Counted from the first letter of the stretch, positions 1 through 52,796 are shown. The stretch: DNA of 52,796 bases from Bacteroidia bacterium (GCA_025057135.1 JANWXY010000020.1:1-52796), one strand, 5' to 3'. The notes: generated by a model from the sequence alone, not told the origin. Numbers and translations are program-made.

Positions 1-20
1 TTGGTTGTCTGTTGGTTTTT

Positions 21-57
21 GGGGGGGGCGCCCCCCCGTGTTGGGGCGCCCCCCCCC
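21..57. repeat. G/C homopolymeric inverted repeat (GGGGGGGGCGCCCCCCC-GTGTT-GGGGCGCCCCCCCCC)
   Basis: Direct reading: two adjacent near-perfect G-run/C-run palindromes at the left edge of the window. Confidence 0.8.
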
Positions 58-165
58 GAAACTTCTATCATCCCTACCTTTCGCTCTGTCCCTCCGCTAA
101 CTTCATCCATGCATCCCAGCAGCTACGATATCCTCCACCTAATCCTCCCCAATCAGATTGAAGGC

Positions 166-2445
166 TCATAGATGCCCCATCATTAGTCGCACATAAAAGC
201 GCTCCCTCAGCAATGAATCTCTGAGCGGCACAAATACGCCGAGTCTTAGCAGCCTTAGACTGGGAAAAACTCGTTCTACAAAGGGCGGTACCCATTTCTG
301 AATAGACAAGCCCCCTTCTGGGTAAAGTATGTCATCCGCATAAGCGCCTTGCAGATGAAGCGTCATAGTAGGGGTCCATTGGGAGGAGGGGAAACGGGTG
401 TTCGGAATGCTCCACTCAAAGAAGAGATAATGCGATACACTCGCAAAGTGCCGTACAGGATGGGCTGCCAGAGCATTTTCTATGCCAGCGTATAGATCAG
501 GTAGCGTCCTTAAGCGAGGCCTCCAAAGATTAGGAAGATTTTGACTATAAATCGTACTGAAACGAAAAAATATCTCCGCCCACCTTCCCCACCGCCAGCT
601 GTGAGCGAAGTCTATTTGAGTCCAGAAAGGCAGCCTTAGATAACTTCTTCCCTCCTGCCACACAAGCCCCCCCTGAATGTGTAGGCGTGGTAAAGCATAC
701 TCACTCCGCCAAGCTATGCCTCCTCGGCGCAATACCGTCTGTCTGTGAATATATTCCACGCCAGCAGAGGCTTTCATGCCACGCCATCGCTCTGCGAATA
801 GGTCGCGCTGCATGCCTGCTACTGATGCGTATCCCGTAAGGTTATTTACCAAGAAGAGCCTCATGTACATGCCCATAGCTCTCTCCCTTACCATGTCCTC
901 CCAGCGGAAGCTATAACCGCGAATAGTCGCTTCATACACTGATTGCTCATCTGGAAACCGACCGGCATTTTCGTCTACAAGGCGGGGTAGCGTATTTTCT
1001 CTTATGTCATCGTAGTAGAAAATCTTTGCCTGATTGAGCCTTCCGAAAAGTAGCTCCGCTCCGTATCGCCATGGACTGCCCTGAGCGACTGCCCAGCGAT
1101 AGAGTCCATATCCAGCCCATAGCCGTAATCGGATAGTTCTCGATACGCTATCGTTTGTTTCAAGCCCAATCTGAGGGCGTAGCCCTTCGGCATCGTGATA
1201 CAGGACCAGCGGACGCAGGATTAGATTGAAAACACCCATCGGTATGCGTCCTGTCATGAGCGTAGGTATATCTAAAAGCCAGGCTAATCTTCGTACCTTC
1301 ACTTTTGAAAACAAGCTATCCATGAGCCGATAAGACCTCTGTTCATCCAAGGTGAGCTCTTCTGCTCTATAGCGTATAGCAGGCAATCGGTCAGGTAAAA
1401 CTACCTCTGCTCGGCGGATCTCGCTGGTATCCGCAATCAGCTGTATAGAACGCAAAAAAGAACGACTACGCAGTAGAAAACTGATTGGAGTATTTTGGCG
1501 GCTGCGCATACGAAGTAGAACCTCTGAGTGCAGTTGGGTAGGAAACCACAGAGTATCCCCCAACTTTTCATAGTAATGCCATATGCGGTAAAATGGGGTC
1601 TGAAACACACCGCTACGCTCCCTGATCTTATCCGTCTCTGCTTGCAGGGCATAGAGAGCGCCGTCTGGGAGGGCTATTGTTAGCTTTCCATACATAGCCC
1701 AAGCAGCTCGCCCCTTGCGTGGGAAAAACTCAATCTGAATCAGAGTATCTCCACCAGCGTAGAATGTGTCTGAAATCGCATACTCATAATACTCAAAGGC
1801 TTCACTGCCTATGGGGCTGGCAATGTCATTCTCAAGGAGCGTAATCCGCTTGCTGTATAGGCTTATCGGTAGAAACGAAGTAGGTGAAAATGGGCTTTGA
1901 ATAGGTAGGTTACCAGAGACGCTCTGTGCCAGCAGGCTCTCTTTGTAGCGGCTGAGGTTATAATATATCTTTTCTGTCTCTGTCTCCCAGATAAGAAGGT
2001 ACGGCGGAATAGTGTCCGTCTGCAAACTATCAGGAAGTGATAGCGTAAGTTTATTATAGCTGAGATACTTATGCGGGCGTCTTAGAGGGTCCCAACGGTC
2101 AGCATTCATTTGGAGTAGGCGAATGAGCCTATACGCTGGATTTTCTCCGGGACGAATTATGACCGATTGAAGCTCTATGGGCTGGGCTCTTAGCTTCAAA
2201 GTTTCTGGGAGGGTAAAAACGCTGATGCGGCGAGCCTCATAGCCTACGCATCGCAGTTCCAGAGTATCTTTAGGGTATGCTTTGATACGAAAGCGCCCTT
2301 GAAGGTCAGTATAAGTGCCCTCTTGGGTGCGCAGGTTTCGTACAGTGACAAATGGTAGAGCGTCGCCGTCTTCGTCAGCGATGATACCTCCCACCCATTC
2401 CTGTGCCCATAGAAGGCTGCCAAGCAGCCCCCATAGCAACTTCAT
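166..2445 (-). CDS. Carboxypeptidase-like regulatory domain / DUF5686-type outer membrane protein
   Basis: ORF 166..2454; signal-like N-terminus MKLLWGLLGSLLWAQ, then a CarboxypepD_reg-like segment (GGIIADEDGDALPFVTVRNLRTQEGTYTDLQGRF) and a long beta-rich body; start set at the internal Met (2445) after a TACTTTTG box. Confidence 0.75.
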   Translation of the reverse strand: MKLLWGLLGSLLWAQEWVGGIIADEDGDALPFVTVRNLRTQEGTYTDLQGRFRIKAYPKDTLELRCVGYEARRISVFTLPETLKLRAQPIELQSVIIRPGENPAYRLIRLLQMNADRWDPLRRPHKYLSYNKLTLSLPDSLQTDTIPPYLLIWETETEKIYYNLSRYKESLLAQSVSGNLPIQSPFSPTSFLPISLYSKRITLLENDIASPIGSEAFEYYEYAISDTFYAGGDTLIQIEFFPRKGRAAWAMYGKLTIALPDGALYALQAETDKIRERSGVFQTPFYRIWHYYEKLGDTLWFPTQLHSEVLLRMRSRQNTPISFLLRSRSFLRSIQLIADTSEIRRAEVVLPDRLPAIRYRAEELTLDEQRSYRLMDSLFSKVKVRRLAWLLDIPTLMTGRIPMGVFNLILRPLVLYHDAEGLRPQIGLETNDSVSRTIRLRLWAGYGLYRWAVAQGSPWRYGAELLFGRLNQAKIFYYDDIRENTLPRLVDENAGRFPDEQSVYEATIRGYSFRWEDMVRERAMGMYMRLFLVNNLTGYASVAGMQRDLFAERWRGMKASAGVEYIHRQTVLRRGGIAWRSEYALPRLHIQGGLVWQEGRSYLRLPFWTQIDFAHSWRWGRWAEIFFRFSTIYSQNLPNLWRPRLRTLPDLYAGIENALAAHPVRHFASVSHYLFFEWSIPNTRFPSSQWTPTMTLHLQGAYADDILYPEGGLSIQKWVPPFVERVFPSLRLLRLGVFVPLRDSLLRERFYVRLMMGHL

Positions 2446-2470
2446 GAATCGCAAAAGTAGCCCCTGCGCT

Positions 2471-3838
2471 TCATGGGGCGTGGATGAGGACGATGCTCTC
2501 CTGTCCGAGAGTGAAGAAGTACGGACCCTTCGGCATTTGAGAGGTAAATAGAGTAAAAGATAGACTTTCTATAACTCCTTCACTTATTACCCGACCGTTT
2601 GTATCCATGAGACGCCAGGGCTGTCCTATTTTATCGGCGGAAACTTCTACGCAGAGAGTTTGAGAAAATGGATTTGTAAAAATGCGTGCCGGGACAGTAG
2701 AGGCTTTCGGCATCTCTGTCGTGAGACTAAGCACAAAAGTCGTTTCTGCCACGCATCCCTTGGCGTCTCTCACGAGAACAGTATAAGAACCAGCTGCAAG
2801 TCCCGATGGGCTCGCCCCGCTAAACCCATGACTCCACGTATAGCTATATGGAGGATGGCCTCCAGAAACCATCAAATCAATTGCACCTCCTGTGGGATTC
2901 TGGGAAGTAGGCGCTGTAACTTGTCCTTGAATAGAAAGACGCTGGTAAGAGCACTGCTCTTGAAAAGTAATCCCACTCATGGCAGACAGTGTGTCTAAAA
3001 ACTTAGCCAGACAGCTGTCTTTCAGATAAGCATTTAGGAAGGGCAAAAGGAGCCGCTGAGTCATTCCCTGCTGTTGCGCACGGGTAAGGGTGATACTTGA
3101 ACCAGCAGAGCTCTCCCCAAAGGAACAGGTAGTACTGTTATTAGCAAAATAACAGTGCCCTCCACCAGTGAGACTGACGAACCATTTGCAAGAGGTACCC
3201 AGGGCATTGTAAATCGGTATCTGGTGCGCATGTGGAGGAGTAACGCTATCTCCAGAGCCTGCCAAAATAAGTGCGGGCATAGAGACTTGGGGAGCAGCAC
3301 TGATTGCAGAAGGGTTAGTGTTAGCAGCGGCTAAACCGATAACACAGACTGCCCCTGAAAAGTTTTGTGCAGCTAAAACAGCACATCCCCCTCCCATAGA
3401 ATGTCCCATTAGAGCGACCTTTGGATGAATGCGTTGATAAAAAGGGCTGCTCGGATTTTGTCCTTCTGCGATCATTCGTTGGGCTATAACTCTCATGTCC
3501 AGTGCGAAGTCTTGATGACTCGGAGAAAAGCCCCCCTCTGTACGGGGTAGAGCCACAATGTATCCTGCAGGCACTATGGCTTCCCATAGGTTCTGATAGG
3601 CAGACCACTCCATCAAAAATCCATGTCCAATAATCACCACCGGAAAAGAACCGACCTGGATGGTAGCATTTGTCCCTGCACTAGTGGCAGGATAATAAAT
3701 CTCTGTTTGAATCTGCCGTCCTGGTCCCCCACCAGACCCGAATCCACCCGTTCGGCTCGGGTCGTTGAAGGTCATCGTACGATGTCCTATCTGACCGTGT
3801 AATAAGGCCACAGCTAAACCGCTGAATACTCTAAGCAT
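2471..3838 (-). CDS. Secreted alpha/beta hydrolase (chlorophyllase/cutinase-like) with SprB-like repeat and T9SS C-terminal domain
   Basis: GHSMGGG nucleophile elbow, GSGDSVTPP Asp loop, GGGHCYF His; SprB-like segment GGAIDLMVSGGHPPYSYTWSHG...GSYTVLVRDAKGC; C-terminal ARIFTNPFSQTLCVEV...LMDTNGRVI...GPYFFTL. Start trimmed to MLRVFSGLAVALLHGQ because the 4045 start overlaps the divergent gene. Confidence 0.8.
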   Translation of the reverse strand: MLRVFSGLAVALLHGQIGHRTMTFNDPSRTGGFGSGGGPGRQIQTEIYYPATSAGTNATIQVGSFPVVIIGHGFLMEWSAYQNLWEAIVPAGYIVALPRTEGGFSPSHQDFALDMRVIAQRMIAEGQNPSSPFYQRIHPKVALMGHSMGGGCAVLAAQNFSGAVCVIGLAAANTNPSAISAAPQVSMPALILAGSGDSVTPPHAHQIPIYNALGTSCKWFVSLTGGGHCYFANNSTTCSFGESSAGSSITLTRAQQQGMTQRLLLPFLNAYLKDSCLAKFLDTLSAMSGITFQEQCSYQRLSIQGQVTAPTSQNPTGGAIDLMVSGGHPPYSYTWSHGFSGASPSGLAAGSYTVLVRDAKGCVAETTFVLSLTTEMPKASTVPARIFTNPFSQTLCVEVSADKIGQPWRLMDTNGRVISEGVIESLSFTLFTSQMPKGPYFFTLGQESIVLIHAP

Positions 3839-3889
3839 AATGCAAAGAACAGAATTCTTCCAAACGAAACAAGTGTGCCCCTCTAATCC

Positions 3890-3897
3890 TACTTTTG
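3890..3897 (+). promoter_or_regulatory. Bacteroidota -7 box TACTTTTG, 4 nt before ATG at 3902
   Basis: Matches TAnnTTTG. Confidence 0.6.
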
Positions 3898-3901
3898 CTG
3901 A

Positions 3902-5047
3902 ATGAAATGGGCTACCCTTGCAGTACATGCAGGTACAGAGCCAGACCCTATGACAGGAGCCGTGATGGTGCCTGTATATTTCACCTCTACGTATGCTCAG
4001 GAAGCGCCAGGTGTGCATAAGGGCTACGAGTACAGCCGCACACACAATCCCACGCGTACAGCCTTAGAGACATCCTTGGCCCAGCTTGAAAGTGCAAAAT
4101 ACGGACTGGCGTTTGCCTCTGGTATGGCTGCGACAGATGCCGTACTGCGTCTCCTCCGCCCCGGAGACCATGTGATAGTCAGCAGAGACCTATATGGGGG
4201 AACCTACCGTATTATGCGGCAGGTATTTGAACCTTGGGGGCTCAAGTTTGACTTTGTGGATACTTCGGATATCGCTACCGTGGAGGGGTCATTTCGACCA
4301 GAAACCAAAATGGTATGGATAGAGACCCCGAGCAATCCTCTTTTGCACATCTCGCCCATAGCCGCGTTAGCTGATTTAGCTCATACTCATGGTGCCCGTC
4401 TCGTGGTGGACAACACGTTCGCTACTCCCTACCTGCAATCCCCCTTAGAAATGGGTGCTGATATTGTCGTTCATTCAGCGACGAAGTATTTAGGGGGGCA
4501 CTCAGACGTCGTCATGGGCGCTATCATGCTGAATAACGAAGCTGATTACCAGCAGCTTCGTTTCCTGCAAAATGCCGTTGGAGCCGTTCCTGGTCCTATG
4601 GATGCTTTTCTTGTTCTGCGGGGCATAAAGACCCTCCCCCTGCGCATGCATAAGCACAGCGAAAATGCTCTCAAGATTGCCGAGTTCCTCGCAGCTCATC
4701 CTAAGGTTTCTAAGGTGTATTATCCCGGCCTTATTACACATCCTCAATATCTACTGGCTAAGCAGCAAATGCGCTTGCCCGGGGGAATGGTCTCCTTTGA
4801 AGTCAAAGTCAAGAATATGGATGACATGAAGAACTTCTGGAAAGGGCTGCGGGTATTTACACTGGCAGAGAGTTTAGGTGGTGTAGAATCCCTTGTCAAT
4901 CATCCAGCTACGATGACCCACGCCTCCATTCCTGAGTCAGATAGACTTGCTTTGGGAATCACCCCTGGACTGCTCAGACTATCTGTGGGCATAGAAGACG
5001 CAGACGATCTCATTGCTGATCTCAAAGTTGCACTCCAAAGCGTGTGA
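3902..5047 (+). CDS. Cys/Met metabolism PLP-dependent enzyme (cystathionine gamma-synthase/lyase family)
   Basis: YEYSRTHNPTR, ASGMAATDAVLRLL, SATKYLGGHSDVVMG, SVGIEDADDLIADL motifs. Confidence 0.93.
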   Translation: MKWATLAVHAGTEPDPMTGAVMVPVYFTSTYAQEAPGVHKGYEYSRTHNPTRTALETSLAQLESAKYGLAFASGMAATDAVLRLLRPGDHVIVSRDLYGGTYRIMRQVFEPWGLKFDFVDTSDIATVEGSFRPETKMVWIETPSNPLLHISPIAALADLAHTHGARLVVDNTFATPYLQSPLEMGADIVVHSATKYLGGHSDVVMGAIMLNNEADYQQLRFLQNAVGAVPGPMDAFLVLRGIKTLPLRMHKHSENALKIAEFLAAHPKVSKVYYPGLITHPQYLLAKQQMRLPGGMVSFEVKVKNMDDMKNFWKGLRVFTLAESLGGVESLVNHPATMTHASIPESDRLALGITPGLLRLSVGIEDADDLIADLKVALQSV

Positions 5048-5151
5048 GCCGCCGTCGGGCGAAGTGTATTTTTCGTTATATTTGGCCATGGCAGGTCTGG
5101 TGATTAGCAATCTTGACGCTTTACATTCACAATCAAACCTTACCTCAGGTT

Positions 5152-5631
5152 ATGTCTGAAATGTTCCCCGCAGGAGAGCGCCTCTTTCATCGCATGAAGC
5201 ACCTGCTTGATAAGCTGGAACTGCGATATGCGATAGATGAAGACAATGACTTTCAGCTCATTATCACAGGAGAGGATATAGCTCCGCAGCTGCGTATCCT
5301 CATTCTACGCGAGGGGGTTATGCGCGAAGTTCTGGCTCTCATTGTGCGATTTGAGGGGGATTTACCTACATGGACCGAGGAGGAGGCCCTCCGAATCGCT
5401 AATCATTGGAATACAGTTCGCCGTTGGCCTCGTATATTTTGGAAAAATGGTCATTTTCATGGGGACTTTCATATAGACTTAGAAGCCGATGTTTCGCAGG
5501 AGTTTCTTGAAATGAACCTAAAACACTTTTTAGGTTCAAGTTTGCAGTTTGCTCTCTATATCACTGGGCGGGAGGGTGATCTCATCAACCGATTGAGTAA
5601 GCGCTTCTTAGATGATTTTCGGCTAAACTGA
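5152..5631 (+). CDS. YbjN-domain-like protein
   Basis: WNTVRRWPRIFW...HFHGDFHIDLEADVSQEFLEMNLKHFLGSSLQFALYI resembles YbjN; start could be TTG at 5113 or ATG at 5152. Confidence 0.6.
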   Translation: MSEMFPAGERLFHRMKHLLDKLELRYAIDEDNDFQLIITGEDIAPQLRILILREGVMREVLALIVRFEGDLPTWTEEEALRIANHWNTVRRWPRIFWKNGHFHGDFHIDLEADVSQEFLEMNLKHFLGSSLQFALYITGREGDLINRLSKRFLDDFRLN

Positions 5632-5669
5632 CTTTGATACTTGGCTTAGGCTTTCTGCCCCAATGCCTC

Positions 5670-6515
5670 TCACACTGTGAGAATAATAGCCCCTATTCCC
5701 AGGACATATCCTACGCTAACTTCCCAAGAGAGCTTTTCCCGAAAAAACACTATCCCTATCATCCCCGAGAGAAGCACAATCCCGAGATTATTCCATAAGA
5801 AAAACTGTACTGCTGGCAGCGTCTCTAACCCCCGAAGGTAAAAGTAGATAGAGAGCAGGTTTGTACCGCCTAATAGGATAGCTGAAAGCCAAGTTTTGCT
5901 ATGGAAAAGCTCGGATAATCGTCGTTGATAACCATGCCAAAACACCCCCAGAATGCCTGCCACACTCATAATGATGAGCGGAATATGCAGGGGAGACAGT
6001 ACCTTCCATTTCGGATGGAAAGCCTTGAAGAGAATATCTATGACGCCGTTACCAAGCCACAGGAGCAGTCCTATGCGCAGGGCTTGAATTAGGCTTCTAC
6101 CCTTGCCTCCGCGTAAGTATGGAGCATGAATGGCTAATATAGCTCCCAATCCTGCTGCGAGCCCAACACTCTGACGGGGGGAGAGCGGCTCGTTGAGGAA
6201 AAGGGCAGCAAAACTTATCGGTAGGATAACAGACAGTTTAGTAAGCATGCCAGTTAGCCCGACCCCCACAGTGCGAGCAGACTCTCCCGTAAGTATGAAA
6301 ATACTGATGAATAGCCCCCCTAAAATCCCCATGACCATTAGGCTTACGGGCTCTACCCTCCAGAGCTCTGCGACTCGGGGCGTATCAAGGATCGCTGCCA
6401 AACTGACGCATACGAAATAGTTCAGGGTAACTAATGCTGGAGTGGGTACTCTTAGTATGCGCAGCCAAAGGAGGAGGAGCACATTTGTGAGAATGGAGCC
6501 TATGACGAAAATCAC
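5670..6515 (-). CDS. EamA/DMT-superfamily transporter
   Basis: About 10 hydrophobic segments, internal duplication typical of EamA; GTG at 6515 preferred over ATG at 6533 because of the upstream CATTTTTG box. Confidence 0.75.
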   Translation of the reverse strand: MIFVIGSILTNVLLLLWLRILRVPTPALVTLNYFVCVSLAAILDTPRVAELWRVEPVSLMVMGILGGLFISIFILTGESARTVGVGLTGMLTKLSVILPISFAALFLNEPLSPRQSVGLAAGLGAILAIHAPYLRGGKGRSLIQALRIGLLLWLGNGVIDILFKAFHPKWKVLSPLHIPLIIMSVAGILGVFWHGYQRRLSELFHSKTWLSAILLGGTNLLSIYFYLRGLETLPAVQFFLWNNLGIVLLSGMIGIVFFREKLSWEVSVGYVLGIGAIILTV

Positions 6516-6549
6516 TATGCAAAAATGCGGCATGCAGTACCTTTGAAGG

Positions 6550-7404
6550 ATGCTGGAAAGGTTTCTGGGTTATCTGGAGGGGATACGCCGCGCCAGCAAG
6601 CACACCATAGAGGCTTATAGGCGGGATTTAGAGAGTTGGGCTGAGTTTTGCCGGAAATATCATCAGTTTGACCCTTTGGAAAGCCCGGAAACATGGCGTC
6701 GTGCTACCGCTACGCAGCTTCGCGCCTGGTTGAGTTTATATGAGAGAGCCAATACTCGCGCTCGTAAAGTAGCAGCCATTCGCCGAATGGATAGATTCTT
6801 GCATCAAGTATGCGGGGAGAAAGGGCTATCTTGGCGTCCCAGTAGTCCTCGTCAGCCGCATTCTCTGCCCAAAGCCCTGCCCGAAGCGCAGCTTATGGCC
6901 TCTCTAGAAGCATTAGAAAGTCTGCCTGCGGATTTCTCCACGATTCGGGACTGGCTGTTGATTGAGCTAATGTACGGGTGCGGTTTGCGACGCAGCGAAG
7001 CGGTACAGCTCCGATTATCTCATATCTATCGAGAGGAGATACACATCCTCGGAAAAGGGAACAAATGGCGGGTATTGCCCCTGTATCCTCGCCTTATACA
7101 GCTGATTGAGCGGTACTTACCTATGCGAAATAGCCTTAGTCCGAAGCACGACTTTCTCCTCTGCACAGAGAAAGGCGCGCCTCTGTATCCGAGAGCTGTG
7201 CATCGTATCGTGCGCCAAAGGCTTGGCACGCATCCCCATGCTTTGCGACATAGCTTCGCTACACACCTTCTCATGCGAGGAGCGAATGTTCAGGCGGTAC
7301 GTGATCTTTTGGGGCATGAGACTGTGGCTACGACTCAGAAATACCTCGCTTTGACGCCAGCTGAAGTCAAAGCGGCATATAAAAAGTTCCATCCTCGGGC
7401 ATGA
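6550..7404 (+). CDS. Tyrosine recombinase, XerC/XerD-like
   Basis: YGCGLRRSEAVQLRLSHI; HALRHSFATHLLMRGANVQAVRDLLGHETVATTQKYLAL contains R..HxLRH..G(x)..Y. Confidence 0.92.
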   Translation: MLERFLGYLEGIRRASKHTIEAYRRDLESWAEFCRKYHQFDPLESPETWRRATATQLRAWLSLYERANTRARKVAAIRRMDRFLHQVCGEKGLSWRPSSPRQPHSLPKALPEAQLMASLEALESLPADFSTIRDWLLIELMYGCGLRRSEAVQLRLSHIYREEIHILGKGNKWRVLPLYPRLIQLIERYLPMRNSLSPKHDFLLCTEKGAPLYPRAVHRIVRQRLGTHPHALRHSFATHLLMRGANVQAVRDLLGHETVATTQKYLALTPAEVKAAYKKFHPRA

Positions 7405-8312
7405 TGCGCTGGTTGTATTTAGCTAAGATTCTCCTGCATCTGCATAAGCTGGCTCAGGCTGTTCGCTCACCTTTTAGAAGCCTGTGGCAGATTGTATTAG
7501 GAAAAGATGAGCACTACTTGCGGCTAAGAGATGGACAGGTGCTTCTCAGGAGTATAACTCCCCCCAATCTTTTTGGATTCACTCTTCTGCGGTCTGCGGG
7601 GGTTCAGCTCGCCAGTGAGCAGCCTTCGGCACCTGATCAACTTCTCTGGCAGCTCACTCCCACAGGACAGTTTCTGACACGCCTCACTACGGGCATGGAC
7701 CTGATGACGCTCTACGAGCTTTTCGTGCGGAAGGATTATGGAGAGGATTTCGCAGACAAGGTCGTGGTGGATGTCGGCGCATACAATGGTGACTCCGCAA
7801 TATTTTTTGCTTTACAAGGAGCCCAAAAAGTCATAGCATTAGAGCCTTATCCGCCTAACTACGAGTTAGCCCAAGCAAATGTAGCTCGTATGCATTTGGA
7901 GGAGAAAATTATACTGCTTCCGGTAGCCTTGGGAGCAGAGGTGGGACACCTGAGCTTCAAAGTAGCTGCCGCCTCCCCTGACGCTAACTCGCTCGAGCCC
8001 ACTAACTCTCCCCTTCTAAAACTCATCCGATACACTGAGGCGGTAGAAGTGGAAGTTTTGTCTTTGCCTGCCTTGATGGCCCAGTATAGTTTGGAGACGA
8101 TAGACTTTCTTAAGTTAGACTGTGAAGGGTGTGAGTTTGGAGTGATAGAAAGCCTTACACCGGCGCAGTTACGCAGTGTGCGCGTATGGCACATAGAATA
8201 TCATGCTAAACCTGATAGACTTATTCACAAACTTCAAGCTGCGGGCTTTCGCGTTCGTCGTGAGAGAGATAGAGGGGGAGTATTAGGATATGTGATTGCT
8301 GATTTCGGGTAG
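7401..8312 (+). CDS. FkbM-family methyltransferase
   Basis: VVDVGAYNGDSAIFFALQGAQKVIALEPYPPNYELAQANV; FLKLDCEGCEFGVIESL. Confidence 0.88.
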   Translation: MMRWLYLAKILLHLHKLAQAVRSPFRSLWQIVLGKDEHYLRLRDGQVLLRSITPPNLFGFTLLRSAGVQLASEQPSAPDQLLWQLTPTGQFLTRLTTGMDLMTLYELFVRKDYGEDFADKVVVDVGAYNGDSAIFFALQGAQKVIALEPYPPNYELAQANVARMHLEEKIILLPVALGAEVGHLSFKVAAASPDANSLEPTNSPLLKLIRYTEAVEVEVLSLPALMAQYSLETIDFLKLDCEGCEFGVIESLTPAQLRSVRVWHIEYHAKPDRLIHKLQAAGFRVRRERDRGGVLGYVIADFG

Positions 8313-8323
8313 AAAATTTTCTT

Positions 8324-8331
8324 TACCTTTG
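8324..8331 (+). promoter_or_regulatory. -7 box TACCTTTG upstream of tRNA-Gly
   Basis: TAnnTTTG match, 11 nt before mature tRNA. Confidence 0.55.
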
Positions 8332-8342
8332 CGAGCGGCATT

Positions 8343-8415
8343 GCGGGAGTAGCTCAGCTGGTAGAGCGTCAGCTTCCCAAGCTGAAGGTCGCGGGTTCGA
8401 AACCCGTCTCCCGCT
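8343..8415 (+). tRNA. tRNA-Gly (anticodon CCC)
   Basis: Cloverleaf by eye: GCGGGAG acceptor pairs CTCCCGC; anticodon stem TCAGC/GCTGA around loop TTCCCAA; T-arm GCGGGTTCGAAACCCGT. Confidence 0.95.
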
Positions 8416-8452
8416 CTAAGGTGTTCAAGCACATTTGTATTCTCTATTCTAC

Positions 8453-10468
8453 ATGAAGGCTATTATGCCAGTTCGTGGAGTGACCGCCCTCTTGGTAATA
8501 GGTGCAAATCTTATCCTTAGAGCCCAGGAGTTAGAGGTTACTTACAAAGTAGAGGTCTCCACTATCGCCGGTAGCGGCAAGGTTGGTTACAAAAGCGGTC
8601 CAGCCTTGGAAGCTGCGCTCAATCGTCCGAATGGCATCGTGGTGGACAAGGCTGGAAATGTGTACTTCTCTGACGATGAAAATCATTGTGTGCGGAAGGT
8701 AACGACGGATGGAAGGGTCATCTTAGTAGCGGGTCAGCCGCGTGTGTCAGGCTTTGAAGATGGAGACCGAGAAGAGGCCACCCTAAATAGTCCGCACGGA
8801 TTAGCCTTAGACCCCGCAGGCAATCTCTATGTGTGCGATTACTACAATCATGCTATTCGCAAAATAACCCCTTCTGGCGAGGTAAGCACCTATGTCGGTG
8901 GGCGCGGCGAAGGCTTCAAAGACGGAGGACCAGACGAGGCACGGTTCCTTTTTCCTATCGCTATTGTGCGGGATAGCAAAGGCAATCTATGGGTTTTAGA
9001 ATCTGGCAATCATGCCCTTAGAAAGATTACCCCCCAGCGCCGCGTGATTACCGTGGCGGGGACAGGCTATCCCGGCTATAGAGACGGTACAGGCAAACAA
9101 GCCATGTTCAACTCTCCCGTTGGGCTCGCCATAGACTCTCGGGACTACTTGTATGTGGTGGATGCGGGGAATCGTTGTATTCGGCGAGTAAGCCCCGATG
9201 GAAATGTGAGCACCTACGTAGAACTTAGTTTCAAGGGCTGGACTATCCGAGGCGCGCTCAGCGGTGGACTCAGCTTTGCTACTTCAGGAGGCGGACATGG
9301 TGGAGGTGTAGCCGTAGATCACGAGGGTAACCTCTACATCGCTGACGGCGGGCGCCATATCGTTTATCAAATCAACGCTGCCCAAAAAACTGTAGAAATT
9401 CTCGCCGGTACTGGACGCCCCGGATGGATTGATGGCAACGGAAAGTTTGCCCGATTCAATGAACCCGTAGAAATCTGTGTGGGTGAAAAACCCAACACTT
9501 TCTATGTATGCGATTATCGGAATGCCGCCATACGACGAGTGACTATTGAAAAGCTGGAAAAATACCGCACACCCCAGCCCGTAGATACACCAAAAGCTGT
9601 ACCAGTATCTCTGACGCTCAGTGTGTATGACGCTCAATCAGGACAACCCCTCAAAAATGCGCGCATTCAAGCCACACCCTCGCAAAATGGCTTTCCCCTC
9701 ACGACCTCTCCTCAGGGTGAAGCGAAAGCCAACTTAGCGTCAGGCGACTACACGCTTACCCTTCTGGTAGAGAAAGCAGGATACAAGCCGCAGGAGGTAC
9801 TCGTGAAGGTTCAGAGTAGCTCGAAGGAGATAAAGTTGAGAGTACAGCTCACGCCAGAGGCCCCGCCATCTCCTCCCCCGTTTTATGTACGAGTGATAGA
9901 TGAAAAAACAGGGGGGCCAATCGCAGATGCCCGACTGCGCTTCTCCAATCAGGGAACCCTTTTACAAGCAGGCAGTACCTCCTCTACTGGAGAATATACC
10001 CCTTCCATAGAAGGTACCACAGAAATCACGATTGAAAAGCATGGATATTTTCCATACTCGCAGCGAGTCGTGGTCAAGCGAGGGGACTCTCTTGTGGTCA
10101 AGCTTAAGCCCGCTACGACTGGCGCAGTCCTTCGTGAAACTCGCATACTCTTCAAACCCAATAGTCCTCTTCTCGAGCCGAGCTCTTACCCTGTTCTGGA
10201 CCAGATAGCTGATTTTCTCAAGGACAATCCCACCGTCCGCTTACGAATTCATGGCCATACGGACATAGGGGACCCTAATCCTCAGCACAATCAGCGCCTG
10301 TCCGAAGAGAGAGCTATAAATGTTCGCCAATATCTCATCCGCAAAGGAATTAACCCTGATCGCCTTGAAGCAGTAGGCCACGGGAATACCCAGCCCATAG
10401 CTGATAATAGTACTCCCGAAGGGCGAGCTCAAAATAGGCGCGTGGAGTTTGAAGTCATATCCCCTTGA
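8453..10468 (+). CDS. NHL-repeat beta-propeller protein with carboxypeptidase-regulatory-like repeats and C-terminal OmpA domain
   Basis: Repeated LNRPNGIVVDKAGNVYFSDDENHCVRKV-type blades; two YDAQSGQPLKNARI / IDEKTGGPIADARL modules; LRIHGHTDIGDPNPQHNQRLSEERAINVRQYLIRKGI OmpA C-terminal motif. Confidence 0.9.
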   Translation: MKAIMPVRGVTALLVIGANLILRAQELEVTYKVEVSTIAGSGKVGYKSGPALEAALNRPNGIVVDKAGNVYFSDDENHCVRKVTTDGRVILVAGQPRVSGFEDGDREEATLNSPHGLALDPAGNLYVCDYYNHAIRKITPSGEVSTYVGGRGEGFKDGGPDEARFLFPIAIVRDSKGNLWVLESGNHALRKITPQRRVITVAGTGYPGYRDGTGKQAMFNSPVGLAIDSRDYLYVVDAGNRCIRRVSPDGNVSTYVELSFKGWTIRGALSGGLSFATSGGGHGGGVAVDHEGNLYIADGGRHIVYQINAAQKTVEILAGTGRPGWIDGNGKFARFNEPVEICVGEKPNTFYVCDYRNAAIRRVTIEKLEKYRTPQPVDTPKAVPVSLTLSVYDAQSGQPLKNARIQATPSQNGFPLTTSPQGEAKANLASGDYTLTLLVEKAGYKPQEVLVKVQSSSKEIKLRVQLTPEAPPSPPPFYVRVIDEKTGGPIADARLRFSNQGTLLQAGSTSSTGEYTPSIEGTTEITIEKHGYFPYSQRVVVKRGDSLVVKLKPATTGAVLRETRILFKPNSPLLEPSSYPVLDQIADFLKDNPTVRLRIHGHTDIGDPNPQHNQRLSEERAINVRQYLIRKGINPDRLEAVGHGNTQPIADNSTPEGRAQNRRVEFEVISP

Positions 10469-12552
10469 TGCGTCCGACCACCTCTGCGCTCCTTTCGGTT
10501 TTATTACAGAAGGGCTCTAAAAAATGGCGCTTCACCCAGCTCTTAGAACGGACGCGTTCTCTGATGGACGAGGCCGTTCTGACTTTAGAGTTAGAAAGTC
10601 TTGTAGAGGAAGGATGGCTTCTCCGAGACGCTAAGGGCCGATATACCCTCAACTTAGTCGGGCGCACCTTCGTAGCAGAAGTGCAAACGCGGTATGAAGA
10701 GGCCTATGTACAGATAGATACCCTAAACTTACGAGTAGTACTTGGAGATTTTCGCCACCTCAAACTCCTGCCTGGCGAAAAAGTGGAAGTAGAGGTTTAT
10801 GCGATTTACCCCGAGCAGGTCTTAGGACGCGTATTGCGTCGGCTGGCGCCTTCTACCCGAAGTTTTGTTGGCACTGTTGAGAGAGGGCGAAATGGTCGCT
10901 TATATGTGATGCCTCAGCAGCCTGCTCTCAGTATAGACTTTCAACTGCCCAAAGATACCCCTGATAGCTTAATCGGTCAAAAAGTCGCTGTACGCTTTCT
11001 ATCATGGGGGCTTAAGTATCCTATTGGCGAAGTCATTCAGATATTAGGGCAGCCTGGGCAGCATCAGACAGAGATACATGCGATTATACACGAGTTTGAG
11101 CTGCCAGAGGGATTCCCTGAGGAAGTTTTATTAGAAGCGGCGAAGCTGCCTGATGGCATTCCTTCCGATCAAGAGGCTGAGCGGCATGATTTTCGGGGTA
11201 TTCCTACTTTCACTATTGACCCAGAGGATGCGAAAGACTTTGACGATGCCGTTTCCTTTCGGGAGCTGTCGGATGGCTTATACGAGGTCGGGGTTCATAT
11301 CGCTGATGTGAGCTATTATGTGCGTCCAGAGACGCTTTTGGACCGAGAAGCGTATAGACGTGGCACGAGCGTTTATCTGATAGACCGCACCATTCCAATG
11401 CTTCCAGAGAGACTCAGCGCCAATTTATGTTCGCTGCGTCCTCAGACCGACCGTTTGGCTTTTTCTGTGGTGTTTCAGATGAGCTCCAAAGCGGAGATTC
11501 GTGGGGTCTGGATGGGTAAAAGTATAATTCACAGCCAGCATCGCTTCACATACGAGGAAGCACAGCGGGTTTTAGAGACACAGAGAGGCCCTTTTGCCGA
11601 TGAGCTGCGGATACTCAACGGATTAGCCAAGCAGCTCCATCAGCGCCGCTTAGGAGAGGGGGGCATTCGGTTTGATACAGAGGAAATTAGGTTCCGCTTA
11701 GATGACTCTATGCAGCCTATTGCTCTCTATATCAAAGAGCGGAAAGATACTCACAAGCTCATAGAAGAGCTCATGCTTTTAGCTAATCGGCAAGTAGCAC
11801 TTTTTCTCAATCAGCAGAGAGGGACTCCCACTGTCTATCGAGTACATGACATGCCAAAACCAGATAAGCTCAAATCCCTTCAGATCCTGCTTGAGGGTTT
11901 TGGGTACGAGATAGACACACGGTCGGCTCGGGCATTGACCCGTTCCCTGAATGAACTCGTGGTGGCTATTGAAGGCAAGCCTGAGGCTCATATTATCCAG
12001 TCTATTGCTATCCGTTCTATGCCCAAAGCTTTATACACCCCAAATAACATCGGGCATTATGGGCTGGGCTTTACACATTACACGCATTTCACGAGTCCTA
12101 TACGCCGCTATCCTGACCTTGTGGTGCATAGGATTTTAGCTGCGGTTTTGGAAGGGCATCCAACGCCGTACCCCGACGTCGGGAGACTAAACGAAATATG
12201 CCGATACAGTTCTCAACGAGAAAGAGTAGCAGAGCAGGCAGAGCGCGCTTCTATACGCTACAAGCAGTTAGAATATCTCGCTCGCATGCAGGGGAAAGAG
12301 CTGGAAGGCATAATAACCAGCATAGAGTCGTGGGGGCTGTATGTAGAACTTTTAGAAACTCGGGCTGAGGGCCTCCTTGCCCTTCGCAGTTTGCCCACAG
12401 ATATTTACGAGACCGATAGCCATCGTCATGTGCTTAGAGGACGCTATACTCGGCAGCAATACCGATTAGGGGATAGGCTACGGGTGAGAGTGGTAGGCAT
12501 AGATTTTGACAAGCGACTGATAGATTTAGAGCTCGTCTCTCACGACACATAA
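10468..12552 (+). CDS. rnr: Ribonuclease R (RNB exoribonuclease)
   Basis: TIDPEDAKDFDDAVSF, VGVHIADVSYYV, FTSPIRRYPDLVVHR, C-terminal S1 segment. Confidence 0.95.
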   Translation: MRPTTSALLSVLLQKGSKKWRFTQLLERTRSLMDEAVLTLELESLVEEGWLLRDAKGRYTLNLVGRTFVAEVQTRYEEAYVQIDTLNLRVVLGDFRHLKLLPGEKVEVEVYAIYPEQVLGRVLRRLAPSTRSFVGTVERGRNGRLYVMPQQPALSIDFQLPKDTPDSLIGQKVAVRFLSWGLKYPIGEVIQILGQPGQHQTEIHAIIHEFELPEGFPEEVLLEAAKLPDGIPSDQEAERHDFRGIPTFTIDPEDAKDFDDAVSFRELSDGLYEVGVHIADVSYYVRPETLLDREAYRRGTSVYLIDRTIPMLPERLSANLCSLRPQTDRLAFSVVFQMSSKAEIRGVWMGKSIIHSQHRFTYEEAQRVLETQRGPFADELRILNGLAKQLHQRRLGEGGIRFDTEEIRFRLDDSMQPIALYIKERKDTHKLIEELMLLANRQVALFLNQQRGTPTVYRVHDMPKPDKLKSLQILLEGFGYEIDTRSARALTRSLNELVVAIEGKPEAHIIQSIAIRSMPKALYTPNNIGHYGLGFTHYTHFTSPIRRYPDLVVHRILAAVLEGHPTPYPDVGRLNEICRYSSQRERVAEQAERASIRYKQLEYLARMQGKELEGIITSIESWGLYVELLETRAEGLLALRSLPTDIYETDSHRHVLRGRYTRQQYRLGDRLRVRVVGIDFDKRLIDLELVSHDT

Positions 12553-12616
12553 AGGGCTCTGGATAGTTACTATCGCAGGGCAGTTTGCTAAGGGTAGGGG
12601 AGAGATTTCTTCTCTC

Positions 12617-13552
12617 TCAGAGAGATTTGTGCAAGTGGTGGCGCATACTCCACAAAAGGCCCATCATGCCCAAGCCCAAAATCAGTAGCGTCTGCAGAGC
12701 ATGAGCCGTAAATACAGTCAGTTTGGCGTCAGACTCTGCCCAACCCGAAGCCTTGAGGAGTATGAGACCTATGGCATGAAAAGTTCCTATACCTCCCGGC
12801 ACAGGTATGGCCATTGCTAAACCTGAACCAACTAAAAGTATTACAGAAGCCCAAATCAGAGCGCCTGCATCTCCAGGAGAGCATGCCATCATTACTCCCC
12901 ATATAGCTCCCCCATAACCGGCCCATATGCCCACAGATAGGGTCAGCATAAGCCACAGAGGCCGAGTACGCCATAAACTTTCAAACCCCTGAATAACTGG
13001 GCTCAACCACCCAGCTAAACGCCCCCGTAAGACATAACGCAGAGCCAGACTCCCTAAAATCAAACCTAAAATACCACCGAAAATCACATATGGCACGTAG
13101 TCTCCCCATCCGAGGAGGTTGAACCAGCTCACCCCTTCCTGTATCACTACGGCGATGGCAAGAAAGAGTAAAGTGACTAAATCTATTATGCGTTCTGCAA
13201 CGACGGTTCCGAAGGCAGTAGGAAAAGGCACTTGACGCCAGCGCCAGAGAAGTGTGCAGCGCAGAACCTCACCGACCCGAGGTAAAGCGGTATTTGTCAG
13301 GTAGCCTATCATAAGCGCCCACCACGGAGCTGCGAAATCAACCTCAATGCTACTTGAACGAAGCATAAGCTGCCATCGCCAAGCCCGCATAAGATGAGCA
13401 GCTGTCATAAATAGTCCTGTCAATAGCAGCCAGTGCGTACTTCTCTGCAGGGCATGCAGGAGAGCATGCCAGTCAAAACCTCGCAGCACCCACCATAAAA
13501 GGACCACTCCTAAGGCTAAACCAATAAGAGCTTCTAAAATACGGCGTTTCAC
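12617..13552 (-). CDS. Lysylphosphatidylglycerol synthase TM-region family (UPF0104-like) membrane protein
   Basis: MRAWRWQLMLR, LPRVGEVLRC, VAERIIDLVTLL, IPVPGGIGTFHAIGLILL motifs. Confidence 0.85.
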   Translation of the reverse strand: MKRRILEALIGLALGVVLLWWVLRGFDWHALLHALQRSTHWLLLTGLFMTAAHLMRAWRWQLMLRSSSIEVDFAAPWWALMIGYLTNTALPRVGEVLRCTLLWRWRQVPFPTAFGTVVAERIIDLVTLLFLAIAVVIQEGVSWFNLLGWGDYVPYVIFGGILGLILGSLALRYVLRGRLAGWLSPVIQGFESLWRTRPLWLMLTLSVGIWAGYGGAIWGVMMACSPGDAGALIWASVILLVGSGLAMAIPVPGGIGTFHAIGLILLKASGWAESDAKLTVFTAHALQTLLILGLGMMGLLWSMRHHLHKSL

Positions 13553-13893
13553 AAGCGATTGCCTTCTTTCGGAAAAATCACTCGCGGCTGATAAGTGCGG
13601 GCTTCCTCCTCAGTCATCCATGCATACGATAGGATGATTATGATATCCCCTACTAAGCCGGTTCGTGCAGCAGGTCCATTCAACCCGACTACACCACTCC
13701 CTGGTTCCCCTTCTATCACATAGGTCTCTATGCGGCTGCCAGTATTTACATTCAGCACATGGATTTTTTCAAAGGGTAAAAGCCCTGCCGCCTCCATCAA
13801 ATCCCTATCCAGCGTCAGACTCCCGACATAATCTAGGTCCACTTGCGTGATTCTCGCACGATGGATTTTAGACTTGAGGACGCATACCCACAC
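13549..13893 (-). CDS. panD: Aspartate 1-decarboxylase
   Basis: VLKSKIHRARITQVDLDYVGSLTLDRDLMEAAGLLPFEKIHVLNVNTGSRIETYVIEGEPGSGVVGLNGPAAR; GS autocleavage site; GTG start at 13893 inferred from promoter spacing. Confidence 0.95.
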   Translation of the reverse strand: MWVCVLKSKIHRARITQVDLDYVGSLTLDRDLMEAAGLLPFEKIHVLNVNTGSRIETYVIEGEPGSGVVGLNGPAARTGLVGDIIIILSYAWMTEEEARTYQPRVIFPKEGNRL

Positions 13894-13936
13894 TAAGCAA
13901 AGGTACAAATACTGGCATCAAACCCAGGGAAAAACG

Positions 13937-14215
13937 CTACTCCCTAATCTCAAAAGAGAGGTCGCCTTGTGGGGGTAGGTTTTTTTCTACCTCCACATGC
14001 TCTACCCGAGCGGCGGGAGAACCTCTATGAGCCCACTGAAAAAACTTCTCTACCTCTGCGGGGGCCCCCTCTACCTCGGCGAGCACCGACCCATCTATCT
14101 CATTTTTGACGAAGCCTTTCAATCCAAGGGCTTGAGCTGTGCGCCAGGCATACTTTCGGAAAAAGACTCCCTGAACTTTCCCGTATATGCGTATGCGCCA
14201 GCGTACGACAGTCAT
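13937..14215 (-). CDS. Acylphosphatase
   Basis: RIYGKVQGVFFRKYAWRTAQALGLKGFVKNEIDGSVLAEVEG. Confidence 0.93.
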   Translation of the reverse strand: MTVVRWRIRIYGKVQGVFFRKYAWRTAQALGLKGFVKNEIDGSVLAEVEGAPAEVEKFFQWAHRGSPAARVEHVEVEKNLPPQGDLSFEIRE

Positions 14216-15394
14216 TTAGTTGAGCCGTTCAAAGATACCGGCGATTCCTTGGCCGCCTCCTACACAAGCGGTTACCATTCCGTATTTACCGCCTTGTCGG
14301 CGCAGTTCATTTAGCACCTGTACGGTGAGCTTAGCTCCGGAACATCCAAGCGGATGACCAAGGGCGATAGCTCCGCCATTGACGTTTAGTTTATCCATAG
14401 GAAGTTCGGCTTGCTGGATTACAGCCAGAGATTGAGCGGCAAATGCTTCATTCAGCTCTATTAGGTCTATATCTGCTAAAGATAAACCCGCCCGGCGTAA
14501 CGCTTTGGGTATCGCTTCTACGGGACCGATGCCCATTATGCGGGGCTCTACACCAGCTACGGCGTATCCACGCATCACAGCAATGGGAGTAAGATTGTGT
14601 CGCTTGAGAAAGTTTTCACTTACTACGAGCACAAATGCGGCACCGTCTGAGGTTTGGGAGGAGTTTCCAGCCGTTACCCTTCCATTAGCTGAAAAAACCG
14701 GTTTGAGCCGGGCGAGGGCTTCCAGGCTTGTATCGGCTCGAGGCCCTTCGTCTGTGTCGTGAATATAAGTGCGGCTCTGTTTTTTCCCGTTTTCTACTAC
14801 CACTTCTTTGACGGTGAGGGGAACGATTTCATCCTTGAACTTCCCCGCTTGAATAGCGGCTATGGCGCGCTGGTGAGAGCGTAAAGCAAACTCATCTGCG
14901 GCTTCTCGGCTTATCTCATACTTTTTGGCGACTTCTTCTGCGGTCATTCCCATTCCATAGTACCAGTCGGGGGCATGGAGGGCATATTCGTAGTTAGGTA
15001 CAATCTTATAGCCGCCCATAGGTACGAGCGACATAGTTTCCGTACCGCCAGCCAAAATGGCATCCGCATCCCCCGTCCTAATCTTTGACACAGCCATTGC
15101 GATAGCCTCTAGACCTGAGGCGCAGTAGCGATTGATGGTAACGGCGGGGATTTCTTTTCCCACAGCACGCAAAGCGATATAGCGCGCCATGTTCAATCCT
15201 TGTTCTGCCTCGGGAATAGCATTTCCGCAAATCAAGTCATCTATCTCTTGCGCAAAATTTATCTGTGGTAGAGTAGCTTTGATTTTCTCTATCACTGCTA
15301 CTGCCATATCATCGGGGCGAACAGTGCGTAGGCGCCCTCTGGGTGCTTTACCGACCGCTGTGCGAAAGCCCGCAACGATGTAAGCTTCCTGCAT
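14216..15394 (-). CDS. Acetyl-CoA C-acyltransferase (thiolase)
   Basis: NRYCASGLEAIAMA, NVNGGAIALGHPLGCSGAK, TACVGGGQGIAGIFE; start at MQEAYIV. Confidence 0.94.
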   Translation of the reverse strand: MQEAYIVAGFRTAVGKAPRGRLRTVRPDDMAVAVIEKIKATLPQINFAQEIDDLICGNAIPEAEQGLNMARYIALRAVGKEIPAVTINRYCASGLEAIAMAVSKIRTGDADAILAGGTETMSLVPMGGYKIVPNYEYALHAPDWYYGMGMTAEEVAKKYEISREAADEFALRSHQRAIAAIQAGKFKDEIVPLTVKEVVVENGKKQSRTYIHDTDEGPRADTSLEALARLKPVFSANGRVTAGNSSQTSDGAAFVLVVSENFLKRHNLTPIAVMRGYAVAGVEPRIMGIGPVEAIPKALRRAGLSLADIDLIELNEAFAAQSLAVIQQAELPMDKLNVNGGAIALGHPLGCSGAKLTVQVLNELRRQGGKYGMVTACVGGGQGIAGIFERLN

Positions 15395-15415
15395 GCAGCA
15401 AATATACAATACACC

Positions 15416-16096
15416 TCAGGAGTTATACACTATGGGCGATCGCTTTTCCGGAATTTCCTTGGACAGACGGAATATCTCCCGTTCTGGTTGTATTTCCATT
15501 TCTAAAACCCCGATGATGGTGTATTTGACGAGGATTTTGCGGGCTTTCCAGCCTTCCCGAGCTCCCAGGAGGTGCTTCAAAGTCATCTCATCAATAAATG
15601 GATGAGAGCGGAGGTAGTCGAGGAGCTGCTTTTCTGCCCGCCTGTAGAAGATATGCTGGGGTTCTTTTTCGGCGCGCCAGAGAGCCTCTAATAGGCCTCC
15701 GGCGACACGACTTTTGTCGCCCACGCGTACGTAGGCTCGGCGAGCGCCGTCTTCTTCTACTACATAAAATGGCCGTTGAGCTGGGCGAGCCTCTACCTGT
15801 ACTTCTAAGACCTGCTTATCTTCCCATGCATGAATCGTTGTAGAAAATTCTACGGAGGGCTCTATATACCGAGTAGCCGCTAACTCCACCATGTAGAATT
15901 CTTGTTCAGGGTCAGCCCCGCAGATTTTACCGTTGTCTTTGACACCGATGAGTAGGGCTCCGCCTTGGGTATTGGCGAATGCTGAGAGGGTACGAGCGAT
16001 TTTCCGAGCGCTCTCTATTCGCTGTTTGAAGTCTAAGTGAAGACCTTCGCCTGCGGCTATGCGAGCCAGCAAGGGGGCATTATCCCACCCCGCCAT
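15416..16096 (-). CDS. AlbA_2/Schlafen-like ATP-binding domain protein
   Basis: EGLHLDFKQRIESARKIARTLSAFANTQGGALLIGVKDNGKICG motif. Confidence 0.8.
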   Translation of the reverse strand: MAGWDNAPLLARIAAGEGLHLDFKQRIESARKIARTLSAFANTQGGALLIGVKDNGKICGADPEQEFYMVELAATRYIEPSVEFSTTIHAWEDKQVLEVQVEARPAQRPFYVVEEDGARRAYVRVGDKSRVAGGLLEALWRAEKEPQHIFYRRAEKQLLDYLRSHPFIDEMTLKHLLGAREGWKARKILVKYTIIGVLEMEIQPEREIFRLSKEIPEKRSPIVYNS

Positions 16097-16122
16097 GCCT
16101 ACTAAGGTAGCAAATAACCGTG

Positions 16123-16130
16123 TATGTTTG
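16123..16130 (+). promoter_or_regulatory. -7 box TATGTTTG, 4 nt before ATG at 16135
   Basis: TAnnTTTG match. Confidence 0.6.
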
Positions 16131-16134
16131 CAGC

Positions 16135-16857
16135 ATGCGTTTAGTTGGTAAGGTAATACTCGTTACAGGCGGCACGCGAGGCATTGGTAGAGCTATCGTA
16201 GAGAAGCTTCTCAGTGAGGGTGCGCGAGTGGCATTTACCTATAGAGGGTCGGTAGAGTTAGCAAATGCTCTCGTTCAGAAGGCTCCAGATCGTCTTTTAG
16301 CCTTTCAGGCGGATGTAACCGATGTTAGTCGGACTGATTTCGTCGTCGCAGAGACTCTCAAGACTTGGCAGCGAATAGACGGACTCGTCAATAATGCTGG
16401 CATCACGCAAGATACCCTCTTACTACGCATGACCGAAGCTCAGTGGGATGCGGTGATAAATACGAACTTGAAAGGCCCTTTCTTGTATAGTAAAGCTGTC
16501 TTGAAGCCTATGTTAGCTCAGAGACGAGGGAGCATCGTAAATATCACTTCAATCGTGGGCATTCAAGGTAATCCTGGTCAAGCCAACTATGCCGCTGCCA
16601 AAGCAGGGCTTATAGCTTTTACTAAATCCCTCGCTAAAGAAATTGGCTCTCGCAATATCCGTGTGAATGCCGTAGCGCCAGGCTTTATCCGAACAGACAT
16701 GACCGCTGACCTACCAGGGGAGGACTGGAAAAAGAGTATCGCTTTAGCCCGTTTAGGCGAACCAGAGGAAGTCGCCGCCCTCTGCGCTTTCTTGCTGTCG
16801 GACGAGGCGTCTTATATCACAGGGCAAGTGCTGGTCGTCGATGGAGGCATGATTTAG
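16135..16857 (+). CDS. fabG: 3-oxoacyl-ACP reductase (SDR)
   Basis: TGGTRGIGRAIVEKL, NNAGITQDTLLLRMTEAQWD, YAAAKAGLIAFTKSLAKE, VDGGMI. Confidence 0.93.
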   Translation: MRLVGKVILVTGGTRGIGRAIVEKLLSEGARVAFTYRGSVELANALVQKAPDRLLAFQADVTDVSRTDFVVAETLKTWQRIDGLVNNAGITQDTLLLRMTEAQWDAVINTNLKGPFLYSKAVLKPMLAQRRGSIVNITSIVGIQGNPGQANYAAAKAGLIAFTKSLAKEIGSRNIRVNAVAPGFIRTDMTADLPGEDWKKSIALARLGEPEEVAALCAFLLSDEASYITGQVLVVDGGMI

Positions 16858-16900
16858 TCGTGAAAATCGGAAGGTCGTTCGGCTAAAACTCAGTAAAAAG

Positions 16901-16924
16901 GGGGCAGGTTTTATAACCTGCCCC
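16901..16924. terminator. Bidirectional hairpin terminator between convergent genes
   Basis: GGGGCAGGTT-TTAT-AACCTGCCCC perfect 10-bp stem between fabG (+) and the T9SS gene (-). Confidence 0.85.
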
Positions 16925-16957
16925 TTAGGTTATTAGGTTGAGTGCGCTCTTCCTGTT

Positions 16958-18961
16958 CTACTCCACCACTAGGCGCAGGCCTTTGGTGTAGCCTTCATAA
17001 GTTACTCCAACGAAATACGTTCCCCTTGGAAGTTCAGGCAGAGGCGGTCGGAACTTATATCCGCCTGCTGGCACGACGTGTTCTCCTTGCCAGATAGTAC
17101 GACCACTCATATCTACGACCCGAATAGCTACTGGACCAGCTTTGGGCAGTTCTACCCTCAGGAGGGGAGTTTCTCTGGTTGGATTAGGGAAAATGGTAGC
17201 ATCCCAGAATGAGGGTTGATCGGTAGATGATACGGAGGTAGAGCTTGCGAGACGAGCGACGAGGCCTATGGCATAATCTACCGCTTCTAAATCTCTATAA
17301 GGCGCCCAGATTCCTCCTATGCCTTCCAGCGCACGACGAGAGATGGGGATTGTTTGGTCATCTACTATGATATTTATCCCAAAGTTTGGTGTGGGCGATG
17401 AGGGAGGTATTATATGAAATCCGACAGCGAGGCCGCTTCCTTGGGAAAAGTTGATAGGGGCTGTCAGCGGTACAATATAACGGCGCAGATAAAAGAACTT
17501 AGTCTGGCTCTGGTTGGTATAGAGCGCCAAGGAGTCTCCATTAGGAAACGCACTGACGTCCAGAGCCACGGAGTCTAACATTTGCCCGACACTGCCATTA
17601 GTAGGATTGTATGCATACACTTTTAGAACTACGGGACTATTGTTGGGGGAGTTGACTTCGTAAAACATATCAAAAGAAAGCGCATCCACTATGAGGTTTT
17701 GCGGAGCGACAAATGTCATACCATTGGGAAAGGATAGCCCCCCTCCGTCTTCATTTTGCACATCCCAAGCGCCGTCATCAAATCGCAAGATATACCTGCC
17801 GCCTGAGGCGGAGTCGCAGAAAACGACTTCTGCCTCATGCTGATTGTTTCCAGAGAAACCATCCGAAGCACCGATGATTCTTACGTTCTGACGGGCGATG
17901 TAACTACTCCTTTTGAGCTGAGGGTCTACATTCTGGTTAGTATTTAGAGGATTGTCATAGGTGACTGTATTCGCTGTACCCGGTGATATGCCACCTGCCC
18001 CGGGGGATATAACGACAGTATCTCTATAAATATCCGTTCCGCCTGCCGAAGGGAAAATACGGATTCTGGATTCCACTGAGTTTGTAATCGTCTGATTACC
18101 TGTATTGAGGACCCCTGCTTGGAGCTGGGGAGCATCGCCTCCGCGCAAGATGAATATGCCTTCACCTCTTTGATTCAGAGTCCAGTCAGCTTGTACATCT
18201 CTCACCGTACAAGAGAAGGTTCGTGGATGATATATCTTTATAGCGAAATCTTGAAAGTTGACAGGCCATGCAGCGGCGATATCCAAGCCCGACTGACCTG
18301 TTATATTCTCCATACCTACTACGTTGTAGTTTCCAGTGGCATAGGTTGCGTCATAGCCGGAGTCTATCCTCTTGTATTGCAGGAGAATAGTAGAGTCGTT
18401 GGGGTTCAAAATAAGTTGGAAACTATTGCGTCCATCCCAGTGCTGAGGTACGGCATCAGTCCAATATGGCACACTATCCCATGTGATTACAAACCGTCCC
18501 TGACCATCCACGCCATAGAGAACCTTCGCACCAGGAACGGGAAGTCCATTCACGTCCGTGAAAGTAAGGTCGGCTAAATAAACGGCTATCCATTCATTAG
18601 GGAGTGCCGTATTCGGAAAACGATTGAAAAACGGAGGACCGCCAGAGGACACATTTCGTCCTCGCCCGAAGGTAATGTATCCGTTAGAGCCGACGTAGAT
18701 GCGATTGTAGGTATTCCAGTAGAATACAAAGTTGAAGGGCAGGGTAATAGGGCCCACGTAGTTGTCGTCTCCGAGGCCAGTAATGATGTTTGGATTGCCG
18801 CCGTTCAGGGTACTCGGGTCTACCCATGAATAAGTCGGTGCTGAATCCACCACGGATGAGGCTGAGGTGTACCACCTATAGCCGCAGATGTCTCCTCCCG
18901 TAGGACTCGGTGCTTGGGCAAGCACTATCCCACTCAGGATACTCACTAAGGTGTATCGCAT
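16958..18961 (-). CDS. T9SS type A sorting-domain extracellular protein
   Basis: Signal-like MRYTLVSILSGIVLAQ; C-terminal ATIFPNPTRETPLLRVELPKAGPVAIRVVDMSGRTIWQGEHVVPAGGYKFRPPLPELPRGTYFVGV. Confidence 0.85.
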   Translation of the reverse strand: MRYTLVSILSGIVLAQAPSPTGGDICGYRWYTSASSVVDSAPTYSWVDPSTLNGGNPNIITGLGDDNYVGPITLPFNFVFYWNTYNRIYVGSNGYITFGRGRNVSSGGPPFFNRFPNTALPNEWIAVYLADLTFTDVNGLPVPGAKVLYGVDGQGRFVITWDSVPYWTDAVPQHWDGRNSFQLILNPNDSTILLQYKRIDSGYDATYATGNYNVVGMENITGQSGLDIAAAWPVNFQDFAIKIYHPRTFSCTVRDVQADWTLNQRGEGIFILRGGDAPQLQAGVLNTGNQTITNSVESRIRIFPSAGGTDIYRDTVVISPGAGGISPGTANTVTYDNPLNTNQNVDPQLKRSSYIARQNVRIIGASDGFSGNNQHEAEVVFCDSASGGRYILRFDDGAWDVQNEDGGGLSFPNGMTFVAPQNLIVDALSFDMFYEVNSPNNSPVVLKVYAYNPTNGSVGQMLDSVALDVSAFPNGDSLALYTNQSQTKFFYLRRYIVPLTAPINFSQGSGLAVGFHIIPPSSPTPNFGINIIVDDQTIPISRRALEGIGGIWAPYRDLEAVDYAIGLVARLASSTSVSSTDQPSFWDATIFPNPTRETPLLRVELPKAGPVAIRVVDMSGRTIWQGEHVVPAGGYKFRPPLPELPRGTYFVGVTYEGYTKGLRLVVE

Positions 18962-19090
18962 ACAGCAAAGATAGAGACTTTTTGATATGTCTGCTGGGTT
19001 TGGGTACTGCATGCTCTTTTTTTGGATTGTATCTTACATGAACGATAAATGCGTCATCCCCACAGAGGAGCGCGTCTTCAAAGCCCTACC

Positions 19091-19963
19091 CTATTTATGA
19101 CCTTTGAGGAAAAGTACGGGGACCTGCTGACTTAGGAGCCTGTCTGCGATTTTCCACTCTTCAAGGGCTTCTTCTGCGTCTATCGCCACCATGTCAGTCA
19201 AAAAGTCCTGCACCACATGTAGAGTGCCTTCTACCACATCTTTATCTGCATAAAGTAGACATTCTTCTGGGACAAAGTCAGGGTCTACATGGTCTATAAT
19301 GTAGTCGCACATCTCTAATACTTGACGCTGAAAAATGCGTTGGGTCGTGAAGTTAGAGGGCGTGTTTATTTTAGCACAGTATAAGGTTCCCTTGAGGTAA
19401 TGGATTAGCTGGATCAAGGGTTTCAGTAGGGCGAAGCTCTCTGTTTGCATGGAAGTCACCCATAGAATGCGTCTGGGAGGAATAACAAGTGGCGCTGATA
19501 AAAGCAGCACCGATATCGGTGAGCCCTCAATGATATCCCAGAGCGCTGTGGAGCCAAAAAATCTTTCCCATCGTTTGCGCTGCTTGAATATGAGGACCAA
19601 GAGAGCGAACGGTTCATTTTGCAGGTAGCTCAGTATCTCTTCGGCCGATAGCGCTACATCTAAGCTTTCTATGTGATAACTAATCTCAACCTCAGGAATT
19701 TTAGCTCCTAAGGTAGTGACATACGAGAGTAGCTTCTCCTCGGCTTGGGCTTTGGCGAGCTCTATCTGATGGAGGAAACTCTCTCCATACATCGGAGCCA
19801 AGCGTATTTTATCTGGGGAAAGGGCATGATAGAGCTTTAGATAAGTAGAGCTTTTCAGCCCTCGGAGGAGATGATAGATACTCAGAAGAATTTCCTCTTC
19901 ATTTGCAGAGTCTAGCGCTACAGGCGCCAGAATCCTAAACAAGTCGTTTCCAATCTGGGACAT
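19091..19963 (-). CDS. Universal stress protein-like protein (tandem UspA-like)
   Basis: RILAPVALDSANEEEILLSIYHLLRG..., GSTALWDIIEGSPISVLLLSAP, RRILWVTSMQTESFALL; start trimmed to MSQIGNDLFRI. Confidence 0.55.
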   Translation of the reverse strand: MSQIGNDLFRILAPVALDSANEEEILLSIYHLLRGLKSSTYLKLYHALSPDKIRLAPMYGESFLHQIELAKAQAEEKLLSYVTTLGAKIPEVEISYHIESLDVALSAEEILSYLQNEPFALLVLIFKQRKRWERFFGSTALWDIIEGSPISVLLLSAPLVIPPRRILWVTSMQTESFALLKPLIQLIHYLKGTLYCAKINTPSNFTTQRIFQRQVLEMCDYIIDHVDPDFVPEECLLYADKDVVEGTLHVVQDFLTDMVAIDAEEALEEWKIADRLLSQQVPVLFLKGHK

Positions 19964-20468
19964 CGCTGAAACTTTTTGCGTAATAACTCCATACCAACTT
20001 ACCTTGTCTGAAAAGAAAGGTCGCGTGTAAAATCCATGGGTCCGCCTTGGGACGGTCATTTGAAAGGCCCCGGCGAGTAAGCGTCCAAAATCGCAGGAGG
20101 TTGCCAAGCTTAAGCTGCCGCCAAGGAGAAGCGCGAGGCACCTGAAAAAGTTTATACAGATGCAGTTCAGGGTCCGCAATGAAAGCCGCTTCTGGATAAA
20201 ACTTTTGGAAAAAAGCTACTCCTTCCTCGTAGGTATTTGGATGAATGAATATAAGCTTTGGTCTAGTCTCTCCATTCCAGCGGTTTATAAAAGTGCGAAT
20301 ATCCTGCACGAGCCCTTTACAGTATATACAGCCTAAATGGCGTAAAAACTGCAGCCAAACATACGGGGCACAGTTCAGCACCTCTGATAGTGTGGCAAAA
20401 GGTAGATTGTAAATCTTCAAGGGCTGCGAGTAGGCTTGAAGGAGCTTATCGCTTATAGCAGTCGGCAT
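19935..20468 (-). CDS. Thioredoxin-fold AhpC/TSA (PRXL2/SelL-like) protein
   Basis: VWLQFLRHLGCIYCKGLVQDI CxxC motif; PEAAFIADPELHLYKLFQVPRA; WILHATFLFRQGKLVWSYYAKSFSDVPDW. Confidence 0.7.
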   Translation of the reverse strand: MPTAISDKLLQAYSQPLKIYNLPFATLSEVLNCAPYVWLQFLRHLGCIYCKGLVQDIRTFINRWNGETRPKLIFIHPNTYEEGVAFFQKFYPEAAFIADPELHLYKLFQVPRASPWRQLKLGNLLRFWTLTRRGLSNDRPKADPWILHATFLFRQGKLVWSYYAKSFSDVPDWKRLV

Positions 20469-21775
20469 ACGAGGAGGCTGGTATCGTCCTCTGGCGGGAG
20501 GTTGCCCCGATAACCTTCCCAGAAAAATCGTACCTGAGCTAATAAGGACTCGGCGCTACTGATAGTGCAGCCCCGCAAGTGGCTTCGCAGACGATCTATA
20601 CCGAGCTGTTCTCCCTGGGAGTTAGTCTGCTCTATCAAGCCGTCAGTGTAAGCAAATAGTACATCATTTGCTGAGAGATTCATGACTATTGGCTCGGTAC
20701 CCGGCGGAATCACTTCATCCAGTAGAGATAAACCTAAAACGGTGTGTGTAGCCGGCAAATCAACTGTTTTGCCTTCGCGCAGGAGGAAGGCAGGTTGATG
20801 ACCAGCGTTGAGGTACCGCAGAGTCGCAGTTTGGGAGTCTTTCAGTTCTATTTCACCGATAAAAAGTGTGACAAAACCATCTTCTTCTCCATACAGCTGG
20901 AGGAGGCGACGATGCAGCTGATTTAGGAGGCGTGGCAAAGGCGTACCAAGCTCTGCTAAGGTTCTAATCTGCCCTTGCACATTAGACATGACGATGGCGG
21001 CAGAAATGCCCTTGCCTGAGACGTCCCCAATATAAAATAGGACGCGATTATTGTCCAAGGGAATAAACTCAAACAGGTCTCCACCGATACCTCCATGAGA
21101 AATATGAAAGGTCGCAGTGTCTAATCGCTTGTGAATAGTAGGGAGGGACGAGGAGAGAATTCGGCGCTGGATTCTTGAGGCGACGGCGATCTCTTGTTCC
21201 TGAGCGCGTTGACGCAGTTTTAGAATCTCTGCTTGCTGCTGCTGCTCTTGAAAGAAAGAGTTTTCCAAGTATACAGTGATGAGGCTGCCTATGATTTCTA
21301 AATAGAGCAGGTCGTTAGCTTTTTCCTCTTCGGTATCCGCAAATTCACCCAGGAGCCACCATGCCCGCGGTTCAACGATGCGCACCCGTGTCGTAGGACC
21401 GACATATCTACCCAGCGGCATGACAATATCCGCTCCCATGTGGGCGATAAAGCTTCCATCCTTGGGAATGCTCGTGGTGGTATAGGTGATACACTCTTTC
21501 AGTGCTTCCTGAGAAATGCTGGGGAAGTTGTGAAAATATGCCAGCTTGGGCTGGTGCTCAGGCGTGAATGTGTGGATATAGGCAAGCCGTTGTACTCCAA
21601 ACCGACTCCTCAGGATGGAAGCTACCGATATGAGTAGCGCAGTATCACGAATTCGGGGGGCTAATAAGCGGACGACCTCTTGGACAGCCTCCACCTCTCC
21701 TCGTCGAAGCTCCAGCTCTCGTATGAGCTGCTGGGTGGAGAAGGGCATTGGACTATCCGAGAGCGTTGCGCCCAT
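20453..21775 (-). CDS. PP2C/SpoIIE-type serine phosphatase with N-terminal GAF-like sensor
   Basis: ASRIQRRILSSSLP, GGDLFEFIPLDNNRVLFYIGDVSGKGISAAIVMS, LNAGHQPAFLLR, DVLFAYTDGLIEQTN, DDTSLLV; likely Met MGATLSDSP. Confidence 0.9.
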   Translation of the reverse strand: MGATLSDSPMPFSTQQLIRELELRRGEVEAVQEVVRLLAPRIRDTALLISVASILRSRFGVQRLAYIHTFTPEHQPKLAYFHNFPSISQEALKECITYTTTSIPKDGSFIAHMGADIVMPLGRYVGPTTRVRIVEPRAWWLLGEFADTEEEKANDLLYLEIIGSLITVYLENSFFQEQQQQAEILKLRQRAQEQEIAVASRIQRRILSSSLPTIHKRLDTATFHISHGGIGGDLFEFIPLDNNRVLFYIGDVSGKGISAAIVMSNVQGQIRTLAELGTPLPRLLNQLHRRLLQLYGEEDGFVTLFIGEIELKDSQTATLRYLNAGHQPAFLLREGKTVDLPATHTVLGLSLLDEVIPPGTEPIVMNLSANDVLFAYTDGLIEQTNSQGEQLGIDRLRSHLRGCTISSAESLLAQVRFFWEGYRGNLPPEDDTSLLVCRLL

Positions 21776-22514
21776 AGTTAGCCTGCGAATATACGACAAA
21801 AACTGTTCCGCTCAGCAGTAAAGCCGAAAGTATGCCTTGAAGTTGTCCCTGGGGCAAAGTAAGCCAGCTAATGGCTTCAAATAGCAAAACTCCCAGACTG
21901 GCATGAGGAGGTCCTACGCTCAACCCCACAAAACCTAAGCCGGCCTCTATCAAAATAGCCGTCGCAAAAACCTGCAGAAACTGAACCCCCAGAATAGAAG
22001 AGAGAACAGGCAGTACATGCCTAAGCAAGAGTCGAAGGGGAGGCAGTCCTAACGCTTTTCCCGCTTCTATAAAAGGCTGTCCCCATAAACGGCGAGTTTC
22101 TATTCGAATGAGGCGAGCGGTTTCTGTCCAGGTGCTTAGCCCAATAGATAAGAAAAGTGTGAGTAGGTTTTTCCCTCCCACAAAAGCTAAAAGACTCGCC
22201 CAAAGCAAAGCGGGGACTACCCATACGGACTGTAGAAAAATAGAAAGCATTTCATCTATCCAACCAGTACGGCTACCCATCAGTAGACCAATGGCAGTTC
22301 CGAGGGTGATGCTCAGCGCAGCCGATCCCATACCTATAAGGAGGCTAAGGGTCCATCCTCGGAGCAGACGCACGAGTAAGTCGCGTCCAAGAGGATCAGT
22401 GCCCAGCCACGGGCCCCCAAGCTTAGGCGCACATAATAGACAGTTCGTTTCCATGGGTAGATAGTAAGCTACCCCCATCATAATCATGAAGGGGATTAGC
22501 CAGATGTATCGCAA
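21753..22514 (-). CDS. ABC transporter permease, DppC/OppC family
   Basis: GTDPLGRDLLVRLLRG; IRIETRRLWGQPFIEAGKALGLPPLRLLLRHVLP EAA-loop. Confidence 0.85.
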   Translation of the reverse strand: MRYIWLIPFMIMMGVAYYLPMETNCLLCAPKLGGPWLGTDPLGRDLLVRLLRGWTLSLLIGMGSAALSITLGTAIGLLMGSRTGWIDEMLSIFLQSVWVVPALLWASLLAFVGGKNLLTLFLSIGLSTWTETARLIRIETRRLWGQPFIEAGKALGLPPLRLLLRHVLPVLSSILGVQFLQVFATAILIEAGLGFVGLSVGPPHASLGVLLFEAISWLTLPQGQLQGILSALLLSGTVFVVYSQANYGRNALG

Positions 22515-22515
22515 G

Positions 22516-22861
22516 TGGAGGTGGCGGGACTCGAACCCGCGTCCAGACTGAGGTACCTGCGATGGCCCTACATGCTTAGCCCTTATAGGATGTCGGAGGG
22601 GCTATCTAAGGGCAAATAGCTTACCCTCCCTAGCCCTTCTATGTCGGTAAGTGCCAGGGCGCTCACTTACCCTAGCCTGATTTGACCCTCAAGGACAGTT
22701 CAGCCTCAGGCGGGGCCTCCCTGCCCTTGCGCTACCTGAGATTAGGCAGCGAGAGCGTAAGAAGTTTCGGCACTTCTTGTGCGGTTGCCCTTTTGAGAGG
22801 AGGACAACGAACCTCGCATGCACCATACGCTTTCCCTTAGCTGTCAAAGCCTTTCACCCCC
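22516..22861 (-). ncRNA. ssrA: tmRNA
   Basis: 5' GGGGGUGAAAGGCUUUGACA pairs with 3' CACCUCC; T-arm CGCGGGTTCGAGTCCCGC; tag ORF ending ...ETSYALAA-TAA. Confidence 0.95.
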
Positions 22862-22871
22862 TTGGCGTACG

Positions 22872-22879
22872 CAAATATA
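22872..22879 (-). promoter_or_regulatory. -7 box TATATTTG upstream of ssrA
   Basis: TAnnTTTG match 10 nt before tmRNA 5' end. Confidence 0.55.
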
Positions 22880-23022
22880 AAACTTTTTGTTCAAAACGTA
22901 TCAACTCCCAAAGCCAGCCTCAGGTCCTCATGACACACTGATTGGGGAAGCACGAGCTAATTATCAAGGGCATAAATGAAGCGTGGGCATCCATGACCAC
23001 TTCTCCGAAAGACTCCCCCAAG

Positions 23023-23799
23023 TCAGCTCCAAGGTAGTCCTTCTATGGGACTACTCGGGCGCGCATATGAAACGCGCGGAATGCGTCCTGCATGATAAGC
23101 CTTGCGTCCTGCTTCTACAGCGAGACGCATAGCTTCTGCCATAAGGACTGGGTGCTGAGCTTCAGCAATAGCTGTATTGACGAGTATGCCGTCATAGCCC
23201 ATCTCCATAGCTATCGCAGCATCCGATGGGCTACCTATGCCCGCATCTATGATAAGGGGAGTATGCGGAAGTTTATGACGAATGAGGGCTAACCTCTCAG
23301 GGTCTCGGATGCCCTGTCCGCTGCCAATAGGTGCAGCTAAGGGCATAACAGCAGCACATCCAGCCTCAGCCAGCCGCTGGCATACCATCGGATCATCAGG
23401 TGCATACGCTAAAACGATAAATCCGCGTTTCACGAGCTCACGAGCCGCTGAAAGAAGTTCTTCAGGATCAGGCCACAGAGTATGCTCATCTCCGATAACC
23501 TCCAGCTTTATCCAGTTTGTTTGAAGAGCCTCCTTAGAAAGCTCGGCTAAAAACACAGCCTCCTCAGCAGTATAACATCCTGCCGTGTTGGGCAAAAGGC
23601 GAAAACGCCCGACGAGAAGGTCTAAGAAAGTCTCCTGTGGGGCACGAAGATTGAGTCGGCGGACAGACACGGTTACCAGCCCAGCATGTGCCGCCTCTAA
23701 GGCTTGAAGCATTACTTGCGGGGAAGGATAGCGGGATGTACCCACCCACAGGCGACTATGAATAGTTTCTCCGGCAATAATCAGCGGGTCGGCTACCAT
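23023..23799 (-). CDS. thiG: Thiazole synthase
   Basis: SRLWVGTSRYPSPQVMLQAL, LLPNTAGCYTAEEAV, WIKLEVIGDEHTLWPD, MPLAAPIGSGQGI, DAGIGSPSDAAIAMEMGYDGILVNTAIAEA. Confidence 0.93.
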   Translation of the reverse strand: MVADPLIIAGETIHSRLWVGTSRYPSPQVMLQALEAAHAGLVTVSVRRLNLRAPQETFLDLLVGRFRLLPNTAGCYTAEEAVFLAELSKEALQTNWIKLEVIGDEHTLWPDPEELLSAARELVKRGFIVLAYAPDDPMVCQRLAEAGCAAVMPLAAPIGSGQGIRDPERLALIRHKLPHTPLIIDAGIGSPSDAAIAMEMGYDGILVNTAIAEAQHPVLMAEAMRLAVEAGRKAYHAGRIPRVSYARPSSPIEGLPWS

Positions 23800-25208
23800 A
23801 TTAGAGCTTTGGGTTCGGTGTATTCTAAGATAGCGTATTTGACGCCTTCTCGTCCTATTCCAGATTCTTTGACCCCTCCATAAGGCGCGGAGTCTATGCG
23901 GAAGGTCGGCGGAGCATTATGTACTACACCGCCGACCTCTAACTCGCTGAATGCGCGCTTGAGGAGCGCTTCTGATTGGGTATATATTCCAGCCTGTAAT
24001 CCAAAAGGCGAAAGATTTACCAGCCTAAAAGCCTCATCTATGGAAGTATAAGAGCGTATCTCAGCAAATGGCGCAAAAGCCTCTTCTCTGGATAGGTGAG
24101 CCTCAGAGGGGACATCTGTCATTAGTACGGGTGAAATCAAGCGTCTATCGGGGTCTATGGTAGGCGAGATAAGTTCTTTTGCGCCACCCATCCGAGCTTC
24201 TGTGAGCCAATCTTGCACCCGATTGAAGCTTTTCTGGTCTATCAAGCTGCTCAGGTGTACGGCTTCATCCAAGGGGTCGCCTATTTGAAGGGTATGGACA
24301 GCTTCAAGGTAAGCCTCTAAGAACGCTTCATACAGCATCTGCTGTACGAAAATCCGCTGGACCGAGATACATACCTGCCCAGCGTACAAGTATGCAGCCT
24401 CAGCTATCGCCTGTGCTGCTTTTTGCAAGTCGGGAGGATCATGAACAATAACCGCAGCACTCCCTCCTAACTCTAAAAGAACCTTCTTTCGGGTGGCTAT
24501 GCTTTGTAAATGCCACCCGACAGCTGCGCTTCCCGTAAAGGAAAGTAGCCGAAAAGCGGGTGAGCGCACCAATCCTTCTGCTAGTGGTACATCTACACAT
24601 ACCACGCTGAGGGCTTCGGGTGGCCATCCTGCGGAAAGAAGGGCTTCCGCCAGCTTATATGCCGTAAGCGGTGCTTGAGGGGCCGGCTTGAGGGTGATGG
24701 CTGCCCCAGCGACGATTGCAGGGATGACCTTGTGTAAAACCAGATTGAGTGGAAAATTAAATGGAGTGATAGCCAAGAGCGGCCCTACGGGTACTCGTCG
24801 TACAAGTATCCATCGGTCGTTTCCAGCGGGCGAAACATCACCCGGTAGGATTTCCCCTTCCAACACTCTCACGAGATCACGCCCCATACTGATTGTTAGC
24901 ATAGCTCTCTGCACTTCTAAACGCGCATATCGTAGGGGCTTGGCAGCCTCACGAGCAATTAGCTGAGCGATTTCCTCGCTACTTTCTTCAAGCCACCTTA
25001 GGAGCCGTTGTAGAATCTCGTACCGCTTATGTACCGGAAGGTGCTTAGCGGCCCTATGGGCACGCGGCTGATATTGTATGATATGATGGATGTGTTCTGA
25101 TTGCGCATATGCTACCTCTGCCAGCACCTCTCCCCCATAAGGAGCCAAGAGCGGCCGAAGGATAGGCGAGGGTTTCCATTCACCCATGATGAGTAGGGGC
25201 TGCATCAT
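23793..25208 (-). CDS. Aldehyde dehydrogenase family protein
   Basis: AITPFNFPLNLVLHKVIPAI, LSFTGSAAVGWHL, LELGGSAAVIV, AGQVCISVQRIFV. Confidence 0.93.
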   Translation of the reverse strand: MMQPLLIMGEWKPSPILRPLLAPYGGEVLAEVAYAQSEHIHHIIQYQPRAHRAAKHLPVHKRYEILQRLLRWLEESSEEIAQLIAREAAKPLRYARLEVQRAMLTISMGRDLVRVLEGEILPGDVSPAGNDRWILVRRVPVGPLLAITPFNFPLNLVLHKVIPAIVAGAAITLKPAPQAPLTAYKLAEALLSAGWPPEALSVVCVDVPLAEGLVRSPAFRLLSFTGSAAVGWHLQSIATRKKVLLELGGSAAVIVHDPPDLQKAAQAIAEAAYLYAGQVCISVQRIFVQQMLYEAFLEAYLEAVHTLQIGDPLDEAVHLSSLIDQKSFNRVQDWLTEARMGGAKELISPTIDPDRRLISPVLMTDVPSEAHLSREEAFAPFAEIRSYTSIDEAFRLVNLSPFGLQAGIYTQSEALLKRAFSELEVGGVVHNAPPTFRIDSAPYGGVKESGIGREGVKYAILEYTEPKALIW

Positions 25209-25267
25209 GACTCATCAGAAAGGTACAAATATCCCACTCATGTCCTTGTAAGAGCTACTTTTGGGTG

Positions 25268-26791
25268 GTGAGTCGGCTTATTGAGAAGTATTTTTTCGCC
25301 CCTAAGGATAGCCTCGTCACCTCTGAGCGTGCCCTCCCGCCAGTATGGCTGCGACGCTTTCTCAGAGGTATAGTTATATTGCAGATAGCTATTGTAACCT
25401 GGGACACCATTGGTCTCATGCGTGCTTATGGGATTCGCAGGGTGCAGGCAGACTGTGCAGCTTATCTTACAGCGGCTCAAGCCCTTCTAAGAGGGGATGG
25501 TCTCAAGACTCCCCCTATTTTTGAGCCGCTCCCATACGGCTGGATGCACGAATGGCCTTTAGGCTATCCCGCAGCCATCGCTTTGACTACTAAGGTTACG
25601 GGCTTAGAGCCCTTCTATGCCAGCCGTTGGCTGAACGTCATCCTTCTGATGGTGACCTACGGACTGCTCCTCTACTTTTTTAGAGAAGAGGCGGAGTGGA
25701 TTTTCTTTTTCATTTATCCGCCGAACTACACTTGGAATGTTACTTACGCCCTTTCGGAAAATCTCTACATACCGCTATTTGTAGGCTTTATTGGGGCTTT
25801 CTGGAAATACCGTCAAACCATGCGCCTGCGGTGGGCAGGGGTGATGGCATTGATGTTGGGGGCGCTTTTTCTGACCCGTTATGCCAGCATAGCAATAGGG
25901 GCAGGACTTGCTCTATGGGGGATGTGGCGAGCCCTCAGAAAAGATTGGAAAACCTTTATCGTATCTATCGGCTTGTTCATAGGGCAGGCGGTATTGGCGG
26001 CACTTTATTTCTGGTGGAACTCTCTAAATCATCCTCTGAGGGAGACGGGATTATCGATCCGCGATATGCCTATGCCCCCGGACCTATTGTGGCTCATATG
26101 GGAGCTTGTCCCATTTATTAGACTGGTGGGGTTGGTAGGGCTTGGATTTTTAGTAGTGAGGTGGCTGAGGGGAGGGACTCGCTTTTCCCCAGATAAGGAA
26201 GAGCTGCATGAGATTCTCCTTATCCTATCCTTTACTCAGGCGATGCTGTATTTCTGGAGCATGTGGCGGGGTCGGGTAGGTATCGTGGATATGAGGCACT
26301 TTGTCATAATCTTTCAGCCGCTTATGTGGTATTGGGGCCAAAGATTGTGGCGATATTTTTCTCCCTATGCCATAGCTATTGGAGGGTTAGTATTTTTAGG
26401 ATGGCAGATTCGCAATACATACCGGCATCACCGCTGGGCATATGAGAAGTCTTATGTGCCGTACGAGTATGTGACGGCGGTCAGACAGGCTTATGACAGC
26501 CTGCCTCAACGCAGCTGTATTATCTCTGGTAGCTTGGCTTACTCCATAGTGGGCGGGCGGACAGATATATGTATGGGACAGAGCGGCGCCTACTTTCCGA
26601 TACTTCTTCGGGATTGTGACTGTCTGTACATAGATTGTGGTCTTTTAGAGGAGCGGCATAAGCTGGGAATGGCGGGGGGCATTTTTTGGCCATTTATTCG
26701 ATATTGTGATAAACCATGTACTTCGTGGGTATGTCTCAGGAAAATCGCTTGCGCAAGCTCACCCCCGAAGAGCTCGGAAGGCTCTCCGTAG
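25268..26791 (+). CDS. Polytopic membrane protein, glycosyltransferase 39/87-like
   Basis: Many TM helices; N-terminal loop DCAAYLTAAQALLRGDGLKTPPIFEPLPYGW resembles GT-C fold enzymes; GTG start by promoter spacing. Confidence 0.6.
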   Translation: MSRLIEKYFFAPKDSLVTSERALPPVWLRRFLRGIVILQIAIVTWDTIGLMRAYGIRRVQADCAAYLTAAQALLRGDGLKTPPIFEPLPYGWMHEWPLGYPAAIALTTKVTGLEPFYASRWLNVILLMVTYGLLLYFFREEAEWIFFFIYPPNYTWNVTYALSENLYIPLFVGFIGAFWKYRQTMRLRWAGVMALMLGALFLTRYASIAIGAGLALWGMWRALRKDWKTFIVSIGLFIGQAVLAALYFWWNSLNHPLRETGLSIRDMPMPPDLLWLIWELVPFIRLVGLVGLGFLVVRWLRGGTRFSPDKEELHEILLILSFTQAMLYFWSMWRGRVGIVDMRHFVIIFQPLMWYWGQRLWRYFSPYAIAIGGLVFLGWQIRNTYRHHRWAYEKSYVPYEYVTAVRQAYDSLPQRSCIISGSLAYSIVGGRTDICMGQSGAYFPILLRDCDCLYIDCGLLEERHKLGMAGGIFWPFIRYCDKPCTSWVCLRKIACASSPPKSSEGSP

Positions 26792-27297
26792 AGGATTATC
26801 GGGCAGCGCCTAAGTTTCCCATGCGTCTTTTATTAGATAACCTTCGCAGCCGGTATAATGTGGGGAGCCTCTTACGTTCCGCTGATGCGTTTCGTGTAGA
26901 GAAGGTATATCTCGCAGGCTTCACTCCTGCCCCCCCGCATCCAGAGATTCATCGAAGTGCGCTGGGAGCTGAGGAAAGCGTAGAGTGGGAGAAAGTGTAT
27001 GAAAGTAAAAGTATCATAGAGGCTCTAAAAGGCTCGGGGTGGACGGTGATATCTTTAGAGCATACGAATAGGAGCGTAAAAATTTGGCAGTTTAGGTGGC
27101 CTCCTGCCCCATGGCTCATCATTTTAGGAAATGAACTAACTGGCGTTAGTGATACTCTACTTCATCTCAGCGATGAAGTGGTAGAAATACCCCAGTTCGG
27201 CACCAAGCATAGTTTGAATGTAGCGATAGCCGGTGGGATTGTGCTATATGAAGCTGCGAAGCACCTTATGGCCGAAGGATTTTCTCATAACGGTTGA
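26731..27297 (+). CDS. TrmH/SpoU-family RNA methyltransferase
   Basis: LLLDNLRSRYNVGSLLRSADAFRVEKVYLAG; LGNELTGVSDTLLHLSDEVVEIPQFGTKHSLNVAIAGGIVLYE. Confidence 0.94.
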   Translation: MSQENRLRKLTPEELGRLSVEDYRAAPKFPMRLLLDNLRSRYNVGSLLRSADAFRVEKVYLAGFTPAPPHPEIHRSALGAEESVEWEKVYESKSIIEALKGSGWTVISLEHTNRSVKIWQFRWPPAPWLIILGNELTGVSDTLLHLSDEVVEIPQFGTKHSLNVAIAGGIVLYEAAKHLMAEGFSHNG

Positions 27298-28858
27298 GAT
27301 CACTGAGCAGCTCATGTGCTTGCTTTACTACCGGGTCACGAGCTGTGATGAAGCTATACTCTCCACGCAGGCCGAGCCCATGATAAGCTCTGAGCTGTCC
27401 AACTAAGACCCGCAGCGCTTCTTCTGAACGACGCAGCTGGGCAAGCCGGTATTCTCGCAGCGCAGTTTCTACTTCTTGGAGTTTCGGCTGAATGGACGAT
27501 ACTTCATTGAGCTTGGAGCGCAGCTCAGATAAGAGAGCTTCAGCTTCGCCTTTGTACATATTAGGGTAGTGCCTGAGTGAGTCCAGCAGTGCTAATACTT
27601 GGGCCGGTGGGGGTAACTCCACGGTCAGCGTCGCTGAGTCTCTGGGGATACTATTCCTGTGTTGAGATAAAAAGTAAAAGAAGTACGGCTCAATCTGCTC
27701 CCTTTCGGCGGTGGGAAGGTAAGATTGTGCCTCTATGTCGGGGGTCACTCCGCTTCCCTCTCGGATAGGACGGCCATTACGAGTGCGAAAGATTCTACTG
27801 CTCTGTCCGGCACGAGGAGATAGTTGGATGCTGCGCCCCGAAGGTGTATAATACCGAGACACGGTAATCTTCATTTGGGTATTTTCTACCAGTGGACGGA
27901 CAACTTGCACAAGGCCTTTCCCAAAGGAGCGTTTCCCAATTATTACTGCCCGGTCTAAGTCTTGGAGAGTCCCTGCGACGATTTCAGAGGCGCTGGCACT
28001 GTGCTCATCTATAAGTATGACAAGTGGTAGCGTAGGCTCAAGTGGGTGCATCTGAGCGTAATACTTTTGATTAGCTTCTAACATGCGCCCCCGTGTCTCC
28101 AATAAAAGCTCACCTTTGGGCAAGAAAAAGTTCAGAATATCTAAGGCTTCATTCATGAGCCCGCCTGGATTCCCTCGTAGGTCTAATATGAGCCCTTTGA
28201 GAGGGGTTTGAGTTTTGAGTTTGATGAGATGTTGGCGGAGAGCTTCAGCGCAGCCTCGAGTGAATTGAGTCAGTGCAATGTATCCTATTTGGCCGGATAG
28301 GATGGTACTAAAAGGCACTGCCTCTGATTCTATCTCAGCCCGGGTGAGGGTGTATTCCTGCATTTGTCGTGAGGTTGGATGGTATATCTTGATATTCACG
28401 ACAGTTTTGGGCATGCCGCGCAAGAGCTTTTGTATCTGGTCCAAAGACAGATTCGCCACGGGCTGCTTTTCTATCTCTATGAGCAGGTCGCCTGGTTCTA
28501 TACCTGCTTTTTCAGCAGGACTATTGGGTAAAACTCTGCGACAGAGTACTTTACCTTCCAGGGACTGTAGGACTATGCCGACTCCTGCGTACTGGCCGCT
28601 TTGTTCAAGCTGGGCCTGTGTCACGTCCATGGCACTGTAAAAGTTCGTGTAGGGGTCCAGCTCGTTCAGCATTGCTTCTATGGCTTTGGTGGTTAGCCGG
28701 TCTAAGTCGGGGACATCCACGTAGTTCTGGGTCAGCTCTTGGAGCACTCTACCGTAGATTTCTATATTCCGACCAAGTCGGTAGAGTGGGTCTTGCCAGT
28801 AGATGAGGAGTAATAGACTTATGCTTCCGATTATGCCTATCCACGAGCGGCGTTTCAT
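27266..28858 (-). CDS. S41 C-terminal processing peptidase with PDZ domain
   Basis: MLNELDPYTNFYSAMD; PDZ GVGIVLQSLEGKVLCRRVLPNSPAEKAGIEPGDLLIEI; LDLRGNPGGLMNEALDI; DEHSASASEIVAGTLQDLDRAVIIGKRSFGKGLVQ. Confidence 0.94.
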   Translation of the reverse strand: MKRRSWIGIIGSISLLLLIYWQDPLYRLGRNIEIYGRVLQELTQNYVDVPDLDRLTTKAIEAMLNELDPYTNFYSAMDVTQAQLEQSGQYAGVGIVLQSLEGKVLCRRVLPNSPAEKAGIEPGDLLIEIEKQPVANLSLDQIQKLLRGMPKTVVNIKIYHPTSRQMQEYTLTRAEIESEAVPFSTILSGQIGYIALTQFTRGCAEALRQHLIKLKTQTPLKGLILDLRGNPGGLMNEALDILNFFLPKGELLLETRGRMLEANQKYYAQMHPLEPTLPLVILIDEHSASASEIVAGTLQDLDRAVIIGKRSFGKGLVQVVRPLVENTQMKITVSRYYTPSGRSIQLSPRAGQSSRIFRTRNGRPIREGSGVTPDIEAQSYLPTAEREQIEPYFFYFLSQHRNSIPRDSATLTVELPPPAQVLALLDSLRHYPNMYKGEAEALLSELRSKLNEVSSIQPKLQEVETALREYRLAQLRRSEEALRVLVGQLRAYHGLGLRGEYSFITARDPVVKQAHELLSDLNRYEKILRP

Positions 28859-28898
28859 TTTCTGTAAGGTACAGAAAAAAACCGATACCTTTGACGAG

Positions 28899-30425
28899 AT
28901 GCGGATGTTATGGGCTCTGCTGGGGGCAGGTAGCCTTTTAGCACAAACAGAGCTTGATGCAGAGCGTTGGAGCCAGAGCATCCCTCAAGGGAGCGCAAGG
29001 GCACTGGGGATGGGAGGCGCATTTACTGCTCTGGGCGGCGACCCTTCCAATCTCACTCAAAACCCCGCAGGCATCGGCCTCTTTATGAGAGGTGGCTTGT
29101 GGCTTACGCCTACTTTGTCCGTCTCTACGACCTCCTCGTCTTACTTAGGGCCGGCACAAGATAGCCGTTCCCACCTCGGATTGAGTCAGTTTGCGGCTAT
29201 TTTTCATGTGAAAGGCGGACGCACAATCACCCACTGGAACTTTGGAGTTGGATATAATCAAGAAGGGTTTTTTGTACAAAATACCCTCGCTCAGGGCTTC
29301 AATACTCGGAACTCTATTACGCAAGCCTTCGCTGAGCAAGCAGAAGGCATACCAGATACACTTTTATTTGGTTCTCCAGCCTTGGCTTACAATACTTTCG
29401 TGCAGAGCCCCACGCCTTCTACTACATGGGGCGTCATAGACCTGGTTTCTACCAACCCCTGGCGGTATAAAGGCGTATTTTCTGACGGGGGGATTTTCCA
29501 AGATATTTCTCGTCAAGAGAAGGGTAGGCTGAATACATGGGGGGTGTCGGTAGGCTTGTGCTATCAGAACATGGTATTTTTCGGCGCCTCTCTATTGATT
29601 CGCAGTCTCAACTACTCTAATCTCTACCGTTTCCGCGAAATAGACACCGAAAACCGCTATAATGGACAAAATGGCACCTCTCCTGTAGACCAGATAGTAC
29701 TGCGAGAGAAATATACCTCCTCAGGTAGTGGTTTCGGGTTGGCCGTGGGCGTACTCGTGGAGCCGTTAGATTATTTTCGCTTTGGAGCGAGTTTCATTAC
29801 CGGGTCGCGCATAAACATTCAAGACGAATACACTGCGGACATGGAGTTGCTTGTAGATGATGGGCGCAGTGCGTTGAGTTCTTTTGAAGAGCCGTATCAG
29901 TATGAATATACATTTTCCTATCCTTACCGAGTGAATGCAGGGCTGGCTTTTATAATTCCAGAGCGGGGGGCGGTATCTGTGGAAGGAGAATATCTGGATT
30001 ACCGCACTGCGGGCTTTACTTCCGAAGGCTACAGCTACGATATACAGAATGAAAATATAGAACGGTCATTTGGAGGGGCTTACAATTTGCGTGTTGGTAC
30101 GGAATGGTTACTTAGCCCCCAAGTCAGCATCAGAGGGGGATATGCGTATTACTCACCTGTCCGAAATCCGCAGGCTCGGCAATACTATGCAGACCCGCTA
30201 CGCCCTCAAAATTTGACGACCTTGGCTATGCAGCGTCAATTTATCTCTTTGGGGGCCAGCTATTCTTTCGGAAGTTTTTTCGTGGATATGGCATACATAT
30301 ATGCAATGAGTGCCCAAGTGTATTTAGCCTACTATGTCAGAAATCCCGCTTACGCTCCGGCCCCGAATGTTGTCATTCAGGATCGCACGCACCGAGTAGT
30401 TACTACATTTGGGTTACGATTTTGA
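28899..30425 (+). CDS. OmpP1/FadL-like outer membrane protein
   Basis: Signal-like MRMLWALLGAGSLLAQ; GSARALGMGGAFTALGGDPSNLTQNPAGIGLF; C-terminal aromatic RHRVVTTFGLRF-type strand. Confidence 0.8.
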   Translation: MRMLWALLGAGSLLAQTELDAERWSQSIPQGSARALGMGGAFTALGGDPSNLTQNPAGIGLFMRGGLWLTPTLSVSTTSSSYLGPAQDSRSHLGLSQFAAIFHVKGGRTITHWNFGVGYNQEGFFVQNTLAQGFNTRNSITQAFAEQAEGIPDTLLFGSPALAYNTFVQSPTPSTTWGVIDLVSTNPWRYKGVFSDGGIFQDISRQEKGRLNTWGVSVGLCYQNMVFFGASLLIRSLNYSNLYRFREIDTENRYNGQNGTSPVDQIVLREKYTSSGSGFGLAVGVLVEPLDYFRFGASFITGSRINIQDEYTADMELLVDDGRSALSSFEEPYQYEYTFSYPYRVNAGLAFIIPERGAVSVEGEYLDYRTAGFTSEGYSYDIQNENIERSFGGAYNLRVGTEWLLSPQVSIRGGYAYYSPVRNPQARQYYADPLRPQNLTTLAMQRQFISLGASYSFGSFFVDMAYIYAMSAQVYLAYYVRNPAYAPAPNVVIQDRTHRVVTTFGLRF

Positions 30426-30428
30426 GAT

Positions 30429-31364
30429 ATGCGTGTGCTAATCACTGGGGCTGGTGGACAAATCGGACATGCACTTGTCCCAGCATTAGTCGCTCGGGGA
30501 GACGAGGTTATAGCCACAGATATACGGGCGCTTGATTACCCTACGGCTACCGCACAGTTAGATATTTTGGATAAAGACAACCTGAGGCGACTACTTCATG
30601 AATGGAAACCTCAGGAAGTTTATCACTTAGCGGCATATCTCTCCGCCCGTTCAGAACGAGAACCTCATCTCGGCTGGGAGATAAATTTCAGGGCGACATG
30701 GCAGGTTTTTGAAGCATGTAAGGAAGCTGGTGTAGAACGGGTTTTCTGGGCAAGTTCTATCGCTGCTTTTGGACCTCATACGCCCAGACAGGCTACTCCG
30801 CAATATCCTCATATGGACCCGGTGGGTTTATATGGCATAGCCAAGCTTGCTGGGGAGCGGATAGCTGAGTATTTTTTCATTCGGCATGGTTTAGATATAC
30901 GCAGCTTGCGTTTCCCTGGCGTGGTAGGTCCGGGACATATTCCGCAGGGAGGGACTACCGACTTTGCCGTTCATATGTTCTATGCAGCTCTAAGGGAGAA
31001 GCATTATACCTGCTACCTACTGCCTGACACTACTTTGCCAATGCTCTACATAGATGATGCTATAGAAGCTATCTTACAGCTTATGGCTACTCCTAAGGAA
31101 AGGTTGTCAGTTCGGGGGGCATACAACATTCACGGCATGAGCTTCTCCCCGGCTCAGCTTGAGGCGGAAATTCAGAAGAGAGTGCCAGAGTTTTATTGCA
31201 CCTATGAGCCAGATTTTCGGCAGAAGCTGGCAGAGAGCTGGCCCGAGAGTATAGATGACACTTATGCCCGCCGAGATTGGGGATGGCAACCCAAGTATGA
31301 TTTATCCACAATGGCACAAGCTATGTGGGAAGCCCTTTCACAAGTGCCATATGAATCCCCCTGA
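30429..31364 (+). CDS. SDR-type NAD-dependent epimerase / L-threonine 3-dehydrogenase-like
   Basis: TGAGGQIGHALVPAL; GGTTDFAVHMFYAALREKHYTCYLLPDTTLPMLYIDDAIEAI; YEPDFRQKLAESWPESIDDTYARRDWGWQPKYDL. Confidence 0.88.
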   Translation: MRVLITGAGGQIGHALVPALVARGDEVIATDIRALDYPTATAQLDILDKDNLRRLLHEWKPQEVYHLAAYLSARSEREPHLGWEINFRATWQVFEACKEAGVERVFWASSIAAFGPHTPRQATPQYPHMDPVGLYGIAKLAGERIAEYFFIRHGLDIRSLRFPGVVGPGHIPQGGTTDFAVHMFYAALREKHYTCYLLPDTTLPMLYIDDAIEAILQLMATPKERLSVRGAYNIHGMSFSPAQLEAEIQKRVPEFYCTYEPDFRQKLAESWPESIDDTYARRDWGWQPKYDLSTMAQAMWEALSQVPYESP

Positions 31365-31992
31365 TTTATCACGATATATAGACTACACACTTCTGCGCCC
31401 AGGCTGCACGCGAGAGGAAATCTTGGCTCTCTGCGATACTGCTATACAACGGAGATATGCTGCTGTATGTGTGCCGCCATACTTTGTTTCAGATGCTGTT
31501 AGGCGGTTAGAGGGTTCGCTGGTGGCTGTAGCCACAGTCGTGGGCTTTCCCCACGGTATGCAACTAACCGAAATAAAGGCTGAGGATGCCCGCCTTGCCT
31601 TAGCTATGGGGGCCAGAGAGTTAGACATGGTCATCAATCTATCAGCGTATTTTTCTGGAGATGAGCGATATGTACGGGCAGAAATACAGCATCTCGCAGA
31701 GCTTGCTCATGCGCAGTCAGCCCTTTTGAAAGTTATATTAGAAACAGCGCTTCTTTCACCGTCACAGATTCAGGAGTTATGTCACTGGGCAGCGGATGCC
31801 GGAGCAGATTTTGTGAAAACTTCTACTGGATTTGCCGCAAAGGGGGCCGAAATTGAAGCGGTCAAGCTCATGCGTGACTCTGTGCCAGCCTCTGTGGGCG
31901 TCAAAGCCTCCGGAGGCATACGCACAGCGGAAGCAGCGTGGGCATTTATACAGGCAGGGGCTACTCGTATAGGAACCTCTTCAGCCTTATGA
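31351..31992 (+). CDS. deoC: Deoxyribose-phosphate aldolase
   Basis: IDYTLLRPGCTREEI, VVGFPHGMQLTEIKAEDARLAL, LKVILETALLS, FVKTSTGFAAKGAEIEAVKLM, VKASGGIRTAEAAWAFIQAGATRIGTSS. Confidence 0.95.
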   Translation: MNPPDLSRYIDYTLLRPGCTREEILALCDTAIQRRYAAVCVPPYFVSDAVRRLEGSLVAVATVVGFPHGMQLTEIKAEDARLALAMGARELDMVINLSAYFSGDERYVRAEIQHLAELAHAQSALLKVILETALLSPSQIQELCHWAADAGADFVKTSTGFAAKGAEIEAVKLMRDSVPASVGVKASGGIRTAEAAWAFIQAGATRIGTSSAL

Positions 31993-32435
31993 GTAAGTGG
32001 TGCTTGATTGTAGGCTTGGTTATCGCTCAGGAGCCATGGAAGGCATTGCGACCGATTTATACGCCAAAACCCCTACCCTCTGCCGAAAAGCCTCGTCGCT
32101 TTGAGCCCGCTCCCGCCCGGATAATATGGGCACCGTCGCCCGCCGCCCAGGCTCTGTATGAAAAAGTACTGCAACAGACCCACTCCGCTGCGACACTTCC
32201 AGGTTATCGTATCCAGATTTTAGCGACTTCGGTTCGAGCCGAAGCCGACTCTGTGCGGTTTTTCTTCTTAGAGAACTTCACCGAACAGAGTATCCACATG
32301 GTATATGAAGCGCCTCTGTATAAACTGCGTATAGGGGATTTCTTAGAACGGCGGGAAGCCGAACGATGGTTAGAAAGATATCGCCGAATTTTTCCGGGAG
32401 CATTTATTGTGCCGGATAAAGTTTTACGCCCATGA
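31989..32435 (+). CDS. SPOR-domain-like exported protein
   Basis: Signal-like MSKWCLIVGLVIAQ; GYRIQILATSVRAEADSVRFFFLENF...YKLRIGDFLERREAERWLERYRRIFPGAFIVPDKV. Confidence 0.7.
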   Translation: MSKWCLIVGLVIAQEPWKALRPIYTPKPLPSAEKPRRFEPAPARIIWAPSPAAQALYEKVLQQTHSAATLPGYRIQILATSVRAEADSVRFFFLENFTEQSIHMVYEAPLYKLRIGDFLERREAERWLERYRRIFPGAFIVPDKVLRP

Positions 32436-35400
32436 GAATATGGGGCTTGATATTCTTCATCGCTGGCGTGCTATGGTTTATCGGAGGGGCGATGATATAT
32501 GTGAATTTCATAGAAGCTAAAGCGCATGCCGAGGCCCAGAAGCTACGAGAGGACGTAGTTCTTCTTATGCAACTGCGTCGTCTCATCGCTTCTGAAGATG
32601 CTTCCATGGATTCTCTCTTTCAGGCTACGGAAAGGCTTCCCGAGGCTTCTTCTATTCAGCCGCTTTTACGGCGCATGAGTGAAGGGATTGACACAGAAGC
32701 TGACCGTCAGAACTTACAGAATCAGCTCACTCGGATAGAGAATCGTTATTTCAGTTCGCTGGCTTCGTTAGAACAGGAGCGGCATCGACGACTTATTCTC
32801 TGGCTTTTGATATTAGGGTTAGGGGCACTGATAGGAATCGGTGCTGGTTTTTTCCTGATGAGTCGCCAGTATCGCGGGGAAATCTCCGCTCATGAAGCCA
32901 CCCTTAGCGTTTTACACAAGTGGAAGCAGGCTGACTGGCAGAGTAGTATTCCCAGTGAAGCCGCAGGAGCCAAAGTACTGACTTCTCTTCGAAATGTATG
33001 GCACGGTGTAGATTCTTTTATTCGTTCGCTTTCGGAGGGCAAAGCTGAGCACCCTTTACCAGCGGAGGACCATCCGCTGCTTCATCGGATTCAGCAGTTA
33101 CAGCGAGTGCTGCGTGAGCGCTGGGATACGCAATCGGAACAGGCGCTCACTTTACGAAGCCTTGCAGCTTTTAGTGAAATTCTCAAAGAGTCTGAGACGA
33201 TCCCTCAGCTTGCAGAGCGTACCATAGTGCTCCTCTGCCGAGAACTCAGCGCCCATATGGGGGCGCTTTTTGTACGGGATCAGGATGAGTTATCGTTAGT
33301 GGGGACCTATGCGTATGATTTGTCGCAGGTGACCCAGCGGCGCTTTCGTATTGGAGAAGGCTTTGTAGGGCAGGCCGCTGCTGAAAAACGCCTCTTACGC
33401 ATTCATCCTGTACCGAGCGGATACTTGCGTTTGCGTTCTGGACTCGGCGAAGCCCCACCGCATACGCTTTTGCTTATCCCGCTCATCTTCCAAGATGAAG
33501 CTTATGGTGTAGTAGAGCTAGCATCCCTGGAAGCTTTCTCCTCAGCAGCTGAGCCTTTTCTTCAAAAAATCGGTGAGCACATCGGCGCTGCTTTGGCAAA
33601 CTTTATTTCCCGTGAACGGCTTACAGCCCTCCTAAATGAAGAACAAAGCCTCCGAAAGACCTTGGAGGAGAAACAAGCCGAGCTGCTGCGCAGTGCGCAG
33701 CTCATGGAAGAGGCGCAGAATAAACTCATAGAGTCTCAGACGCAGCTCGCCAGTCAAATCAGTGCTATCCGAAGTGCTGCGCTTGTGATAGAGCTGACCG
33801 CCCAAGGGGAGATAACTTTTGCTAACGAAGCTTTTCTCAATGCAGGTTTATTTGCCCCAGGGCAGATTCGGGGGCGATACTTCCCTCAGCTCGTTACAGA
33901 TACAAACCTTTCACAGAGCCTTCAAGAGGCATTTTCCACTCGTGCTACGTGGCAAGGTAGCTTGCCAGTCCAGACAGCCGCCGGGGATATCCTGTGGCTT
34001 CAAGCGACGTTTGCGCCATTAGAAGGGCTCTCCAGTGCAGGCTACATAGGAATCTGCTTTGACATCTCTCGTCAAAAAGCTCAAGAGGAGGAACTGCGCC
34101 GCATGTTAGAGCAGACACTCCTTCAAGAAGAGCGCTTGCGCGAAACTAATCAGCGCCTCCAGTCTCTGAATGAAGAACTACTCCATACTCAGACAGAGCT
34201 TAAGGGCCAGATCGCCGCTGTGGGGAATGCAGCAATCGTCTCTGAGACAGACCTTCAAGGGCGCATTATTCGGGTAAATGAGCTATTTCTGGACATATAT
34301 GGGTATCGGGCAGAGGAGATTCTTGGACAAAACCACCGTATCCTGAAATCAGGGCATCAGAGCGACGAGGTATTTGAGGAGATGTGGCGGACCATCACCC
34401 ATGGGCAAGTCTGGCGGGGTGAAGTCCGAAATCGCGCCAAAAATGGGCAGTACTATTGGATACTACTCACAATCACGCCCGTTCTGAGCCCCGAAGGAAA
34501 AGTCCTGAAATACATCGGGGTAGGCTTTGACATCACCGCACAGAAGCGGCAAGAAGAAGAGCTACGCTCAGCCTTGGAACTCTCCCAAGCTCAACAGCGA
34601 GAGCTTCGTATTTACACGCAGCAGTTGCAGGCTGCTCAAGAGGAAATGCGCCGCACACAGGTAGAGCTGCGTGGCCAAATCACCGCCGTCAATAATGCCG
34701 CTATCGTAGCTGAGACGGACCCTGATGGACGCATCACTTTTGTGAATGATGCCTTCTGCGGCATCTCGGGCTATACCAGAGAAGAGCTTTTAGGTCAATC
34801 CCATAGCCTTCTCAAATCAGGCCGACATGATGACGCTTTCTATCAAAGCCTTTGGAAAGCCCTCAAAGAGAAGCGAATGTGGCGGGGTATTTTCTGCAAC
34901 AAGAGAAAGGATGGCTCGCTTTACTGGGTGGCTTCTGCAATCACACCTGTGCTTGATACCCGAGGACGACTGGTGAAGTATATCGCTGTAAGTTTTGACC
35001 TGACAGCGCAAATTCAACAGGAAGAGCAGCTACGAGCCTATGCAGAAGAGCTGCGGCGCGCCCAAGCAGAACTCCGCGGCCAGATACTCGCCGTAGGCAA
35101 TGCCGCTTACCTTATGGAAACGGACCTTCATGGCAATCTTTTGTATGCAAACTCTGCTGCCTTAGAGGCATGGGGATACAGGTGGGAGGAAGTGGTAGGG
35201 CAAAACCTTCGTTTCCTCAGTAGTGGGCATCACGCCCCAGAGTTCTGGCAGGAAATGTGGGCAACTATCCAGTCGGGACAGGTCTGGCAGTCCGAGGTAC
35301 TCAATCGCTCTAAGAGTGGTGAGCTTTTCTGGCAGCTTTTGACTATTACGCCTATCCAGGACCCCGAAGGACGGATATTCAAATATATCGGTGTCGCATT

Positions 35401-36388
35401 TGATATTACCGCCCAGAAACGCCAAGGCGAACGAATCCGACACCTTCTACAAGAGGCCCAGGAAAAAGAGCGCTCCCTTTCTGCTTATGCAGCTGAGCTG
35501 GAAAAGATTCAGGCTCAACTCTTAGATACACAGTTAGAACTTACAGGACGCATCAACGCCCTCAATAATGCTGCTATTGTCTCTGAGACCGACCCCGAGG
35601 GACGAATAACCTTTGTAAATGATGAAGCGCTCTATCTCTGGGGTTATAGCCGAGAAGAGCTTATTGGCCAACCGCATAGTATCATTCGCAGTGGTGCTCA
35701 TCCGCCTAAGTTCTTTGAACGCATGTGGGACCGTATCAAAAGTGGCTTTGTCTGGCAAGGAGAGGTGCAGAATAAAGCCAAGGACGGAACTACCTTCTGG
35801 GTATATCTGACCATCACGCCCGTTTTGGACACGAACGGAAAGCCATACAAATACATTGGAGTCGCTTTTGATATTACCCGCCAGAAAGTACAAGCTCAGC
35901 GCCTTAAGGAGGCTCTGCGCCAGTTAGAAGGTAGTAGTATCTCCGTTCAGATGGACTATCTGCCGTGGTTCATCACTGACAAGCAGGGCTTGATACAAGC
36001 GGCCAGTTCGGCTCTTCTGCATATGCTCGGCTACTCCAGAGACCAGTTCATCGGGCAGTCGGCAAAAATTCTGCGCAGCCCTACGACACCACCGCATGTA
36101 TTCATGGACATGTGGGCCACCTTAGGTAATAACCGTCCATGGCTTGGGTTCATCTCGAACCGAGATGCTTATGGAAAGGATATTCTATGCTTTTTGGCGA
36201 TTTTCCCTCAGCAAGATTATCACTTTGCCGTTCTCCTACCTGCTCAGCATGCCTGCGACCTTCTCAAAGCCGATTGGCTCAAAAACTACGTACCCATAGA
36301 ACTTTTGAAGGAATACGAGCTGCGCTTAGAAGCTAAGGCACATGAGATAGCAGAGCTGAGAAAAATCGTAGAAATGCTCCAAGGTTGA
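32432..36388 (+). CDS. Membrane-anchored GAF + multi-PAS sensor protein without recognisable output domain
   Basis: Two N-terminal TM helices, GAF-like segment, about six PAS modules (repeated NAAIVSETDPxGRITFVN...GYSREELIGQ...FDITAQKRQ), C-terminal coil. Confidence 0.85.
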   Translation: MRIWGLIFFIAGVLWFIGGAMIYVNFIEAKAHAEAQKLREDVVLLMQLRRLIASEDASMDSLFQATERLPEASSIQPLLRRMSEGIDTEADRQNLQNQLTRIENRYFSSLASLEQERHRRLILWLLILGLGALIGIGAGFFLMSRQYRGEISAHEATLSVLHKWKQADWQSSIPSEAAGAKVLTSLRNVWHGVDSFIRSLSEGKAEHPLPAEDHPLLHRIQQLQRVLRERWDTQSEQALTLRSLAAFSEILKESETIPQLAERTIVLLCRELSAHMGALFVRDQDELSLVGTYAYDLSQVTQRRFRIGEGFVGQAAAEKRLLRIHPVPSGYLRLRSGLGEAPPHTLLLIPLIFQDEAYGVVELASLEAFSSAAEPFLQKIGEHIGAALANFISRERLTALLNEEQSLRKTLEEKQAELLRSAQLMEEAQNKLIESQTQLASQISAIRSAALVIELTAQGEITFANEAFLNAGLFAPGQIRGRYFPQLVTDTNLSQSLQEAFSTRATWQGSLPVQTAAGDILWLQATFAPLEGLSSAGYIGICFDISRQKAQEEELRRMLEQTLLQEERLRETNQRLQSLNEELLHTQTELKGQIAAVGNAAIVSETDLQGRIIRVNELFLDIYGYRAEEILGQNHRILKSGHQSDEVFEEMWRTITHGQVWRGEVRNRAKNGQYYWILLTITPVLSPEGKVLKYIGVGFDITAQKRQEEELRSALELSQAQQRELRIYTQQLQAAQEEMRRTQVELRGQITAVNNAAIVAETDPDGRITFVNDAFCGISGYTREELLGQSHSLLKSGRHDDAFYQSLWKALKEKRMWRGIFCNKRKDGSLYWVASAITPVLDTRGRLVKYIAVSFDLTAQIQQEEQLRAYAEELRRAQAELRGQILAVGNAAYLMETDLHGNLLYANSAALEAWGYRWEEVVGQNLRFLSSGHHAPEFWQEMWATIQSGQVWQSEVLNRSKSGELFWQLLTITPIQDPEGRIFKYIGVAFDITAQKRQGERIRHLLQEAQEKERSLSAYAAELEKIQAQLLDTQLELTGRINALNNAAIVSETDPEGRITFVNDEALYLWGYSREELIGQPHSIIRSGAHPPKFFERMWDRIKSGFVWQGEVQNKAKDGTTFWVYLTITPVLDTNGKPYKYIGVAFDITRQKVQAQRLKEALRQLEGSSISVQMDYLPWFITDKQGLIQAASSALLHMLGYSRDQFIGQSAKILRSPTTPPHVFMDMWATLGNNRPWLGFISNRDAYGKDILCFLAIFPQQDYHFAVLLPAQHACDLLKADWLKNYVPIELLKEYELRLEAKAHEIAELRKIVEMLQG

Positions 36389-36737
36389 AAACCGATATAC
36401 GCTCTTCAGACCCAGCGGTACGGTTCAGCCCGAAGCCCTGCCCGCACGAGGGCAATCGTATTCCGATAAAATTTGGCAAGGCATCACGAGGGAAATATGT
36501 CCTCGTGGAGTCTGTCATAGCAAACTTGTCCGACAAAGTCGTATCTTTGGCTTGATGACATGTTTTTATTTGATAGGTAACAAACTTTGTCAGGCTTACC
36601 TCTCAGATGAGAGATACGCTGTAAGTAATCTTATACTCCTCGCTGACTTCAACTTGAGTAGAGCAGCATTCGTTCCCTATGATTGCTTCTCTTGATGTTT
36701 GCACCGATTTTCCTGAGAAATCTAATACTAAACTTAT

Positions 36738-37418
36738 ATGCTTATGCGGAAAAGCCTTGCATTTGTAGTATTAGGCTTGATAGTTTTTTCACCGAACCTT
36801 TCGGGATGTAAAAAAGCAAGAAGAGTTAAGTCTGCGATCGTCAATCTCTCTGGGGAACAATCAGAGTCCTCCGAATCCGATGATAGTAATAGTTCGGAAA
36901 GTTCGTCAGAAAATTCGTCGGAAAGCTCATCAGAAAGTACAACTACTGAAAGCAGTGATGCGCAAAGTGAAGGAGTTGATGTATCGAGTTTCCTTGGAAC
37001 CTGGAAAGGTGAGGGGGTATGGCAGTTTAAGATTCCCGGCAAGCTTAAGATGAGAGCGCCCGATAATGCGCAAGAAATCACTCTCACTATCAAGGAGTCA
37101 GATGCCTCAGATGCAGACTTGTATGTTGTAATAGATGATGACCAGCCTCTCCCTGCACATGTAGAAGGAGATAAGTTCACGGTGGCAAAGGAAGAGAGTC
37201 GGGAAATTGTGAAAGAACTGGCCAAGGGTTTAGAAGAAAGTTTTCGGAATGAAGGAAATATCATAGAAGTCGTTCCCGCCGGACTTCTTATAGAGGGTAG
37301 CCTCTTAGACTCTGGTATGCTTCACTTTGTTATGAGAATACGATTCAAACTCCTCCGAGGAGATTTGGAGGAGAAATTTGAAATGAAGCTTGAAGCTGAT
37401 ATGAGCAAGATTTCTTGA
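36738..37418 (+). CDS. Lipoprotein with acidic Ser/Glu-rich linker
   Basis: Lipobox-like NLSGC; SESSESDDSNSSESSSENSSESSSES linker; globular SSFLGTWKGEGVWQF... domain. Confidence 0.7.
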   Translation: MLMRKSLAFVVLGLIVFSPNLSGCKKARRVKSAIVNLSGEQSESSESDDSNSSESSSENSSESSSESTTTESSDAQSEGVDVSSFLGTWKGEGVWQFKIPGKLKMRAPDNAQEITLTIKESDASDADLYVVIDDDQPLPAHVEGDKFTVAKEESREIVKELAKGLEESFRNEGNIIEVVPAGLLIEGSLLDSGMLHFVMRIRFKLLRGDLEEKFEMKLEADMSKIS

Positions 37419-37449
37419 TAAGGTTTTTTTGTTGAAGACTTATAAAGTA

Positions 37450-37489
37450 GGGGAACTTGGGGGCAATATGACTGCTATCCGAGTTCCCC
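37450..37489 (+). terminator. Hairpin downstream of the lipoprotein
   Basis: GGGGAACTTGG pairs CCGAGTTCCCC (one G-U), followed by GAGTTTTATT. Confidence 0.6.
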
Positions 37490-37567
37490 GAGTTTTATTC
37501 TTAGGGTTCTGTGTATTGTGAGCTTACATGGTCAAGTATGAGAGAGTGAAAGGCTACTAAAAATGCA

Positions 37568-37597
37568 CCGAGCGCGCCCCCAAAAGGACGCGCTCGG
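37568..37597 (-). terminator. Hairpin downstream of the large T9SS gene
   Basis: CCGAGCGCG ... CGCGCTCGG perfect 9-bp stem. Confidence 0.7.
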
Positions 37598-37621
37598 ACA
37601 CGAAGATATCGCTATCTTACT

Positions 37622-40600
37622 TTACTGCTTTACCCAGCGTAACCGGAGCGAGCCTACTTCTACGATATAGACCCCTGCGCTGAGGCTTTCTACGGGTAGT
37701 TGGAATCTCTCTTCGGCAGCGTATCCCTCCCATAACAAGGTACCTGTTATCGTGAGTATTCTGACGGGATAGCCAGGCTCACTTAGTTCTAACCATGCTT
37801 CATCTCGGGAGGGGTTAGGGACTATAGAGGCTCTCAGTTCTCGGGGACTACCCATGAGTACCTCTACCACATCAGAATAGTAAGCGCTCCCAGAGCGTTC
37901 TCGGACGATTATTCTGTACAGATAGCGCGTATTAGGCTGAACGTCGTAGTCCTTCCATCCATATTCGCCTATATCCCCCCGTTTGTCTAAGTAAGATTGA
38001 GCCTGATATATGGTCACCGTCTGCCATGTATGACCATCTACTGAACGCTGGATTTCGTGATAATCGGCTGTTGCCCAGTCTTGGCGAATAGCATAGTTTA
38101 GCTCCGCGTATCTGTCTCTAGCGACACCTCTTACATAAATGAATTGCGTGGTCAGAGGACGAGGGCTCTGCGCTATGGCAAACTCAGAGAAATCTGGGAC
38201 CTGCAGACGTCCGGTCTGGTGAGCTTGATCATAAGGCGAGCCTTCGCACATTCCCTCAAATCCAAATAGAAGAGGAGAACCTAAGGGGCGTTTCACGACA
38301 GCATATCCACTACCCGTAGCATTTGTGTAGTTTCGAGCATACAGACGGATATGATAGGAAGTCGGCAGTCCTCCTATGCGCTCTATGACCCAATACCCAT
38401 TGTCTAAGTTAGGCAATGTGCCGAATGGAGCCCCACAATCCACTTGTGTCACAGGATAAGGAGGAGGCAGCGTAGGCCATGGCAAAAAGTAAGCCAGTAG
38501 CTGCCCAAAAGCCGGAGCCTGGTCAAATAAAATCTCACCTCTCTGATACCCTTTGCCACTTGGAAGGTGGCCGACTGGTAGATAATACCAGTTATCCCGA
38601 GCAGAAGTGTTTAGGTTCCGCCGAAGGAGCCCAGATACATAGCTGTTCGTATTTCCGATAGATACAGCATTCGCTGCGGCTCTCTTGACGAAAGTTTCAT
38701 GGCCTTGGAGATAGCCATCTATGACCCCCATGGTGAGAGTTAGATTTCCCTCTATGGTCAGAGGGGTCTGGAGGATTAATCGGCGATTGGGGAGCGTTTG
38801 AGCCATCTCTAAGTTGTAGGGGTCTCCGGCGCCTTCTTTCTTGTAACGCTGGTCTACACTGCCAACGAAGCGCATTTGAGAACCGGTCTGGGCATTTAGG
38901 ATAGCATTGGGCTGCAGCCAGTAATCTCCACAGATATTTATGCTGCCAGTATTTGTCAGAGTTAGGAGGGCATTAGATAAAATCGTGATATGGCGGCAGG
39001 CCGCCGCTCCAGCTATGACGGGCTGAAATGGCGTACCGGGCTGGATAGTCACATCTTTGGCGCAGGTAGGAATTTCACAGTCCCCCCAGTTGGACGGGTT
39101 GAACCAGTCGCTACTGACTTCTCCTCGCCATAGTCCTACAGGGCGTTGAACATCTAAAACGGAGTTTCCACTACCCGTTGGGTAGAAAATGTTACAAGTG
39201 GTGGTACCACAAGCCCGATTAGCATTGATCACAGATTGGAGGGCGATATTGTATAGTCCATGAGGTAGAGTGGAGGCAACTTGAAACTGGAAGGAGAAAC
39301 GAATAGTATCACCCATAGGCACCCCTGGATTGATGCCCCAGGTCAGGATGGTATTTCCACCTGCTGTACTGATTACTGGCTCATGTGCGGTAAAGTTGAT
39401 CAGTCCATTTGTGCTATTGGACACGTAAATACCGCTCGGTATCACTACCCGTACGCTATCATCCGCCCCCGTGCTTGCTGGGCCGCGATTTACTATGGTG
39501 ACAGTCAAGAGATAAGTACCGCCGCAGCTATTGACAGTTACGTCTGGGGCTGAGATAGTCGTCTCATAAGGTGTAACAACATTTGTGAGAGCGATAAGGG
39601 GAGAGTTGCTTATCTGATACCGCGGCTCGCCGCATATAGTTCTATACAGAGTGAAGAATCTTAGTTGGGCACCACTCACAAATGAGCAGCTGGTGGCAAT
39701 GCGAAAACGAAGCCTGATTTTATCATTTCCAGTATGAGGGAGCCCATTAGAGAGACCAGGAATGAAAGCTGCTAAGTTCCAGTACCGCAGAACTAAGAAA
39801 GTAGCTGGGTCTGGAATGGAGCTCCATGCGGCACTGAGTGGATACTGAGCTTGACCAGAGTTAGGAACATAGCTTGTTCCAGGTGGAAGTATAAAATAAA
39901 AGGTAGGCAGGTAAGCGTGTCCAGTGCCTCCATTGTTGAGTTCTACTTCCACGGTGAGTGTATCGCAGAGTTCTGAGGGAGAAGGCGATATTGTAGCACT
40001 ACTTAGGATAAGGGGATTGGCAGGTATGAAGGCCAGGCGAGCATTTGGAGCAGAATTCAAACATGGATAAGTAGAGAGGGGATTAGGATAGCCTTGGCAA
40101 TCCCATCCTACACGGGCTATCAAGGTATCTGGACAGCTCGTGACCAGAGCCCTTACATAGAAGTACCTGTCTTGCCCTGCGAGTATATTTCCAATGGGGT
40201 AGTAGCCACCAGTGGGGGTAATGGACAAGTTTGTGGCTGCATCTATTACTTGAGTGACGGAAAGTCCGCCGTTCGGCGCAGTGAAGAATAAGAAAGCGTT
40301 CGGCGCTGAACTGACATTAGAGGTGTTAGATACTTTGACATACCATTCTACAGTCTGCTGAGGGGCAACTACAGGATTGATGACCCCCTCTACTGAGAGA
40401 CGAGGACCATTGAAGCGAAGGCGATACCCGTTGGGAAGGGGACGAGCGTTGATTACAGAAGAGATTCGCCCGCTGAAAGTGATCCGTACAGGGACATACT
40501 CCTCGGTCTCAATAGCTGTAGCGCAGGTGGGCCGCACACGAAATCTAAGTACCCCCTTGAATCCATCATCGCTGGGAGAAAGGGGACCTCCACCAGAAGT

Positions 40601-41350
40601 GAAAGCCCCAGAAGTCTGAAAAATAAGGGTAGAGGCATTGGGATTGATGGGTTCAACTGCACCCACAGCTGTCTGTTGGGCTAAGCAAGTTATGCTGGTA
40701 TTCGTGGGATTTCCTTGGGTCCGGTCATGGGTGAGCTGTCCTGTGCCTATCACATATCGCCACCCAGTAGGCAGAGTAACCCGAAACTCAGTCGGAATGC
40801 TCCACTGCCGATACTCATAAGGGAAGAGGTTTCCTGTACAGTCTCCTGCATTCCCCATGTAGAGGTGATAATGGTAGGTTACCTGCGGATATGGGCTCGG
40901 GCAGCCGTTTGCGGACACCAGAGCATCGCCTGATGAAAAAGTGTAGCCGATAATTTCCACGGCATCAGTCCACTCTCCACAAGCGAATCTATTAGCAGCA
41001 GAATGCGGAGCAGCCTGACTACCAAGCCCAGCAGATGATGAGGTAGTATAGAGCAAAGGCACAACCTCAACTTGCTGACGGATATTACCCGGATTCACAG
41101 CCACAGTTATCCGAATCCACACCTCTACAGAGTCGCCGTTTTCCCAAACAAAGCCACCAGGCACTACTCCGGCTGAGGATAGCGCAGATACACTCATATT
41201 GACTGCAAACCGATTACAGTTTGGTGACCCGCCACAGGCGGGGTCATTTATGACCGGCACAGTGCCTTGATACACTATTCCACTAAACTTTCGTATGCGG
41301 ATCTGGGCATTTACGGGAGAGAATCTATCACCCTGTGTCCTAAGTTCCAT
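37622..41350 (-). CDS. 3' portion of a split large T9SS surface protein (no signal peptide; T9SS CTD present)
   Basis: C-terminal IVPNPSRDEAWLELSEPGYPVRILTITGTLLWEGYAAEERFQLPVESLSAGVYIVEV; repeated VNSCGGTYLLTVTIVNRGPAS-type modules. Confidence 0.8.
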   Translation of the reverse strand: MELRTQGDRFSPVNAQIRIRKFSGIVYQGTVPVINDPACGGSPNCNRFAVNMSVSALSSAGVVPGGFVWENGDSVEVWIRITVAVNPGNIRQQVEVVPLLYTTSSSAGLGSQAAPHSAANRFACGEWTDAVEIIGYTFSSGDALVSANGCPSPYPQVTYHYHLYMGNAGDCTGNLFPYEYRQWSIPTEFRVTLPTGWRYVIGTGQLTHDRTQGNPTNTSITCLAQQTAVGAVEPINPNASTLIFQTSGAFTSGGGPLSPSDDGFKGVLRFRVRPTCATAIETEEYVPVRITFSGRISSVINARPLPNGYRLRFNGPRLSVEGVINPVVAPQQTVEWYVKVSNTSNVSSAPNAFLFFTAPNGGLSVTQVIDAATNLSITPTGGYYPIGNILAGQDRYFYVRALVTSCPDTLIARVGWDCQGYPNPLSTYPCLNSAPNARLAFIPANPLILSSATISPSPSELCDTLTVEVELNNGGTGHAYLPTFYFILPPGTSYVPNSGQAQYPLSAAWSSIPDPATFLVLRYWNLAAFIPGLSNGLPHTGNDKIRLRFRIATSCSFVSGAQLRFFTLYRTICGEPRYQISNSPLIALTNVVTPYETTISAPDVTVNSCGGTYLLTVTIVNRGPASTGADDSVRVVIPSGIYVSNSTNGLINFTAHEPVISTAGGNTILTWGINPGVPMGDTIRFSFQFQVASTLPHGLYNIALQSVINANRACGTTTCNIFYPTGSGNSVLDVQRPVGLWRGEVSSDWFNPSNWGDCEIPTCAKDVTIQPGTPFQPVIAGAAACRHITILSNALLTLTNTGSINICGDYWLQPNAILNAQTGSQMRFVGSVDQRYKKEGAGDPYNLEMAQTLPNRRLILQTPLTIEGNLTLTMGVIDGYLQGHETFVKRAAANAVSIGNTNSYVSGLLRRNLNTSARDNWYYLPVGHLPSGKGYQRGEILFDQAPAFGQLLAYFLPWPTLPPPYPVTQVDCGAPFGTLPNLDNGYWVIERIGGLPTSYHIRLYARNYTNATGSGYAVVKRPLGSPLLFGFEGMCEGSPYDQAHQTGRLQVPDFSEFAIAQSPRPLTTQFIYVRGVARDRYAELNYAIRQDWATADYHEIQRSVDGHTWQTVTIYQAQSYLDKRGDIGEYGWKDYDVQPNTRYLYRIIVRERSGSAYYSDVVEVLMGSPRELRASIVPNPSRDEAWLELSEPGYPVRILTITGTLLWEGYAAEERFQLPVESLSAGVYIVEVGSLRLRWVKQ

Positions 41351-43448
41351 ATGGGCCCAAGCGAATTGCTACGGTGCTCCGGAAGTGCGTATAACCCCCC
41401 CTGAAGTGAGCGACCCCGGTGTCCGTAACCATGAAGCGGTCAGTACGAATCTTAGTGAAGTCCAAGGTACCTGAGCCATCCGGCAGACCATCGTTGTCAT
41501 TATCTGGAAGTCCATAGGAAGTGCGTCTAAGAGAAAAACCTATGAACTCCATCCCGTTAGGACAAGCCGTAGGGCAGTTGAGCGCTATCTGGGTGGTACG
41601 CGGCATACCATAGCAATAGCCTGGTGTCGGGTTACAACTTGGATTCGGATTGTAAAACAAACGGGAGGTGATACTATAGCTACCCGGTGTCCCGCAGGTG
41701 AAAGTAAGCGGAATACAGAGGTAAGAGTTTTGGAATGCATCGTAGCTCCAGCCAGCCGGCCTATTGGGATGGGTAAAATTCACTCGTAGAGTGGTACCTG
41801 TTTGGACAGCCGATGCCGCATTCCAGTGGATAAAAGTGCTCGGCAGAACTCCAACCCACTGAAGCGGAGCCCCAGTATAGACAACGCCGGGTGGCAGTTG
41901 AATCTCCCACTGATATACGTAGTTTGTAGAAGAAGGAGCCCCGTTTATGTTCTGAACATCGGGGGTAATATGCCAATAGTTTCCTGGTCCCCCATCTACT
42001 GTGATGCATAGATTGAATGTCTGTCCATCAGTTACGGCTCCAGGATGAGAGTTGATCAAATTCGCCCCGATACGATTTCTGAGTAAGCTGCTTCCATGGG
42101 GAGAGGTATAAGTATCATTACATCCACTACGATAAGAGAGAGCCCAACCAAACTGACGAAGGGTAGTATTTCCTGGGCTGCAGGAGGGCTGGCAAACATA
42201 CTGGTCAAACTCTATGTACAAGGTGTCTCCTGCTGCCAAAGGCTGAGGCACTCGCAGGGTGCATCGTCGCACCACATTCGGCACGGTGAAACAGCTATTG
42301 GCAGGACCCGCTTCTGCTGCTATGATTTGGCGAGGCAGTATAGGTCCTCCTGCTCCGATACGAACTGTCAAGCTGCCTGTATCTATGCGAGAGGGAGGAT
42401 TGGCTGCTGCAGAAAATGGCGGCAAGGGCAGCACATACAGAATCACTTCTAAGTCATACGCTGGTCCCGTACCATTATTTACCGCCCGAAATAGAATACG
42501 ACTAGCATTGCCGGGTGCGTCTCCATAGCAACTGCTCTCATTTAGGATGACCATAGCATTGCCAGAAGGAGGAAATGCTGGCGTCACGACATTTGGTACG
42601 AGTCCATTAGCTGTTACGGCTACTCCGCCAGTTTCTATCTCCACTACACAGGTATCTCCACCACACCCCCAGCCAACTTGAAAAACTGAGTTGAGATTAG
42701 AGCAGGTGTTTATCTGATAGCTGACAGTAAAAGTAATGCTCTCATTGGGATCAAAGAAGGCATCGCCATTTCCTATACTCGTAAAATGAACCCCTGAGAA
42801 TGCCAGCTCTAAAAAGTTTGGCGTGTGTGTTTGGATAGTGCCCCCAGTAGCGCCTGTGATAGCTATTCCACTCCCCGCTGTTTCACGGTGCCAAAATGAA
42901 GATAATCGTCCATTTCCCGCATTTTTCACAGTGAACGTACGAGAGAAAACTGCGGGCGCTGTTGGCGTTAGGTACGATTTGTTGGTTATGCTAAGGTAAC
43001 TTAGGGCAGGACGGAGCGCGGTATAATTCGGGGTCGTGTAGTTGATTGTTTGCGTGCCTCCACCCCACGTGAGTGTGTAAGTATTGTTTAGCTGCCCATT
43101 TTGGTTGTCCAGGATAGACAATAAAGCACAGGAAGCGCTCGCTGAAAAGGTGATAGTGAATGAAGACTGCGCAGGAATAGTCGGCAGTCCAAACTTCGGT
43201 GCGTTCGCAGGCGAAATAGTCAGCTCAGATACAGTGGCTGGGCTGACAGAGCCGGGCTGATAACTTATTCCGGGAGGGAGCTGTATGTGGAGTTCAGGCG
43301 AAGAGAGAGCAAGCGCAGTATTATTGGTGATAGTTACAGAGAACGAACCCGCTTCGCCGCATACGGTGAGCGTAGGTTGTACAGAGGAAATAGTCTGAGA
43401 AAGTAATAGCCCAGCGATAAGGTGAATGACTTGTAAGGTCCTTTTCAT
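41340..43448 (-). CDS. 5' portion of the same split large surface protein (signal peptide; no CTD)
   Basis: MKRTLQVIHLIAGLLLSQTISS signal; VCGEAGSFSVTITNNTALALSSPELHIQLPPGISY repeat style matching the downstream ORF; ends at 41340, overlapping it by 11 nt in another frame. Confidence 0.8.
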   Translation of the reverse strand: MKRTLQVIHLIAGLLLSQTISSVQPTLTVCGEAGSFSVTITNNTALALSSPELHIQLPPGISYQPGSVSPATVSELTISPANAPKFGLPTIPAQSSFTITFSASASCALLSILDNQNGQLNNTYTLTWGGGTQTINYTTPNYTALRPALSYLSITNKSYLTPTAPAVFSRTFTVKNAGNGRLSSFWHRETAGSGIAITGATGGTIQTHTPNFLELAFSGVHFTSIGNGDAFFDPNESITFTVSYQINTCSNLNSVFQVGWGCGGDTCVVEIETGGVAVTANGLVPNVVTPAFPPSGNAMVILNESSCYGDAPGNASRILFRAVNNGTGPAYDLEVILYVLPLPPFSAAANPPSRIDTGSLTVRIGAGGPILPRQIIAAEAGPANSCFTVPNVVRRCTLRVPQPLAAGDTLYIEFDQYVCQPSCSPGNTTLRQFGWALSYRSGCNDTYTSPHGSSLLRNRIGANLINSHPGAVTDGQTFNLCITVDGGPGNYWHITPDVQNINGAPSSTNYVYQWEIQLPPGVVYTGAPLQWVGVLPSTFIHWNAASAVQTGTTLRVNFTHPNRPAGWSYDAFQNSYLCIPLTFTCGTPGSYSITSRLFYNPNPSCNPTPGYCYGMPRTTQIALNCPTACPNGMEFIGFSLRRTSYGLPDNDNDGLPDGSGTLDFTKIRTDRFMVTDTGVAHFRGGYTHFRSTVAIRLGPYGT

Positions 43449-43574
43449 TTCTCATAGACATTGCAAAATACGCAAAATCATTCTGGATAGTTGCAGGTGT
43501 CTGCCTTTCCTGAGGATGGACTGTAAGTAAAGAAGCCTCTCTTTGCTGCTGTGTGATTGAGTATTTTTGGGAGG

Positions 43575-44054
43575 GTGAGAATGGTAGGAATTCTACTGGG
43601 TCTGCTACTTTGGGCGCAGGAGCCAGCCAATCAGCCCGTGCCCTACACGCTGGCAGATAGAGATAGACTTGTCCGCTTAGAAGAACGGGTAGCTAATATG
43701 GAGAAAGAACTAGCTCTCTTTCGCGAGCAGTATCGTCAGGAGATGGCGGAGCTGCGTGCACAGCTGGCTCGCATGGAGAGCCGACACGACTCGAGCATAG
43801 GGGATTTACGCACTCAACTCGCTCATATGCAGAGCCGAAGTGACACGCAATTCTACACACTTCTGACGATACTGATAGGGTTTATAGCTTTTCTCCTATG
43901 GGATAGGCGGAAAGCCTTAGCCCCCATGGAAGCCAAAGTAGCAGAGCTTCAGAAGGACGCCGATAAGTTGAGTCGTTTGGTGCAATCGCTGCGAGAGTAT
44001 GCTCGCACCCATCCCGACCTTGCGGAGATACTGCGGCGGTACGAGCTGGTGTGA
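43575..44054 (+). CDS. Small signal/TM coiled-coil protein
   Basis: VRMVGILLGLLLWAQ N-terminus, heptad-like coiled coil (RLVRLEERVANMEKELALFREQYRQEMAELRAQLARME), TM FYTLLTILIGFIAFLLWDRRKA. Confidence 0.6.
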   Translation: MRMVGILLGLLLWAQEPANQPVPYTLADRDRLVRLEERVANMEKELALFREQYRQEMAELRAQLARMESRHDSSIGDLRTQLAHMQSRSDTQFYTLLTILIGFIAFLLWDRRKALAPMEAKVAELQKDADKLSRLVQSLREYARTHPDLAEILRRYELV

Positions 44055-44058
44055 GGTT

Positions 44059-47000
44059 TTAGCGCATAATAATGAAAGCTCCCCAATAGTACGGTTCTCT
44101 ATACTTGCGCCGAAACACTCCCAGAGCTTCTGCAAAAGCTCTATCAGACAGGGTATTTTCGCTTACCCGGCTATTTAGCAGAAGCGACTTTCTTTTTTCC
44201 AGGGTAACCATTCGTTCATAAAAAAGCTGCATAAGTTCCCTCGTAGCTGCATCATCTATCTGCCAGAGCGTCGCTATTACTCGCTGTGCCCCTGCTTCTA
44301 AGAAAGCACGCTGCAGTCCGTATAGCCCTTCCCCTGTAATATCTCCTAATCCCGTTTCACAGGCAGAAAGTACTACCAAGTCTGTCCCCAAAAGATTTAT
44401 TCCTGAGACTTCCCGAGCGGTGAGGTGCCCGTCATCTACGCCAAGCGGAGGGTAGAGGCTATCCCAGACCGCAGCCCCAGCCAAGAGCAATCCCGAGCGC
44501 AGCAGCGCCGAGCCCGTTCCCTCTCGGAAGTATCCATGCGTGGCAATATGTAATATCTGAGGACTTTTGAGATGCTTCACCTGCTCCTCCGTGGCAGAGT
44601 CTCCAATCAATGGGGAAACGCCTAACAGCTTCGCCACCTCTTTCACTTCTGCCTCAGCCCCAGGAAGGGGCGGAATGCCTCCCTCAAACAGCCGATAACT
44701 GCGCACGCCTGTGCCCTGCGAAGAAGTCTGGTCAAAAGCAGGATTTCCTATCACTACGGGCTTCTGAGCGGCTAAGCGCCGACGCTCTACCACCAGCCGA
44801 CGAGAACTGGCAATGTAGCGCACCTCATATCGATCAGCTATAAAGTTTTTTCCATCATATAGAGCGCCGATATTGATTCGGTAGTAAATGCCATCCGGCG
44901 AAAAGAACACTTTCTTTACACCTCTCGGCAGAAGGCTGTCTATGAAACTCCATAGAATGCGATAAGCAAGCCCTGTAACCTGAGCACTTGGAGAACGCAA
45001 AATTTCAAACACATTTTGAGCTTGTACCTCCCATACCGAATCCACTCGATGTACATGAAGCAGAAGCTGGGACTGTCGCCTATTCGGAAGGAGTAAATAG
45101 AAAAGGTATAGCAGTGAATCTCTATGCTTTACCCTTACAACTTCTACAAGGGCTTCATCTCTGCCCAGTTTGGGATCAGGTTCAGTGAAGGGATTAGGTA
45201 AAAAAGTCCGAATCTCTGGCAAAAGACGAATAAGCTTTTGCTCTATTTCTACCGCTACCTCCCAAATAGAGTCGGCCTCTGCTCGCTTATCTTGCATAGC
45301 GAACATAGCCGATTGAGTGATAAGTGTGCGCCACTGAATAAAAAGCTGACGAGTAGTACTATCCGAACTTGCCTCGGCCAGATAGCGCAAGCCTTCACTA
45401 GTGGTAAGAATAAGTCCCTTGGTACTACGGGCGACTCTGTATCCGAGGCGCAAAAGGTCAGGATTAGAAGCCCCTCGTTGAGCTACATACCTGTGGAAAG
45501 CCCGAACCCGCCCCATTACATTCGCCTCTAAGAATCTTTCCTGATGAACTGTGGGAAGCCCACCCATTTCTCGCTGTAGATACTGAAAGGTTTTTTCCAC
45601 CACTACCTGCCAAAGGGAATCTGCCAGAGCATACCGACCTATCCTTCCCCACAAATCAGCTACTCGGTATATCACAGAGACATAATAAGGATGGCGAGGA
45701 CCTAACGTTCTGAATAAACCCTCGGCAACTCTATGGTATAACGATTCCGCTTCTGCAAATCGCCCCTGACGGTAATACAGAAATGCCATCCGCTGAAGCG
45801 TAATAAAGTAGTCCGGGTGATAGCTACCCAGTATTTTGGACTGAGTTTCTGCCACCTCTGTATAAAGCTTCTCTGCTTCTACATATCGTCCCTGACCTTC
45901 AAGGATATCTGCCATTCCGGCTATGGCGGTAAGATATATGGGATGCTGAGTACCTGCTGCGCGAGATTGGATTTCAGCTACTTTTCTGTACAGAGACTCT
46001 GCCATAGAAAACTTTCCATGGCGAGCATAAACCACAGCCATATTGTACAAGGTCGTGAGATACGCTTCGGCTTTATGACCGAGTAAATGCGCTTGGGCTT
46101 CGGCTACCTGCTGATATATCTTTTCAGCTTCGGCATATCGTCCCTGTCGTTCATACACTCTCGCTAAGCAGCTCTGGGTATTGAGATAGGAGATGTGCTG
46201 AGGGCCTATGATGCTCGCTTTCAAATCTGCTACTTTTTGATATAGGGCTTCTGCCTCAGCGTAGTACCCTTGCCGCTCATAAATACCTGCTAAGTTGTGT
46301 AAGGCGGCGAGGTATTCTGGATGATGTGTTCCCAATATCTGAGCGCGAACCTCAACTACTCGGCGATATAAGGTTTCTGCTTCGGCGTATTTTCCTTGGT
46401 CCTCATACACCACGGCTAAGTTATTTAGGGTGGTAATGTAGTCTTTATGCTGCGGGCCCAAAATTTTTGCCCTCATCTGTGCCACTTTCTGATAAAGGCT
46501 TTCTGCTTGTGCGTATCTAGCTTGCCGGTGGTAAATGAGAGCAAGGCTATGCAGGATGGTGAGGTACTCTGGATGATGCTCCCCCAAAGTTTGGGCTTCA
46601 ACTTTTGCCAGCTCGTTATACAAACTTTCTGCGATTTGATATTGGCCCTGCTGCTCGTATAGCCTCGTCAGGTTGCTGAGTGTAATCTGATAATCAGGAT
46701 GTTGACGGCCCAAGATTTCAGCTTGAAGGGCTAATACCTTATTGTAGAGAGACTCTGCCTTGCCGTAGCGATTCAGGTGTTCATACACAATACCGAGATC
46801 ATTGAGGGTCAGAAGGTAATCATAATGCTTTTCTCCGAGGTGCTCGCGTTGCCATTTAGCGACCTGAGTGTATAAGCTTTCAGCCGCTCTATACTTTCCC
46901 TCTTCATCCCACATCCACGCTTGATAATAATAGACTTTCATCCATCGCAGGGTGTCACGAAGGTGCTTAGCCAAGCGCTCTGCTTGGGATATCCACTCGT

Positions 47001-47211
47001 AGGCTTTTTCATACTTAGAGAGATTGAGGAGGCACTCGATCCCTCCGAGATAGGCTTGCAGGCGCGAGCTATCGGTGGAAACGAAACGAGATATTACGGA
47101 GTCATATAAAGCGAGAGCGGCTTTATACTCTCCGGCTTCACGCAGACTGTCTGCGCGAATAGTTGCAGGCTGAGACCATCCGAGAATGGGGAGGATAATC
47201 AGCCAGCGCAT
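44059..47211 (-). CDS. Exported TPR-CHAT protease-like protein
   Basis: Signal-like [14 protein letters not shown]; ~11 tandem 42-aa TPR units ([44 protein letters not shown]); CHAT His ([13 protein letters not shown]) and Cys ([31 protein letters not shown]). Confidence 0.92.
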   Translation of the reverse strand: [1050 protein letters not shown]

Positions 47212-47260
47212 GAGCAAAAATATAGCTCTACCTTTGCTTCGTTTCTGTTTAATCCGAAAT

Positions 47261-48259
47261 ATGTGGCTCCTTTTGCGTGCAGAAGCTACCCCTGAAACGC
47301 TACTTCAAGCCCTGCGAGCTGAGTCTCTGGAGGTTCGGGTGCATCGTTTGGGTGATCGTTGGGCTCTGGAAATACAGGGTAATGGACATTTATCCGAAGC
47401 CTTTGCCAGGTATGAGGAGGTAGAACGCGTTTTTTCTACACACGACATCCAGCCGCTTGTTCAGCAGTGGAGCCACAATGTAGAACTACCTACATGGCAG
47501 AGAGGAAAGGGCTTGCTATGGATAGCTGGTCCTTGTAGCGTAGAGAGGAAAGCGGACTTTCTCCGTTTAGCTCAGGAGCTCAGAGCTATTGGCGTTCAGG
47601 TGCTACGAGGCGGTGCTTTCAAGGCACGGACCTCCCCCTATTCCTTCCAAGGCATGGGACAAGAGGCACTGGACTGGTTATTTGAAGCCAAAAGTCTGAC
47701 AGGCTTGCCTATTTGCGTAGAAGTAGTGAGTGAAACGCACTTACCCCTCTATGAGCATGTGGATATTCTACAAATCGGAGCTCGGAATATGGATGATTAT
47801 TGGCTTCTGAAGGCTGTGGCGCCCCTCGGCAAACCCGTCCTTCTCAAACGTAATCCCCAAGCCACCATAGAAGAATGGCTTCTGGCGGCTGAATACCTTC
47901 TCCTCTATGGCACCCCTTGGGTGCTCCTATGTGAGCGGGGGATACGAACCTTTGAGCGGAGTCTGCGATACACCATGGATATCGGCGCCATCCCTGCAGT
48001 CCAACGAAAAACTCGGCTCCCTGTAATAGCGGACCCCTCGCATGCAGCAGGGAGATGGGATTTTGTAGAGCCATTAGCGCTCGCAGCTATCGGAGCGGGA
48101 AGCGAAGGACTAATAGTAGAGGTCCATCCTGAGCCTCTGAAAGCACTCTCAGATGCAGCTCAGCAGCTTACGATAGAACAGTTTCAGCGCTTGTATGAAC
48201 GAGCTAATGCCATCTACACCGTACTTTCACGGCACCTCTCGGAGCCACTCCAAGCCTAA
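47261..48259 (+). CDS. 3-deoxy-7-phosphoheptulonate synthase (AroF/AroG type Ibeta)
   Basis: IAGPCSVE, LRGGAFKARTSPYSFQGMG, DILQIGARNMDDYWLLKAV, KPVLLKRN, VIADPSHAAGRW. Confidence 0.95.
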   Translation: MWLLLRAEATPETLLQALRAESLEVRVHRLGDRWALEIQGNGHLSEAFARYEEVERVFSTHDIQPLVQQWSHNVELPTWQRGKGLLWIAGPCSVERKADFLRLAQELRAIGVQVLRGGAFKARTSPYSFQGMGQEALDWLFEAKSLTGLPICVEVVSETHLPLYEHVDILQIGARNMDDYWLLKAVAPLGKPVLLKRNPQATIEEWLLAAEYLLLYGTPWVLLCERGIRTFERSLRYTMDIGAIPAVQRKTRLPVIADPSHAAGRWDFVEPLALAAIGAGSEGLIVEVHPEPLKALSDAAQQLTIEQFQRLYERANAIYTVLSRHLSEPLQA

Positions 48260-49120
48260 CCGAAGGAGCTTACGCATAGCTTCTTCTGGGGAAGCTCCCC
48301 CATTTTGATAGATGAACTCCCCGCGCTGACGGTGGGCTATACCTAAGCACAAAGCCCCAGCTTCATGACCTAAAACCTGGGCTAAGTAGTACAGTGGTGC
48401 CGCTTCCATTTCAATATTTTGCACTTTATACCCCTCAAACTGAAAAGTACTGAGAACTTTTGGCAAGTCAGGGTGTTGCGCTACATATCTGGTCTGCCGC
48501 CCCTGAGGAGCAAAAAATCCCGGCGCACTGTAGGTGATTCCCAGAACTACTGAATGCGCCCTTTCTGTCTGAGCAGCTTTTTGCCGAAAAAACTCAGTGG
48601 CTCTCACGCCGTACCACGGAAGAGTGGAACCCGAAGTATTCTGCCAGTGCTTTTGAATAGCGTCCGTAAGAGATTTATGAGCAATAGCAGGGTAGAAGAA
48701 TGGAAGGGAATCGGTACCCAACGCCCACTCGCTGAACACCACAGCTCCCAGAGGGGTTTCATCTTGAAGGAGCCCGCTGGTACCTACGCGCAAGAAGTAG
48801 AGCTTTTTTTGGGTAGGAAAAGGTATGCCTCGGCTTAGGTCTATATTGTGGACAGCGTCTAACTCTATGAGGGCAATTTCTGTATTGTCAGCGCCAATCC
48901 CAGTACCGACGACAGTAATGAGCACTCGCTTATAGAGCCCTGTGAACCAGACAAACTCTCTATTCCCTCCTCTGTGAAGGATGGAGGAAAAGAGCGGTTC
49001 GCATAAAGCAGCTCGTGCAGGATCGCCGACCAGAAGGCAGCGGTGAGATGCCTCGCCTGGACGCAGAGCCAAGTGATACACAGCCCCATCAGGTCTCAGG
49101 GGGAGCTCGCTGGGCTTCAT
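48227..49120 (-). CDS. Nucleoside (uridine-type) phosphorylase
   Basis: CLLVGDPARAALCEPLF, VVGTGIGADNTEIALIELDAV, LRVGTSGLLQ, VQNIEMEAAPLYYLAQVLGHEAGALCLGIAHR. Confidence 0.88.
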   Translation of the reverse strand: MKPSELPLRPDGAVYHLALRPGEASHRCLLVGDPARAALCEPLFSSILHRGGNREFVWFTGLYKRVLITVVGTGIGADNTEIALIELDAVHNIDLSRGIPFPTQKKLYFLRVGTSGLLQDETPLGAVVFSEWALGTDSLPFFYPAIAHKSLTDAIQKHWQNTSGSTLPWYGVRATEFFRQKAAQTERAHSVVLGITYSAPGFFAPQGRQTRYVAQHPDLPKVLSTFQFEGYKVQNIEMEAAPLYYLAQVLGHEAGALCLGIAHRQRGEFIYQNGGASPEEAMRKLLRLGLEWLREVP

Positions 49121-49235
49121 ATAACGAAGTTGCATAATTTGGAACTAATCCCTACTCCAAACGGAAGCCCAAAGATTTATGAACGGATTCTTGGGATATT
49201 TTGTCTTAGGCTCACAGGCAAAAGAGCATAGCCGT

Positions 49236-49243
49236 TATCTTTG
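49236..49243 (+). promoter_or_regulatory. -7 box TATCTTTG, 5 nt before GTG at 49249
   Basis: TAnnTTTG match. Confidence 0.6.
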
Positions 49244-49248
49244 CCGCA

Positions 49249-50358
49249 GTGGCAAATAGCGCCGAACTCAAAGCCCGTCGGCGCCGCTGGTGGCGCGAAC
49301 TCTTTATCGCCTTGGGGGTGATTCTATTCCTGCGCACCTTCATTGTGGAGGCTTTTCTTATACCAACCAGTTCTATGGAAAGGACACTTTTAGCATGGGA
49401 TTTAGTCTTTGTCAGCAAGCTCCACTACGGCCCGCGTTTACCTATGGTGCCGCTCGCTATCCCTTTCATTCATAATCGCATTCCTTTCACGGGCATCCCA
49501 TCTTATCTGGACTGGATTGTTTTGCCATATACTCGTCTCAAAGGCTTCAAGCCGATCCAACGAGGAGACATCATCGTCTTCAACTATCCAGCCGACGACA
49601 TCATGCCCAATAGTCCAGAGCTGGGCCCCGTGTATATTCCCAGCTTGAAGGAGAACTACGTCAAGCGATGCGTAGGCGTACCAGGGGATACAGTGGAGAT
49701 TCGGGCGGGCAACTTATACGTCAATGGTAAGCCCAGCTATCACCCGCGCTATGTCCAAGAGCGCTATAAAGTGGTAACTAAAGGCGCACCACTGACGCAC
49801 CGAGTGCTCAAACAATACGGCTTCCGTCCGCCAGGTAGCTCTAATCTGAACTGGATAGCGCTGGACGAGCGAACCTATCTCTTAGATATGCCCCGTTTCT
49901 TAGCAGAGGAGTTTCGGCAAAAGTTCGCAGAATTTCTGGATACTTTTCATAGAGCTGTGGATACGGCAGGAAACTTTCTACCCCAAGTATATCCTCAAGA
50001 CACCACTTTCCGGTGGAACTTAGACTACTGGGGGCCCTTTTATTTGCCGAAAAAAGGCGACCGCATTTCACTCAATCACTATAACTTGACTCTATACCGT
50101 CGCCTGATAGAGGCATACGAAGGGCACACTATATATGTTTCCAAAGGTCAAATTTACATTGACGGCAAGCCACAGAGTGAATATACATTCACCCAGAACT
50201 ACTACTTTGCCATGGGCGATAACCGCTATAACTCCCTTGACGGACGATTCTGGGGCCCTGTGCCAGAAGATCATATTGTAGGCAAGCCCATTTTTGTCCT
50301 ACTTTCTATTGAAAACTGGACGCCTCGATGGGAACGCTTTCTGAGAGCCGTGCAGTAG
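49249..50358 (+). CDS. lepB: Signal peptidase I
   Basis: [17 protein letters not shown] catalytic Ser; [27 protein letters not shown] catalytic Lys; [30 protein letters not shown]. Confidence 0.95.
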
Positions 50359-52589
50359 CCGAAGCCGCTGGGCTCAGCCCTGATGAATACGAGCGTATTT
50401 TGACCCTCCTGAGGCGAGAGCCTAGTCCTGTGGAAGTCTGGCTATTCTCTGCGCTATGGAGCGAACACTGCAGCTATAAAAGTTCGCTTATACATCTGAG
50501 ACGTCTACCGCGCCGAGGAGCTCATAGCCTTCGAGCGGCTGGTGAGGAAAATGCGGGCATTTTAGACATCGGAGATGGATGGGCTATTGCTTTCAAAGTA
50601 GAGTCGCACAATCACCCCAGCGCAGTTGCGCCGTATCAAGGCGCTGCCACAGGGGTCGGAGGGATTCATCGGGATATCCTCGCCGTAGGCGCCCGACCAA
50701 TAGCCGCTTTGAATTCTCTGCACTTCGGTTACCCTATACAGGCTCAAACCTATCGCATCATAGACGGCGTGGTGCGAGGCATCGGCGATTATGGGAATGC
50801 TTTGGGCGTCCCAACCATAGGCGGAGAAACATATTTCGCCCCTGAATATCAGGGGAAGCCCATCGTAAATGCGTTTAGCATAGGACTTGCTCGTATAGAC
50901 CAGTTGGTCAGCGCTCGTGCGCAAGGTGTGGGGAATCGTGTGTTGTATTTGGGGGCTGCGACGGGCCCGGATGGCGTAGGGGGAGCTTCTTTCGCCTCAG
51001 AGACCTTAGATGAGGAAAGCCGAGATAATCTCCCTGCTATTCAGGTGGGTAATCCCTTCCGTGAAAAGCTCCTGGTGGAAGCGATTATGGAGATGGTAGA
51101 GCGGCGACTGATTGTAGGTATGCAAGACATGGGAGCCGCCGGGCTTGCCAGCTCTACTGCGGAGACTGCGGCGCGAGGGCAAGTTGGCATGCGGATATAC
51201 TTAGATAAAGTGCCTCTACGTGGGGGTGTTTCTCACCCTCGGGAAATTCTCCTCTCCGAATCTCAGGAAAGAATGCTCCTCATCGCTCGTCCAGAGGATG
51301 TTGAGCTCATTAAGAGTATCGCTGCAAAATGGGAGCTTACATGCACAGAGATAGGGGAAATCACGGACACTAACCTTTTAGAATACTGGTGGAAGGGGGA
51401 GAAAGTGGTAGAAATGCCGCCTTCGCTCTTATTAGCCGGGGAAGGGGCTCCTGTATATGACCATCCGCGCACTCCTCCCGCTTACTTGAAGGAAGTGGAA
51501 AGATTTGATCAAAAAAACCTGCGGGATATTTCTTCTACCGAAGAGTTCATGAAGATTACTTATGCGCTGATTAGGCATCCTAATCTGGCTGACAAGAGGT
51601 GGATATATGAGCAGTATGACCGCATGGTCGGTGCTGCTACGATGGGTAGTGCTGGTGAAATACTCGCCGCTGCACCGACTATAAGGCTGCCTTATGAAAC
51701 GAGAGCTTTGGCGATGACCTTAGATTGCAATCCTTGGTGGGTGGAGGCCAATCCCCGAGTAGGTACAGCATTAGCTGTGGCAGAAGCTGCTCGTCAGGTC
51801 GCTTGCACAGGAGCAGTTCCTTTAGGCATCACCAATTGCCTCAACTTCGGCAGCCCGCGCCATCCTGAAGTCTACTGGCAGTTTGTGGAAGCCGTAGAGG
51901 GTATGCGGGAAGCCTGTGAAGCTTTAGGACTCCCCGTTACAGGCGGTAATGTCAGCTTTTACAACCAAGACGAGAATGGCCCTATACTCCCCACGCCCGT
52001 TATAGGCGTAGTGGGTCTGATAGAAGACGCTCTCCACAGGTGGGTTTCCATGGGGTTGCCTTCGGAGAGCGCCGAGTTGTATCTCATAGGGAGTCAGGAA
52101 GCGATTTATGCACCTACGCTGGGGAGTAGCCATTTTATCCGAGAGATACGAGCCATCCGCTACTCTCCTCCGCCGCACTTAAGTCTACCTGCGGAAAAAG
52201 CACTTGTTTCCCTTCTGCCGCGTCTCGCAGCAGAAGGACTTCTACTGGCAGCTCAGGACATCTCAGACGGAGGACTGCTGATAGCCCTTTTGGAGATGGC
52301 TTTTATCGGAGGTAACGGCTTCAAAGTAACTCAACCTCGGGGGGTGCGGATAGATGCCTTCTGGTTTGGAGAGGATGGCGGACGAGTGGTAGTGGCTGTG
52401 GCGCCTTCTTATGCAGAGCGCCTTCGTCGCAGAGTAGAAGACGTGGGACTCTGTGCTTACCGCTTGGGTGAAACTATACCTGCGGCAGGCTGGGCGCAGA
52501 TTGAAACAGACGTAGGGCATGCCCGATTAGACCTCATAGCGCTGAAAGGGCTCTGGGCTACTGCTCTCCAGGACGCTTTCATGAGTTAA
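50328..52589 (+). CDS. purL: Phosphoribosylformylglycinamidine synthase subunit II
   Basis: [94 protein letters not shown]. Confidence 0.95.
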
Positions 52590-52610
52590 ATTTTTAGCTA
52601 CTTTTGCGTC

Positions 52611-52682
52611 GGCCCCATAGTTCAAGGGATAGAACGTGAGCCTCCGGAGCTCAAGATCCAGGTTCGAGTCCTGGTGGGGCTA
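52611..52682 (+). tRNA. tRNA-Arg (anticodon CCG)
   Basis: GGCCCCA acceptor pairs TGGGGCT; anticodon stem TGAGC/GCTCA around loop CTCCGGA; T-arm CCAGGTTCGAGTCCTGG. Confidence 0.93.
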
Positions 52683-52796
52683 CGGGCGAGCTTTGAGGGG
52701 ATGCGTGGTTTATGCAGAAGTAGGGGAAAGGTGGGCTGATACCTCGGGAGAGATGCCGTTGGGGCGAGTTTGAGCTGTTTGGGCGCGCCAGCGCCG

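Follow-up and report, generated by a model that had tools for sequence, protein, structure and literature searches.

In an uncultured genus of Bacteroidota, the −7 promoter elements very probably abut the coding sequences, an arrangement that would give leaderless or near-leaderless mRNAs for over half of all genes with a promoter of their own. The position and spacing of this element, TAnnTTTG, its conservation and its promoter character are established here by sequence analysis. Leaderless genes are known elsewhere and frequent in archaea, Actinobacteria and Deinococcota (PMC3160421, PMC12340547); what is new, and absent from the first-pass annotation of this DNA too, is their predicted predominance in a genus of Bacteroidota. 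No report of a predominantly leaderless Bacteroidota lineage was found in the literature surveyed.

Position of the box relative to start codons

The window (the whole stretch of DNA analysed, 52,796 nt) belongs to a 2.08-Mb genome, G000. The first-pass annotation had listed 12 genes of the window in which a TAnnTTTG box stands at a constant short distance from the start codon, and had read their mRNAs as leaderless. In 12/12 cases the listed box, spacer and start codon match the sequence exactly. They are given here with further boxes of the window; motif-blind starts are those called by a small gene finder that chooses the start by codon usage and start-codon identity only.

2445–2459, minus strand: TACTTTTG, 6-nt spacer and ATG of a DUF5686 gene (166–2445; PF18939); the motif-blind start call is 2445
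3890–3904, plus strand: TACTTTTG, 4-nt spacer and ATG of a Cys/Met metabolism PLP enzyme (metB-like); the ortholog in congener G399 has its box at spacer 4 and a GTG start
6538–6552, plus strand: TACCTTTG, 4-nt spacer and ATG of a tyrosine recombinase (xerC-like); an in-frame stop lies 6 nt 5′ of the ATG
13893–13905, minus strand: TACCTTTG, 4-nt spacer and GTG of panD; position 1 of the PF02261 profile is residue 1 from this GTG
15394–15406, minus strand: TATATTTG, 4-nt spacer and ATG of a thiolase; the box lies at exactly 4 nt in four close relatives
16123–16137, plus strand: TATGTTTG, 4-nt spacer and ATG of a fabG-like SDR; box and spacer are identical in L023, L025 and L026
18961–18973, minus strand: TATCTTTG, 4-nt spacer and ATG of a 667-aa protein (first listed as a T9SS gene); no Pfam match
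25256–25270, plus strand: TACTTTTG, 4-nt spacer and GTG of a 507-aa protein (first listed as a membrane GT); no Pfam match; a further in-frame GTG lies at 25265
28886–28901, plus strand: TACCTTTG, 5-nt spacer and ATG of a FadL/TodX-like outer-membrane protein (PF03349)
43562–43577, plus strand: TATTTTTG, 5-nt spacer and GTG of a 159-aa protein (first listed as a coiled-coil gene); an ATG also lies 6 nt downstream
47211–47222, minus strand: TATTTTTG, 3-nt spacer and ATG of a TPR-CHAT protein; box and start exact on checking the sequence
49236–49251, plus strand: TATCTTTG, 5-nt spacer and GTG of a signal peptidase (lepB); the motif-blind start is 49249, and the G399 ortholog likewise has spacer 5 and GTG
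47229–47263, plus strand: TACCTTTG, back-to-back with the box of the CHAT gene; the gene probably starts at ATG 47261 after a leader of ~20 nt, a leadered counter-example
52599–52683, plus strand: TACTTTTG, 4-nt spacer and tRNA-Arg; box and spacing as for mRNA genes, before a non-coding RNA
8324–8416, plus strand: TACCTTTG, 11-nt spacer and tRNA-Gly

Calling the spacing constant was an overstatement: other boxes of the window lie at tRNA genes (8324, 52599) or before leaders of ~20–30 nt (47229, 5077). At the listed starts 25268, 28899 and 43575 the box and spacer are real, but the start codon is one of several nearby in-frame candidates, and the end coordinate 52611 first given for the feature is the 5′ end of tRNA-Arg, not a protein start. 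TAnnTTTG by itself is hardly more frequent in the window than chance predicts (32 seen, 24.9 expected). The non-random feature there is the position of the box relative to starts, rather than the box count.

The whole G000 genome contains 187 copies of TANNTTTGNNNNATG but 18 matches to the reversed control, and 77 copies of its GTG version compared with 13. In 401 kb, the ATG count per spacer was 48 at 4 nt, 13 at 5 nt and 13 at 6 nt over a background of ~5, and no spacer-4 peak was found in the same 401 kb for TTG, CTG, ATA or GTA. When motif-blind starts were used (1,291 genes from three congeners), spacers of 4, 5, 6, 7 and 8 nt were found in 157, 54, 32, 34 and 17 genes, respectively, against ~3 per bin elsewhere; large samples thus contain the genome-wide 4–5-nt peak (157 at 4, 54 at 5) on which the first-pass annotation had let its reading depend. 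For G000 alone, again with motif-blind starts, the box stands at spacer 4 in 55 genes, compared with 0.18 on average and at most 3 in 1,000 shuffles.

Genes transcribed divergently from their neighbour must each have a promoter of their own. All gene fractions refer to sampled stretches (G000, 592 kb; G394, 197 kb; G399, 800 kb; four control genomes, 163–200 kb each) and to a simple gene finder. A strict box at 3–6 nt precedes 48/128 divergent genes in G000 and 13/30 in G394 (38–43%), but 2/38, 5/50, 3/34 and 3/40 in four other Bacteroidota. Among genes ≤20 nt behind a co-directional gene, the count is 15/231, the range for operon-internal genes being 6–10%. Allowing ≤1 mismatch and subtracting background, a box at 3–7 nt was found for 53% (G000), 55% (G394) and 60% (G399) of divergent genes in the sampled stretches, against 6%, 21%, 11% and 15% in the four control Bacteroidota under the same scoring. 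Divergent genes outside the 53–60% have longer leaders or unrecognised promoters. In the control genomes G246, G115 and G041, boxes lie chiefly further upstream (~8–44 nt).

Promoter character of TAnnTTTG

The identification of TAnnTTTG as the Bacteroidota −7 promoter element, proposed at the outset, is borne out by its consensus, an AT-rich −18 block, its presence before tRNA genes and its depletion before operon-internal genes. EM on divergent genes, seeded with the known consensus, gave T89 A91 n n T98 T96 T85 G93, with C the commonest base at n. G occupies the two n positions in 13% and 5% of the spacer-4 class, rare as expected for a sigma-ABfr −7 element. A rise in A/T ~4–8 nt 5′ of the box matches the −18 block of Flavobacterium johnsoniae promoters, and a search of the 35 nt 5′ of the box for the −33 TTTG element, itself weak in F. 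johnsoniae, gave no clear motif (PMC6847099). The element is TAnnTTTG and not a TATAAT-like −10 element of the Deinococcota type. Most first-in-cluster tRNA genes of G000, G394 and G399 carry a box 3–11 nt upstream; because it also precedes these genes, the box is a promoter and no translation signal.

The spacing is consistent with transcription starting on or close to the start codon. Probable promoters of F. johnsoniae have 4 or 5 nt between the box and the transcription start (PMC6847099), an offset by which +1 falls on the start codon in genes with spacer 4. At spacers 3–6, the start is ATG or GTG in 254/254 genes (TTG in 0/254, against 15/813 elsewhere; p=0.03), and its first base is a purine usable as +1 in all 254. 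Within the spacer-4 class, base −1 is a pyrimidine in 73%. Similarly, where the spacer is 7 or 8 nt long, its fifth base is a purine in 74–76%, which marks the same start register. Many divergent gene pairs also show back-to-back boxes ≤30 nt apart, with 33–72 pairs per genome against 0–4 in the control.

Conservation, phylogenetic range and the rpsU leader

Comparison between species further supports the box. Between G000 and G399, 166 reciprocal best hits share a median protein identity of 64%. A box at 3–6 nt is kept in 21/37 orthologs, against 16/124 of other genes (p=2e-7), and the two remaining species pairs give the same result (p=0.003 and p=0.0003). The remaining 16/37 orthologs lack a strict box at 3–6 nt, perhaps in part through start-call errors. 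In ortholog alignments the flanks are mostly unrelated, the box and start are retained, and ATG and GTG are interchangeable. For instance, the thiolase gene has its box at exactly 4 nt in four close relatives (80–92% identity) with unrelated flanks, and the more distant Bacteroidota checked have no box or one 25–60 nt upstream.

All 10 congeners show an excess of TANNTTTGNNNNATG of ~8- to 95-fold, with counts of 133 against 6 in the control to 223 against 16, and 190 against 2 in G400. The sole genome of the same order but another family shows nearly no excess (50 against 39); genus and family are here the groupings of the search tool. In a 393-genome sample of the phylum, G000 is the extreme, none being near it in density and ratio together, and some lineages have a weaker excess. 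The next highest pattern density (128 against 33) belongs to G041, whose sampled starts mostly have leadered boxes. On this sequence evidence, the strong form of the start-adjacent box is a property of this genus. By thiolase, named relatives are the MAGs SKYB95, SKW103, KatS3mg026 and RSWP8; the prefix SKY is in keeping with the Sungai Klah hot spring (58–74 °C; PMC8857248), and the MAG names suggest that the genus is probably thermophilic or of hot springs.

Across Bacteroidota, rpsU often has an exceptionally strong Shine-Dalgarno (SD) sequence, used for autoregulation of bS21 (PMC9976891). In 9/10 congeners, the rpsU box lies 6, 5 or 4 nt 5′ of a conserved ATG (MIVIEP...), and in the tenth a box with one mismatch occupies a similar position. 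Among 13 other Bacteroidota with a detectable rpsU box, it lies 19–42 nt upstream, several having GGAGG in between. At spacer 6, both bases before the ATG are pyrimidines in 7/7 genomes, which favours initiation on the A. As for the thiolase gene, box and ATG are kept although the flanking DNA has diverged. A box 4–6 nt from the ATG leaves no room for an SD sequence in the predicted transcript, so the known autoregulation should be absent. The genus thus has rpsU, bS21 and the anti-SD (seen in one 16S tail) in common with the published system, but not the space for an SD sequence before rpsU.

SD-like words show no excess before starts over control stretches. The 16S tail of one genome, G399, reads GGATTACCTCCTTTCT, and the anti-SD core is therefore intact; a search with RF00177 gave no 16S rRNA match in any congener, the rRNA being partly masked as N, and the tail was located by pattern in G399 only. 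bS21 was found in 10/11 genomes of the genus, the exception (G401) being a 140-contig draft, and all five congeners tested have multi-domain S1-type proteins. These counts (S1-domain proteins in 5/5, bS21 in 10/11) speak against S1 or bS21 loss as the cause. Likewise, the small tRNA leaders could have meant that RNase P is absent, yet RNase P RNA is present in 11/11 genomes. With anti-SD tail, bS21 and S1 retained, the parts list bears no mark of a leaderless-adapted ribosome. Among operon-internal genes, ATGA overlaps are common (a gap of −4 in 60/231), consistent with coupled translation.

Leaderless initiation, its alternatives and its meaning

The leaderless reading of the first-pass annotation is supported by the 4-nt peak, the promoter traits and the lack of an SD excess, and from the DNA we infer both where the transcripts begin and how ribosomes enter them. 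TAnnTTTG would be the −7 element of the genus's housekeeping (sigma-A type) promoters, shifted against the coding sequence such that RNA polymerase would start on the first base (A or G) of the start codon at spacer 4 and zero to four nt before it at spacers 5–8. Over half of the genes with their own promoter would then have a leaderless or nearly leaderless mRNA, in which an SD interaction is unusable. By analogy with other leaderless mRNAs, the 5′-terminal AUG or GUG would most likely be recognised directly, by way of initiator tRNA on the 30S or 70S ribosome. Later operon genes, having neither box nor SD sequence, are probably translated by coupling.

The start-adjacent box leaves room for a second, upstream promoter, which may give a leadered mRNA. 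Many genes could even be served also or mainly by such promoters, leaving leaderless mRNAs a minor class; alternative promoters are common in bacteria, and the spacing histogram contains genes with further boxes upstream. We consider this unlikely, as the many divergent pairs with back-to-back boxes ≤30 nt apart have little intergenic room for another promoter. Furthermore, outside the genus the thiolase and rpsU boxes, where found, lie further upstream, but inside it the adjacent box is the only one in the stretch examined.

Even less probable is that the box serves in translation or as an mRNA signal, bound for example by the ribosome or S1, within a longer leader whose true promoter lies upstream. 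Ribosome-binding elements typically keep a fixed distance from the start codon, and Bacteroidota lack SD sequences (PMC6847099). However, such a signal is not expected 3–11 nt before tRNA genes, nor should it be rare before operon-internal genes, which need translation too. It would also have to coincide with the known −7 consensus and an AT-rich block at −18, and orthologs that retain box and start have unrelated upstream sequence. Finally, chance or start misassignment, by which a short motif and the choice of the nearest start would fake the spacing, could draw on a window box count just slightly above chance and on examples first picked by eye, but is refuted by the survival of the peak with motif-blind starts, shuffles, the reversed pattern, control genomes and protein-anchored starts.

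Promoters abutting the coding sequence, the preferred reading, would set the genus apart from known systems. The studied Bacteroidota F. johnsoniae, F. psychrophilum and Bacteroides thetaiotaomicron resemble it in the box, the AT-rich −18 block and a compatible start offset (PMC6847099, PMC9723704, PMC7366714). Their leaderless or short-leader mRNAs are, however, a small minority: in F. johnsoniae 87% of predicted leaders are longer than 10 nt and 13% are ≤10 nt (PMC6847099), leaderless mRNAs make up 5.5% in F. psychrophilum (PMC9723704), and leaders <10 nt account for 3.7% in B. thetaiotaomicron (PMC7366714). In the present genus, more than half of the own-promoter genes have predicted leaders of ~0–3 nt. 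A parallel in arrangement, the −10-adjacent ORFs and leaderless genes of Deinococcota, comes from a phylum with thermophiles, and there the element has been experimentally shown to be a promoter (PMC12340547, PMC3160421). Deinococcota use a classical −10 element and have SD-led genes as well, whereas this genus uses TAnnTTTG in a lineage essentially without them.

Earlier surveys had touched on the question. Zheng et al. found leaderless genes in 1/37 Bacteroidetes/Chlorobi genomes via a Pribnow-like signal, a limit stated by the authors; a survey restricted to Pribnow-box-like promoters could have missed a start-adjacent TAnnTTTG. From base composition, Nakagawa et al. (PMC5397173) suggested a possible contribution of leaderless mRNAs in Bacteroidetes, with no test of promoter position.

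Without SD pairing, the way in which Bacteroidota ribosomes find start codons calls for another explanation, and leaderless mRNAs had been dismissed in this role since the species studied make leadered messages. A genus with more than half of its own-promoter genes predicted to be leaderless allows a direct comparison with leadered relatives. The evidence leans towards a switch in this genus from the leadered, SD-less initiation of the phylum to predominantly leaderless initiation, in which the rpsU leader would have been lost too, removing SD-based control of bS21; loss of the rpsU feedback loop is the resulting prediction. In practical terms, TAnnTTTG-N4-ATG/GTG provides a rule for start-codon correction and promoter finding in these genomes. 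If the reading is true, the genus would be a natural experiment on a ribosome whose anti-SD is sequestered and whose main initiation sites are bare 5′-AUG or GUG codons.

Compact divergent promoters and tRNA genes

Box pairs of the form CAAAnnTA-N0-30-TAnnTTTG occur 33-72 times per genome in a genus-wide pattern count, versus 0-4 with the reversed control. These back-to-back pairs are very compact divergent promoters, and in some of them the TA ends of both boxes are in contact. Two examples are:

window 47215-47236: back-to-back box pair
G394:C54:7099-7114, in a congener: back-to-back box pair

At several tRNA loci, including window 52599-52683, the box lies 3-4 nt upstream of the mature 5' end; these primary transcripts may therefore require at most slight trimming on that side. 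Despite this possibly minimal trimming, RNase P RNA was found in 11/11 genomes of the genus.

Spacer-7 genes, rpsU and the 16S rRNA tail

Among the three congeners, 97% of the spacer-7 genes have a spacer that begins with a pyrimidine. The spacer often ends in GAT-ATG or AAT-ATG in these genes, and the triplet preceding ATG is likely a 3-nt leader.

In the genus, rpsU is predicted to be leaderless and lacks the strong Shine-Dalgarno sequence that several other Bacteroidota carry ahead of this gene (loci L162-L165, L216-L222); bS21 autoregulation is therefore probably absent. The 16S rRNA 3' tail of a single congener, G399, reads GGATTACCTCC (L205, G399:C1:792385-792400), the usual bacterial sequence being GGATCACCTCC; its CCTCC core is intact in this one genome.

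Distribution across the phylum

Outside the genus, G144 and G115 have boxes adjoining the start codon at 15-21% of their divergently transcribed genes. The milder excess of start-codon-adjoining boxes in G115 (group f3), G144 (f26) and other f26 and f30 genomes suggests that this arrangement is graded across the phylum.
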